This document shows positions 1-64,000 of a DNA stretch of 64,000 bases, in pieces. The first letter of the stretch is position 1; every line of letters begins with the position of its first letter. The translations under genes and the position numbers were made by a program. Under the pieces are notes generated by a model. That model was not told the origin of the DNA and made no database searches. It was given only the letters and a program-made list of their open reading frames with translations. Source of the DNA: Sipunculus nudus (lineage: Eukaryota; Annelida; Sipuncula; Golfingiida; Sipunculidae); the NCBI GenBank assembly GCA_026874595.1, contig CM049318.1, forward strand, positions 44,310,456 through 44,374,455, written 5' to 3'.

Positions 1-315
1 TTCCTGAAACAAAGTCTCAGCCATTCTTATGTTAAGTGAGTAAATATATATCTTGATTTTTAACAAGGTGCATTATGTTTGGGCCTATAACTTCAACAAA
101 TTATGCAATACTGACCTAAATTTTGGTATGTACATAGGAAATGTATGAAAGAATATGAATATATTTACAATTACATCTAACATTATGCCAATTTTTGGAT
201 TACCAGGTAAACAAAAGTAGGGTCATAATCCTAGAAAATACAAATATATTAGGGCTTCTAAAAAACTTCAATAGCTAGACTATTTTTTAAGCTTATACTT
301 TCAAATTCAAAATTC

Positions 316-519
316 CAGAAGCGGATCCAGAGGGGGGGTCCATGGGGTCCGGACCCCCCCCCCCCCTTTTTCACCCGAAGCAACCTTTTTTTTAGGGTTT
401 TAGACAAAATTTTAAGCCTGGACCCCCCCTTTTTCCGGACCTGATGACCATTTTTTAGGATTTTCATACGTCCTCCTGGGTTGGACCCCCCCTTTTCCTA
501 AATCCTGGATCTGCCCCTG
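316..519. mobile_element. 204-bp MITE with imperfect TIRs and 5-bp target duplication
   Basis: The insert begins CAGAAGCGGATCCAGA and ends (reverse complement) CAGGGGCAGATCCAGG, a ~15-bp terminal inverted repeat with about three mismatches. It is GC-rich with long C and G runs, unlike its AT-rich host. The 5-bp direct repeat AATTC flanks it at 311-315 and 520-524. Uninterrupted D copies near 21.83 and 25.67 kb read CAAAATTCATCAG across the site, which gives an empty site. The superfamily cannot be assigned from ends and duplication length alone. Confidence 0.75.
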
Positions 520-1107
520 AATTCATCAGATGAAATCCATATGTAAACTAGCTGTGAAAATTAAATCAAATCTACTTATAAGAAAAAAACGTGCCATGGT
601 CAAATTGAGGCAAAATTTAGGGTATCAATTTTTTATTTTTGCTAATATTTTAAAAAATTTAACAGATTTTGATCTCATTTTGGGTATACAATTTAATTTT
701 GATTAATTAAAGATATATTACTGGGAAAAAAGTCCATAGCTTAAAAATGTTTTGTGTTAAGTGATCAAATATCTTTCCTAATTTTTTACAAAATGCATTA
801 TGTTTGAGCCCATAACTTTTTGAATTTACATAATATAGACCAAATTTCTGGCATGTACATAGGAACTATATAGAGGAATATTTATGGTAAATATGAGGAA
901 AAACAGGTGAATGGTTTTGTAGTTAGGCTGTCCTGGAATGTGAAAATAGGTTTTTAATAAAAATTGAGGTTTTTCCTTAATTTCTAAAAGTAACGAAGTC
1001 ACAAAGACCCAGTTTTCGTTTTGGTAGGAGATTTTGGGAACATCTAACATTATGCCGAATTTTGGATTCCTAGGTCTTACGGTTTCAAAACGTGCCTCAA
1101 CTAAGGA

Positions 1108-1152
1108 CGGACGGACGGACGGACAGACGAACAGATGGACGGACGACGGACA
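1108..1152 (+). repeat. (GACG/GACGG)n microsatellite before the 3' hairpin
   Basis: Short ACGG-type units lie directly upstream of the terminal hairpin, as in nearly every A/D/E/F-type tail of the window. Position is fixed relative to the element end while unit number varies. Confidence 0.85.
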
Positions 1153-1166
1153 ATGGACCACGACTA

Positions 1167-1202
1167 TAGCTCAGATGACTTAAAGTCAGCTGAGCTAAAA
1201 AA
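1167..1202 (+). repeat. 3' terminal hairpin of A/D/E/F elements
   Basis: Arms TAGCTCAGATGACT and AGTCAGCTGAGCTA (14 nt each, one mismatch) are separated by a 3-nt loop and followed by AAAAA. The 3' arm contains the reverse complement of the 5' subterminal GCTCAGCTGACT found beside the A-type head palindrome. Confidence 0.85.
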
Positions 1203-1791
1203 ACGTGCCATGGTCAAATTTAGGCAAAATTTAGGGTACCAATTTTTTATTTTTGTTAATATTTTAAAAAATTTAAAAGATTTTGATTTAATTTAGGGTA
1301 TACAATTTAATTTGGATAAATTAAAGTTATATTATTGGGAAAAAAAAGTCCATAGCTTTAACATGTTTTGTGTTAAATGATCAAATATCTTTCCTGATTT
1401 TTTACAAAATGCATTATGTTTGGGCCCATAACTTTTTAAAATTATATAATACAGACCTAATTTCTTGCATGTACATAGGAACTATATAGAGGAATATTTA
1501 TGGTAAATATGAGGAAAAACAGATGAGTTGTTTTGATATTAGGCAGTCCTGAAGTGTGAAAATAGGTTTTTAATAAAAAATTGAGGTTTTTCCTTAATTT
1601 CTCAAAGGAACAAAGTCGCAAAGACCCAGTTTTCAGCTTGGTAGGAGATCTTGGGGACATCTAACATTATGCCGAATGTTGGATTCCTAGGTCTTACGGT
1701 TTCAAAACGTGCCACATCTACGGACGGACGGACGACGGACAATGAACCACGACTATAGCTCAGATGACTTATAGTCAGCTGAGCTAAAAAA
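1203..1791 (+). mobile_element. Second D body, tail-to-body with the first
   Basis: It starts with the D body motif immediately after the A-run of the preceding tail. It repeats the ~600-bp body with a shorter microsatellite (about 1720-1740) and its own hairpin at 1756-1786. The head-to-tail arrangement suggests tandem multiplication of the body or insertion of one D into the A-run of another. Confidence 0.7.
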
Positions 1792-1816
1792 TCTTGACTT
1801 AATTTCTGGTAAACAC

Positions 1817-2040
1817 CTAGAATACGGGTAGTTGACAAGCAACTGTGTATCCGCCGAAATCAGAGTGGGACGGGTGAAGTGAGGCATGGATTGATTGGCA
1901 AGGGGAATTAGAGTGAGGTGTGTTGCATATTAGCATGGATGTCTGCATCCAAAATGTGTATGTAGGTGGCGCTACCTGCCACAAAATCCAGAAAGCTATC
2001 CAAGTTGTATACATATGTAAAATTTTAGGCAGATAAGTCG
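1817..2040 (+). mobile_element. Family B 5' fragment
   Basis: This begins with the B head CTAGAATACGGGTAGTTG and continues through the hairpin region into the subterminal GTATCCGCCGAAAT and the first B monomer (GTAGGTGGCGCTACCTGCC). The head hairpin is degraded compared with the copy at 12320. The fragment stops after about 220 bp and switches to C-type sequence. Confidence 0.65.
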
Positions 2041-2722
2041 AATGAAAAATTGAAGCATATCTTCACATTGTTGGGACACTGACTAATGATGAATAAAATA
2101 TAATACTAATTTAGTTAAAATCTAAGCACATGCAGATAGCAAAAAAATAAGCTGAATCCCACAACATTTGATATGTGACAGATTATTGCATAAAATCTTG
2201 GGATGGCAGCTCCTGCTATTCCTGAGAAATTATGGGTTAATGTACAGATGACCAATGACCCCTGTACAAAAAAAGGTCAATGCAGGTGGCACCACCAATA
2301 CCTCAGTTCCATATATGACTCATGTGACCAACACTGGCATAAAATTTGGTGATGATAGCTCCGGCTGTTTCTGAGATTGTCATTTTAGTAAGCTTTTTTG
2401 GACAGATGACTAAGTTCAACTTCCTGTAACTCGGCCAAAATTCACCGAACTTGAACCATTTGAACAAACTTGTAAGAGATGATATAAAAGATTATTTCTG
2501 TGAAATATTGAACAATTTGGCTTGACCGTTTTGTCTGAGAAGATTTTTAAGGGTTTTTTATTTTTTTTTTCATCAAAATGCAGAGTTTTTCAGATGGCTA
2601 ATTTTTTGCATTAAATTTCATGATTCTAGCTCCAGTCGTTTTCAAATAGTATGGGTTAACGTACCGACGATGGACTTCAGACACCGCCACAACATCCAAT
2701 TAGCTCAGAGGTTCACTAAAAA
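2041..2722 (+). mobile_element. Family C modules with a divergent C tail
   Basis: C monomer sequence (GCAGGTGGCACCACCAATAC, near 2282) is followed by the 'tcggccaaaa' block and a C-like terminus at 2694-2722. There AAGCTCACAGGTTCGCTAAAA of other copies reads as a diverged variant. No gene is visible. Confidence 0.6.
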
Positions 2723-3931
2723 TTACTACAGATGCATACTGAATGCAAAATTATAATACAGATACATCTCACTGATGGCAAAATCTTGAATTAAGTTGAG
2801 TATGGATTCCAATTATTTTTAATCTATGTATAGCTGTCTTTATATACCCACAGAGAGCTGTATACCTGTGATTGTTAATATTGCCTGGCATGAAGAATAT
2901 CTAAAATCATAAATGTACAATTTTGAAAGGCTTTAAAAAGACAATCTTGTCAATATTAACCATAGATAACCTGAAATCTGAAGGTCTAGAGGCATGATGT
3001 AACGGATGCTGATAAACTGGTGCCAGGCTAGTGTATCTGCTTTACACAGCTTACATATATGGTAAAATGACTTAATTCAATCTTAATAATTCAGCTAAAA
3101 TTCATTCTTTGGAACCATAAAAGAAAATTATTATAAGAATTATTAGGGGAATATTCTTATAAAATATTAAACAAATTGGCCTCAGTGGCGTTAGTCAAAA
3201 AAGGTTTTGCAGGTTTATAACTCATATGGGAAAATACAGCAGAATGCCTAAGTTAAGCTTCCCATAACTCAGCCAAAAATCACTGAACCAAAACCATTTG
3301 AACAAACTTGAATTATCAACATCTAAGGATAATTAATTTGTGAGATTTAGGAATTTGGCCCAGTGGTTTTTGAGAAGAAGATCTTTGTAGCCACTGAGCT
3401 AAAATGGGCTGTTATGGCATATGACTAAATTCAGCTTCCCATAACTCCGCCAAAAGTCAGTGAACTGAGACCATTTGAACAAACTTCAGAAAGCACTACC
3501 CTAGGATCATTTCTGTGCGATATTAAACAATTTGGCCATATGGTTTCAGAGAAGAAGTTTTATAGCCGTCAGTATGAAACAGGCACTGATGACCCCTGTA
3601 CAAAAGGGGCCGATGCAGGTGCCACCACCAATACCTCAATTTCAGATAAGACTCATGTGACCAACATTGGCATAACATTTGGTGATGATAGCTTCAGCCG
3701 TTTCTGAAATTTTAATTTTAGTGTGCTTTTTTGGACAGATGACTAAGTTCAACCTCCTGTAACTCAGCCAAAAATCTCCGAAAAAGAACCATTTGAACAA
3801 ACTTGAGAGGGATTTTTCCAGGGATCATTTCTGTGAAATATTGGACAATATGCCTGGACAGTTTATGGAGAAGAAGATTTTTAAAGCTTTTTCAGCTTTT
3901 TCCCTATAAAATCTAAGAAAATGCAGTTAGA
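2723..3931 (+). mobile_element. Family C modules, 5' part of a C host element
   Basis: Contains ~175-bp monomers (units starting near 'aactcagccaaaaatcactg') and a ~330-bp C monomer from about 3615. It runs up to GCAGTTAGAAA, where composite element A is inserted. The C sequence resumes at 7312, so 2723-3931 and 7312-7471 are halves of one host. Confidence 0.65.
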
Positions 3932-3968
3932 AACAAGTGACCCATGGGTCATGACGCTCAGCTGACTG
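3932..3968 (+). repeat. Family A 5' head palindrome and subterminal repeat
   Basis: TGACCCATGGGTCA is a perfect 14-bp palindrome preceded by AACAAG and followed by GCTCAGCTGACT. That 12-mer is the inverse of the 3' hairpin arm. About seventeen copies of this head occur in the window. Confidence 0.85.
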
Positions 3969-4114
3969 GGAAGAGATTCGCAAAAGGAAATTTTATCATC
4001 AGAATGGTAGTATATACCCATTCAACTGAAGCATCAAACAGATTAACCAACAGGCCAAGATTTAGTCTGTATTTATATATCTCAAAAATAGAGAAAAATG
4101 TGTAAACTTTTAAA

Positions 4115-5282
4115 ACTAGAATACAGGTAACCGACAAGTGACTACATGTATCTGCCAAAATCAGATAGTGAGGCATGGATTGAGTGGCAAGGGGAAATAG
4201 AGTGAGGTATGTTGCATATTAGCATGGATGTCTGCAGCCTAAATGTGTATGTAGGTTGTGCCACCTACCACAAATCCAGAAAGCTGTCCAAGTTGTATAC
4301 ACCTGCAAAATTTTAGGCAGAAAAGTCAAACCACTACATGTATATGAGCGATTTTTGCCCATGGCAGACAAACAGACAAACACTGTGCAAAAATCTTTGC
4401 AGGTAACCCCTCCAGTTTTGTGTATGATAAAGACCTATGTGAGATCTAAACACATGCACAATTTTGGCCGAATCGGTCAAATGGTTCCTGAGATATGAGC
4501 TTGGATGTGTCCAGCGTTAACTAGAATGTAGGTGGCGCCACCTGTCATAAAATCAAGAAAGCTGTCCACGATGTATAAACCTGCAAAATTTTAGGCAGTT
4601 ATGTCGAACCACTACAGAGAAATGAGTGATTTTAGGCCACGGCAGACTAACAGACAGACCCTGTGCAAACATTGTTACAGGTGGCGCCACCATTTTTTGT
4701 GTATGTTACAGAGCTATCAAAGGGCTACATTTGTATAAATTTTATTTCCTGATCGGTCAAACGGTTCCCTAGATATAAGCTTGGATGTCATCAGCGTGAA
4801 CATGAACGTAGGTGGCGCCACCTGTCATAAAATCAAGAAAGCTATCCTGGATGTATACACATGACGTATTTCAGGTGAATTAGTCAATTCACTGCAGAGA
4901 TATGAGTGATTTTAACCCAAGGCAGATGAACAGATGGACACTGTGCAAACATGGTTACAGGTGGCGCCACCATTTTTTGTGTATGTTATAAGCAATCCAA
5001 GGGCTACATTTGTATCAATTTTATTTCCTGATCGGTCAAACGGTTCCCGAGATATGAGGGTTTATGAGTGGAAACAGACCCACAAATGGACACTGGATAG
5101 AGAGAAAAGGTCAGAGGTCAATGCAAATTGGTTAGGCACCAGTTCACATGTGACCCGATAATAGGTGTAAGTTTGGGAAAAATCGGTCCATTAGTCTCCG
5201 AGGAGCTCTCTGGAAACGAACGCCGCCACAGAGGAATTCTGTCAAAAACATAGTATCCGCTAAACTTCGTTTTGGCGGATAC
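4115..5282 (+). mobile_element. Complete family B element nested in A
   Basis: Starts ACTAGAATACAGG, with a degraded head hairpin and subterminal GTATCTGCCAAAA. About two ~278-bp B monomers follow, each containing two GGTGGCGCCACC-type palindromes. It ends with a hairpin whose arms are GTATCCGC (5253-5260) and GCGGATAC (5275-5282), then AAAAA. The outer GTATCCGCC / GGCGGATAC pair is the subterminal inverted repeat of the family. Confidence 0.8.
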
Positions 5283-7230
5283 AAAAATACAGGTGGCTCC
5301 ACCAGTCTGCAGAAACTAATAAAAACAATTAATGGTCAATATCCATGCAAAAAATCATGGTGATCTCTGCATTAGTTGTTCAGATACTTCAGTTTTTGTA
5401 TCAAATTGTCCATTATTCTGAGGGATACTTCGGAGTCCTATAGCTTGAAGGATATGGGTAACAGAGACCTAATTTCAAGTTTCCACAGGCACCTTTCATG
5501 GGCCTCCTTGCATGACAAGAATGAAGATTCTAGGTCCAGTTGTTGCGATTTGTACCTTGTTGACAGATAACCACATCTTTAAAGGTCTCAAAAAAAAAAA
5601 ATTCGTAAAAATTTGATAAAAAAATAGAGGTGGCACACCCAGTCTGCAGAAACTGATGGAACAGCTCATGATCAATATGTATGCCGAAAATCATGACCAT
5701 CAGTATTGTAGTTATTGAAATACTGCAGTTTTTGTATCAAATTTTCCATTATTCTGGGGGGGGGGGTATTTTGGACCCATACAGCTTAAAGAATATGGGT
5801 AACAGAGACCTAATTTCAAGTTTCCATGGAGACTTTTCATAGGTCTCCCTGTGTGTCAAGAATGAAGATTCTTGGTCCAGTTTTTATGATTTGTGCCCTG
5901 TTAACAGATGTTCATATCTTTAAAGGTCTCAAAAATACAGAAAAATTTCGTAAAAAAAAACGAACAAATACAGGTGGTGCCACCAGTCTGCAGAAACTTA
6001 TGAAACACTCCAATTATGGTTATCTCTGCATTAGTTGTTCAGATACTTTAGCTTTTGTATCAAATTTTCCATTATTCTGAGCTGTACTTTTGAGTGCCAT
6101 AGCTCAAAGGATATGGGTAACAGAGACCAAATTTCAGGTTTCCATGGAGACTTATCATGGGTCTCCCTGTGTGTCAAGAACGAAGATTCTAGGTCCAGTC
6201 CTTACGATTTGTACCCTGTTGACAGATAACTACATCCTTAAAGGTCTCAAAAATGGAGAAAACAATTTGTGAACATTGAAAAATACAGGTGGCGCCACCA
6301 GTCTGCACAAACTGATGAAACATCTCATGATCAATATGTATGTCGAAAATCATGACCATCAGTGATGTAGTTAATGAGATATTGAAGTTTTTGTATGAAA
6401 TTTTTGACTATTCTGGGGGGTAATTTTGGGCCCCATAGCTCGAAGGATATGGGTAACAGAGACCTAATTTCTAGTTTCCATGGAGACTTTACATAGGTCT
6501 CTCAGTGTGTCGAAAATGAAGATTCTAGGTCCAGTTGTTAAGATTTGTGCCACACAAACAGATGACAGCATCCTCAAAGGTCTCAAAAATAGAGGAAAAA
6601 ATCGTAAAAAATCAAACAGTACAGGTGGCGCCACCAGTCTGCAGGAACTGATCAAACATCTCATGATCAATATGTATGCCAAAAATGAAGACCATCAGTG
6701 ATGTAGTTATTGAGATATTGAAGTTTTTGTATGAAATTTTTTACAATTTGGGGGGGTACTTTGGGGCCCCATAGCTCAAAGGATATGGGTAACAGAGACC
6801 TAATTTCTGGTTTCCAAGGAGATTTTTCATGGACCTCTCAGTGTGTCAAGAATTAAGATTCTAAGTCCAGTCTTTATGATTTGTGCCTTGTTAACAGATG
6901 TTCACATTTTTAAAGGTCTCAAAAATAGAGAAAAAAATTCGTAAAAAATCGAAAAATACAGGTGGCGCCACCAGTCTGCAGGAAGTGATGTAACATCGCA
7001 TGATCAATATGTATGCCAAAAATCATGACCATCAGTCAAGTAGTTGATGAGATATTGAAGTTTTTGTATGAAATTTTTGTCTTTTCCGGGGGGTACTTTG
7101 GGGCCACATAGCTCGAAGGATATGGGTAACAGAGACCTAATTTCTGGTTTCCAAGGAGATTTTTTATGGACCTCTCAGAATCCCAAGTTACAAGGTTCTA
7201 GGTCCAGCAGTTACGATTTGTGCCTGGTTA
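5283..7230 (+). repeat. Six tandem ~336-bp family A monomers
   Basis: Units begin at the AGGTGG of the palindrome near 5291, 5628, 5972, 6287, 6623 and 6960, with spacings of about 337, 344, 315, 336 and 337 bp. Each unit carries GGTGGCGCCACCAGTCTGCA or a variant, a G-run followed by TACTTTGG, GATATGGGTAACAGAGACC, and TTACGATTTGTGCC. The last unit is cut by the microsatellite. Peptides of 60-80 codons recur because the units are similar, but each is closed by stops at the same places. Confidence 0.85.
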
Positions 7231-7263
7231 ACGGACGGACAGACGGACAGACGGACGACGGAC
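7231..7263 (+). repeat. (ACGG/ACAG)n microsatellite of element A
   Basis: ACGGACGGACAGACGG-type units lie between the last monomer and the 3' hairpin at 7279-7309. Confidence 0.85.
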
Positions 7264-7311
7264 AAAGAGTGATCGCTATAGCTCAGATGACTTTCAGTCA
7301 GCTGAGCTAAA

Positions 7312-7471
7312 AAATAAACAAAATACGATAGAGTTTTTCAGATGACTGATTATTTGCAAAAAATTTGGTGATGCTGGCTTCTGCCGTTTTTGAGTTAGCT
7401 ATGGTTAACGTACAGACGACGCACAACAGACGTCGCCGCACCATCGCATAAGCTCACAGGTTCGCTAAAAA
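7312..7471 (+). mobile_element. Family C 3' end resuming after nested A
   Basis: Continues the C host as AATAAACAAAATACGATAG and finishes with the C terminus. CACAGGTTCGC (7455-7465) is the reverse complement of GCGAACCTGTG in C heads, and TAAAAA follows. This terminus recurs near 9757, 12101, 24431, 44702, 49003, 53821 and 63939. Confidence 0.8.
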
Positions 7472-7913
7472 TCTGTGTCCTCGCTCACACATCAAATTTT
7501 TGTATTGAGTGCTTGTAAGCCTCACTGGGAGGGAGGCTTACAACATAGGCTTTGTGGTATTGACATATGTGGGCAAAACAGGAAGCTGACGGTCATCCTC
7601 AAGTGGAAATAGACGCAAAGCCCATTCGAGTGAAACATATTCTTTATCTGATGTATAAAAGGAACTGATGAATTCTGTCATGTGTATAACCTCATAATCA
7701 GAATTGATAAATTCTTATGATAATGTCTGGGGGCCAAATTCTTGACTGGACTTCGTTAATATGCTGGCATAACTGACTGTCACAGTGATGCCGTGCAAGG
7801 TTGATGGCAAACTCTGTGGCATTTAGATAAGTATGTGGATGTATCACTCTTAAAAATATATTCACTTTATGTTTGTTATTTCTCATCATCTATATGTTCT
7901 TTTAAAATAATAT
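7472..7913. other. Intervening sequence, no gene seen
   Basis: About 440 bp with no match I can see to the repeat families and no convincing reading frame. One minus-strand open frame at 7698-7889 lacks any recognisable motif. Confidence 0.4.
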
Positions 7914-7950
7914 AACAAGGCCTACAGGCCTAATGCAAACCTGTGAAATG
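7914..7950 (+). repeat. Family C 5' head
   Basis: AACAAGG is followed by AGGCCT-AC-AGGCCT (two 6-bp palindromes forming one inverted repeat), then TAATGCAAACCTGTG. The last part is a variant of GCGAACCTGTG, the inverse of the C 3' terminus. Further C heads lie at 10771, 21019 and 27081. Confidence 0.75.
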
Positions 7951-8086
7951 TTTGGGAGTATGAATGGAGGTTTATTTTTAAAATTTAATATTGATCCTTT
8001 AAAGTCCTGCATATATACCTTAGTCATTATGATTTCAGCAAAATGGACATTCCGGACCTGCAAGTTTCAGACTAGGACATTTTAAA

Positions 8087-8940
8087 ACTAGAATATGGGT
8101 AGTCGACAAGCGACTATGTGTATCCGCAGAAATCAGAGTGATACAGTTGAAGTGAGGCATGGATTAAGTGGTAAGGGTAATAGAATGAGGTGTGTTTCAT
8201 ATTAGCATGGATGTCTGCAGCGTAGACGTGAATGTAGGTGGTGCCACCTGTCAAAAAATCGAGAAAGCTGTCCAGAAGTATAAACCTAGATATGAGCTTG
8301 GATGTATGCCAGTAAATGTGAATGTAGGTGGCGCCACCTGTCATAAAATCGAGAAAACTGTCCAGGATGTATAAACCTGCAAAATATCAGGTCGTTAAGT
8401 CAAACAACCTCTGCTGAGATATGAGTGATTTTATCCAAAGGCAGATGAACAGATGGATGCTGTGCATAAATGTTTGCAGGTGGCGCCACCAGTTTTGCCT
8501 ATGATGAAGAGCTGTGTGAGATCTTATACACATGCAAAATTTTGGCCCAATCGGTCAAACGGTTCAAGAGATATGAGCTTGGAAGTCTGCAGAGTAAACG
8601 TGAATGTAGGTGGCTCCACCTTTCAGAAAATCGAGAAAACTGCCCAGGATGTATAAACCTGCAAAATTTCAGGTGGCTAAGTCAAACCACTGCTGAGATA
8701 TGAGTGATTTTATCCAAAGGCAGATGAAAAGATGGGTGCTGTGCATAAATGGTTCCAGGTGGCGCCACCAGTTTTGCCTATGATGAAGGGCTATCTGAGA
8801 ACTATACACATGCAAAATTTTGGCCCAATCGGTCAAACGGTTCTAGAGATATGAGCTTGGATGTCTGCAGAGTAAACATGAATGTAGTGGCGCCACCTGT
8901 CATAAAAATCAAGAGGTCAACCAAAAATGAGGGCACTGCA
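8087..8940 (+). mobile_element. Family B 5' end and tandem B monomers
   Basis: Head ACTAGAATATGGG with hairpin GTAGTCG-ACAAG-CGACTA, followed by ~278-bp monomers. Half-units alternate 'GTAGGTGGCGCCACCTGTCA' and 'GCAGGTGGCGCCACCAGTTT' palindromes. The B tail is missing, because the sequence continues into the TCTAGAC block at about 8941. Confidence 0.75.
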
Positions 8941-9299
8941 GTTCATATGTGACTTGATGATTAACCTGATTCGCTTAAAATGCAAACAAAGTTTTTTCAA
9001 ACAGTTGAAAGATATAGTTCCAATAATCTGGGAATTCTGCATATAAACATTATGTCTAGACGTCTAGACATCTAGACACATCAGCAAGTTGTCAAATCTG
9101 TTTTCAAATACAGAAAGCCTTTTTCAATTGGCTCCAATGCTTTTTCAAAGCTGTATTTACCCAATGTATTCTTATAAAACTGGTGGAACCCTACCATAGA
9201 ATAATTCTTGTAAAGTTTAAACCAATCAGCTTAACAGTTTCATCATAAATCAGTGTATAAGCTTGAAGAGTTTAAAACTACATTTTCGCTTGTAAAAAA
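8941..9299 (+). repeat. TCTAGAC block, copy 1
   Basis: A module that joins the B 3' region to C monomers. It runs from 'gcttaaaatgcaaac' through clustered TCTAGAC palindromic units (9051-9080) to 'acagaaagcctttttcaa' and 'gtaaagtttaaaccaatcag'. Related copies lie at 11240-11640, 28300-28760, 52020-52145 and 62400-62880. Confidence 0.65.
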
Positions 9300-9786
9300 C
9301 ACATCAATGTAGGTGGTGCCACCAATACCTCAAAATCAGACATGACATATGTGACAAACATTGGTATAAAATTTGGTGATTATACCTCTAGCCGTTTCTG
9401 AGAATTTAAGTTTAGTATGCTTTTTTGCACAGATGAGTAAGTTCAACTTCCTGTGACTCGGCCAAAAATCTCCAAACTGGAACCAATCGAACAAACTTGA
9501 GAGAGATTGTTCCAAGGAACATTTCTGTGAAATATTGGACAATTTGGCTGGACAGTTTCGGAGAAAATTTTTTTAAAGGTTTTTCAGCTTTTTCTCTTTA
9601 AAATCTAAATTAATGCAGATACCCAATAATAAGCTCCAGGGCATCAAGTTTCACATGTGACTAATTCTTACATGTAATTTGGAGCTGCTAGCTCCCACGG
9701 TTTCTGACTTACAGCCATGGACTGCGGAAAGCCAGCCCTGGACGGCCGACGGTGCGCCATCGCATAAGCTCACAGGTTCGCTAAAA
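9300..9786 (+). mobile_element. Family C monomer and 3' terminus
   Basis: A C monomer starting at GTAGGTGGTGCCACCAATAC is followed by 'cccaataataagctccagg' and a C terminus ending CACAGGTTCGCTAAAAA. The uninterrupted AATAATAAGCTCC at about 9625 is an empty-site reference for the insertion at 63198-63792. Confidence 0.75.
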
Positions 9787-10496
9787 AAGAATACATATTT
9801 TGTCAATATGCCTGCTGGATTGACCGACTGCTACCGCTATGTCGTGCAAGCTTCCTCGTCTGACAATGTCAATACCCATGATATTTAGATACGTATGCAG
9901 ATGTATCACTCAATAAACTAGATGTAACCAGACAATGGTCCTCAGAGGGCCAAGCAGAGTGAATTGGTGTACAGTGAAACTTGTCTAAAACCGACCTGTC
10001 AAATAAGATCAGCTGCCTTAAAAGATCAGCATTGAATAAATTCTAAGCATTAAAATAGGTTACAATTGACCTATTGGTTTTGTCTTTGTTATCAGACATA
10101 TTGGCATATTTTACTGCCGTGACTGTAGTGTCCAAATGTTCAACCCTGGTCTTCAGATCATGGTAATCCATGTTTGACTTCTAAGTTCTTGTTGCAAATC
10201 TGTAAAAGAATAAAAATGAACATTAATATATTGCAGACATCGAGTTTCTACTGAAAGTAACTGCTGCACATTGTTCAAGTACTTGAGAAATTATTGTAAA
10301 TAATCATAATGATATTTAATTGAAGACTAGAAGGTGTCAGAAATCACAGTGCTCACCAGTGAATATGTCCATGGTTTTCTTTAGTTTTTAATTTCATTGT
10401 TCAAGAACAGCAGAAACCAAAATGGAAACTGATTGTGTACTTTCACAGAGGGAGTTGATAATCAAGGGATAGATAATCACCACAAGTACTTTCAGT
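9787..10496. other. Intervening sequence, no gene seen
   Basis: About 700 bp with neither a recognisable repeat module nor a convincing coding frame. Confidence 0.4.
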
Positions 10497-10770
10497 AACA
10501 AGGGACCCATGGGCCATGGTGCTCAGCTTTATTTATGATTATAAAATATGATTTGGAAAAAGGGGTAGACAAATGTAAGTTTTGTGTGGTAATATAAGCT
10601 GATGTATGAGGATGATGGACTCAAGTTCTGTTAAGGTTTTGATAAAATCCTAGGAGAGGGAAGAGGACTCATGTCATTTATATTATTTACATTTGGAAAA
10701 GGAGTGATATTGTCACACAGGTTTTGACTTGGCCTAACAACTTTATCTACATTGCAGCAGGGATATCTGA
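10497..10770 (+). mobile_element. Old F-type element fragment with head palindrome
   Basis: Head AACAAGGGACCCATGGGCCA is followed by a diverged copy of the F leader (TATGATTTGGAAA, GGAAGAGGACT, TCACACAGGTTTTGACTTGG). It is clearly more diverged than the copies at 38.6, 50.4 and 57.6 kb, so it looks older. It is cut by a C head at 10771. Confidence 0.65.
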
Positions 10771-11040
10771 AACTAGGCCTACAGGCCTAATGCAAACCTG
10801 TGCAAAGTTTGGGAGTATAAATGAAGGTTTATTTTTTAAATTTAATATTGACCCTCTTATGTCCTGCATATGTACCTTACCAGTTAGTCATTATGATTTC
10901 AGCATATTGGACGTTTGGAACCTGCACGTTTCGGACTACAACATTTTAAAACTAGGATGTATCAGTCAGGATATTTCAGATATGTTTCTTTAGCCAGAGA
11001 GGATTATTGGGACTGATGAACAGACAATTTGGCAGCATTG

Positions 11041-12125
11041 TTTAAATGAAGAACATTTTAAAATGTTTTTCAGCTTTTTCCCTATAAAATCTAAGAAAAT
11101 GCAGTTAGCCAAGAAATATGCAAAATCCGATAGAATTTTTTAGATGACTTATTTTTTGCAAAAAAATTTGGTGATGCTAGCTCCTGCCCTTTTTGAGATA
11201 TCTATCGCCACACAATTGCACAAGCTCATAGATTCGCTAAAAATGCAAACCAAACAGTTGAAAGATATAGTTCCACTAGTTCTAATCTGGGCATTCTGCA
11301 TCAAGACTATGTATCTAGACGATGTGTTACATCGTCTAGACATCAGACACAGCCAGGTCAGTTGTCATGGTGATGTCTGGACCTCACCTGGTTGAACTGA
11401 GTGACCTCTTGACTTGCCATGTTGAAACTTGGTGATGTAGTCAAATCTGTTTTCAAACACTGAAAGCCTTTTTCAATTGGCTACACTGCTTTTTGAAAGC
11501 TGCATTTACCCAATCTATTCTTATAAAACTGGCAGAACCCTACCATAGAATAATTTTTGTTTAGTTTAAAACAATCAGCTTAACAGTTGCATCATAAAAC
11601 AGTGTATAAGCTAGAAGAGACTAAAATTACATTTTTGCTTGTAAAATCAGATCAATGTAGGTGACGCCACCAATACCTCAATTTCAGGTATGACTTAAGT
11701 GACCAACATTGGCATAGAATTTGGTGATGATAGCTCAAGCCATTTCTGAGATTTTAATTTAAGTGTGCCTTTTTGGACAGATGACAAAGTTCAACCTCCT
11801 GTAACTCGGCCAAATATCTCTGAACTGGAATCATTCGTACAAACTTCAGAGAGATTGTTCCAGGGATCATTTCTGTAAAATATTGGACATATTGGCTGGA
11901 CAGTTTCAGAGTAGAAGATTTTTAAAGCTTTTTTGAGCTTTTTCCCAATAAAATCTTAGAAAATGCAGTTAGAAAAAAAATAAACAAAATAAAATGACTG
12001 ATTATTTGAAAAAAATTTGGTGATGCTAGTTCCTGCTGATTTTGAGATAGCTATGGTTAATGTACAGACAAGGCATGGACTCACAACGCCGACCATCGCA
12101 TAAGCTCACTGGTTCGCTAAAAAAA
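11041..12125 (+). mobile_element. Family C modules with TCTAGAC block and C terminus
   Basis: C sequence including GCAGTTAGCC is followed by a truncated C terminus near 11210-11243, a TCTAGAC block (about 11244-11640), a C monomer from about 11655, GCAGTTAGAAAAAAAATAAA (near 11966), and a C terminus ending at about 12125. The intact A-run after GCAGTTAG serves as the empty-site reference for the insertions at 3932 and 45280. Confidence 0.65.
11314..11340. repeat. Perfect 12-bp hairpin in the TCTAGAC block
   Basis: TCTAGACGATGT (11314-11325) and ACATCGTCTAGA (11329-11340) pair perfectly around a 3-nt loop. Other copies of the block have different TCTAGAC arrangements at this position. Confidence 0.9.
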
Positions 12126-12242
12126 GGTCCACTATAATTAATGTTGATTATCATGCTTTTTACAAACTGTTATTCAATAATTACAGGTTACCCATACCCA
12201 AGAATAGCACTAGCACAAATGATATGAGTTTAACTGTTTATT

Positions 12243-12319
12243 AACAAGGGACCCATGAGTCACGGTGCTCAGCTAAAGTTGACCTTGAAGGTAAAAAACT
12301 AAAATAATATCAAATGGAA
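12243..12319 (+). mobile_element. Family E 5' end, left half of an interrupted copy
   Basis: Head AACAAGGGACCCATGAGTCA is followed by E leader sequence (GACCTTGAAGGTAAAAA). The match to E copies at 41073, 45280, 56592 and 60505 breaks after 'aaatggaa', where B begins, and resumes at 15542. Confidence 0.75.
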
Positions 12320-13196
12320 ACTAGAATATGGGTAGTCGACAAGCGACTACTTGTGTCCGCCGAAATCAGAGTGGGACGGGTGAAGTGAAGCATGGATTGA
12401 GTGGCACAGGGAAATAGAGTGAGGTGGATTGCATATTAGCATGGATGTCTGCAGCCGAAATGTGTATGCAAGTGAGGCCACGGTGCCACAAATTTTGAGT
12501 ATCATTAAGAGCCATGTGAGATCTATACACATGCAAAAATTCAGGGGAATATGTCAAACCAGTCCTGAGATAAAAGCCTGAATGTCTATAGTGTAAACAT
12601 AAATGTAGGTGGCAACACCTGCCACAAAATCAAGAAAGCTATCAAAGATGTATAAACCTGCAAAATTTTTGGCAGATAAGTCAAACCACTGCCGAGATAT
12701 GAGTGATTTTATCCCATGGCAGACAAACAGATGGACTCTGTGCAAAAATGGTGGCAGGTGGCCCCACCAGTTTTGCATATGATAAAGAGCTATGTGAGAT
12801 CTATACACATGCAACATGTCAAAAGGTTATGTCAAACCAGTCTTGAGATATAAGCCTGTATGTCTGCAGCCTGAATGTGAATGTAGGTGGCACCACCTGT
12901 CATAAAATCAAGAAAGCTATCCAGGATGTATACACATGCAAAATTTCAGGTGGATAAGTCCAACCAATGCAGAGATGAGTGATTTTATCCAAAGGCAGAT
13001 GAACAGATGGACACTGTGCAAAAATGGTTGCAGGTGGCGCCTATATTTTTAGTGTATGTTATAAAGCTATCTAAGGGCTACATTTGTGAAAAATTTTAGC
13101 CTGATCAGTCAAACGGTTCCCGAGATTTGTGGGTTAATGTGTGGAAACAGATGCACAAATGAATGCTGGGCAGAGAGGAAAGGTCAGAGGTCAACC

Positions 13197-15360
13197 AACA
13201 AGTGACCCATGGGTCATGACGCTCAGCTGACTGGGTAGAGATTTGCAAAAGGAAATTTTATCATCTGAATGGTAGTATATAACCATTGAACTGAAGCATC
13301 AAACAGATTAACCAACAGGCTGAAATTGTGTCTGTATTAATATATCTCAAAAATAGAGAAAAAATGCATAAACTTTCAAAAAAAATATAGGTGGCTCCAC
13401 CAGTCTGCAGAAACTAATAAAAACACTTAATGGTCAATATCCATGCAAAGGAGCATGGTTATCTCTGGATTAGTTGTTCAGATACTTCAGCTTTGTATCA
13501 GATTTTCCATTTTTCTGAGGGATACTTTGGAGTCCTATAGCTTGAAGGATATGGGTAACAGAGACCTAATTTCAGGTTTCCACAGACACTTTTCATGGGC
13601 CTCCTTGCATGACAAGAATGAAGATTCTAGGTCCAGTTGTTACTATTTGTACCCTGTTGACAGATATCCACATATTTAAAGGTCTCAAAAATAGAGAAAA
13701 TAATTCGTAAAAATTTGAAAAAAAAATAGAGGTGGCACACCCAGTCTGCTGAAACTGATGGAACACGTCATGATAAATTTTTCATTATTCTGGGGGGGGG
13801 GGGGGGGTACTTTGGAGCCATACAGCTTAATGGATATGGGTAACAGAGACCTTATTTCAGGTTTCCATGGAGATTTTTCATGGGTCTCCCTGTGTGTAAA
13901 GAATGAAGATTCTATGTCCAGTTGTTATGATTTGTGCCCTGTTAACAGATATATTTATATCTTTAAAGGTCTCAAAAATAGAGAAAAAAATTCGAAAAAA
14001 AGCCCGAACAAATACATGTGGTGCCACCAGGCTGCAGAAACTGATGAAACACTCCATGACCAATATCCATAGAAACAATTATGGTGATCTCTGCATTAGT
14101 TGTTCAGATACTTCAGCTTTTGTATTAAATTTTAAATAATTCTGAGCTGTACTTTGGAGTGCCATACTCAAAGGATATGGGTAACAGAGACCTAATTTCA
14201 GGTTTTCAATTAGACTTTTCTTGGGTCTCCCTGTGTGTCAAGAATGAAGATTCTAGGTCAAGTCATTACAATTTGAACCCTGTTGACATATAACTACATC
14301 CTTAAAGGTCTCAAAAACAGAGAAAAAAAATTGTAAAAATTTGAAAAATACAGGTGGCGCCACCAGTCTGCAGAAACTGATGAAACATTTCATGATCAAT
14401 ATGTATGCCAAAAATCATGACCATCAGTGATGTAGTTAATCAGATATTGAAGTTTTGTATGAAATTATTGACTATTCTGGGGGGTACTTTAGGGCCCTAT
14501 AGCTCAAAGAATATGGTTTCCATGGAGACTTTTCATAGGTCTCTCAGAATTTCAAGAATGAAGATTCTAGGTCCAGTTGTTATGATTTGTGCCCTGTTAA
14601 CAGATGTTCACATTTTTAAAGGTATCAAAAATAGAGAAAACAATATATAAAAAATCGAAAAATACAGGTGGCACCACCAGTCAGAGGGAAACTGATGAAA
14701 CATCTTATGATTAATATGTATGCCAAAATCATGACCATCAGTGATGTAATTAATGAGATATTGAAGTTTATGTATGAAATTTTTCACCATTCTGGGGGGT
14801 ACTTTGGGGCCCCATAGCTCAAAGGATATGGGTAACAGACACCTAATTTCTGGTTTCCATGGAGACCTTTTCATAGGTCTCTCAGAATGTCAAGAATGAA
14901 GATTCTAGGTCCAGTCTTTATGATTTGTGCCATGCAAACAGTTGTTCATATTTTTTAAGGTCTCAAAAATAGAGAAAAAAATTTGTAAAAATCGAAAAAT
15001 ACAGGTGGTGGCACCAGTCTGCAGAAACTGATGAAACATCTCATGATCAATATGTATGCCAAAAATCATGACCATCAGGGATGTAGTTAATGAGATATTG
15101 AAGTTTTTGTATGAAATTTTTCACTATTCTGGGGGGTACATTGGGGCCCCATAGCTCGAAGGATATGGGTAACAGAGACCTAATTCCAGGTTTCCAAGGA
15201 GATTTCTCATGGACCTCTCTGGATGTAAAGTAAGAAGATTCCAGGTCTAGTGGTTACGATTTGTGCCCTGTTAACGGACAGACGCCCGGACGGCCGGACG
15301 GATGACGGACAAAAGGTGATCCCTATAGCTCAGCTGACTTACAGTCAGCTGAGCTAAAAA
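13197..15360 (+). mobile_element. Uninterrupted family A element (reference copy)
   Basis: Complete at 2.16 kb. It has the head palindrome and subterminal, a ~165-bp leader running directly into the first monomer, and units starting at about 13389, 13730, 14016, 14352, 14666 and 15003. A microsatellite (about 15279-15305) and the 3' hairpin at 15326-15356 follow. The hairpin arms TAGCTCAGCTGACT and AGTCAGCTGAGCTA are a perfect 14-bp match. It inserted into the A-run of B at GTCAACC-AAAAA-TGAGG. No coding capacity. Confidence 0.85.
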
Positions 15361-15464
15361 TGAAGGCGGAGCAGTTCACATGTGACCCGATCATAACTCC
15401 GAATTTTAAAAAATTCCACTCAGTGGTTATGGAGAAGTTTTCCAGAAACCTATGTGGCAGTGGT

Positions 15465-15493
15465 GGGGGGGGGGGGGGGGGGGGGGGGGGGGG
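15465..15493 (+). repeat. 29-bp poly-G tract
   Basis: Uninterrupted G homopolymer inside the distal part of the nested B element. Homopolymer length in an assembly is approximate. Confidence 0.85.
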
Positions 15494-15541
15494 AGTCCGA
15501 CTGAAAATATAGTATCTGCAAAACTCCGTTTTGGCGTATAC

Positions 15542-15790
15542 AAGAGGAAAAGGTAATATAGGCCATGGCTCGTTGACATGATTGGTTTGTATTGATGAGA
15601 AAGAAATTGTTGCAAATAATATTCTGTGACCAAACCATGCATTTCTTTATGTTAAAATTGAAGCACGTGAGCAGTTTGTGAACATAAGATGTATATTATT
15701 AGCATGATCATTGGTTGGCTTTATGATAAATTGTTGACAGTTCAGTAGTTTACACATTTGTTCAATTGGACCTATTTTTTATTAAATATA
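15542..15790 (+). mobile_element. Family E, right half of the interrupted copy
   Basis: Resumes the E leader as AGAGGAAAAGGTAATATAGG and continues to TTTACACATTTGTTCAATTG. It then loses similarity, so this E copy is truncated at its 3' side and lacks the D-type body and tail. Confidence 0.7.
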
Positions 15791-17455
15791 ATGTATTCGA
15801 CTTAATAGGCACCCAGGGCGATCTCAAAAATTTTTTTTTTTCTAGCTAGATCTAGTTTTTAAAGTCACTAGACGGACATGGTGAAGATGATCTGGGATCA
15901 CTGTCCCGGTTGTCTCTTTAGACTATACATTTTGAGTAGACGCGATGCTATGACCAAGCCAAGAGACCGCAAACTTTGGAACCCACACCGGTGACCTTGG
16001 GAAAGCTACAGCACCCACACCCACAAAGGCAGAAGCTGCATGCATTCCCTCCGCCGATCCAAGCAATGGAGACCCAGCCATGCCAATCAAGGGCCGAACT
16101 TGATCCATGAGACAACAGTGCTTCGAGACAAGTGCCATTTTATACTTGCAGTTTCGGCCATTTAGACAGTATTAGCAAGTTTTTTCATCATACGCTTGAA
16201 TTTTTTTCAAATATTTTTATTCCCTAAAAAGCACCTCCACCCCCCTCCCCCCCGGGTCTACTATGTTTCAGTTGTGTCACGTTTTATGATCCCCTGATAT
16301 TGACACTTTCGTTTGACATCACAGCACGTTTGCGGGAATCCTGGAATGTAAGAGCCTAAATGATAATCCTGTAAAAGTATGAATTAAATGATAACTAATC
16401 CAAACAATATATTCAGTGTATTCATAGTTTTAATGCCAACATATTACATAAGAACGGTACTTTGAAATCATATACACCTATTGTTCATATAAACAAGCCC
16501 ACACATTTTAATTGCTGATGCCATCTGCCCCTTATCACAGGATTGAAAATCCAAGAAACAGATGCCAAAATCCTAAACAAGCCGTCCTATCTTATTATAA
16601 TTATTATTTAAATATCCCCTGAACCAACGCACTTTTATATGTGAAACCTTCTCTCACAAGTCCCAAAAGCAGTTGACAAACTTGACAAGTCTATGCTGAC
16701 CTGCAAAGAGCAAATTAGCAGGTAACTATAACTTTACCTAATTTGTTCCAAGCAGCCAGTGCTCAAAATAGACGAGCATTTTCCCCCATGCATTCAGTAT
16801 ATTCCGTGAAATTATTACTAGTATGTAGATTTTAAAATACAACGATCAAGTTATTTCTGTTCCTCCCTCATCGAACTTGACACACGGAGGCGTGCTTCTA
16901 TTTTTAGCATTAAGGTTGTTGACGTTTTATTTGCATAAAGCGTGCCCACTCGATTAGTGCAGAAACGCTGATCAGATACTCATGAAGGACATGGACAAGC
17001 CCTGCAAGATCAATTTCAATGCTTACATTTTAAAATGAGAAAGATTGTCTGCCGACATATTGAGCATATTTGTTTTTTTTCTGTGAAGCCACCATGTTTA
17101 AACTGATATTCACTGACCATCTGTTGACGACTTGGAAATTTAGATTAACTTAATATAATCAACTGCATCCTTGTCTATCATTAAATTGCTTCGTATAATC
17201 CCTAATAGTAAACAACAATAATATTCAATTATTAATTTTTAATTTTTATGACTGAAATGAAAAATACCCAATTGGTGACCAATGGTGTCATTTGGAATAA
17301 ATTTTCGGCCATCCATGGAAGATCCATAAAAGATCAGTAATTGCAAGGTAATTCCTTGTTACTCATTAACTTAAAAAAATTCCTTTTCCATTAACTTTTC
17401 TTAAAGTTGTTATTATAAACCAATAAATTGTTAAACTACAAGGGGAGGAGGGTTG
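15791..17455. other. Apparently single-copy stretch, no gene established
   Basis: About 1.66 kb without any of the window's repeat modules. A minus-strand open frame at 15923-16138 (71 codons, starting Met-Ala-Leu-Val) is noticeably richer in G+C than its surroundings and has a small-residue composition. I recognise no domain, and no confident splice sites or promoter point to a gene. The opposite strand is also open in one frame there, so this is a candidate only. Confidence 0.35.
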
Positions 17456-17756
17456 GACTGGAAGAATAAATGGAAGAATATGCATATTAAATATGATCAA
17501 ATTCAGATCAGTGGTTTTGATATTAGGCAGTCTTGAAATGTCAGAATGAGTTTGTTAAAGGAAAATGGAGGTTTTTCTTTAATACCTCGAAGGAATGAAG
17601 TCCTAGTGACCCAATTTTCAGTATGGTATGAGATTTTGGGGACATCTAACTGTATGCCGAATTTCAGATTAGTAGTTTAAACGGTTTCAAATGTACCAGT
17701 TTAACGGACAAAGGACCATGACTATAGCTCAGATGATTTAATAGTCAGCTGAGCCA
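17456..17756 (+). mobile_element. D-type 3' fragment
   Basis: Diverged D body (GTTTTGATATTAGGCAGTCT, GAGATTTTGGGGACATCTAA) without an expanded microsatellite. It ends in a decayed hairpin at 17725-17755 in which the final CTAAAAA has mutated. Confidence 0.65.
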
Positions 17757-17835
17757 TAATTGCTGTCCCGACTTATTTCTCCCAAAACTCACTGTATTAT
17801 TATCCATTTGTCAACTGACGGCTATAAACCACAGT

Positions 17836-18533
17836 GCAGACTTCTGACCATGCATATAATTAAGCGGTACGTCCTTTTTACATTAGGCAGCCTGCACGCA
17901 GCCCGTAATCCTCTTCGGCATAAAAATGCGTGTTTATCTTAAATATGTCTAATTTTCATAATGGAAGGCTTTCAGTGAAATTCTTGGTGGGCTATAACAA
18001 GCTGTTATCAGTTATGTTGCTTTATTCACGATTAACGGCAATGATCTGACCTTTGTTTATTATCTGGTAAACTCCCGTGTTGTTGCAAACACATGCTTTT
18101 GTTGTCAACATATCCATTTAAATGAGGCAGCTTGCTGTGTGACCCTGGCCAACAGGAAAGATGTTGTTATCTGGGTAAAGATGCAGACTTCTGACCATGC
18201 ATGCATATAATTAAGCGGTATGTCCTTTTTACATTAGGCGGCCTGCACGCAGCCTGTAATCCTCTTCGGCATAAAAATGCGTGTTTATCTTAAATATGTC
18301 TAATTTTCATAATGGAAGGCTTTCAGTGAACTTCTTGGTGGGCTATAACAAGCTGTTATCAGTTAGGTTGCTTTATTCACGATTTACAGCAATGATCTGA
18401 CCTTTGTTTATTATCTGGTAAACTCCCGTGTTGTTGCAAACAATGCTTTTGTTGTCAACATATCCATTTAAATGAGGCAGCTTGCTGTGTGACCCTGGCC
18501 AATAGGAAAGATGTTGTTATCTGGGTAAAGATG
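17836..18533. repeat. ~347-bp direct tandem duplication, two copies
   Basis: 17836-18182 is repeated at 18183-18533 with only about ten substitutions or small indels, including a 4-bp ATGC insertion. The high identity implies a recent duplication. It lies just upstream of the gypsy remnant but does not resemble the LTR at 20111. Confidence 0.85.
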
Positions 18534-18559
18534 ACTATAAACATGTATTTTAAGAACTA

Positions 18560-19830
18560 GGATGTTTACCAGGTCAACATACAATATTGGTTGATGAATC
18601 AGAACCACCACAAGTCAATCCATGCAGGAAAGTTCTATTCGCAGTACATGATGAACTGAAAGAAGAACTAGACTGAATGGAAAAACTCATAAAGTCACAA
18701 GACCAGTCAATAAACCTATGGACTGGGTGAATCTGTTGCTTAGAAACCTAATGGGGACATCTGTTTAGTATGGATCCGCGAAACTTGAATAGGGCAATAA
18801 AGGGACACATTACAAACTGAGAGGAGATAATGGCGAAGTTCTCAAATGCCCAGTATTTCTCCAAATTGGATGCTTCACAAGGCTTCACAAGTGCAACTGG
18901 ATGAAAGCAGTAGTTACAAATGTACATTCATAACACTGTTTGGCTGCTATCAATACCTGAGGTTACCATTTGGATTTTTGTCAGCTCCAGACGTTTATTA
19001 TAAAATAGTTCACAAATACTTCAAGGGATACCTGGAGTAGACATATCCATGGTTGACGTCATTATATGGGGAACCACCCTGGAACATCATGATGCTGCCT
19101 TAAAACAAGCATTGGAAGCTGCAAGCCAGAACAATCTGAAATTAAACCCAAGCAAATGCTTGCTTGGTGTACAGGAACTTGTGTTTCTAGGAGACAAACT
19201 GACAAGTGAAGGGATAAAACCTTATCCAAATGGACTGGCTGAGAGCTCAGTCAAATTGATCAAATGTAAACTAAAGAAATGTATAGTCAGTGGACAAGAT
19301 GTTTACAAAGGTTTGCTTGCATCTCATGCTGCACCACTAGAAACCGGCCTATCACCTGCACCAATGCTGATGGGCAGACAAATCAAAACAACACTTCCTG
19401 CACACGAAAAGATGTACAGAGATCAGCATCGAAAGACCATCATGCAGAACAACAAGGTCAGAAAACAAAAGCAGAAGGATTATTATGATTGATCACGTTG
19501 TAGTTTACCACCACTTAAACAAAATCAATGTGTTGCCATACTGGATCATGTCAGTGGAAAGTGGAAACAGACTGGGACAGTCATAAGGCAAGTAGCACCA
19601 CGATCATACCAGGTAAAGGCAGACAATGGCACAGTCTACAGGCGCAATAGGGTACACCTAAAACCTATCATAACACTAGTTCCTACCATTCCAACAGACA
19701 TCGACTGGCCTGTAGATTTAGAGCCGACGGATCAAGCAAGGAGTCAGGCTGCTCAGTGAACCAACACCGCGTCGCAGTCAGAGAGTGAGCAGACCCCCAC
19801 AAAGACTGATTGAAAATATGTGATACTAGT
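18560..19830 (+). pseudogene. Ty3/gypsy retrotransposon pol remnant (RT joined to integrase C-terminus)
   Basis: In shifting frames the sequence shows reverse transcriptase landmarks. A PxxVNPCRKVxFAVxDELK-like segment lies near 18610-18670. YFSKLDAS lies near 18851, and YLRLPFG at about 18955-18975. The region that should hold the catalytic Asp-Asp pair reads Met-Val-Asp-Val at 19049. LKLNPSKCLLG follows near 19140. At about 19228 RT sequence is joined directly to integrase sequence (NGLAESSVKLIK), so the rest of RT, RNase H and most of integrase is deleted. Integrase C-terminal sequence continues past a stop at 19490 (YRRNRVHLKP, near 19640). Multiple stops and frameshifts mean it cannot make an active enzyme. 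The clade was not resolved. Confidence 0.85.
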
Positions 19831-20098
19831 TAGGGACACAGAAGCTGAATATCTGTGCGAGGGTGAAGTCAGGTATTTATTGTAAATCCTGGCGCGTGGT
19901 AACCTCTCCCCTCTAGATAGTGTAATGTTAACAGCCATCAAAATAACAGTAATAGCTTATTTAATCAGTACTCGATAAACAACAGGCAACTCCATATATG
20001 ATACAAACTTTCTTTATTCATGACTGAGATAAGTTAACTGTAACAAACTACAGAACAGATATATTCGTTTATCATTTTAAGATTATTCAGATGCTCCT

Positions 20099-20110
20099 AA
20101 AAAAGGGAGA
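20099..20110 (+). other. Polypurine tract of the gypsy element
   Basis: AAAAAAGGGAGA lies immediately before a TG that begins an LTR-like sequence. This is the expected plus-strand primer site of an LTR retrotransposon. Confidence 0.75.
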
Positions 20111-20400
20111 TGTGATGATATGTATATGTACCGCCACCTAGTGGTCGCTCTTGGAACAAGTTAGAGGTTCCATGGCTGTCGTAGAGACTTCTCTTGTGTT
20201 GTGTCTTGATGTAAGCTTGAAACCCCAGGCCTAAAGACAAGAACCCCGATCACAACAAATGAGCTTGTCGAGATAATGGGATCGAGATCTGAAAAGTCAG
20301 TTCTGGTTTGTAAAATCTGATTGTAAACAGTTTCAGAGACTGTTTTATTTTCTATTCAAACTTATAAAGATTATCTATGGAAGGAAAACGATGTATCATT
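20111..20400 (+). mobile_element. 3' LTR of the gypsy remnant (right end uncertain)
   Basis: Starts TGTGATGATATG right after the polypurine tract. It contains CCGCCACCTAGTGG at 20131-20144. The right boundary is an estimate because no second LTR copy exists in the window for comparison. The 5' LTR and gag were not found upstream. Confidence 0.5.
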
Positions 20401-21018
20401 TAAACCCTTTTGTCACTGAAAATTTAGGTCATGCAAATTTATTTTGCAGGACGTATTTTGCTCCTCAAAAATGTAACCTAGTCACTTCAGTCTTGATCAA
20501 GACAAGGTTTAGATAGACTTTTTTTAAGGATTATGAGGAAACTTTTAGGTGCAAATCAAGGGAAAATTTCCTTGGGCTAGCCAATATTTATGGGCCTGGG
20601 ATACCCTAAAATAATTTCACGCCCTCAAAATCATCAAGCTAGGTAGGCAAAATAACTGCAACTAGTACTGACTACCATAGCTTTTTAGGTGAGAATCGCT
20701 CGTTCCTTCCATTTTTATTAAGTAGAGCCCCAAAAAAAATCCAAGGGGGGTGGGGCACTTATTTCAGGAGTGGCACTTATAACATCAAATACAGTATATA
20801 TTATGAAATATATGTATTTTTTTTATTTTATAGAATGTATACAGTTGAAATATAACTAATGTTCCTAGTCCACAGGTGCAAGGACTTGGTGGTGGTGGTA
20901 GGAGGGGTGGAATAATGGGAGTTACAACATATCTGTATTATTATAGTGTATACATAGGATTTTCACTTATTTCATGCTTACAGAATAAAATAGTTCATTC
21001 ACAATTACCTAATATTTA
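20401..21018. other. Intervening sequence, no gene seen
   Basis: AT-rich with short G-runs. No repeat module of the window and no recognisable coding frame. Confidence 0.4.
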
Positions 21019-21187
21019 AACAAGGCCTTCAGGCCTAATGCGAACCTGTGCAATGGGATATACACCAGGTATAATGCTTCAATGCTAGACCATTTCATGA
21101 ATAAGAACAATGCAAGTACTACACATTTTGAACAAGAACCAATTACACAAACATCTTTGCTGAAATTCTGGCATGGGTGAACACAAC
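21019..21187 (+). mobile_element. Family C 5' end
   Basis: AACAAGGCCTTCAGGCCT with the exact subterminal GCGAACCTGTG (21040-21050) is followed by the C leader (ACCAGGTATAATGCTTCAAT). It is cut at 21188 by an A-type head. Confidence 0.75.
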
Positions 21188-22336
21188 AACAAGTGACCCG
21201 TGGGTCATGATGCTCAGCCGACTGACGTGTTGACTGACATGTCCTTGCAGAGACAACTAATTAAGAAAGGTGGCATCATTGTTCATGCATATTAGCTTAA
21301 GTTCATGAAGACCCATAAGCACAACAAATTTGATATTATATTTGATGAAGTTATATCCCTGAAAAAAAGTCTCTAGCTTCAAGAATTATTATGTTGAGTG
21401 AGTAAATATATTTCCTTATTTTTTTTTCAAATTGCATTATGTTTGGGCCCATAAGTTCAACAAATTACGCAATACTGACCTAATTTTTGGAATATACATA
21501 GGAAATGTATGGAAGAATATGCAATTTTACTATGATCAAATTCAGATCATAGGTTTTGATATTAGGCATTCCTGCAGTGTAAAAATGATTTTCATAAAAA
21601 AATTGAGGTTTTCTTTAATTTCTCAAAGAAAAAAAGTCACATAGACCCAGTTTTTGGCTTGGAAGGAGATCTTAGGGACATCTAACATTATGCCAACTTT
21701 TGGATTACCAGGCAAAGTTGTAGTAAACAAAAGTGGGGTCATGATGCTAGAAAATATAAATAAATCAAGGCCTCTAAAAATACTCCAACAGCTGGACTAT
21801 TTTTTAAGCTTATACTATCAAATTTCAAAATTCATCAGATTAAATCCATATGTAAACTGGCTATGAAAATTAAATCAAATGTACTCACAAGAAAAAAACT
21901 TGGTATAACCCTTCAATGCTGAACCACTACTTATCTTATATATGAACAATGCAAGTACTAAACATTTTGAACAAGAAACAATACACAAACATCACTACTG
22001 AAATTCTGGCATGGGTGCACACAACACAAAAATTATTGTAGGTGGCACCATCAGTCTTGTATACGACAAAGCTATTTGACATGTATAAATATGCCCAATT
22101 TCAGGCTGATATATCAAATTCCTCCGTAGAATTAAGCAGGCACATACACTTTGCAAAAGTCACTGTAGATGGCGACACCTGTCTTGTGAACGAGAAAGCC
22201 ATTAAAGACGCATAGACAGGTCAGAATATCAGGCCAATACATCAAACTTACCTTGAGTCTGATGCATGGGGCTGACCAGGCTTAGGTGAGAAAGGCTGTT
22301 GCCCCGAGTGTTCTGTGACAAATTACTGGCTCAGGC

Positions 22337-22432
22337 TACTGCACTGAGTGAACTCTTGACCTGCACCTGGCTAGACTGAGTGAACTTTTGACCTGTACCT
22401 GGCTGCACTGAGTGAACTCTTGACCTGTTGCA
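22337..22432 (+). repeat. ~32-bp tandem repeat, three units
   Basis: Units CTGCACTGAGTGAACTCTTG + ACCTG..CACCTGG recur with period 32. The same array appears at 52193-52290, with single units near 22680, 52400 and 11390. Confidence 0.8.
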
Positions 22433-22576
22433 TAATCTGACACACATTTGGCAGTCTGTCAAAGCTATAAATAAATCCAGGCTGACCTTTTTGCCTATTG
22501 CCAAATCTGAAATAGTAGCCACACAAATGCATACGCTCACAGATTGGCTCCATATGCAGCCCTGAGGGGCATGAAA

Positions 22577-22664
22577 CCCATGAGGTGATCACATGATACT
22601 CATTAGGTGATCACATGCTACCCATGAGATGATCACATGCTGCCCATGAGGTGATCACATGCCT
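22577..22664 (+). repeat. 22-bp tandem repeat, four units
   Basis: Four units related to CCCATGAGGTGATCACATGC. Each contains the palindrome TGATCA. Confidence 0.85.
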
Positions 22665-23439
22665 TGTGCTTGGCTGCACTGATTGAACTGTTGACCTATA
22701 TTTGGCTGCACTGAATGAACTCTTGATCTGTTGCCAAATCTGAAACAGTTGGCAGTTTCTCAACCTACTCAAGAAACATACACAATCTTGGCCTGTTATG
22801 TAACTCTGCTAAAATTTATCCAACACAAACCATTTGAACAAACTTGAGAAGGCTCGCCTCTGGGATCATTTCTGTAAAATATTGAACAATTTGGCTGGAC
22901 TGTTTACAAGAAGAAGACTTTTTAAAGTTTTTTTAACAGCTTTTTCCCTGTAAAATCTAAGTAAATGCAGATAGCAAAAATAAGCTGAATCCATCAACAT
23001 TTGATATGTGACTGATAATTGCATAAAATTTGGGGATGGTAGCTCCTGCTATTCCTGAGAAATTGTGAGTTAGTGTACATATGACATGTAATATCATAAA
23101 TCTACATTTTTTAAAAGCTTTTAAAAAACATTCTTGTCAATATTTTCCACAGATATTCTGAAATCTAAATGTCTAGAGGCATGATGTAATGGATGCTGAT
23201 AAACTGGTGCTAGGCTAGATGTATCTGCTTCACACAGCTGACATATATGGTAAAATGACTTAATTCAATCTTTATAATTCAGCCAAAATTCATTTTTTGG
23301 AACCATAAAAGACAATTATTATTAGAATGATTCAGGGAATTATTCTTGCAAAATATTAAAAAAACTGGTCTCAGTATCATCAGTCGAAAAACATTTTGTA
23401 GGTTTATAACTCATATGGGAAAAAACAGCAAAATGGCAA

Positions 23440-23950
23440 AGTTCAGCTTCCCATAACTCAGCCAAAAATCACTGAACCAAAACTATTTGAACAAACTTGA
23501 ATTATCAACTTCTAAGGATAATTGTGTAAGATTTAAGAATTTGGCCCAGTGGTTTTTGAGAAGAAGATTTTTGTAGCCACTTCGCTAACATGGGCTGTTA
23601 TGGCATATGACTAAATTCAGCTTCCAATAACTCAGCCAAAAGTCACTGAACTGAGACCATTTGAACAAACTTGAACTATCAACATCTAAGGATAATTTAT
23701 GTGTGAGAGTTAAGAATTTGGCCCAGTGGTTTTTGAGAAGAAGATTTTTGTAGCCACTAAGCTAAAATGGGCTTTTATGGCATATGACTAAATTCAGCTT
23801 CCCATAACTTAGCCAAAAGTCACTGAACTGAGACCATTTGAACAAACTTCAGAAAGCACTACCCTAGGATCATTTCTGTGCGATATTAAACAATTTGGCC
23901 ATTTTGTTTCAGAGAAGAAGTTATTTGTAGCTGTCAGTATGATACGGGCA
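23440..23950 (+). repeat. ~175-bp tandem monomers within family C
   Basis: Three units start at 'ataactcagccaaaa' near 23453, 23627 and 23804. Each holds 'ccatttgaacaaactt' and 'ggtttttgagaagaag'. Related units occur at 3240-3560 and 53160-53480. Confidence 0.8.
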
Positions 23951-25068
23951 TTGATGCCCCCCGTACAAAAAAGGCCTATGCAGGTGGTGCCACCAATACC
24001 TCAATTTCAGATATGACTCGTGTGAGCAAAATTGGCATAAAATTTGGTGATGATAGCTCAAGCCATTTCTGAGATTGTAATTTTAGTAGCTTTTTTGGAC
24101 AGATGACTATGTTCAACTTCCTGTAACTCGGCCAAAAATCACCGAACTTAAACCATTCGAACAAACTTGAGAGAGATTGTTCCAGGAATCATTTCTGTAA
24201 AATATTGGAAAATTTGGCTCAACAGATTCTGAGAAGAAGATTTTTTAAGCTTTTTTAGCTTTTTCCCTATAAAATCTAAGAAAATGCAGTTAGCCAAAAA
24301 ATAAGCTAAATCCTATAAAGTTTTTTAGATGACTAATTTTGTGCATAAAATTTTGTGATGCTAATTCATGCCGTTTTCAAGATAGTATGGGTTAACGTAC
24401 AGATGCCGGACGCCGGACGACGCCACACCATCACATAAGCTCACAGGTTCGCTGAAAACGTGCCATGGTCAAAGTTGGGCAAAATTTAAGGTACTAATTT
24501 TTTATTTTTGCTATTATTTTAAAAAATTAAAAAGATTTTCATCTAATTTTGGGTACAGAATTTAACTTTGATTAATTAAAGTTATATTACTGGGAAAAAA
24601 GTCCTTAGCTTTAACATGTTTTGTGTTAAGTGATCAAATATCTTTCCTGATTTTTTACAAAATGCATTATGTTTGAGCCTATAACCTTTTTTAATTATAT
24701 AATACAGACCTAATTTCTGGCATGTATATAGGAACTATATAGAGGAATATTAATGGTAAATATGAGGAAAAACAGATGAGTGGTTTTGATATTAGGTAGT
24801 CCTGAAGTGTGAAAATAGGTTTTTAATAAAAAATTGAGGTTTTTCCTTTTACTTCTCAAAGGAACGAAGTCGCAAAGACCCAGTTTTCGGCTTGGTAGTA
24901 GATCTTGGGGACATCTAACATTATGCCGAATTTTGGATTCCTATGTCTTACCGTTTCAAAACGTGCCACATCTACAGACGGACGGACGGATGGATGGACG
25001 GACGGACAGACGACGGACAATGGACCACAACTATAGCTCAGATGACTTATAGTCAGCTGAGCTAAAAA

Positions 25069-25410
25069 AACTCAGCAGTTTACTCGCAAGAGTATTGGTG
25101 AGGTATCATTTGCACATTAATTTTACTCAAGTAGGATTACATGAGAGGCCATAGCACACGGGCCTGGCCAAACAATTCATTCCGAGAGAGCAATTGTGTC
25201 ACTTACTTAAACTTGCTGTTTTTCAGCCTATTTACTGTCAAGAAGAACACCAATTAAACACGATCGTCTTGCTGTCACTTGCAAGAGATATGTATTCAAA
25301 GAAAATAAAACGGACTGCGTTATGCATGTGCCACACTGGCACCGCCTGGCACCAAGCTACAAAAATGGGGATGTCATTTGACCTTTCCCTCCCGTGGATT
25401 TGTTGGTTTT
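25069..25410. other. Short non-repetitive stretch, no gene established
   Basis: About 340 bp lacking the window's repeats. A plus-strand open frame at 25194-25430 runs on into D repeat sequence and has no recognisable motif. Confidence 0.35.
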
Positions 25411-26328
25411 ACAAGGTGCATTATGTATGAGCCTATAACTTCAACAAATTATGCAATACTGACCTAAATTTTGATACGTACATAGGAAATGTATGGAAGA
25501 ATATGAATAATTACTATGACATCTAACATTATGCTAAGTTTTGGATTACCAGGCAAAGCTGTAGTAAACAAAAGTTGGGTCATGATGCTAGAAAATACAA
25601 ATACATTAAGGCCTCTAAAAAACTTAAATAGCTAGACTATTTTTTTAAGCTTATACTTTCAAATTTCAAAATTCATCAGATTAAATCCATATGTAAACTG
25701 GCTGTGAAAATTAAATCAAATGTACTTATAAGAAAAAAACTTGCCATGGTCAAAATTTGGCAAAATTTAAGGTACCAATTTTTTTATTTGTGCTATATTT
25801 TAAAAAAATTTAAAAGATTTTGATCTAATTTTTGGTATACAATTTAATTTTGATTAATTAAAGTTATATTACTGGAAAAAAAGTCCTAAGCTTTAACATG
25901 TTTTGTGTTAAGTGATCAAATATCTTTCCTGTTTTTTTACAAAATGCATTATGTTTGAGCCCCTAACTTTTTTAAATCATAAAATATAGACCTAATTTCT
26001 GGTATGTACATAGGAACTATACAGAGAAATATTCAAGGTAATATAAGGAAAAACAGATGACAGGTTTTGATATTAGGCAGTCCTGAAGTGTGAAAATGAT
26101 TTTTATAAAAAATTGAAATTTTCCTTAATTTCTCAAAGGAATGAAGTCGCAAAGACACAGTTTTCAGCTTGGTAGGAGATCTTGGGGACATCTAACATTA
26201 TGCCAAATTTTGGAATCCTATGTCTTAAGGTTTCAAAACGTGCCACACCTACGGACGGACGGACAGACAGACGCAGACAATGGACCACGACTATAGCTCA
26301 GATGACTTATAGTCAGCTGAGCTAAAAA
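25411..26328 (+). mobile_element. D element, 5'-truncated
   Basis: D leader from TACAAGGTGCATTATG, with an intact CAAAATTCATCAG site where the 316-519 MITE sits in the first copy. The body starts at 25740, with a microsatellite at about 26252-26278 and the hairpin at 26294-26324. Confidence 0.75.
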
Positions 26329-27080
26329 TGAACAGAATAAAGAGTGTTCACCAAATTAAAACATGCAAATGCCTTTTCTAACTAAGAAAAAAGCAAAGTA
26401 ATACTATTTATTCAACTATTACCCACTCCCTCAAGTTAATGAGCCATCTCCCCACCTGAGAAAGTGGTTATCCAATGAAGCTACCAGTCCTCTCAGAAAA
26501 TAATTATCCCAAGAATGTACAAATGATTTGAAAATACTACATATGACTCAGACAATGAACAGCATTTGAAAAAGGCACAACATTGTGTTACTGTATGATT
26601 GTTAAGAATGTCATCATTGTCCTCATATTTTATAATGGTACTGGTATAATCTTCTTACCTTGTTGGATCATAAGTTCATGTGTTGGAAGATGATAGTACA
26701 ACGTTGCACAGCAGTCCAGCATAGTGGTGATGAAACAATCTCAATATGGCTAACATCCTTCCCAAGAAAAATGTGGTCTCTTTTTGCATGAAAGAAAATC
26801 ACCGATTGTGCTCTGGCACCCATATTGAATTTTTGGCGGATCTGAAAACTGATAGGGATAAAGCCCTCCTTGGCACCAATCATCCCTGTGTATCTGAGAA
26901 AGATGCATCATTGTTTCTTTGGGATTTCACACGCAAAAGAAAATCACCTATTGTACTCTGGCAGCCATTTTAAATTTTTAAGGGGGTCTGATTTTAAATA
27001 AGAATGTAGCCATCCTAGGCAAATATCATCCCTGTGGATTTGTGAAAGATCCATTGTATTCCACAAGGATATACTGAGAA
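26329..27080. other. Non-family stretch with a diverged ~145-bp direct duplication
   Basis: Two related segments begin at GAAAATCACC near 26794 and 26939. They share 'attgt.ctctggca.ccat' and 'atcatccctgtg'. No gene product is recognised. Confidence 0.5.
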
Positions 27081-27284
27081 AACAAGGCCTACAGGCCTAA
27101 TGCGAACCTGTGCAATGAGATAACACCAGGTATAATGCTTCAATGTTGGACCATTACTTTTCAGGAACATGTGTAACATGTATATGAACAATGCAAGTAC
27201 TAAACACTTAGAACAAGAAACAAATAAACAAACATCACTGCTGCAATTCTGGCATGGGTGCACACAACACAAAAACTAGAATAT

Positions 27285-28300
27285 GGGTAGTCAACAAGCG
27301 ACTAAGTGTATCCGCCAAAATCAGAGTGGGAAAGCTGAAGAGAGGCATGGATTGAGTGGCAAGGGGAAATAGAGTGAGGTGTGTTGCATAATAGCCCAGA
27401 TGTCTGCAGCTTAAACGTGAATGTAGGTGGCGCAACCTGTCATAAAATCAAGCAAGCTGTCAAGGATGTATAAACCTGCAAAATATCAGGTGGATAAGTC
27501 AAACCACTGCTGAGATATGAGTTATTTTATCCTAAGGCAGATGAACAGATGGACACTGTGCAAAAATGGTAGCAGGTGGAACCACCAGTTTTGCATATGA
27601 TAAAGAGCTATGGGAGATCTATACACATGCAAAATTTTGGCCCAATCGGTCCAATGGTTCAAGAGATATGAGCCTGGATGTCTGCAGAGTAAACATGAAT
27701 GTAGGTGGTGCCATCTGTCATAAAATCAAGAAACTTGTCCAGGATGTATAAACCTGCAAAATTTCAGGTGGAAAAGTCAAACCACTGCTGAGATATGAGT
27801 GATTTTATCCCAAGGCACATGAACAGATGGGTGCTGTGCATTAATGGTTGCAGGTGGTGCCACCAGATCTGCCTATGATTAAGAGCTATGTGAGATCTAT
27901 ACACATGCAAACTTTTGGCCCAATCGGTCAAACGGTTCCCGAGATATGAGCTTGGATGTCTGCAGAGTAAACGTGAATGTAGGTGGCGTCACCTGTCATA
28001 AAATCGAGAAAGCTGTCCAGGATGTATAAACCTGCAAAATTTAAGGTGGAAAAGTCAAACCACTGCTGAAATATGAGTGATATTGTCCCAAGGCAGATGA
28101 ACAGATGGACACTGTGCAAAAATGGTTGCAGGTGGCGCCACCATTTTTAGTGTATGTTATAAAGCTATCAAAGGGCTACATTTGTGCAAAGTTTTTAGCC
28201 TGATAGGTTCCCGAGATATACAGGTTTATGTGTGGAAACAGACTCACAAATGGACGCTGGGCAGCGAGGAAAGGTCACACGTCAACAAAAAATGAGGGCG
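27285..28300 (+). mobile_element. Family B 5' end and tandem B monomers
   Basis: Head ACTAGAATATGGG lies inside a C leader that started at 27081. Units start at GTAGGTGG near 27423, 27701 and 27979, a period of exactly 278 bp. The 3' terminus is absent, and the array passes into the TCTAGAC block. Confidence 0.8.
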
Positions 28301-28760
28301 CAGCAGTTCACATGAGACCTCAAAATAAACCCGATTCGCTTAAAATGCAAACCAAGTTTTTTCAAACAGTTAAAAGATATAGTTTCAAGAATCTGGGAAT
28401 TCTGCATCTACATATTGTGTCTGGACGCTGTGTCTAGACGTCTAGACACATTGTCTAGACACTCCCCCAGAGCCAGGTCAGTTGCCATGGTGATGTCTGG
28501 ACCCCACTTGTTTGTACTGAGTGACCTCTTGACTTGGCTGCTGAAACTCAGCATGTGGTCAAATCTGTTTCAAATACAGAAAGCCTTTTTCAATTGGCTA
28601 CAATGCTTTTTTAAAACTGTATTTACCCAATCTATTCTTATAAAACTGGCAGAACCCTACCATAGAATAATTCTTGTAAAGTTTAAACCAATCAGCTTAA
28701 CAGTTTCATCATAAATCAGTGTATAAGCTAGAAGAGTTTAAAATTACATTTAAGCTTGTA
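28301..28760 (+). repeat. TCTAGAC block
   Basis: Several TCTAGAC palindromic units at about 28431-28468 sit between the B-derived 'tgagggcgcagcagttcaca' and the C-proximal 'acagaaagcctttttcaat'. Confidence 0.7.
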
Positions 28761-29852
28761 AACAAGTGGCCCATGGGCCATGACGCTCAGCTGAATTCAA
28801 GGAATGTTGAACAATGAGCGAAATGACTGCAAGAGTGCAAACAAATCATGAATTTTGTGAAGATTCCTTAGAAATGGGTTTCAGTGGGCTTTTGGACAGA
28901 TGACAATTTCATTTGAAATCTAAAAATAGGAAAAAAATGTGTAAAAATTTGAAAAAATAAAGGGACTGCCACCAATCTGCAGGAACTGATGAAACACTCC
29001 ATGATAAATATATATCCAAGAAAATCATGGCTATCAAGGCATTAGTTATTCAGATACTGGAGCTTTTGTTTGTATCAAATTTTTAATTATTCTTGGGGGT
29101 TTTTATGAGCCCTATAGCTCAGAGAATATGGGTAACAGAAACCTAATTTCAGGTTTCCAAGAAGATTTTTCATTAGTCTCCCTGGATGTGAAGAAAGAAG
29201 ATTCTAGGTTCAGCAGTTACAGTTTGTGCCAAGTTAACAGATGACCCCTTCATTCGAAGATCTCATAAAAAGAGAAAAAATGCCTAAAGAATTGAAAAAA
29301 ATACAGGTGGCGCCACCATTTTGCAGAAACTGATGGAACACTCCATGATCCATATGCCTGCAAAGAATCATGGAGATCAATGCATTGGTTATTCAGATAC
29401 TGGAGCTTTTGAATCAAATTTTTATTATTCTGAGGGGTACTTACTACGAAGGATATGGGTAACAGAGACCTAATTACATGTTTTCACACAGACTTTTCAT
29501 GGACCTCACTTGATGTCAAGTTAGAAGAATCTAGGTCAAGCGGTTACGATTTGTCCCCTGTCACCAGTTTGCAGGAAGTGATGGAACATCCCATGATCAA
29601 TATTCATGCAAAGAATCATGGTGATCAATGCAGTGGTTATTCAGATACTTGAGCTTTTGTATCAAATTTTGCATTATTCTAGGGGGTACTTTGGAGCCCC
29701 ATAGCTGCAAGGATATGGGTAACAGAGACCTAATTTCAGGTTGTCAAGGAGATTTTTCATGGACATCCCTGGATATTAAGTTTGAAGATTCCAGGTCCTG
29801 TGGTTACGATTTGTGCCCAGTTAACAGATGACAGTTTCATTGCAGGTCTGAA
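28761..29852 (+). mobile_element. A2-type element fragment
   Basis: Head AACAAGTGGCCCATGGGCCA keeps its palindromy through paired changes (TGGCCCATGGGCCA). Diverged A monomers (A2 type, with TGGAGCTTTTG / GGAGCCCCATAG) follow. It is interrupted at GGTCTGAA by another head at 29853. Confidence 0.7.
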
Positions 29853-30190
29853 AACAAGGGACCCATGGGTTATGTCACTCAGCTGAATTTTGGAAAATAT
29901 TAGTAACTGCAAAATATTTTTATTTCTTTTGGTTTTTCATTTATATTACCATTTGAAAAGCTAAGAGAAAATGGCCCTGCTGAAATGGACCTCTCTAAAT
30001 TATAGAATAATGAACATGAGCTAAAGTATATGCATTGTGTAATAAATGAAATTTTTGGCCTGAAATCATTTAGTGATGCACCTAGGGAAAAAAACAGGCC
30101 TACGGTAAGTGTTATATAAAAGTTACAATTCATAAATAAATAATGTGTGAAGGTAATAAAGTTAAAGTTAAATATATGGCCATAATAGTT
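29853..30190 (+). mobile_element. A-type head with unassigned leader
   Basis: Head AACAAGGGACCCATGGGTTA is followed by ~300 bp not shared with the E, F or G leaders. A minus-strand open frame at 29900-30280 crosses the junction into the next element and is not a gene. Confidence 0.55.
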
Positions 30191-33100
30191 AACAAGTGAC
30201 CCATGGGTCATGACGCTCAGCTGACTGGGAAGAGATTCGCTAAAGGAAATTTTATCATGAGAATGGTAGTATATACCCATTCAACTGAAGTACAAACAGA
30301 TTAACCAACAGGCCAAGATTTAGTCTGTATTTATATATCTCAAAAATAGAGAAAAAATGTGTAAACTTTAAAAACTAGAATACAGGTAGCCGATAAGTGA
30401 CTACTTGTATCCGCCAAAATTAGGGTGGAACGGTTGAAGTGAGGCATGGATTTGAGTGGCAAGGGGAAATGGAGTAAGGTATGTTGCATATTAGCATGGA
30501 TGTCTGCAGCCTAAATGTGTATGTAGGTTGTGCCACCTACCACAATTCCAGAAAGCTGTCCAAGTTGTATACATATGCAAAATTTTAGGCAGAAAAGTCA
30601 AACCACTACATGTATATGAGTGATTTTAGCCGACGGCAGACAAACAGACAGACGCTGTGCAAAAATGGTTGCAGGTGGCCCCTCCAGTTTTGTGTAGGAT
30701 AAAGACCTATGTGAGATCTATACACATGCAAAATTTTGGCCCAATCGTTCAAACGGTTCCCGAGATATGAGCTCGAATGTCTGAAGCATAAACTAGAATG
30801 TAGGTGGCGCCACCTGTCATAAAATCAAGAAAGCTAACCAGGATGTATAAAACTGCAAAATTTTAGGCAGATATGTCAAACCACTGCCGAGATATGAGTG
30901 ATTTTAACCCAAGGCAGATGAACAGATGGACACTGTGCAAACATGGTTACAGGTGGCGCCACCATTTTTGTGTATGTTATAAAGCAATCAAAGGGCTATA
31001 TTTGTATAAATTTTACTTCCTGATTGGTCAAACGGTTCCCGAGATATGAGGGTTTATGTGTGGATCAGACGCACAAATGGATGCTGGATAGAGGGGAAAG
31101 GTCAGAGGTCAACACAAATTGGTTAGGCACTAGTTCACATGTGACTAGATAATTAGTGTAAGTTTAGGAAAAATCGGTCCATTTTTCTCAGTGGAGCTCT
31201 CTGGAAACAAACGTTGCGGGGGCGGAGGAACCCGGTCAAAAACATAGTATCTGCAAAACTTCGTTTTGGAGGATACAAAAATACAGGTGGCTCCACCAGT
31301 CTGCAGAAACTAATAAAAACACATAATGGTCAATATCCATGCAAAGAATCATGGTGATCTCCGCATTAGTTGTTCAGATACTTCAGCTTTTATATCAAAT
31401 TGTCCATTATTCTGAGGCTTCTATAGCTTGAAGGATATGGGTAACAGAGACCTAATTTCAAGTTTCCACAGGCACTCTTCATGGGCCTCCTTGCATGACA
31501 AGAATGAAGTTTCTAGGTCCAGTTGTTGCAATTTGTACCCTGTTGACAAATAACCACATCTTTAAAGGTCTCAAAAAATGAGAAAAAAAATTAGTAAAAA
31601 TTTGAAAAAAATAGAGGTGGCGCACCCAGTCTGCAGAAACTGATGGAACAGCTCATGATCCATATGTATGCCGAAAATCATGACCATCAGTGTTGTAGTT
31701 ATTGAGATATTGAAGATTTTGTATGAAATTTTTTACTACTCTGGGGGGTGCTTTGGGGCCCCATAGCTCTAGGGTTGGGTAACAAAGACCTAATTTCTGG
31801 TTTCCATGGAGACTTTTCATAGGTCTCTCAGTGTTTTGAGAATGAAGATTCTAGGTCCAGTCGTTACGATTTGTGCCATGCTAACAGATGACAGCATCCT
31901 TAAAGGTCTCAAAAATAGAGGAAAAAATCGTGAAAAAATCAAACAATAAAGGTGGCGCCACCAATCTGCAGGAACTGATGATACATCTCATGATCAATAT
32001 GTATGCCGAAAATCATGACCATCAGTGATGTAGTCATTGAGATAATGAAGTTTTTGTATGAAATTTTTGACTACTCTGGGGGGGTACTTTGGGGCCCCAT
32101 AGCTCAAAGGATATGGATAACAGAGACCTTATTTCTGGTTTCCAAGTAGATTTTTCACGGACCTCTCAGTGTGTCAAGAATTAAGATTCTAGGTCCAGTC
32201 TTTACGATTTGTGCCTTGTTAACAGATGTTCACATTTTGAAAGGTCTCAAAAATAGAGAAAAAAATTCATAAAAAATCCAACGATACAGGTGGCGCCACC
32301 AGTCTGCATGAAGTGATGACAAATCTCATGATCAATAGTTATGCCACAAATCATGACCATCAGTCAAGTAGTTAATGAGATATTGAAGTTTTTGTATGAA
32401 ATTTTTTACTTTTCTTGGGGGTACTTTGGGGCCCCATAGCTCAAAGAATATGGGTAACAGAGACCTAATTTCTGGTTTCCAAGGAGACTTTCCATAGGTC
32501 TCTCAGTGTATCGAGAATGAAGATTCTAGGTCCAGTTGTTACGATTTGTGCCACGCAAACAGATGACAGCATCCTTAAAGGTCTCAAAAATAGAGGAAAA
32601 AATCGTGAAAAATCGAACAATACAGGTGGCGCCACCAGTCTGCAGGAACTGATGGAACATCTCATAATCAATATATATGCCAAAAATCCTGACCATCAGT
32701 GATGTAGTTATTGAGATATTGAAGTTTTTGTATGAAATTTTTTACTTTTCTTGGGGGTACTTTGGGGCCCCATAGCTCAAAGAATATGGGTAACAGAGAC
32801 CTAATTTCTGGTTTCCAAGGAGACTTTCCATAGGTCTCTCAGTGTGTCGAGAATGAAGATTCTAGGTCCAGTTGTTATGATTTGTGCCACGCAAACAGAT
32901 GACAGCATCCTTAAAGGTCTCAAAAATAGAGGAAAAAATCGTGAAAAATCGAACAATACAGGTGGCGCCACCAGTCTGCAGGAACTGATGGAACATCTCA
33001 TAATCAATATATATGCCAAAAATCATGACCATCAGTGATGTAGTTATTGAGATATTGAAGTTTTTGTATGAAATTTTTTACTACTCTGGGGGGTACTTTG

Positions 33101-33995
33101 GGGCCCCATAGCTCGAAGGATATGGTTAACAGAGACCTAATTTCTGGTTTCCAAGGATATTTTTCATGGACCTCTCAGTGTGTCAAGAATTAAGATTCTA
33201 GGTCCAGTCTTTACGATTTGTGCCTTGTTAACAGATGTTCACATCTTGAAAGGTCTCAAATATAGAAAAAAAAATTCGTAAAAAATTGAATGATACAGGT
33301 GGCGCCACCAGTCTGCAGGAAGTGATGGAACATCTCATGACCAATATGTATGCCAAAAATCATGACCATCAGTCAAGTATTTAATGAGATATTGAATTTT
33401 TTGCATGAAATTTTTTACTTTTCTGGGGGGTACTTTGGGGCCCAATAGCTGGAAGGATATGGGTAACAGAGACCTAATTTCTGGTTTCCATGGAGACTTT
33501 TCATAGGTCTCTCAGTGTTTCGAGAATGAAGATTCTAGGTCTAGTTGTTACGATTTGTGCCTTGTTAACAGATGTTCACATTTTTAAAGTTATCAAAAAT
33601 AGAGAAAAAAATTCGTAAAAAATCGAAAAAAACAGGTGGCGCCACCAGTCCTCAGGAACTGATGAAATATCTCATGATCAATATGTATGCCAAAAATCAT
33701 GACCATCAGTCAAGTAGTTAATGAGATATTGAAGTTTTTGTATGAAATTTTTTACTTTTCTGGGGGGTACTTTGGGGCCCCATAGCTCGAAGGATATGGG
33801 TAACAGAGACCTAATTTCTGGTTTCCAAGGAGATTTTTCATTGACCTCTCAGAATGTAAAGTTACAAGATTCTAAGTCCAGCGGTTACGATTTGTGCCAG
33901 GTTAACGGACAGACGGACAGACGGACGGACAGACGGACGACGGACAAAGAGTGATTGCTATAGCTCAGCATGACTGAAAGTCAGCTGAGCTAAAA
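30191..33995 (+). mobile_element. Second A element with nested B, eight A monomers
   Basis: Same composite as 3932-7311: A head and leader, B at 30374-31276 inserted at the same leader position, then eight A monomers starting near 31285, 31615, 31950, 32288, 32624, 32960, 33297 and 33634. Spacings are 330-338 bp. The microsatellite is at about 33905-33946 and the 3' hairpin near 33961-33991. The units at 32624 and 32960 are nearly identical, which points to recent unit amplification. Confidence 0.85.
30374..31276 (+). mobile_element. Family B element nested in the second A composite
   Basis: Starts ACTAGAATACAGGTAGCC and shares the TACAGG variant with the B at 4115; other B heads read TATGGG or TACGGG. 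It ends in the B terminus (GTATCTGC near 31248 and GGAGGATAC), then AAAAA and an A monomer. Confidence 0.8.
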
Positions 33996-34269
33996 ATTAA
34001 TCCCTTAAAGTTTGACCAATATTCCTGATTTTAAAACTAAGTTTAACAGTGTTATTTACACCTAGGCTCGGCCAACTTTAAGAGATATGAATGAAATGCT
34101 ACAAAGTATATATATCTTCTTAAATCTGGTTAAATCTATCTTAAATCTATCTCATTTGAATATTAGGATTAAATTCCTGAACAATTTTTTCTTAAAAAAA
34201 AAATTAAAATTTTCCAAGTCTCAACAAAAAGAATTTATTTAACGTTAAAATTATAAGATTCATCTTGTT

Positions 34270-34640
34270 TATTAGTCCTGTGTATTGAAGAGGTGGGTGG
34301 GGGAGGGGTCTCTGTTGTAACTGCACGTTGCTGAAAAAAATGTAAAATTATAAGATTAATCTTGTTTATGGTACAGGTCTGTCAACAGAATTTGGGGGGG
34401 GGGGGGAGAGAAAGGCTGCCTGTGGGATTAACTGCAGACAGCCTGATCAAGCTCAACAAGAGTGAGGGCTTGCCCCAGTGATGGGATTACATAACATCAG
34501 GGGAGCATAGCAATGCACTGTAGGACCTACAGTGACCAAAGTGGACTGCTTGACAATGTAAGGGAATACATCAAGAGGTTCCAAAAAATTCAATAACTAG
34601 CCTAATTTTGCAGCTTTTATTTTCAAATTTCAGATTTTAT
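34270..34640 (+). repeat. G-family module, copy 1
   Basis: TTAGTCCTGTGTATTGAAG, G-rich GGTGGGTGGGGGAGGGGTCT, a poly-G run (about 34394-34406), and GACTGCTTGACAATGTAAGG. A second copy lies at 60050-60430. It joins a D-like leader that contains 'atgtgccatggccaaag' near 34710. Confidence 0.75.
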
Positions 34641-35520
34641 CAGATTAAATCCTTAAGTGTACATACTGTGAAAATTAAATCCAGAGTATTTACAGGAAAA
34701 AATGTGCCATGGCCAAAGTTAGGCAAAATTTAAGGTACTGATTTTATATTTATGCTTAAAACTTTAAACTAGGGCTGAATGACTGGGGGGGGGAGAGTTA
34801 CAAAACTATGGATACATATTAATACATAATACAAAATAAAATTCAATGGTGCTTACAGGGACTGGTGGGAGTTACAGCACCTCTGCATATACATAAAGGA
34901 TAACATTTTAATTTAAAAGAAATTATTTAAAATATTTAAAAACATGCAGAGAGATGGAAAACAAAGCAAATAACTTTAATTTCCATTCTACTGAGACAGG
35001 AAAATAATGAACAAATATTTGCATATGATCCTATTTTTTTTGTTAAGTCATTTTTTTTTAAGTTTATAAATTTTACTATATATTTGCAGTATATCATATA
35101 TATCTAAATATTTGAATTGATTCATAAATCTAAATTGCATCAACATTTATACTTAATTTAGTCAGGTAACATCAAATTAGGCACACAGGCATATATATAT
35201 ATATATTTTTTATAAAATATTTTTAATTTTGCAAAGCAATACTATATATGGAAATAACACTCCAGATTTCATAATTTAAATTGCACCTTTATTTATCCAT
35301 GATTTGCTTCATATATTATCAAATTATGCCTACTGATGGATTAAATTATATTTAGTTTAATTATTTAAAAGGAAATAGTTTCTTTAAAATGCTACATCAG
35401 ATCAACGTGGCATCTCTTGGATTACTTCTTGAATTAATATTTCAACAAAAGTGGTGCACATTGGATCAACAACAGCTTTACATTTAAAGAAATACAGCTG
35501 ACAATAACAAACCATGTATT
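34641..35520. other. AT-rich repeat leader, no gene
   Basis: Contains a diverged start of the D body (about 34707) followed by AT-rich sequence resembling the E leader (GAGACAGGAAAATAATGAAC, near 34992). No coding signal. Confidence 0.45.
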
Positions 35521-36533
35521 GCAATATAATTGGTAAGGTGGTGGTGTGTGTGTGTGTGGGGGGGGGGGGGGGCTGTTAGGGTAGGGCCCATGAGAATAAG
35601 TGTATGTTTATTACAGCAGGGCAGTTCTGCCAGTGCTGCATTACTTATAAGGTTACCGAGGCAAGGCTGTAGTGAGCAAGAGTGGGGTCTTGGATGTACA
35701 AAATGCAAATACATTAGAGCATCTGAAAAACTTCAATGTGGTAATAAATATAAGCTGTATTATGAGTTGTTGTTGTTTAGCTTATGTATGATTTTGATAG
35801 TACCTTTGGAGACAGGGAAGAGGATTGATTTCATTTATTTTATTAACTAATGGAGTACTATTGTCACACAGATTTTGACTTGGCCATATAACTTATAAGC
35901 AGATCATATAATATAAGAGTTTAACTATTTATTGAAAAAATTACAAATATTGTCCCAAATATAATTTTTATTAAAAATAAAAAGAGAATCTTATGATTTT
36001 TTAAAAAGAAATATAACTCAAATGAGTACATATTCATATTCGTATTTAAATACAATTGCAAAGTATTTGCACCATGTCTGGTATTTATTCAGTTTTCACC
36101 AAACAATGTTGAGAATCCAGAATATACAAAATTCACACATTTAAATAATGATCATAAGTACCTGGTTTTATGGCTTTTATTTATATTAAAAAAAATAAAT
36201 GTATAATATTCATTTTGGACTAATTTTACATCAATGTACACACTAGACACAGTAGGAATCTAGATTAATATTATCAACTGCATCTTTGTATATCATAAAT
36301 TTCCTTCATATGATCCCTAATGATTAGTAATGAATAATATGATTTACTTTTTTATCATTAAAATTGAACTGAAAAATACCATAGGTGACTGCATGGTGTT
36401 ATTTGGAATACGTGACATTCTATCCATCGATACAAGATTCTTATATCATCAGTTACTGCAAGTTAATTTCCTGTTATTATAAAGCAACAAATTCCTTTTT
36501 TATTTTTCTTTGATTTGTTATTATCAAGTGACC
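35521..36533 (+). mobile_element. E/F leader modules with poly-G run
   Basis: A (GT)n and 15-bp G-run (35558-35572) near 'gtagggcccatgagaataa' mark the E-like part. From about 35740 the F leader follows (GCTGTATTATGAGTTGTTGT, GGAGACAGGGAAGAGGATTG), matching 38.65, 50.45 and 57.72 kb. Open frames over this stretch read through homopolymers and are not genes. Confidence 0.6.
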
Positions 36534-37740
36534 CATAGGTCATGACGCTCAGCTGCCAAGCATGACCTGCGACATCATGGGCTGAGATTCACAACTTCCA
36601 GTTAAATTTTGAAGACCCAATATGTTGAAATTTTCTACGACAACAGAAATATATATCACCTGTGTCTGGTTAAAAAACAGTGAATTTATGGTCAGAGGAA
36701 AAATATTGCTTGTTAACCTATCAGCAACTATTCCCAGAGCTTGCTTGATACCTGTCAGTCTCAAAAGGAACACCACAAAGGGCAAATATAAGATCAACAT
36801 ATATAGCAAAAATCAAGGAAATCCATGCAAGAATTATTGAGAAATGGGTGCTTCTGTTTAAATTTTATTTAATACAAGCCAACTGTACTGCACCTGTATA
36901 AATGATGGTAATATTATTAAGAAATATTTGATTAATATACTTCTAACTGCATTCACTTTAACAGTTCTTGAGATAATATGATCAAAAGGAATATGGTTGC
37001 CTGGTGGCCATATTCAACTTCTGACAGGTCTGAAATCAGACAACAAACGTTCTCTAAATTGGATCAAACATTGAAGAAAAATCACTGAAACTGCACTGAA
37101 AAAAAGGATTTCTAAGGTGGATAACTAGCAGACATAATGGATTTCTGACAAGTCAGACATTTGATATCACACATCCTCCAATAAGAGACCAAACTTGGGG
37201 CAAATTCTCCAAAGGATGGTACAGTAATGAATGTCCAAAACAAATCAAAAGGCATGTTAAGGCCCTCATATCAGATTTATAGATATGCAAATGTAAAAAG
37301 TGTAAGTCTAATATTTTTTATTATAACTCTGCTTTTCAATGGGGTCAGCAGGGTAGGTAAACTGCAAAACCTGAAAGAAAGGAAATGCAGAAAGCATGAC
37401 TAAAAGTCTTGTAATGAAAAAAAGCCATCCTTAATCCAGGTACATATCCACATATTATGAGAACAAACACTTGCTTTTATATGTGGTGATTTATATATAA
37501 ATATTCCGATATCTAGGAAACTAAGTTTATTGCTATGATTCCACAAAATAAACTGCAAAATGTTCCCATCATCTTATAAATCAGTAGCTAAACCTTAATA
37601 ATATACTCATATAGTCTTAAAGCCTGGCTGAAGCATTCAAACAACAGTGTTTTTGTTACGCAGTAACGAGGTACTTATCACGCAGCCTTATCACTTAATA
37701 GGCTGATACAAAAGGGAGTCATATGTCACCAGTGTCACTC
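36534..37740 (+). mobile_element. A-type head followed by unassigned 1.2 kb
   Basis: TCAAGTGACCCATAGGTCA with GCTCAGCTG marks an element start. The following ~1.2 kb has no partner elsewhere in the window and no convincing coding frame. Similarity to A2 monomers begins at about 37750. Confidence 0.5.
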
Positions 37741-38579
37741 ACAATTACAGTGACACAGTGTCTAATTTCAGGTTTTCAAGAAGATTTTTCATGGACCTCC
37801 CTGGATATTAAGTTTGAAGATTCCAGGTCCAGTGGTTATAATTTGTGCCCTGTTAACAGATGACAGTTTCATTGCAGATCTGAAAAAAAAAGAGAAAAAA
37901 ATTAGAAAAAATTGGAAAAAAGTACAGGTGGCGCCACCTGTCTGCAGCAATTGATGGAACATCCGATGATCAATATTAATGCAAAGAATCATGGTGATCA
38001 ATGCAGTAGTTATTCTGATACTTGAGCTTTTGTACAAATTTTGCATTATTCTGGGGGGGGGGGGGTACTTTGGAGCCCCATAGCTCCAAGGATATGGGTA
38101 AAAGAGACCTAATTTCAGGTTTTCAAGGAGATTTTTCATGGACCTCTCTGGATGTCAAGTGAGAAGATTCCAGGTCCAGTGGTTACGATTTGTGCTCTGT
38201 TAACAGATGACAGTTTCATTGCAGGTCTGAAAAAAAGAGAAAATAATACATAAAAATTGGAAAAAATATAGGTGGCACCACCAGTCTAAAGAAGGTGATG
38301 GAACATCCCATGATCAATATTCATGCAAAGAATCATGGTGATCAATGCAGTAGTTATTCAGATACTTGAGCTTTTGTATCAAGTTTTGCATTATTCTGGG
38401 GGGTACTTTGGAGCCCCATAGCTCCGAGGATATGGGTAACAGAGACCTAATTTCAGGTTGTCAAGGAGATTTTTCATGGACCTCTCTGGATGTCAAGTGA
38501 GAAGATTCCAGGTCCAGTGGTTACGATTTGTGCTCTGTTAACATATGACAGTTTCATTGCAGGTCTGAAAAAAAGAGAA
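37741..38579 (+). repeat. A2 monomer array, left part
   Basis: Diverged A monomers with palindromes near 37927 and 38270. The array stops at AAAAAAGAGAAA, where element F is inserted, and continues at 42980. Confidence 0.75.
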
Positions 38580-41067
38580 AACAAGGGACCCATGGGTCAC
38601 GGCGCTCAGCTGTTATATATGATAAAAAATATGATTTGGGAAAGAGGCATATGCTGGTTTTGTGTGGTATAAATATAAGCTTTATTATGAGTTGTTGGTG
38701 TTTAGCTTATGTATGATTTTTATTGTATCTTTGGAGACAGGGAAGAGGATTGATTTCATTTATTTTATTAACAAATGGAGTGCTATTTTCACACAGATTT
38801 TGACTTGGCCATATAACTTATTAGCAGCACATATAATAAAAGAGTTTCACTATTTATTAAAATTTAATAACAAATATTGTGCCAATATAATTTTTATTAA
38901 AAATAACGAGAGAATCATATGATTTTTTAATTAAATATAACTGAAATAATTATTAAAATATTATAGAATATATGCATTCATGAATACATTTTGAAAGTAT
39001 TTACACTGGTATTCAAATACTTTCATTTTTACCTGAATTCCCATTCTGATGCAAGAAATTTTATAATGGAGCACATATTCATATTCATATTCATATATAT
39101 TTGCTAAGTATTTGCACCATGTCTGGTATTTATTCAGTTTTAGCCAAACAATGATGTTGAGAATCCAGAATATAAACAAAGGACCCATGGGTCACGACAA
39201 AAGTTTGAAATTTTGGCAAATGCAAAATATGAAAAATATTCTATTGTAATGTTTTATATTTATATAAGCATATGAGAAGCTAAGAGGAAAGGGCCCTCCT
39301 ACTTGGTTATACTAAAGTTCTCAATATATGATTGCAAACTAATACTCTGACAAAACTGTCATGAAGAAAAACAGAATAAGTTTTGAGATACTGTGATGCA
39401 TATGAAAAATTTACAGGTGGACAGGCAAGTGGACAGAATGGACTAATACCTTCATTTCACTTTCAAGGGAATAATGCATTTAAGTTTATATATAAGCCTA
39501 TTTTTTTAGCATATCCACTTTTTTCATTAATAGTTTTTATCTGATTCATTTTTTTTATTTACAAGTGTTATAAATTTGTAATATAAAAGTGAAAATATAA
39601 GTTAAAATATTAGAATTCTAAGTTGCAATCATTATATATCCAGATTGTAGCTCACATTGGGTCATATTATGCATACACATATATTTTATTATTTTTAAAT
39701 CAAATGTTTAAACTGAATGTAAAAGAAAATAATGCTACAACATGGCATCTAAAAAATTATTCCTTGAATCCCTATTAAAAAGTTTTGCACATTGGAGTTT
39801 TCAGGACATGCTTAATTTTATTCACCGAAATAAAATAAAAGATTCAGTAAATATGATAAAATAAAAACATCTTTTCAAATTAAATTAACACACTGTTGGT
39901 TGAATGAGGGACAAACAATATCATTATGCTAATTAAAATCTCAGCTATAATTAATAACTGGAATTAATAGTCAATTTCACACCTGGTGAAGTTTTACTCT
40001 TCTGAAGTAAAGCATTACTTATCTGATGAACATCCAGACTTTTATAGCAATACATCACTTTGTGGACACAATTAAATGTGCACTTTAATCATTATAACCC
40101 TGGTGGTACAATACAAAATCTAAAATGTAGCATGTCCAAGAATAAAATAAGATACAGAAAATTATAACATTCATCTAGTTTATGCACCAGCTGGGGGGGG
40201 GGGGGGGGGTTGAGTGCAGGGCAGAGGAGAAGCCTGCTAGTAGTGGCCAAGCTGGGTCAAGGCAAGCTGCCTGGGGTGGGTTACATAATGCAAGTGAAGG
40301 CTGTACTACCAGGTGGGCCAGATGTAAACAACACTTGACATGGTGTATGAAAACTTGAATAAAAGCTACTCTTTTCAACCAATTTCTTTGAAATTTCAGA
40401 TTTTAAAAGATTAAATCCTTAAGTATATATGCTGTGAAAATTAAATCAACAGTGCTTACAGGGAAAAAACGTGCCACTGCTGCCAAAATTAGACAAAATT
40501 TAAGGTATTGATTTTTTATTTATGTTAATAACTTGAAAAATTTGCAAAATTCAGATCTAATTTTGGGCAAACAATTGAATCTTGATTAAGCATAGTTATA
40601 TTCCTGAAAAAAAGTCTTCAGCTTCAGCAATTCTCATGTTAAGTGAGCAAATATATTTCCTGATTTTAAAAAAATTGCATTATATTTGGGCCTATAACTT
40701 CAAAATAATACCCAATACTACCTAATTTTTGGTATGTGCACAGAAAATGTATGGAAGAATATGAATACTAAATATGATCAAAAACAGATCAGTGCTTTTG
40801 ATATTAGGCAGACTTGAAGTGTAACAATTGCTTTTTTATGGAAAATGGAGGTTTTTCCTTAATATCTCGAAAGAACAAAGTTCTAATGACCCAATTTTTG
40901 GTATGGTAGGAGATTTTGGGGACATCTAATGGTATGCAGAATTTTGGATTCCTAGGTCCAACAGTTTTAAAACGTGCCCTGTTAACGGACGGCCGGACTG
41001 CCGGACGGACGACGGACAAAGGACCACGACTATAGCTCAGATGACTTATAGTCAGCTGAGCTAAAAA
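38580..41067 (+). mobile_element. Complete F element
   Basis: Head AACAAGGGACCCATGGGTCA with GCTCAGCTG, the F leader, and a long AT-rich middle. A second decayed head is embedded near 39175. A 17-bp G-run lies at 40193-40209. The D-type body starts near 40470, followed by a microsatellite at about 40985-41016 and the hairpin at 41033-41063. Total 2.49 kb, inserted in the A-run of an A2 monomer. Confidence 0.75.
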
Positions 41068-41072
41068 TACAT

Positions 41073-42979
41073 AACAAGGGACCTATGGGTCACTGTGCTC
41101 AGCTGACGTTAACCTTGAAGGTAAAAATCTAATATAATATCTAATGGAGATAAATTGTAAGAGGAAGAGGTAATAAAGGCCATGGTTGGTTTATATGATT
41201 GGTTTGTATTGATGAGCAAGAAATTGTTGCAAAAATTATTTTGTGACCTGACCATGTGTTTCCTTCCTAATGTTGAAACTAAAGCATGTGAGCAGTTTGT
41301 GAACAAATGATCTGTACTATTACCATGATCATTAGTTGGTTTTTCGATTAACTGTTGACATTTCAGTAGTTTACACATTTGTTCAATTGAATCTATTTTT
41401 TTATATGATATATATTATTAAATATATATGTATTTTTTTTATGAAATGTATACAGTTGAAATATAGCTAATTAACAACATAAAACAGGGCAAACAAAGCC
41501 TGATCTCAAATTCTGCTGAGGCAGGAAAATAATGAACAAATGTTTGTATTAAATCCTGATTTTTTTATCACATCAATTATTTTCTAAATTAAGTTTATAT
41601 TTCTATACATTTCCAATATAACATATATATTTGAATATAAAAGCTGATTCATAATTCTCAATTGCATCATCATAAATCTCAATCTTGTCAAATAACACCA
41701 TATCATGCATACAAATGTTTATTAATTTTTTACCACAAAAATATATCTTTTAAATCTGTAAAACAATAAATATCTAAAAATAATACTTGATTTAGATTTC
41801 ACAATTTTTAATTGTGTCTTTATTTATCCATAATGGGCTTCATATTTTATAATAATTTAAGCATACTGATGGGTTCATTTATATTTGTTAAAATCATTTA
41901 AAAGAAAATTGATTTCTTTAAAAATGCTACATTACACAACATTGCATCTTCTGGATCACACCGAATTATTTTTTCAAGGAAAGTTTTTGCATATCGGAGT
42001 GGAAACAGCATTACAATTAAGGAGATACAGTGAAAACAATAACAATTACTGCATAACACTTGGTGTGTGGGTTTGCGGGGGGGGGGGGGGGGGGGGGGGG
42101 AGGGGTTGATTGGGGTGGTGATATGAGAATAACTGTACACCTGTCACAGCAGGGGATCTCCCCCAGTGACTGTAACAAATCAGAAACCCTGGCATAGCTG
42201 ACTTCCAGTGACCTGGAGTGGGACCCTGCATCTGTAATCAAAGCATGTGACTACAGAAAAAAATCAATAACTAGCTTAATTTTCAAGCTTTTATTTTCAA
42301 ATTTCAGATTTAGACAAACTAAATATTTATGTTTACATGCTGTGAAAATTAAATCAATGGTGCTTACAGGAATAAAACGTGCCATGGTCAAAGTTGGGCG
42401 AAATTTAAGGTACTGATTTTTTTTATGCTAATAACTTAAAAAATTTACAAAATTCAGATCTAATTTTGGGTAAACAATTGAATCTTAATTAAACATAGTT
42501 ATATACTTGATAAAATAGACTCTAGTTTCAAAATTTTTTTTCATGTAAAGTGAGTTATTATTTTTCCTGATTTTTTACAAAGTCCATTATGTTTGGGCCC
42601 ATAACTTAAAGAATTTATACTTTACAGACTTAATTTCTGGCATGTACATAGGAACTATATAGAGGAATATTTATGGTAAATATGAGGAAAAACAGATGAG
42701 TGGTTTTGATATTAGGCAGTCCTGAAGTGTGAAAATAGGATTTTAATAAAAAATTGAGGTTTTTCCTTAATTTCTCAAAGGAACGAAGTCGCAAAGACCC
42801 AGTTTTCGGCTTGGTAGGAGATCTTGGGGACATCTAACAGTATGCTGAATTTTTGGTTCCTAGGTCTTACGGTTTCAAAACGTGCCACATCTATGGACGG
42901 ACGGACGAACAGACGGACGGACGACGGACAATGGACCACGACTATAGCTCAGATGACTTATAGTCAGCTGAGCTAAAAA
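41073..42979 (+). mobile_element. Complete E element, copy 1
   Basis: 1,907 bp. Head AACAAGGGACCTATGGGTCA with GCTCAGCTGACG, then the E leader (CCTTGAAGGTAAAAATCTAA). A 24-bp G-run lies at 42077-42100. The D body starts near 42378, with a microsatellite at about 42895-42925 and the hairpin at 42945-42975. Five host bases (TACAT) separate it from the F element on its left. Closely similar full copies lie at 45280 and 60505. Confidence 0.85.
42077..42100 (+). repeat. 24-bp poly-G tract in E
   Basis: Lies at the same place as the 31-bp run at 46280 and the 35-bp run at 61478, between the CATAACACTTGGTG and TGATTGGGGT segments. Confidence 0.85.
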
Positions 42980-44232
42980 TTGGAAAAAATATAGGTGGCA
43001 CCACCAGTCTAAAGAAGGTGATGGAACATCCAATGATCAATATTAATGCAAAGAATCATGGTGATCAATGCAGTAGTTATTCAGATACTTGAGCTTTTGT
43101 ATCAAATTTTGCATTATTCTGGGGGGGTACTTTGGAGCGCCATAGCTCCAGAGATATGGGTAAAAGAGACCTAATTTCAGGTTTTCAAGGAGATTTTTCA
43201 TGGACCTCTCTGGATGTCAAGTGAGAAGATTCCAGGTCCAGTGGTTACGATTTGTGCTCTGTTAACAGATGACAGTTTCATTGCAGGTCTGAAAAAAAGA
43301 AAAAAATACATAAAAATTGGAAAAAATATAGGTGGCACCACCAGTCTAAAGAAGGTGATGGAACATCCCATGATCAATATTCATGCAAAGAATCATGGTG
43401 ATCAATGCAGTAGTTATTCAGATACTTGAGCTTTTGTATCAAGTTTTGCATTATTCTGGGGGGTACTTTGGAGCCCCATAGCTCAGAGGATATGGGTAAC
43501 AGAGACCTAATTTCAGGTTGTCAAGGAGATTTTTCATGGACATCCCTGGATATTAAGTTTGAAGATTCCAGGTCCAGAGGTTACGATTTGTGCCCTGTTA
43601 ACAGATGACAGTTTCATTGCAGGTCTGAAAAAAAGAGAAAAAAATACATAAAAATTAGAAAAAATATAGTTGGCACCACCAGTCTAAAGAAGGTGATGGA
43701 ACATCCCATGATCAATATTCATGCGAAGAATCATGGTGATCAATGCAGTGGTTATTCAGATACTTGAGCTTTTGTATCAAGTTTTGCATTATTCTGGGGG
43801 GTACTTTGGAGCCCCATAGCTCCGAGGATATGGGTAACAGAGACCTAATTTCAGGTTGTCAAGGAGATTTTTCATGGACCTCCCTGGATATTAAGTTTGA
43901 AGTTTCCAGGTCCAGTGGTTACGATTTGTGCCCTGTTAACAGATGACAGTTTCATTTCAGATCTGGAAAAAATTGGAAAAAAAATTTCAAAAAAATTGGA
44001 AAAAATACAGGTGGCACCACCAGTCTGCAGGAAGTGATGGAACATCCCATGATCAATATTCATGCGAAGAACCATGGTGATCAAAGCAGTGGTTATTCAG
44101 ATACTTGAGCTTTTGTATCAAATTTTGCATTATTCTGGGGGGTACTTTGGAGCGCCATAGCTCCAAGGATATGGGTAACAGAGACCTAATTTAAGGTTTT
44201 CAAGGATATTTTTCATGGACCTCCCTGGATGT
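42980..44232 (+). repeat. A2 monomer array, right part
   Basis: Four units start near 42993, 43330, 43669 and 44009 (period ~338). They continue the array that ends at 38579. At 44228-44240 an A2 unit switches to a C monomer within ATGT-AGGTGG. Confidence 0.8.
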
Positions 44233-45279
44233 AGGTGGCCCCATCAACACCTCAATTTCAGATATGACTCATGTGACCAACATTGGCATAAAATTTGGTG
44301 ATGATAGCTCCAGCCGTTTCTGAGATTGTAATTTTACTATGCTTTTTTGGACAGACGACTAAGTTCAACTTCCTGTTACTTGGCCAAAAATCTCCGAACT
44401 GGAACCATTCGAACAAACTTGAGAGAGATTGTTCCAGAGATCATTTCTGTGAAATATTGGACAATTTGGCTGGACAGTTTCAGAGAAGAAGATTTTTAAA
44501 GGTTTTTAAGCTTTTTCTCTATAAAATCTAAATTAATGCAGATACCCAATAATAAGCTCCAGGCCACCAAGTTTCACATGTGACGAATTCTTACATGTAA
44601 TTTGGAGCTGCTAGCTCCGACAGTTTCTGACTTACAGCCATGGACGGCGGAAAGCCAGCCCTGGATGGCAGACGGCGGACAGCGGACAGACGACGCTGCG
44701 CCATCGCATAAGCTCACAGGTTCGCTAAAAAGAAATCAGGAATACATGTAAAATTATTACAGATGCATACTGAATGCAAAATTAAAATACAGATATATCT
44801 CATTGATGGCAAATTCTTGAATTAAGTTAAGTAGGGATACCAATAATTTATAATCCATGTACAGTTGTATTTATATAGCCACAGAGAGCTGAATATCCAT
44901 GAATATCCCATTGCCTGGTATGATGATACAGGCACTGATGACCCTGTACAAAAAAGGCCGATGCAGATGGCGCCACCAATACCTCAATTTCAGATATGAC
45001 CTATGTGACCAACATTGGCATAAAATTTGGTGATGATAGCTACAGCCATTTCTGAGATTTAAATTTTAATATGCTTTTTTGCACAGTTAACAAAGTTCAA
45101 CCTCCTGTGTCTCGGCCAAAAATCTCTGAACTGGAACCATTCGAACAATCTTGAGAAAAATTGTTCCAGGGATCATTTCCGTGAAATATTAGACAATTTG
45201 GTTGGACAGTTTCAGAGAAGAAGATTTTTCAAGCTTTTTTAGCTTTTTCCCTATAAAATCTAAGAAAATGCAGTTAGAA
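44233..45279 (+). mobile_element. Family C modules, including a C terminus at 44701-44732
   Basis: A C monomer and the CAATAATAAGCTCC segment (near 44549) are followed by a complete C terminus, then a second C module with a monomer near 44967. That module runs to GCAGTTAGAAA, where E is inserted. Confidence 0.7.
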
Positions 45280-46277
45280 AACAAGGGACCTATGGGTCAC
45301 TGTGCTCAGCTGACGTTAACCTTGAAGGTAAAAATCTAAAATAATATCTAATGGAGATAAAGTGTAAGAGGAAGAGGTAATAAAGGCCATGGTTGGTTTA
45401 TATGATTGGTTTGTATTGATGAGCAAGAAATTGTTGCAAAAAATATTTTGTGACCTGATCATGTGTTTCCTAATGTTGAAACTAAAGCATGTGAGCAGTT
45501 TGTGAACAAATGATCTGTACTATAACCATGATCATTAATTAGTTTTTTGATTAACTGTTGACATTTCAGTAGTTTACACATTTGTTCAATTGAATCTATT
45601 TTTTTGTATAATATATATTATTAAATATATATGTATTTTTTTTATGAAATGTATACAGTTGAAATATAGCTAATTAACAACATAAAACAGGGCAAACAAA
45701 GCCTGATCTCAAATTCTGCTGAGGCAGGAAAATAATGAACACATGTTTGCATTAAATCCTGATTTTTTTATCACATCAATTATTTTCTAATTTAAGTTTA
45801 TATTTCTATACATTTCCAATTAAACATATATATCTGAATTTAAAAGTTGATTCATAATTCTCAATTGTATCATCATAAATCTCAATCTTGTCAGATAACA
45901 CCACATCATGCATACAAATGTTTATCTATTTTTTACCACAAACATATATCTTTTAAATCTGCAAAACAGTATCTAAAAATAATACTTGATTTAGATTTCA
46001 CAATTTTTTATTGTTTCTTTATTTATCCATAATGTGCTTCATATTTCATAATAATTTAAGCATACTGAGGGGTTCATTTATATTTGTTAAAATCATTTAA
46101 AAGAAAATTAATTTCTTTAAAAATGCTACATTACACAACATTGCATCTTCTGGATTACACCTTGAATTATTTTTTCATGGAAAGTTTTTGCATATCGGAG
46201 TGGAAACAGCATTACAATTAAGGAGATACAGTGAAAACAATAACAATTACTGCATAACACTTGGTGGGTTGGGTTTG

Positions 46278-46311
<34 letters not shown>

Positions 46312-47206
46312 GATTGGGGTTGTGATATGAGAATAACTGTACACCTGTCACAGCAGGGGATCTCCCCCAGTGACTGTAACAAATCAGAAACCCTGGCATA
46401 GCTGACTTCCAGTGACCTGGAGTGGGACCCTGCATCTGTAATCAAAGTGAGTGACTACAGAAAAAAAAATCAATAACTAGCTTAATTTTCAAGCTTTTAT
46501 TTTCAAATTTCAGATTTAGACAAACTAAATATTTATGTTTACATGCTGTGAAAATTAAATCAATGGTGCTTACAGGAAAAAAACGTGCCATGGTCAAAGT
46601 TGGGCAAAATTTAAGGTACTGATTTTTTTTTTATGCTAATAACTTAAAAAATTTACAAAATTCAGATCTAATTTTGGGTAAACAATTGAATCTTAATTAA
46701 ACATAGTTATATACTTGAGAAAATAGACTCTAGTTTCAAAATTTTTCATGTTAAGTGAGTTATTATTTTTCCTGATTTTTTACAAAGTCCATTATGTTTG
46801 GGCCCATAACTTAAAGAATTTATACTTTTCAGTACTTTAAATTATATAATACAGACCTAATTTCTGGCATGTACATAGGAACTATATAGAGGAATATTTA
46901 TGGTAAATATGAGGAAAAACAGATGGGTAGTTTTGATATTAGGCAGTCCTGAAGTGTGAAAATAGGATTCTAATAAAAAATTGAGGTTTTTCCTTAATTT
47001 CTCAAAGGAAAGAAGTCGCAAAGACCCAGTTTTCGGCTTGGAAGATAATCTTGGGGATATCTAACATTATGCTGAATTTTGGATTCCTAGGTCTTACGGT
47101 TTCAAAACGTGCCACATCTACGGACGGACGGACGGACGGATGGACGGACGACGGACAATGGACCACGACTATAGCTCAGATGACTTATAGTCAGCTGAGC
47201 TAAAAA
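45280..47206 (+). mobile_element. Complete E element, copy 2
   Basis: 1,927 bp with the same modules as copy 1. The G-run is at 46280-46310, the D body starts at about 46584, the microsatellite lies at about 47119-47156, and the hairpin at 47172-47202. It inserted in the A-run of a C monomer, at the same position used by A at 3932. Confidence 0.85.
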
Positions 47207-47210
47207 ATAA

Positions 47211-48860
47211 ACTAGACGACCATAGGTCGAACGCTTGCCGGAAATCGGAAGTGAAACACAGACAGACAGACAGAACATATTGTCGGTTTTCTATCAATGG
47301 AATGACTCTCAGGGCCATTGCTGAGAATATGTGGCCCGTAGAATGACATATGAGACAAAAGAACAGGCAAGCAGACAAAGCTGACAACAAAAGATGAACA
47401 GACAGACATACTGACTTTGTGAGACAAGATTGACACCAGATGACTTAACCTAGTTATGGAGAAGATTCAAAGGAAGAAAATGAGTTATAATTTATGTAAT
47501 TTAGATTTATAGTTTTGGTGGTATGGCGAATTAATGATATACTTGAGAGGTTCGACAATAGCGCCCTCTAGCGGACATATTAAGAAGACGAAAAATCTGT
47601 TTCGTTTTATTAGTGTATGACATGAGATGTCCCAGTTTCAAAAGGATTCCGTCAAAGCTGTGGCCTGTAGAATGCTATATGTAAGGCGTAAGAACCAGCA
47701 AGCAGGAGAATTTAAGGACAATTGACAAACAGACGGACACACTGACAAAGTGACTCAAGATTGAGTCCAGATGACTACTCCTGGTTATGGAGAAGACTCA
47801 AAGGAAGAGAAAAGCTACAGTTTATGTAACTGAGGTTTATAGTTTTGGAGATATTGCCAAAGCATGATATGTTGGGAGATGTTTGAGTTCAGCACCCCCT
47901 AGCAGTCATATCCGGAAAATGAAAAGTTGGTTTCGAGATATTAATGTAAGACTTAAGATGTAATAGTTTCAAAAGGATTTTTTCAAAACTGTGGCCAGTA
48001 GAATGCTATATGTGAGACGCAAGAGCAAGCAGGCAAATTTGAGGACAACTGACAAACAGGCAGACACACTGACAAAGTGACACAAAATTGTGACCAGATG
48101 ACTACACCAGGTTATGGAGAAGACTCAGAGGAAGAAAATAAGCTATAGTTTATATAATTGAGGCTTATAATTTTGGAGATATGGCCAAATATGATATGTT
48201 GGGGAGGTTCGCATCCAGCGCCCCCTAGCGGCCCTATCCAGAAAATGAAAAAACAAATTCGAGATACTAGGGTAAGACTTGAAATATATCAGTTTTGAAA
48301 AGATTCCTGCAAAACTGTGGCCTCCAGGGCAAGATTAATGAAATCTTGAAATATCTTAATTGATGAGATATCTTACGAGATATTGCAAGACTTTTAATAA
48401 AATCATGTAGTACTAAACAAATGCTACCTAATGCAAAAAACTAGACCTCTCTAGCATTAAATCTGACAAATTAGTCCACTGATTTTCAAATATGAATATT
48501 TTTCCCGAAAATGTGTTACCATGGAAACGGCATATTTGAGGAAGGTACCCACCAGAAGAAAGGCCATTGGATGAGGATTAAAATGAGCTATAGTTCAAGT
48601 AGATACGACTAATAGTTACAAAGGTATGAAGAAAACCCCTTTTGTATACTTTTGATGACCTCGACCTTGACCTTTGACCTATTTGGACTGAAAACAATAG
48701 GGCACCTAGAATTTTGGTTGTCCATCATCTTTGAAAGTTTCAAGGTGATTGTGGCAAAATTGTGGCCAGGAGAGTGCAGACAAACAAACAAACAGACAAA
48801 CAGACATACGCAACTGACCAATATGCTTGCCGAAATCTTTGATTCCGGCAAGCAAGAAAA
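47211..48860 (+). mobile_element. Family H element: fourth family with the same architecture
   Basis: The head hairpin is CGACC-ATA-GGTCG (47217-47229). Subterminal GCTTGCCGGAAATC (47233-47246) follows, then three tandem monomers, an ACAA/ACAG microsatellite (about 48780-48806) and a 3' hairpin. The hairpin arms are GCTTGCCGAAATC (48825-48837) and GATTCCGGCAAGC (48841-48853) around TTT, followed by AAGAAAA. It sits in the A-run of a C host, 4-5 bp from the E element. No sequence is shared with A, B or C, and there is no coding frame of note. Confidence 0.8.
47561..48340 (+). repeat. ~328-bp H monomers with GCGCCCCCTAGCGG motif
   Basis: The motif occurs once per unit: GCGCCCTCTAGCGG at 47561, GCACCCCCTAGCAG at 47892 and GCGCCCCCTAGCGG at 48218, at spacings of 331 and 326 bp. 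Units also share GGTTATGGAGAAGA and AACTGTGGCC. Confidence 0.85.
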
Positions 48861-49031
48861 TCCAATATAGTTTTTTGGATGACTGATTATTTGCAAAAAA
48901 ATTTGGTGATGCTAGCTCCTGCCGTTTTTGAGATAGCTGTGGTTAATGTACAGATGACGCACAATGCACGACAGACGACGCACGACGGACAACGCCACAC
49001 CATCGCATAAGCTCACAGGTTCGCTAAAAAT
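48861..49031 (+). mobile_element. Family C 3' end resuming after E and H insertions
   Basis: TCCAATATAGTTTTTTGGAT continues the C host and ends in the C terminus CACAGGTTCGCTAAAAA. A2 sequence (TACAGGTGGTGCCATCAG) follows directly. Confidence 0.8.
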
Positions 49032-49343
49032 ACAGGTGGTGCCATCAGTCTGCAGAAACTGATGAAACACTCCATGATTAATAACCATGCAAAGAATGAT
49101 GGTGATCAATGCATTAGTTCTTTAGACATTTGAGCTTCTGTATCAAATTTTTCATTATTCTGAGGGGTACTTTGGAGCCCCATAGCTTAAAGGATATGAG
49201 TAACAAGGACCTAATTCTAGGTTTTCAAGGAGACATTTCATGGGCCTATCTGGATGTAAAGTTAGAAGATTCCAGGTCCAGTGGTTACAATTTGTGCCCT
49301 GTTAACAGATGACGGCATCTTTTAAGGTTTCAAAATAGAGAAA
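49032..49343 (+). repeat. Single A2 monomer
   Basis: One unit from TACAGGTGGTGCCATC to AATAGAGAAA, cut by an A-type head (AACAAGGGACCCATGGGTCA) at 49344. Confidence 0.75.
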
Positions 49344-49481
49344 AACAAGGGACCCATGGGTCACGGCACTCAGCTGTTATATATGATAAACAGTGGCATC
49401 AGTTTTTCTTCAAGGGCAGGGGGGATGACTTTGCATATGCATATATATATACCTTATCCAGCGTCTCTGAATGACATATTC

Positions 49482-49486
<5 letters not shown>

Positions 49487-49530
<44 letters not shown>
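49487..49530. repeat. (TA)n microsatellite
   Basis: About 22 TA units next to the left side of an LTR-like insertion. Similar TA-rich sequence resumes on its right side near 50329-50348. Confidence 0.9.
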
Positions 49531-49532
<2 letters not shown>

Positions 49533-50328
49533 CAACAGATCACGTATGCGTGATGAACATAAATTTTGAAACGATGATAAAAAAAATTCAGATTCTGTAA
49601 CACTAGGCAGTGTGAAATGTCTAGGGGAATGAATAAAGAAGTCAGTGGTTTTTTTGTAAACAAATAACTATAATTTATTCTTAAAACAACCCTAACAATA
49701 CAATACACTAATTCAATACAATTATAAAGTAAAACAGGGGTATAGCAACAAGTCAATACAATCACACAGAAAATAATGTGCACAGTACCTGGATACCAAC
49801 ACCGTCCCCACGATGAGTTCTTTAAATGTATACTCTAGGAGAATGACAGTCCAGTGGAAAGTTCTTGCAACAAACCCAGAAAGTAAACTGAAATCCAAAT
49901 GCATAAAATCCAGGAAAAAGTCTTTGAAAATCTATAATTGCCGCATTAGTCAGATAAGGTCCTAGAACCTGACACACTCTTCTGTGTCCGCTGGAATCTT
50001 CTCTGCTCTCTCTCTGCCCCTTCTAAAACACAGCCCCTTTATATACCTTTACACCTCAAGCTGAGAATTTTCAACTTCTCGAACAGTCTATAAGATCTTA
50101 GGCAATACAGTAAACACGCATTTCATGAATTCTCTAGAACACAGTGCTGTGTATCTCTACATACCAGGCTCATCACGTGACCCACGACCTGGCATGAAAG
50201 CTCAAGGCTAACATGACAAGGAGAATTCAACCATTACGGATTAAACATAGAATGTAATACGTGGCCAGACACGAGTGCCACAACAGGAGTTACGCCCGTG
50301 TCACATAATAAAAAGAGCACCTGTAACA
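49533..50328 (-). mobile_element. LTR-like / promoter-bearing insertion in TA satellite
   Basis: Read on the minus strand it has TATATAAAGGGG (50033-50046) as a TATA box, and AATAAA at about 49674-49679. TGTTACAG occurs in the same orientation at both ends (complements at 49595-49602 and 50321-50328). A perfect 6-bp hairpin ATCACG-TATG-CGTGAT (49539-49554) lies at the distal side. This fits a solo LTR of about 730 bp, or a terminal promoter element. TA-satellite flanks prevent a clean target duplication from being read. It does not match the gypsy LTR at 20111. Confidence 0.45.
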
Positions 50329-50850
50329 ATATATAATATATATATATACCTAATCATATTTCAAATAATTATAATGTTTTTGGAAATAAGTTATTTTGTG
50401 AATTCTAAGCAAGGTTTAGATATGATCTGGAAATGAGGCAAAATGGTTTGGTGTGGTAATAAATATAAGCTGTATTATGAGTTGTTGGTGTTTAGCTTAT
50501 GTATGATTTTGATAGTATCTTTGGAGACAGGGAAGAGGATTGATTTCATTTATTTTATTAACAAATGAAGTGCTATTGTCACACAGATTTTGACTTGGCC
50601 ATATATCTTATGAGCAGCACATTTAATATAAGAGTTTAACTATTAATTGAAATATAATAACATATATTGTGCCAAATATAATTTTTATTAAAAATAATAA
50701 GAGAATACAATATAACTGAAATGATTATTAAAATAATATTATAGAATATATTCATGAATGCATTCATGAATACATTTTGAAAGTATTTGCACTGGTATTC
50801 AAATACTTTCATTTTACCTGAAATCCCATTCTTATGTCCCAAGGCAGCGA
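50329..50850 (+). mobile_element. F leader copy
   Basis: Contains GCTGTATTATGAGTTGTTGG and GGAGACAGGGAAGAGGATTG, matching 38.65 and 57.72 kb. No body or tail is attached. Confidence 0.65.
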
Positions 50851-50989
50851 AAATCTTGCGCTATGAATGGAGGTTTATTTTAAAAATTTAATATTGATCC
50901 TCTTACGTCCTGCGTATCTACCTTTGTCATTATGATTTCAGCAAAATGGACGTTTCAGACCTGCAAGTTTCAGACTAGGACATTTTAAA

Positions 50990-52020
50990 ACTAGAATATG
51001 GGTATTCGACAAGCGACTACGTATATCCACAGAAATCAGAGTGGGACGGGTGAAGCAAGGCATGTATTAAGTGGCAAGGGGAATAGAGTGAGGTGTGTTG
51101 CATATTAGCATGGATGTCTGCAGCATAAACATTAATGTAGGTGGCGCCACCTGTCATAAAATTGAGAAAATTGTCCAGGATGTATAAACCTGCAAAATTT
51201 CAGGTGGATAAGTAAAACCACTGCCGAGATATGAGTGATTTTATCCCAAGATGGATGAACAGATGGACGCTGTGCATAAGTGGTTGCAGATGGCGACACT
51301 ACTTTTGCCTATGATGAAGAGCTATGTGGGATCTATACACATGCAAAATTTTAGCCCAATAGGTCAAAAAGGAGATATGAGCTTGGATGTCTGCAGAGTC
51401 AATGTGAATGTAGGTGGCGCCACCTGTGATAAAATCAAAAGAGCTGTCCAGGATGTATAAACCTGGAAAATTTCAGGTGAAAAGTCAAACCACTGCTGAG
51501 ATATGAGTGATTTTATTCAAAGGCAGATGAACAGATTGACGCTGGTTACAGGTGGCTCCACCAGTTTTGCCTATGATGAAAAGCTATGTGAGATCTATAC
51601 AAATGAAAAATTTTGGCCCAATCGGTCAAACAGTTCACGAGATATGAGCTTGGATGTCTGCAAAGTAAACATAAATGAAGGTGGCGCCACCTGTCATAAA
51701 ATCGAGAAAGCTGTCCAGGATGTATAAACCTGCAAAATTTCAGGTGGATAAGTCAAACTACTGCTGAGATATGAGTGATATTATCCCAAGGCAGATGAAC
51801 AGATGGATGCTGTGCAAAAATGGTTGCAAATGGAGCCACCATTTTTAGTGTATGTTATAAAGCTATCAAAGGGCTACATTTGCGCAAAATTTTTAGCCTG
51901 ATCGATCAAACCTTTCCTGACATGTGGGTTTATGTGTTAAAACAGACACACAAATGGACGCTGGGCAGCCAGTAAAGGTCAGACGTCAACCAAAAATGAG
52001 GGCGCAGCAGTTCACATGTG
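50990..52020 (+). mobile_element. Family B 5' end and tandem B monomers
   Basis: Head ACTAGAATATGGGTATTCG, with subterminal GTATATCCACAGAAAT diverged. Units carry GGTGGCGCCACC near 51139, 51415 and 51682. The intact GTCAACCAAAAATGAGGGCG near 51984 is the empty-site reference for the A insertion at 13197. Confidence 0.8.
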
Positions 52021-52560
52021 ACCTGATGATAAACTTGATTCGCTTTAAATGCAAACTAAGTTTTTTCGAAGAGTTGAAAGATATAGTTCCAATGATCTGG
52101 GAATTTCGCATCCAGACACTGTGTCTAGACGCTGTGTCTAAGGTGAGTAAGGCACTTGCCCCCGAGTGACCTGTGACAAATTGCTGCCTCAAGCTACTGC
52201 ACTGAGTGAACTCTTGACCTGCACCTGGCTAGACTGAGTGAACTTTTGACCTGTACCTGGCTGCACTGAGTGAACTCTTGACCTGTTGCATAATCTGACA
52301 CAGTTGGCAGTCTGCCAAAGTTATAAATAGATTCAGGCTGAACTTTGGTGCCAAATATGATGCAGTAAGCAGTCTGCCAGAGCTATAAATAGAATGCAGC
52401 TACTGCACTGAGTGAACTCTTGACTTCTACCTGGCTGCACTTCTTCCAATCCTTGCACTGTGCCAAAACTATTTATAGAGCTGACATCATCTTGGCTAAT
52501 GGCCAACATCAAGGCACTGGCAAGTTGCCAATGGTAAACCAATTGCTGCCATCTGTACAC
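52021..52560 (+). repeat. TCTAGAC block remnant and 32-bp tandem array
   Basis: Two TCTAGAC units near 52122-52140, then CTGCACTGAGTGAACTCTTG-type 32-bp units (52193-52290) and single units to about 52440. It parallels 22320-22440, so the two tracts are copies. Confidence 0.7.
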
Positions 52561-53850
52561 AAAAAAGGTCCCTACTTGAAATAACTTTGAAATTTATTTT
52601 CCCAATACAAAATGCTTTTCAACTGACTTTTTTATAAAAAAAAGAAATCAGGAATATATGTAAAATTATTACAGATGCATACTGAATGCAAAATTAAAAT
52701 ACAGATATATCTCATTGATGGCAAATTCTTGAATTAAGTTGAGTAGGGATACCAATAATTTATAATTCATGTACAGTTGTCTTTATATAGCCACAGAGAG
52801 CTGAATATCCATGATTGTAACATTGCCTGGTATGATGAATAACTTAATCATATATCTAAATTTTTTAAAAGCTTTTAAAAAAACTTTCTTGTCAATATTA
52901 ACCAAAGATAACCTGAAATCTAAATGTCCAGTGGCATGATGTAATAGATGCTGATAAACTGATGCCAGGCTAATGTAACAGCATCACACAGCTAACATAT
53001 ATGGTAAAATGACTCAATTCAATCTCAGTAATTCAGCCAGAAAATCATTCATGTGGAACCATTAATGACAATTATTATAAGAATTATTGTAGGGATTATT
53101 CTTGTAAAATATTTAACAAACTGGCTTCAGTGGCATCATTCTAAAAACGTTTATAACTCATATAGGAAGATACAGCAAACTGGCTAAGTTCAGCTTCCCG
53201 TAACTCAGCCAAAAAGCACTGAACCAAAACCACTTGAACAAACTCGAATTATCATCATCTGAGGATAATTAATGTGTGAGATTTAAGAATTTGGCCCAGT
53301 GGTTTTTGAGAAGAAGATCTTTTTAGCCACTGAGCTTAAATGGGCTGTTATGGCATATGACTAAGTTCAGCTTCCCATAACTTAGCCAAAAAAAGAGACC
53401 ATTTGAACTAACTTCATAAAGCACTACCCTAGGATCATTTCTGTGCAATATTAAATATTTTGGCCATATGGTTTCAGAGAAGAAGTTTTTTGTAGCCCTC
53501 AGTGTGATACAGGCACTAATGACCCCGTACAAAAAAGGCCAATGCAGGTGGCGCCACCAATACCTCAATTTTTAGATATGACTCATGTGACCAATATTGG
53601 CATAAAATTAGGTGATGATAGCTCAAGCCGTTTCTGAGATTTAAGTTTTAATATGCTTTTTTGCACAGTTAACAAAGTTCAACCTCCTGTAACTCGGCCA
53701 AAATAGTTTTTTGGATGACTGATTATTTGCAAAAAATTTCGCGATGGTAGCTCCTGTCATTTTTGAGATAGCTATGGTTAACGTACAGACGACGCACGAC
53801 GCACGACACACGACGCCGCACCATCGCATAAGCTCACAGGTTCGCTAAAA
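52561..53850 (+). mobile_element. Family C modules with C terminus
   Basis: Ordered as at 2.7-3.7 and 22.8-24.4 kb: leader, ~175-bp monomers (about 53160-53480), C monomer with GGTGGCGCCACC near 53550, and C terminus at about 53819-53850. Between 53700 and 53705 sequence found in longer copies is missing, an internal deletion. Confidence 0.7.
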
Positions 53851-54366
53851 ATACAGGTGGGACAACCAGTCTTTGAGAATTGATAAAACTTATCATGATC
53901 AATAAACATATGAGGTTCAGGACACTAGATGAAACTAGATGAAACACTTGCTGTAATTTGACGAGTCCAAAAATTAGGGAAAAAATGTGTGAAAAACAGA
54001 AAAAATACTGATGGTGCCACTAGATTTCGGGAACTGATATAACTAGTCATATCAATATTCAAGTTAAAATTAATGGCAATACATGCATTAAGTAAAGAGA
54101 TAAAGGTAATTTTGTGTCCAATTGCTAATTATTTTTGGGGTACTTACAAGCCCTGTAGCTCTGAGAAGGTTGGCCACAGTAACATAATTTCAGGTGTCAA
54201 GGGAGATATTTTAATGGACCTCCATGGATGTCAAATTAGAAGAATCTAGGTTCAAGATGTTATGGTTTGTGCCCTGTTTGTGCCCTGTTAACGTCAACTA
54301 GATGGCCCTACGATGGACAAAGAGTGATCGCTAGAGCTCAGATGACTTTTAGTCAGCTGAGCTAAA
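53851..54366 (+). mobile_element. Diverged A-type 3' region
   Basis: Weakly conserved A monomer sequence (GGTGGGACAACCAGTC, GTTATGGTTTGTGCCCTG) without an expanded microsatellite. It ends in a decayed hairpin at 54331-54362 and a run of A. Confidence 0.6.
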
Positions 54367-55110
54367 AAAAAAATTGTGATAACCATAAATAAAAGTCCAG
54401 TGGAAAAATAATCGTGAAATTAATTTCATTTACTTTAAATTTCATGCATTCCCCTTGCTCAAAGGAATCCTCATATTTGATTTGATGGCTCAAGTGTTCT
54501 AATTCCCTGATTATCTGAAGGAAAGTGTAAAAGATAATTTTTTAATCACAGAAATTCATAAATTAAGAGGTGGTGCCATTCGCAGGTTATAATGGTTGTC
54601 AGTCATGTGATCAATGTGACCAACATGTCTGAAAAATATGGTACTGATTTAGTGCCGCAGTTCATGTGCAAACATTGGAAATCAGATAAATTTTGCAATC
54701 ATTAAAATTCAGAGTTCTGTGGAAACATCAGTTTAAAAATAATTCCATTCATTAAAGTTTTATTTAATTCCCCTTAATTGCTCCAGGGAATCATTGTATT
54801 TGATTTGAAGACTAAAGTGTTCTTATAAACTGACTTATTTGAAAGTTTGTTAAAACCATTTTTGATTTGAGAAAGTAGATCAACAAAAGTGGGACCACCT
54901 GCAGGTTATAATCATGTCAGTCATGTGATGAGTCAAAATCTGGAGATAAAAGCAGCAGGGGTTGTAGAGGTATTTGGTAAAAGAAGGGGGTAGGACGAAT
55001 GGATGGACTGATGGACAGCTTGACAGACTGATAGATGGTAGGATGAACAGAGAGACATGGACAATTTTGATAATGTTTCCCCTATGACTTGGGACTAAAA
55101 ACAAAGTTCA
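54367..55110. other. Non-repetitive stretch beside the HDAC exon, no further exon recognised
   Basis: Presumed intron downstream (minus strand) of the exon at 55219-55421. It contains two weakly related ~290-bp segments (around 'ttcatt..ctttaaatttcat' and 'tgatttga.g.ct.aagtgttct'). No second HDAC exon could be identified by eye. Confidence 0.4.
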
Positions 55111-55115
55111 AGTGC

Positions 55116-55172
55116 GTGCCTACCTTGATTTTCTAAGCCATATATTTCTGTTGTGCTCTGAGCAGCTACTAC
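55116..55172 (-). pseudogene. Partial tandem duplicate of the HDAC exon end with donor site
   Basis: About 57 bp match 55212-55268: the 3' part of the HDAC exon plus the GTAGGC donor, offset by about 96 bp. In the exon's frame the duplicate contains a TAG stop, so it does not encode the same peptide. It could still act as a decoy or alternative 5' splice site. Confidence 0.65.
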
Positions 55173-55218
55173 ATACTCATTCATAACAAACATTTAGGTT
55201 ACTCACTAAAGTGCCTAC

Positions 55219-55421
55219 CTGGATCTGCTCAGCCATCTGTTTCTGTTGTGCTCTGAGTAGCTGCTCATGCTGGCGCTGAAATTGCTCGACCAGCATGGCC
55301 TGCTGCATCTGTTGTTGTTGTTTAAGGTTCAGCAACTGTACTTGTAATTCATGCTCTGGTATCATGGTTGGCATTCCTGTTGCAAGAATTGGAGCTCCCA
55401 AAGCAGACGTGTGAGGGATTT
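55219..55421 (-). CDS. HDAC4/5/7/9-like: Class IIa histone deacetylase, internal exon (glutamine-rich N-terminal domain)
   Basis: The 203-bp minus-strand exon is preceded by a TTGCAG acceptor (AG at 55422-55423) and followed by CAG-GTAGGC (donor GT at 55217-55218). It starts with two bases of a split codon and ends in phase 0. The ~67 residues include ELQVQLLNLKQQQQMQQ and FQRQHEQLLRAQQKQMAEQI, closely resembling the glutamine-rich coiled-coil segment before the MEF2-binding region of vertebrate HDAC4, HDAC5 and HDAC9. In that family the segment mediates oligomerisation and transcription-factor contacts, and the deacetylase domain is far downstream. Class IIa HDACs shuttle between nucleus and cytoplasm and repress MEF2 targets. 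Upstream and downstream exons were not recognised, so the flanking repeats may be intronic. The paralogue cannot be assigned from one exon. Confidence 0.8.
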
Positions 55422-55680
55422 CTGCAACATAATGTGAAAGATTGCAGTGCAATCATACCTTAAAAGAAATATTCTCTGCTACAGCTTTCAGGTTTTTAAG
55501 TGGTGTCTCTGTTTCCAGAATGTATCAGAACAAATTTTATCTCGCATCAAGATATGCTACCAAGCTGTGCCCTAAGGAAACTAGAATGAGGTCGTTTTTG
55601 CAATGCAAAATCAGATATATGTCTCCCTTCTTTATGGGCCTCCTGTCCTCAATTCTGAGGAAAAAATACTGACTATTTCA
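55422..55680. other. Presumed intron upstream of the HDAC exon
   Basis: Minus-strand intron side of the acceptor. An open plus-strand frame here (55442-55672) has no recognised domain. The branch point and polypyrimidine tract are not obvious. Confidence 0.4.
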
Positions 55681-56130
55681 AGATGAAGGACAAGGTCACC
55701 AGTTTCCAACACTTCGGAGATTTTTCCAAGAAACATTTCACATATCAAATTTTATGAAAATATGTTGAGTGGTTCAAAAGTGATAGTGCAAACAAAATAT
55801 TTCTATTTCCGCTGTTCTGAAATTAAAGAGGAAGGTCAAGACCACTGGCTTTTAAATACCTCTTAAATTTTTGGTAGGATTCAAGTCAAATTTCATGAAA
55901 TTATACCAAGTGGTTCAAAAGTTATGAGGTTCACAAGAAATTTCTATTTTGGTCTATTTGGCCTTGATGATGAAGGTCTAGGTCAGCAGTTTTCAAACTA
56001 TTCACTGAACTTGGTTCAAACAATTAGTGTTTCAAATTTTGAGGGAACAATATGTGATACTTCAAGTTATCGTGTTCACAAGAAATGAGACAGATGCTGC
56101 CGCCACCAGATGACAATGCTGCCGCCACCG
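55681..56130 (+). repeat. ~143-bp diverged tandem repeat ending in a GCCGCCACC tract
   Basis: Three diverged units carry 'aaattt.atgaaa', 'agtggttcaaaagt.at' and 'ttcacaagaaat' near 55747, 55888 and 56034. The array ends with two ATGCTGCCGCCACC units at 56094-56134. It is a family not seen elsewhere in the window. Confidence 0.6.
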
Positions 56131-56591
56131 ACAGACCAAACACTAGATGTCTCCATAATGATCAGAACAGTTTTTGTATGGCCGCAATTTTGTAGCATTC
56201 AGGTTGTTTGGACTGCAAGTGTTGTGCAAACATACAATTCTACAGATCTGCTCTCACCTATTATCAAAGCATTTCACACTTCCACCACAGTTGCTCAAAT
56301 CCATATTTGTGGTTGTGTTTGTATCCAGAAATGGACGAAACTGTGCACTATATGAGTATATAGTAGTGCCTTACGGAGAGAGCATGTATCACTATAGAGG
56401 TGTATTATGCACTGTTTCTTCCCATTTCCCCCTAAAATAGGGAATTGGCGACTATGCTCCCACAAAAATTACAGCTTGAGTATAAATGACACTGATTTAA
56501 TTTTCAAAGTAGACATGGATCACATATATGTAATATGGAAAGCAGCTAGCAACAACACAAGCAGATAGTGTAAGCTGTAGGTCCTACACAT
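56131..56591. other. Non-repetitive stretch, no gene established
   Basis: Two overlapping open frames of 80-90 codons in different phases have no recognisable motif. Nothing else seen. Confidence 0.35.
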
Positions 56592-57631
56592 AACAAGGGA
56601 CCTATGGGTCACACTGCTCAGATGACGTTAACCTTGAAGGTAAAAATCTAAAATAATATCTAATGGAGATAAAGTGTAAGAGGAAGAGGTAATAAAGGCC
56701 ATGGTTGGTTTATATGATTGGTTTGTATTGATGAGCAAGAAATTGTTGCAAAAAATATTTTGTGACCTGACCACGTGTTTCCTAATGTTGAAACTAAATC
56801 ATGTGAGCAGTTTGTGAACAAATGATCTATCTGTACTATTACCATGATCATTAATTGGTTTTTCGATTAACTGTTGACATTTCAGTAGTTTACACATTTG
56901 TTCAATTGAATCTTTTTTTTTTGTATAATATATATTATTAAATATATATTATTTTTTTTATGAAATGTATACAGTTGAAATATAGCTAATTAACAACATA
57001 AAACAGGGCAAACAAAGCCTGATCTCAAATTCTGCTGAGGCAGGAAAATAATGAACAAATGTTTGTATTAAATCCTGATTTTTTTATCACATCAATTATT
57101 TTCTAATTTAAGTTTATATTTCTATACATTTCCAATTCAACATATATATCTGAATATAAAAGTTGATTCATAATTCTCAACTGCATCATCATAAATCTCA
57201 ATCTTGTCAGATAACCAGCATCATGCATACAAATGTTTATTTATTTTTTACCACAAAAATATATCTTTTAAATCTGCAAAACAATAAATATCTAAAAATA
57301 ATACTTGATTTAGATTTCACAATTTTTAATTGTGTCTTTATTTATCCATAATGTGCTTCATATTTTATAATAATTTAAGCATACTGATGGGTTCATTTAA
57401 AAATCATTTAAAAGAAAATTGATTTCTTTAAAAATGCTACATTACACAACATTGCATCTTCTGGGGTTGGGAGTGATGATTGGGGTGGTGATATGAGAAT
57501 AACTGTACACCTGTCACAGCAGGGGATCTCCCCCCAGTGACTGTAACAAATCAGAAACCCTGGCATAGCTGACTTCCAGTGACCTGGAGTGGGACCCTGC
57601 ATCTGTAATCAAAGCAAGTGACTACAGAAAA
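56592..57631 (+). mobile_element. E element copy 3, truncated and lacking the G-tract segment
   Basis: Head AACAAGGGACCTATGGGTCA and the E leader follow the other copies. About 150 bp including the poly-G run are missing at CATCTTCTGGGGTTGG (near 57455). The element is cut at GACTACAGAAAA by an F head at 57632. Its D body is not found on the far side. Confidence 0.75.
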
Positions 57632-58540
57632 AACAAGGGACCTATGGGTCACGACGCTCAGCTGTTATATATGATAAAAAAATATTATTTAGAAATGAGG
57701 CACATGCTGGTTTTGTGTGGTAATAAATATAAGCTGTATTATGAGTTGTTGTTGTTTAGCTTATGTATGATTTTGATAGTACCTTTGGAGACAGGGAAGA
57801 GGATTGATTTCATTTATTTTATTAACAAATGGAGTACTATTGTCACACAGATTTTGACTTGGCCATATAACTTATAAGCAGAACATATAATATAAGAGTT
57901 TAACTATTTATTAAAAAAAATACAAATATTGTCCCAAATATAATTTTTATTAAAAATAATAAGAGAATCATATGATTTTTTAAAATGAAATATAACTGAT
58001 ATGATTATTAAAATAATATTCAAGAATATATTCATGAATGCATTCATGAATACATTTTGAAAGTATTTGCACAAGTATTCATATATTTTCATTTTTACCT
58101 GAATTCCCATTCTTTATGCAAGAAATTTCATAATGGAGTACATAATCATATTCGTATTTAAATACAATTACAAAGTATTCGCCCCATGTCTGGTATTTAT
58201 TCAGTTTTCACCAAACAATGGTGTTGAGAATCCAGAATGTACAAAATTCACACATTTAAATAATGATCTAGATCAGGATCTAGATTAATAATATCAACTG
58301 CATCTTTGTCTAATTTCATTCATATGATCCCTAATGATTAGTAATGAATAATATGATTTACTTCTTTATCATTAAAATTGAACTGAAAAATGCCATAGGT
58401 GACTGCATGGTGTTATTTGGAATATGTGATATTCTACCCATCGATACAAGATTTTTAAATCATCAGTAACTGCAAGTTAATTTCCTGTTATTATAAACTA
58501 ACAAATTCCTTTTCTATTTTTCTTTAATTTGTTATTAAAA
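57632..58540 (+). mobile_element. F element 5' part
   Basis: Head AACAAGGGACCTATGGGTCA with GCTCAGCTG, then F leader sequence parallel to 38.6 and 35.7-36.5 kb as far as TTATTATAAACTAACAAATTC. No F tail follows directly. Confidence 0.65.
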
Positions 58541-60049
58541 ACCAATAAAAATTTATTAATTTATTGTTTTTTGTTATGTTCTTGGTTAAAACTACTAGAT
58601 GAGTTGGGTTGGACACCTGGATCAACTGTGGCTTGCCATAAGCTGCCTGGATTCCATGTATGCCTCGCCTCAAGCATGCATAATTTGATGAAAGGTCAAC
58701 AAGGTCAACATACAGGTGACTCAAGAGGGGCTGGAGAGAGCCAAAGTCTGACAGGGTCTCATAAAAAACATTAATAAAAGCTACAATTTTTGGCCAATTT
58801 CTTTCAGCTTTCTAAACTAAAAAAGCTGAAATGCTTATGTGTACATGATATGAAAATTATATCAACAGTGCTCACGGGAAACAAACGTGCCATGGTCACA
58901 GTTGGGCAAAATTTAAGGTACTAATTTAATATTTAAACTAGATATAATTTGAAAAATTCAGAACTAATTTTGGGTATTCAATTGAATCTTGATTAAATAA
59001 TGTTACATCCCTGCCAAAAAAATCTCTAGCTTCAGCAATGCTCTTGTTAAGGGAGTAAATATATTTCTTGATTTTTTACAAAGTGCATTATGTTTGGGCC
59101 CATAACTGAAAACAATTACACAATACTGACATCATTCTGGCATGTGCATAGAGAATGAAAAATATGTATATTATTTATGATTAAAGTCAGATCAGTGGTT
59201 TTGATATTAGGCAGTTTTGAAGTGTAACAATGGGTTTTTAATGGAAAAATGAAGTTTTTCATTAATATCTCGAATGTCCTAGTGACCAAATTCTTGGCAT
59301 GGTAGGGCATTTTGGAGACATCTAACTGTATGCCGAATTTAAGGAATTTAGAGCTGAAGCTGGGGAGCTGAGCTCTTGCAAACTGCATAACACTAGCTTG
59401 ATGTAAACAATATGTTACATGGTGCTTGAAAACTTGATTAAAATCTACAGTTTTTGATCAACTGGTTTCAAATTTTTGGTGTTAACAGTTGAAATGCTAA
59501 CAAAAACATGCTGTGAAAATTAAATCCACAGTACTTACAGGAAAAAAACGTGCCATGGTCAAAGTTGGGCAAAATTTTAGGTACCAATTTTTTATTTTTA
59601 TTAATATTTTAAAAAATTTAAAAGATATTCATCTAATTCTGGGTATACAATTTAATTTTGATTAATTAAAGTTATATTACTGGAAAAAAGGTCCATAGCA
59701 TTAACATTTTTTGTGTTAAGTGATCAAATATCTTTTCTGATTTTTTACAAAATGCATTATGTTTGGGCCCATAACTTTTTTAAATTAAATAATACAGACA
59801 TAATTTCTGGCTATAGGAATAGGAATAGTGCACTTGGAAAGCATTATAGACAAATATATTCGAATGTGTTAATAATTTATAATCCAGCGGCCATCTTGGC
59901 AACCATCTTGGATTTTGACCGACATGGGGTGAATTCCGCTTGGCCCTATATTTGAAAATATTGAGTATGGTCTGGGCAACTATTATGCCAAGTTTCATGC
60001 TTCTTTCACTTTTTGCACAATTCTACTCTTAACAGCTGGACTACTTGGT
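58541..60049 (+). mobile_element. Mixed D-type bodies, partly degraded
   Basis: D body starts occur near 58886 and 59549. The first is diverged and loses its end after about 59340. The second switches to unrelated sequence at about 59810. No microsatellite or hairpin tail remains. Open frames of 60-90 codons are antisense to D sequence. Confidence 0.55.
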
Positions 60050-60430
60050 TATTAGTCCTGTGTATTGAAGGGGTGGGTGGGGGAGGGGTCTCCCTTGTTA
60101 CTGCTCGTTGCTGAAAAAAATGTTAATTTTAAGATTCATCTAGTTCATAGTACAGGTCTGTAAACAGAAAGGGGTCGGGGGGGGGGGGGGGGGAGAAAAA
60201 GGATCCCTGTGGTATTAACTGCAAACAGCCTGATCAAGCTCAACTCAGTGGAGAGATGGCTTGCCCTTGTGATGGGATTGCATAACATTATGCCAACAGC
60301 CTGGAGAGCATAGAGAGCTAGCTGCACTGAATGACCTACAGTGACCAAAATGGACTGCTTGACAATGTAAGGGAATACAACAAGAGCCTCCAAAAAATCA
60401 ATAACTAGCCTAATTTTGCAGCTTTTATTT
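60050..60430 (+). repeat. G-family module, copy 2
   Basis: Matches 34270-34640, including GGGTGGGTGGGGGAGGGGTC, a 17-bp G-run at 60177-60193, and GACTGCTTGACAATGTAAGG. Confidence 0.75.
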
Positions 60431-60504
60431 TTAAATTTCAGATTTTAACAGATTACATCCTGGTGTACACAAGATGTGAAAGTAATCCACAGTACTTACA
60501 GGAA

Positions 60505-61475
60505 AACAAGGGACCTATGGGTCACTGTGCTCAGCTGACGTTAACCTTGAAGGTAAAAATCTAAAATAATATCTAATGGAGATAAAGTGTAAGAGGAAGA
60601 GGTAATAAAGGCCATGGTTGGTTTATATGATTGGTTTGTATTGATGAGCAAGAAATTGTTGCAAAAATATTTTGTGACCTGACTATGTGTTTCCTAATGT
60701 TGAAACTAAAGCATGTGAGCAGTTTGTGAACAAATGATCTGTACTATTACCATGATCATTAGTTGGTTTTTTGATTAACTGTTGACATTTCAGTAGTTTA
60801 CACATTTGTTCAATTGAATCTATTTTTTTGCATAATATATATTTTTAATTATATATGTATTTTTTTATGAAATGTATACAGCTGAAATATAGCTAATTAA
60901 CAACATAAAACAGGGCAAACAAAGCCTGATCTCAAATTCTGCTGAGGCAGGAAAATAATGAACAAATGTTTGTATTAAATCCTCATTTTTTTATCACATC
61001 AATTATTTTCTAATTTAAGTTTATATTTCTATACATTTCCAATTTAACATATATATCTGAATATAAAAGTTGATTCATAATTCTCAATTGCCTCATCATA
61101 AATCTCAATCTTGTCAGATAACACCACATCATGCATACAAATGTTATTTATTTTTTACCACAATAAATATCTAAAAATAATACTTGATTTAGATTTCAAA
61201 ATTTTTAATTGTGTCTTTATTTATCCATAATGTGCTTCATATTTTATAATAATTTAAGCACACTGATGGGTTCATTTATATTTGTTAAAATCATTTAAAA
61301 GAAAACTGATTTCTTTAAAAATGCTACATTACACAACATTGCATCTTCTGGATTGCACCTTGAATTATTTTTTCAAGGAAAGTTTTTGCATATCGGAGTG
61401 GAAACAGCATTACAATTAAGGAGATACAGTGAAAACAATAACAATTACTGCATAACACTTGGTGGGTTGGGTTAG

Positions 61476-61513
<38 letters not shown>

Positions 61514-62393
61514 GATTGGGGTGATATGAGAATAACTGTACACCTGTCACAGCAGGGGATCTCCCCCAGTGACTGTAACAAATCAGAAACCCTGGCATAG
61601 CTGACTTCCAGTGACCTGGAGTGGGACCCTGCATCTGTAATCAAAGTGAGTGACTACAGAAAAAAAAATCAATAACTAGCTTAATTTTTAAGCTTTTATT
61701 TTCAAATTTCAGATTTAGACAAACTAAATATTTATGTTTACATGCTGTGAAAATTAAATCAATGGTGCTTACAAGAAAAAAACGTGCCATGGTCAAAGTT
61801 GGGCAAAATTTAAGGTACTGATTTTTTTTTATGCTAATAACTTAAAAAATTTACAAAATTCAGATCTAATTTTGGGTAAACAATTGAATCTTAATTAAAC
61901 ATAGTTATATACTTGAGAAAATAGACTCTAGTTTCAAAATTTTTCATGTTAAGGGAGTTATTATTTTTTTGATTACAAAGTCCATTATGTTTGGGCCCAT
62001 AACTTAAAGAATTTATACTTTACAGATTTAATTTCTGGCATGTACATAGGAACTTTATAGAGGAATATTTATGGTAAATATGAGGAAAAACAGACGAGTG
62101 GTTTCAATATAAGGCAGTCCTGAACTGTGAAAATAGGTTTTTAATAAAAAATTGAGGTTTTTCCTTAATTTCTCAAAGGAACGAAGTCGCAAAGACCAAG
62201 TTTTTGGCTTGGTAGGAGATCTTGGGGACATCTAACATTATGCCGAATTTTGGATTCCTAGGTCAAACGGTTTCAAAACGTGCCACATCTACGGACAGAC
62301 GGACGGACAGACGGACGGACGGCAAGACAGACGGACGATGGACAAAGAGTGATCGCTATAGCTCAGATGACTTACAGTCAGCTGAGCTAAAAA
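60505..62393 (+). mobile_element. Complete E element, copy 4
   Basis: 1,889 bp. Head, E leader, 35-bp G-run (61478-61512), D body from about 61781, a long GACG/GACAG microsatellite (about 62292-62340), and the hairpin at 62359-62389. The last ~120 bp resemble the A-type tail (GACAAAGAGTGATCGCTATA) rather than the E tail (CAATGGACCACGACTATAG), which suggests recombination at the microsatellite. Confidence 0.85.
61478..61512 (+). repeat. 35-bp poly-G tract in E
   Basis: Longest G homopolymer of the window, at the conserved E position. The exact length should be treated as approximate. Confidence 0.85.
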
Positions 62394-62880
62394 TGAGGGC
62401 GCAGCAGTTCAAATGTGACCTGATGATAAACCCAATTCGCTTAAAATGCAAACCAAGTTTTTTCAAACAGTTGAGAGATATAGTTCCAATAATCTGGGAA
62501 TTCTGCATCTAAACATTGTGCCTAGACGTCTAGACGCTGTGTCTAGACGTCTAGACACATTGTCTAGACACCCCCCCCCCAGCCAGGTCAGTTGCCATGG
62601 TGATGTCTGGACCCCACCTGTTTGTACTGAGTGACCTCTTGACTTGGCTGCTGAAACTCAGAATGTTGTCAAATCTGTTTTCAAATACAGAAAGCCTTTT
62701 TCAATTGGCTACAATGCTTTTTTAAAATTGTATTTATCCAATCTATTCTTATAAAACTGGCAGAACTCTACCATTGAATAATTCTTGTAAAGTTTAAACC
62801 AATCAGCTTAACAGTTTCATTATAAATCAGTGTATAAGCTAGAAGAGTTTAAAATTACATTTTCGCTTGTAAAAACACAT
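62394..62880 (+). repeat. TCTAGAC block with B-derived left end
   Basis: TGAGGGCGCAGCAGTTCA follows the E tail at the same B position used by the A insertion at 13197. TCTAGAC units at 62521-62570 are the most expanded of the five copies and are followed by a C-run (about 62571-62580). Confidence 0.75.
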
Positions 62881-63197
62881 CAATGTAGGTGGCGCCACCA
62901 ATACCTCAAAATCATATGTGACATATGTGACAAACATTGGTATAAAAATTTGGTGATTATAGCTCTAGCCGTTTCTGAGATTTTGATTTTTGTGTGCTTT
63001 TTTGGACAGGTGACTAAGTTCAACCGCCTGTAACTCAGCCAAAAATTTCTGAACTGGAACCATTCGAACAAACTTGAGAGACTGTTCCAGGGATCATTTC
63101 TGTGAAATATTGGACAATTTGGCTGGACAGTTTCACAAAAGAAGATTTTTAAGCTTTTTCTCTATAAAGTCTAAATTAATGCAGATATCCAATAATA
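62881..63197 (+). mobile_element. Family C monomer, left of an insertion
   Basis: GTAGGTGGCGCCACCAATAC to CCAATAATA. Continues at 63793 after a 595-bp insert. Confidence 0.8.
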
Positions 63198-63792
63198 ATA
63201 TCACTAGCGGATAAAATACCTAAACAAAGCTTTAGGAACCAGATTGTAAAAGCTTCAGATTAGTCCTTCAGTTATTTCTACTTTGTTCATTAATGTAACT
63301 TGAATTATCATTCCTGGTTTCACAATCCAAGTGTTTCACAGATTACACGTTATTAATACAATTAGGTTTATAATTTGGAATGCCAGTGTTTCATAGTCCA
63401 GTGCACAAGGTTCATGTAACATCAGGATAAGAGGTGTCTAACTCTCAAGGTGCCAGGAAAGAAGAATTGATTAACAAACTGTCTGGCATTAATTAGATTG
63501 TGTATTAACCATTTGGCTTTGATAGGTATAGAACTGAGATGTCTACTTTCATGTATTAATGTGTTTGTGTTATGTAATATGTGCCTTGTATGATCTGCTA
63601 TAAAAATGTTGATGTCAATTATGAATGTTGAACATGTATATATATGCGTACTGGTTACTAAACCAGACAGTCAGTGTCTGGACTTCATCAGATACAAGTG
63701 ATTATAATAAAAAAGTAAACTGCAACAAAGTTCTTGTGGATTCAATTTAACCACATATGACAGAGCATCAAGAGGAACAAAAATCTACACGG
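63198..63792 (+). mobile_element. 595-bp insertion with 8-bp target duplication, LTR-like signals
   Basis: CAATAATA flanks the insert at 63190-63197 and 63793-63800. Uninterrupted C copies at about 9625 and 44549 read CCAATAATAAGCTCC. The insert carries CTATAAAAA at 63598-63606 and AATAAAA at about 63706, an LTR-like promoter and polyadenylation spacing. Its ends (ATATCACTAGCGG and CTACACGG) are not TG...CA and show no terminal inverted repeat. Its class is unknown. Confidence 0.7.
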
Positions 63793-63971
63793 CAATAATA
63801 AGCTCCAGGGCACCAAGTTTCACATGTGACTAATTCTTACATGTAATTTGGAGCTGCTAGCTCCGACGGTTTCTGACTTACAGCCATGGACGACGGAAAG
63901 CCAGCCCTGGACGGTGGACAGCTGATGGACGATGCTGTGCCATCGCATAAGCTCACAGGTTCGCTAAAAAG
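63793..63971 (+). mobile_element. Family C 3' end after the insertion
   Basis: AGCTCCAGGGCACCAAGTTT to the C terminus CACAGGTTCGCTAAAAA, parallel to 9625-9786 and 44549-44732. Confidence 0.8.
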
Positions 63972-64000
63972 TTCATCATTCTGGGATGTGTAATAAACCC

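Follow-up and report, generated by a model that had tools for sequence, protein, structure and literature searches.

Non-autonomous Helentrons (HINEs) follow a plan that, in the retrieved parts of two reports, comprises a 5' subTIR, an inverted repeat, a microsatellite, an array, a 3' subTIR and a palindrome, inserted into T-rich targets without duplication (PMC7492417, PMC4067079). The four families considered here (A, T2, T3 and H) lie in the window, the whole 64,000-nucleotide stretch of Sipunculus nudus DNA that was analysed, and are new as families, the plan itself being already known. Like the HINE/DINE-1 elements in the portion of PMC4067079 consulted, they have subTIRs of 11-15 bp that are palindromic or accompanied by a 5' inverted repeat, a 3' palindrome, a microsatellite, central repeats, a T-rich target and, for A and H, coding Helentrons that carry matching ends. 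The subTIR sequences differ, and the 3' subTIR sits, by eye, about 23-31 bp from the end, against 38-60 bp for the mite elements of that portion. With Cg_HINE of Crassostrea gigas and Pearl they share satellite-like arrays between HINE flanks, a GTCY-type left-flank microsatellite, a fixed relative orientation of array and flank, and T-rich insertion without duplication (PMC7492417, retrieved sections). In those sections the authors related no autonomous element to HINEs, whereas the present data connect coding Helentrons with two families that carry satellites, a point that had stayed open in the oyster study. Asymmetric terminal inverted repeats, with hairpins at both termini in some elements, are also features of Helitron2/FoHeli, and some members have an inverted transposase gene, as we read it for family H. 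In the excerpt available the fungal members are described without an endonuclease, unlike the coding elements here, which have one (marginal in A) (PMC5148889).

The four families are almost certainly non-autonomous Helentrons of the DINE-1/Pearl kind, lying on the minus strand of the window and moved by a trans-acting Rep(HUH)-PIF1-endonuclease. Their anatomy, copy numbers, empty sites and the presence of their termini around open coding frames were observed directly. In all four, a palindrome at the end is combined with an A-run, tandem monomers and a subterminal repeat that recurs in inverted form, and some have a microsatellite as well; an earlier sequence-only reading had described this shared architecture correctly. 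That reading had the ends the wrong way round: its 5' end is the 3' end of the element, and the extra 5' palindrome that it could not attribute to described families is the ordinary 3' palindrome of Helentrons and HINEs in minus-strand view. The microsatellite that it placed before the 3' hairpin is present, but follows the 5' subTIR and inverted repeat on the element strand, where the order is T-run, 5' subTIR (with inverted repeat), microsatellite, array, 3' subTIR and palindrome. The following features were mapped in the window.

3936-7309, minus strand: family A HINE; 3' palindrome/subTIR 3936-3963, 336-bp array 5283-7232, microsatellite 7234-7264, 5' subTIR and inverted repeat 7279-7309; encloses the T2 copy at 4127-5283; its target is the A-run of a T3 copy, with uninterrupted copies at 11069-11162, 24254-24345 and 11933-12012.
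4127-5283, minus strand: family T2 HINE; 3' palindrome 4127-4158, 280-bp array 4216-5055, 5' subTIR and inverted repeat 5253-5283.
7917-9783, minus strand: family T3 HINE; 3' palindrome/subTIR 7917-7945, 5' end 9758-9783; ends paired by position.
About 8099-8900: T2 fragment nested in the preceding T3 HINE, by eye.
13201-15356, minus strand: family A HINE inside a T2 copy; 3' end at 13201-13228, 337-bp array reaching about 15267, 5' subTIR and inverted repeat 15326-15356; uninterrupted T2 copies of its target at 51949-52032, 28245-28319, 5081-5163 and 31071-31153.
13390-15267, minus strand: family A monomers of 336-338 bp with GGTGGCGCCACC-type sites.
27399-28143, minus strand: family T2 monomers of 278 bp, each with two GGTGGCGCCACC-type sites.
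31423-33992, minus strand: family A array, 7.4 copies of 337 bp; microsatellite 33905-33945, diverged 5' subTIR and inverted repeat 33962-33992.
41077-42975, minus strand: family A HINE of the GGGACCTATGGGTC subfamily; ends paired by position.
45284-47202, minus strand: family A HINE lying within a T3 copy, as judged by eye from the flanks.
47214-48854, minus strand: family H HINE; 3' palindrome 47217-47229, 331-bp array 47397-48322, microsatellite 48777-48806, 5' subTIR and inverted repeat 48824-48854; by eye in the same T3 copy as the preceding A HINE, left edge also by eye.
60509-62389, minus strand: family A HINE; ends paired by position.

The ends of family A read TTTT-AGCTCAGC... and ...GGGTCACTTGTT and are situated in T-runs. 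Its palindrome, GACCCATGGGTC, is exact at 3939-3950 and 13204-13215, among other sites in the window, and a hairpin of the type TAGCTCAGATGACT-nnn-AGTCAGCTGAGCTA is found in 11 places there, with A-runs following it. Arm length is 13-16, and most of the hairpins have arms of 14, a 3-nt loop and a single mismatch; an (ACGG)n-like stretch is evident beside the hairpin in all copies except the one at 54334. Family T2 has the hairpin GTAGTCG-ACAAG-CGACTAC (within 12332-12363) together with TGTATCCGCC, which returns in GTATCCGC...GGCGGATAC at 5253-5283. The T3 end, AGGCCT-AC-AGGCCT with AACCTGTG, is found at 7917 and 10774, and AACCTGTG returns as CACAGGTT at 7442-7467 and other sites; a hairpin search of the window gave no 5' hairpin with arms of at least 9 for this family. 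Family H has the palindrome CGACC-ATA-GGTCG at 47217-47229 and a hairpin with 14-nt arms and a 3-nt loop at 48824-48854. Inverted subTIRs of about 11-15 bp lie near both ends in A, T2 and H and are weaker in T3 (8-9 bp by eye). The combination of a 5' inverted repeat or palindromic subTIR with a palindrome near the 3' end is found in A, T2 and H, T3 having the 3' palindrome only. The two ends are asymmetric, the subTIR being outermost at one and inside the palindrome at the other.

Genome-wide, the exact 5'-end pattern was detected 19,841 times for family A, 2,812 times for T3, 1,130 times for H and 767 times for T2, versus zero for each pattern read backwards, so the family ends are not due to chance. 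The array monomers are 267-280 bp long in T2, 331 bp in H and 336-338 bp in A, and a further array in the window (23442-23931) has a monomer of 177 bp. The families had been called unrelated, which stands for their termini but not for their monomers, since those of A, T2 and T3 contain the 12-mer GGTGGCGCCACC (27 exact occurrences in the window). It ranks 12th in conservation among 323 windows in A, 9th of 267 and 12th of 269 in T2, and 83rd of 368 in T3, and is thus well conserved within the monomers but not uniquely so. It could be read as a CTCF-type motif; a literature search gave no support for this, and a search for three motifs as exact strings returned one unrelated paper.

Two of five queries made by joining the flanks of insertions match uninterrupted copies across the join; the other three gave no informative empty site. 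Both informative insertions are of family A and have a T-rich target, with no duplicated flank beyond shared A/T. Insertions into the A-runs of other copies also occur. Inverted repeats near both ends and a high copy number would also be expected of MITEs or foldback elements, which depend on a DDE transposase, carry terminal inverted repeats and duplicate their target. Such an origin is hardly conceivable for elements with asymmetric ends, flanks that show no duplication in either informative insertion and family ends that also flank Rep/helicase frames, and we rejected it on termini and empty sites. A canonical Helitron (Helitron1) was rejected as well, as it needs 5'-TC...CTRR-3' and insertion between A and T, and the ends of family A differ and lie in T-runs.

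The proposed Helentron-type mobilisation is supported: this genome has open Rep/helicase/endonuclease frames with A termini on their flanks, and others with H termini. For family A, a Rep match at C17:35630192-35630653 lies inside a 2342-aa open frame. Upstream are two A 5' ends (one mismatch each over a 31-place pattern), followed by sequence with strong window matches in A arrays (73/76), and downstream is an A 3' end with no mismatch; within the mismatch limits applied, no further A end was seen in the interval. A second A-type locus, C13:9109249, has a diverged 5' end (7 mismatches), an array (117/125 matches), a C17-type frame and mostly collinear spacer blocks, its 3' end not being found in the stretch fetched. 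For family H, a 2250-aa frame at C8:80139053 is preceded by an H 3' end with 4 mismatches in 25 and followed by an H 5' end that is identical to the window H over 32 bp; both ends are antisense to the frame. This element measures 20.8 kb, with a diverged second H-type hairpin 75 bp beyond its 5' end, and the two ends that bound it may come from separate H copies. A third element, at C7:71189229, is followed by a second A-type 3' end (2 mismatches); its 5' end was not found in the stretch fetched. All three elements (C17, C8 and C7) match Helitron_like_N (97-114 bits) and PIF1 (76-83 bits). Exo_endo_phos scores 47 bits in the H partner, above the Pfam cut-off of 24.5 bits, and a marginal 23.9 bits in the A partner, and gave no match in the piece of C7 tested. 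On C11, C13:66 and C3, relatives of the H partner did not resolve into a clean pair of their own ends.

Judging from these frames, A and H are probably served by two different coding Helentron lineages, the A gene sense and the H gene antisense to its termini. The autonomous Rep/helicase relative with matching termini that the sequence-only reading had suggested looking for was thus found for A (C17) and H (C8) but not for T2 and T3 in the part examined, and its idea of one machinery is not borne out by the result. A single Helentron machinery for all four families would fit their common architecture and T-run context, the T2 copy that an A copy encloses in the window and the recurrence of T2 and A at about 2 kb spacing on C1. 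It is quite improbable, as the subTIRs differ by family, A and H ends flank different coding lineages, and composite A+T2 copies account for the co-occurrence without common enzymes. T2 and T3 presumably have coding partners of their own; none of their ends was found around coding elements at the 8 loci searched upstream and 7 downstream, of 143 Rep matches.

We infer the enzymatic steps of movement from established knowledge. The trans-acting Rep(HUH)-PIF1 helicase-endonuclease would bind the T-run and the subTIR/inverted repeat at the 5' end, one strand would be peeled off through the microsatellite and then the tandem array, the 3' subTIR and palindrome would mark the stop point, and the single strand would be joined into a T-run without target duplication.

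If it holds genome-wide, the shared orientation of these families matters more than the new families themselves. In the window, all 25 detected 5' ends, from four families, are on one strand. On C1, about 80-100% of the A, T2 and T3 pairs separated by 5-50 kb share their orientation (pairs below 5 kb were left out of the test; there A-A agree in 27/27 and A-T3 in 11/13). Over most of C1, beyond its first 3.5 Mb, the agreement fades by 50-200 kb and is near chance by 100-200 kb (A-A 17/33), and a recount showed that most of the long-range agreement stems from those first 3.5 Mb. Near the start of C1, a same-direction run of 1.05 Mb comprises 47/47 A ends and 9/9 T3 ends, along with 50/50 T2 motif sites up to 1.08 Mb, clusters that may still include A+T2 composites. 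The 5' ends of A (GAA loop) and T2 repeatedly lie about 2 kb apart, forming a co-amplified composite, and T2-A agreement in those lists was therefore set aside; T2 5' ends agree with the nearest T3 at 5-100 kb in 8 of 9 cases. Family H does not follow (8/14 agree, and two plus-strand copies lie inside the 1-Mb minus run of C1), which counts against a universal orientation rule. The loci compared yielded no non-Helentron repeat that could serve as a control for orientation. On C2, some regular spacing was seen, with 5,526 bp twice in a row.

Dynein heavy chain genes have window-type HINE sequence in or beside them, in sense orientation in 7 of 8 stretches (17 examined; one-sided binomial P 0.035). 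Sense orientation holds for 6 of 7 between matched exons (13 of the 17); four stretches lie outside listed exons and are intragenic by inference. The dynein coding strand has 162 T-runs of 5+ versus 139 A-runs, so composition does not explain the sense bias. Of ten gene loci on C1 whose nearest listed A/T3 end is 18-161 kb away, 5 agree; the ten are all those within 165 kb of listed A/T3 ends below 38.2 Mb, with neighbouring matches merged. The DEAD-box helicase gave 22 loci, many on bacterial-type contigs, and the three on chromosome-size contigs (L027, L028 and L041) had no window-type HINE.

Tentatively, and as one possibility, we suggest that Helentron insertion reads local chromosomal direction, T-runs being targeted on one exposed strand, either the coding strand or the lagging-strand template. 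Unrelated HINE families may then come to lie in shared orientation domains that span tens of kilobases and, in exceptional cases, as much as a megabase. If this is true, tens of thousands of copies would preserve, as a fossil map, the direction of transcription or of the fork, and the process would be a eukaryotic counterpart of IS200/IS605 targeting; should the orientation hold genome-wide, the target step of eukaryotic rolling-circle transposons would become directly testable with transcription and replication maps. IS200/IS605 transposition relies on one catalytic tyrosine. These bacterial elements (IS608) transpose as a single strand with an orientation that follows chromosomal direction, and the link to replication that the consulted part of PMC5371812 reports for them would apply here by analogy alone.

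Transcription could set the direction, through insertion into the exposed coding strand or through selection in introns. The sense bias in the dynein genes, which T-run and A-run composition leaves unexplained, and the gene-like scale (50-200 kb) at which agreement fades beyond 3.5 Mb of C1 make this plausible, if just short of probable, given that only 8 dynein stretches are informative, that one run extends over 1.05 Mb and that the gene loci agree in 5/10, though at distances mostly above a typical domain. That run, at more than a megabase, is what one might expect from replication, in which single-stranded T-runs of the lagging-strand template would be the target and element direction would record germline fork direction; agreement between different families and the IS608 precedent (PMC5371812, in the part retrieved) point the same way. 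Near-chance agreement by 100-200 kb outside the first 3.5 Mb of C1, and family H with its two plus copies within the minus run, nevertheless render replication unlikely as the source. Self-targeting of existing T-runs, local hopping or segmental duplication is in our view rather unlikely too: it would account for nested insertions into the A-runs of other copies and for the regular spacing on C2, but the effect remains at 5-50 kb and between different families.

The tandem arrays, hairpins and palindromes described in the sequence-only reading are present in the window (C13:44310456-44374455 of a 1.43-Gb eukaryote assembly).

Repeat families of the window: termini, strand and ends detected (minus-strand ends/all ends)
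A, presumed equivalent of the A/D/E/F type of that reading: GACCCATGGGTC / GCTCAGCTGACT; minus; 5' 11/11, 3' 16/16
T2: GTAGTCGACAAGCGACTAC / TGTATCCGCC; minus; 5' 3/3, 3' 6/6
T3: AGGCCTACAGGCCT / AACCTGTG; minus; 5' 10/10, 3' 4/4
H: CGACCATAGGTCG / CTTGCCGGAATC; minus; 5' 1/1

The names T2 and T3 were assigned in this analysis and imply no one-to-one match with the earlier families B and C. At the mismatch limits used, every end of the four families detected in the window (1167-63966) is on the minus strand; the 5' hairpins of A and H are near-palindromic, and their strand was assigned from the better match together with the T-run. The order given for Helentron-derived elements (HINEs) in the available passages of PMC7492417 and PMC4067079 is a T-rich target, 5' subterminal inverted repeat (subTIR), complementary inverted repeat (IR), microsatellite, tandem array, 3' subTIR and 3' palindrome. 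Read on the reverse complement, all four families follow this plan, T3 without a clear 5' hairpin. Compared with it, what had been taken for a 3' hairpin with an A-run is the 5' subTIR/IR with a T-run ahead, and the 5' palindrome that had seemed unexplained is the 3' palindrome. The structure is real and ordinary: these are new HINE members, read backwards. Exact 5'-end patterns occur genome-wide 19,841 (A), 2,812 (T3), 767 (T2) and 1,130 (H) times, with 0 for each reversed-pattern control, which excludes chance. The value added beyond ordinary HINE structure lies in two partner links and a shared orientation.

The earlier proposal of a Helitron-like machinery was followed by searching for an autonomous relative with the same termini and Rep/helicase, and frames bearing A ends (contig C17) and H ends (C8) were found. 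The genome contains 143 Helitron_like_N matches, several within frames of >2,200 aa, from which 8 loci were taken with upstream sequence, then the flanks of some. On C17, a 2,342-aa frame has an A 3' end with 0 mismatch downstream and two A 5' ends upstream, each with 1 mismatch; strong window matches in the upstream sequence fall in A arrays (73/76), and between the A ends there is also a T2 copy, oriented the same way. A relative on C13 has the frame in common with this element, mostly collinear spacer blocks, a common array (117/125) and an A 5' end that has diverged by 7 mismatches, with no 3' end in 7 kb downstream. A third frame, on C7, is followed by the second A-type 3' end (2 mismatches), with no A 5' end in 12.6 kb upstream. 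The 2,250-aa frame on C8 lies between two H ends of the opposite strand, the 3' end ~8 kb upstream and the 5' end downstream; the coding direction is therefore antisense to the termini, as in some Helentrons and FoHeli elements in the passages available from PMC4067079 and PMC5148889, respectively. DUF6570, Helitron_like_N and PIF1 domains occur in all three coding elements (A, H and C7), and the endonuclease domain is clear in H, marginal in A and not seen in the C7 piece. Accessory domains differ between the two Helentron lineages, being herpes-tegument-type in A (locus L007) and OTU in H (L004). Tandem repeats at or near the start of Helentron frames have periods that are multiples of three, ~63 bp in L007/L008 (C17/C13 type) and ~69 bp in L003/L006 (C11/C13:66 type). 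Whereas the authors of the oyster HINE study, in the part available (PMC7492417), could not tie autonomous elements to their HINEs, two families (A and H) are linked here to coding elements.

The flanks of five A elements were joined and uninterrupted copies sought, and two of the five were informative. The A element at 13201-15356 lies inside a T2 copy, for which four uninterrupted copies align over most of the joined query and one more partly; that at 3936-7309 lies inside the A-run of a T3 copy, with three uninterrupted copies. By eye, these two junctions have A/T letters alone in common. Two other queries had no match spanning the join, and matches of the query at 41077 fell in element and array sequence. 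The arrangement seen at 3936-7309, an A element containing a T2 element, is found again at ~2 kb end-to-end spacing (C1 pairs such as 6548785/6551158), and the composite was probably amplified as a single unit. Ends, partner genes, target and empty sites were seen directly here; from established Helentron knowledge we infer every enzymatic step, in which Rep would nick at the 5' end, a strand would be peeled off by helicase and polymerase, the 3' palindrome would halt the process, and the freed strand would join a T-run.

Orientation was analysed on contig C1 alone (A, T3 and T2 ends at 80 kb-38 Mb, among the matches listed). Among these matches, A 5' ends are minus in 47/47 cases and T3 ends in 9/9 between 96 kb and 1.146 Mb; in the first 3.5 Mb, with copies within 5 kb merged, 84 A clusters agree with their neighbours in 74/83 cases and form runs of up to 40, neither value being reached in 10,000 sign shuffles.

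Orientation agreement on C1, all listed pairs; bins 5-10, 10-20, 20-50, 50-100, 100-200, 200-400, 400-800 kb, 0.8-1.6 Mb
A-A: 23/24, 32/37, 120/138, 157/187, 248/305, 375/543, 675/985, 923/1691
A-T3: 12/12, 30/31, 45/50, 63/76, 97/127, 180/257, 325/502, 445/820
A-A, >3.5 Mb: 4/4, 0/0, 12/15, 14/23, 17/33, 47/78, 90/151, 136/251
A-T3, >3.5 Mb: 7/7, 7/7, 17/20, 19/26, 26/44, 76/113, 105/200, 181/399
T3-T3, >3.5 Mb: 0/0, 3/3, 12/14, 6/15, 13/22, 28/48, 40/75, 76/175

Pairs are not independent, so these counts are descriptions, not P values. Among listed ends, agreement has a shorter range beyond 3.5 Mb than in all pairs; the typical domain is therefore tens of kb and the start of C1 exceptional. 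T3 agrees with the nearest A at 5-50 kb in 31/36 cases among listed C1 ends (12/14 below 3.5 Mb, 19/22 above), against a mean of 18.3 and a maximum of 28 in 99 rotations. T2 monomer clusters agree with the nearest A 5-100 kb away in 36/41 cases (first 2.9 Mb), and T2 5' ends with the nearest T3 at 5-100 kb in 8/9. H is not in line with the other families (8/14 agree). A common orientation of A, T2 and T3 extends over tens of kb on C1 and about 1 Mb near its start, with H apart. Listed H 5' ends are clustered at C1:64.3-67.3 Mb and C2:3.52-3.56 Mb, and several Rep matches lie within the same C1 interval.

Of two possible explanations, transcription fits the usual domain scale better and replication the 1-Mb run. 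Seventeen stretches within or next to dynein heavy chain genes were compared, 13 of them flanked by matched exons and 4 lying outside. HINE sequence is present in 8, in sense orientation in 7/8, and T-runs of at least 5 are near-balanced across the stretches (162 on the coding strand vs 139 A-runs). For ten C1 gene loci, orientation matches that of the closest listed A/T3 end in 5/10 cases, at 18-161 kb, distances mostly greater than the typical domain. For replication, IS200/IS605 elements reflect its direction in bacteria, according to the passages available from PMC5371812, whose Helitron passages do not mention shared-orientation domains; the word Helitron is absent from the main text of PMC10030826, as far as available. 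In the partial literature collection searched, no title or abstract opening among the records listed reports such domains.

The palindromic 12-mer GGTGGCGCCACC, presumably resembling a CTCF core, is common to the otherwise different A, T2 and T3 monomers, with 27 exact sites in the window (e.g. 4531, 6288, 8327, 53547); genome-wide counts are 30,801 for TGTAGGTGGCGCCACC and 0 for its backwards control. G-runs of 29-35 bp, uninterrupted or nearly so, lie at 15465, 42077, 46280 and 61478, and three of these runs fall within A-type elements. A further tandem repeat, whose offsets are ~140-180 bp and which was not matched to the window, is common to three distant loci (L025:6923-8558, L041:2132-3480, L012:6804-6996). 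Several small contigs, in C61-C90 and others, have near-identical sets of DEAD-box matches of bacterial type, which suggests that bacteria of several strains (symbiont or contaminant) were co-assembled.
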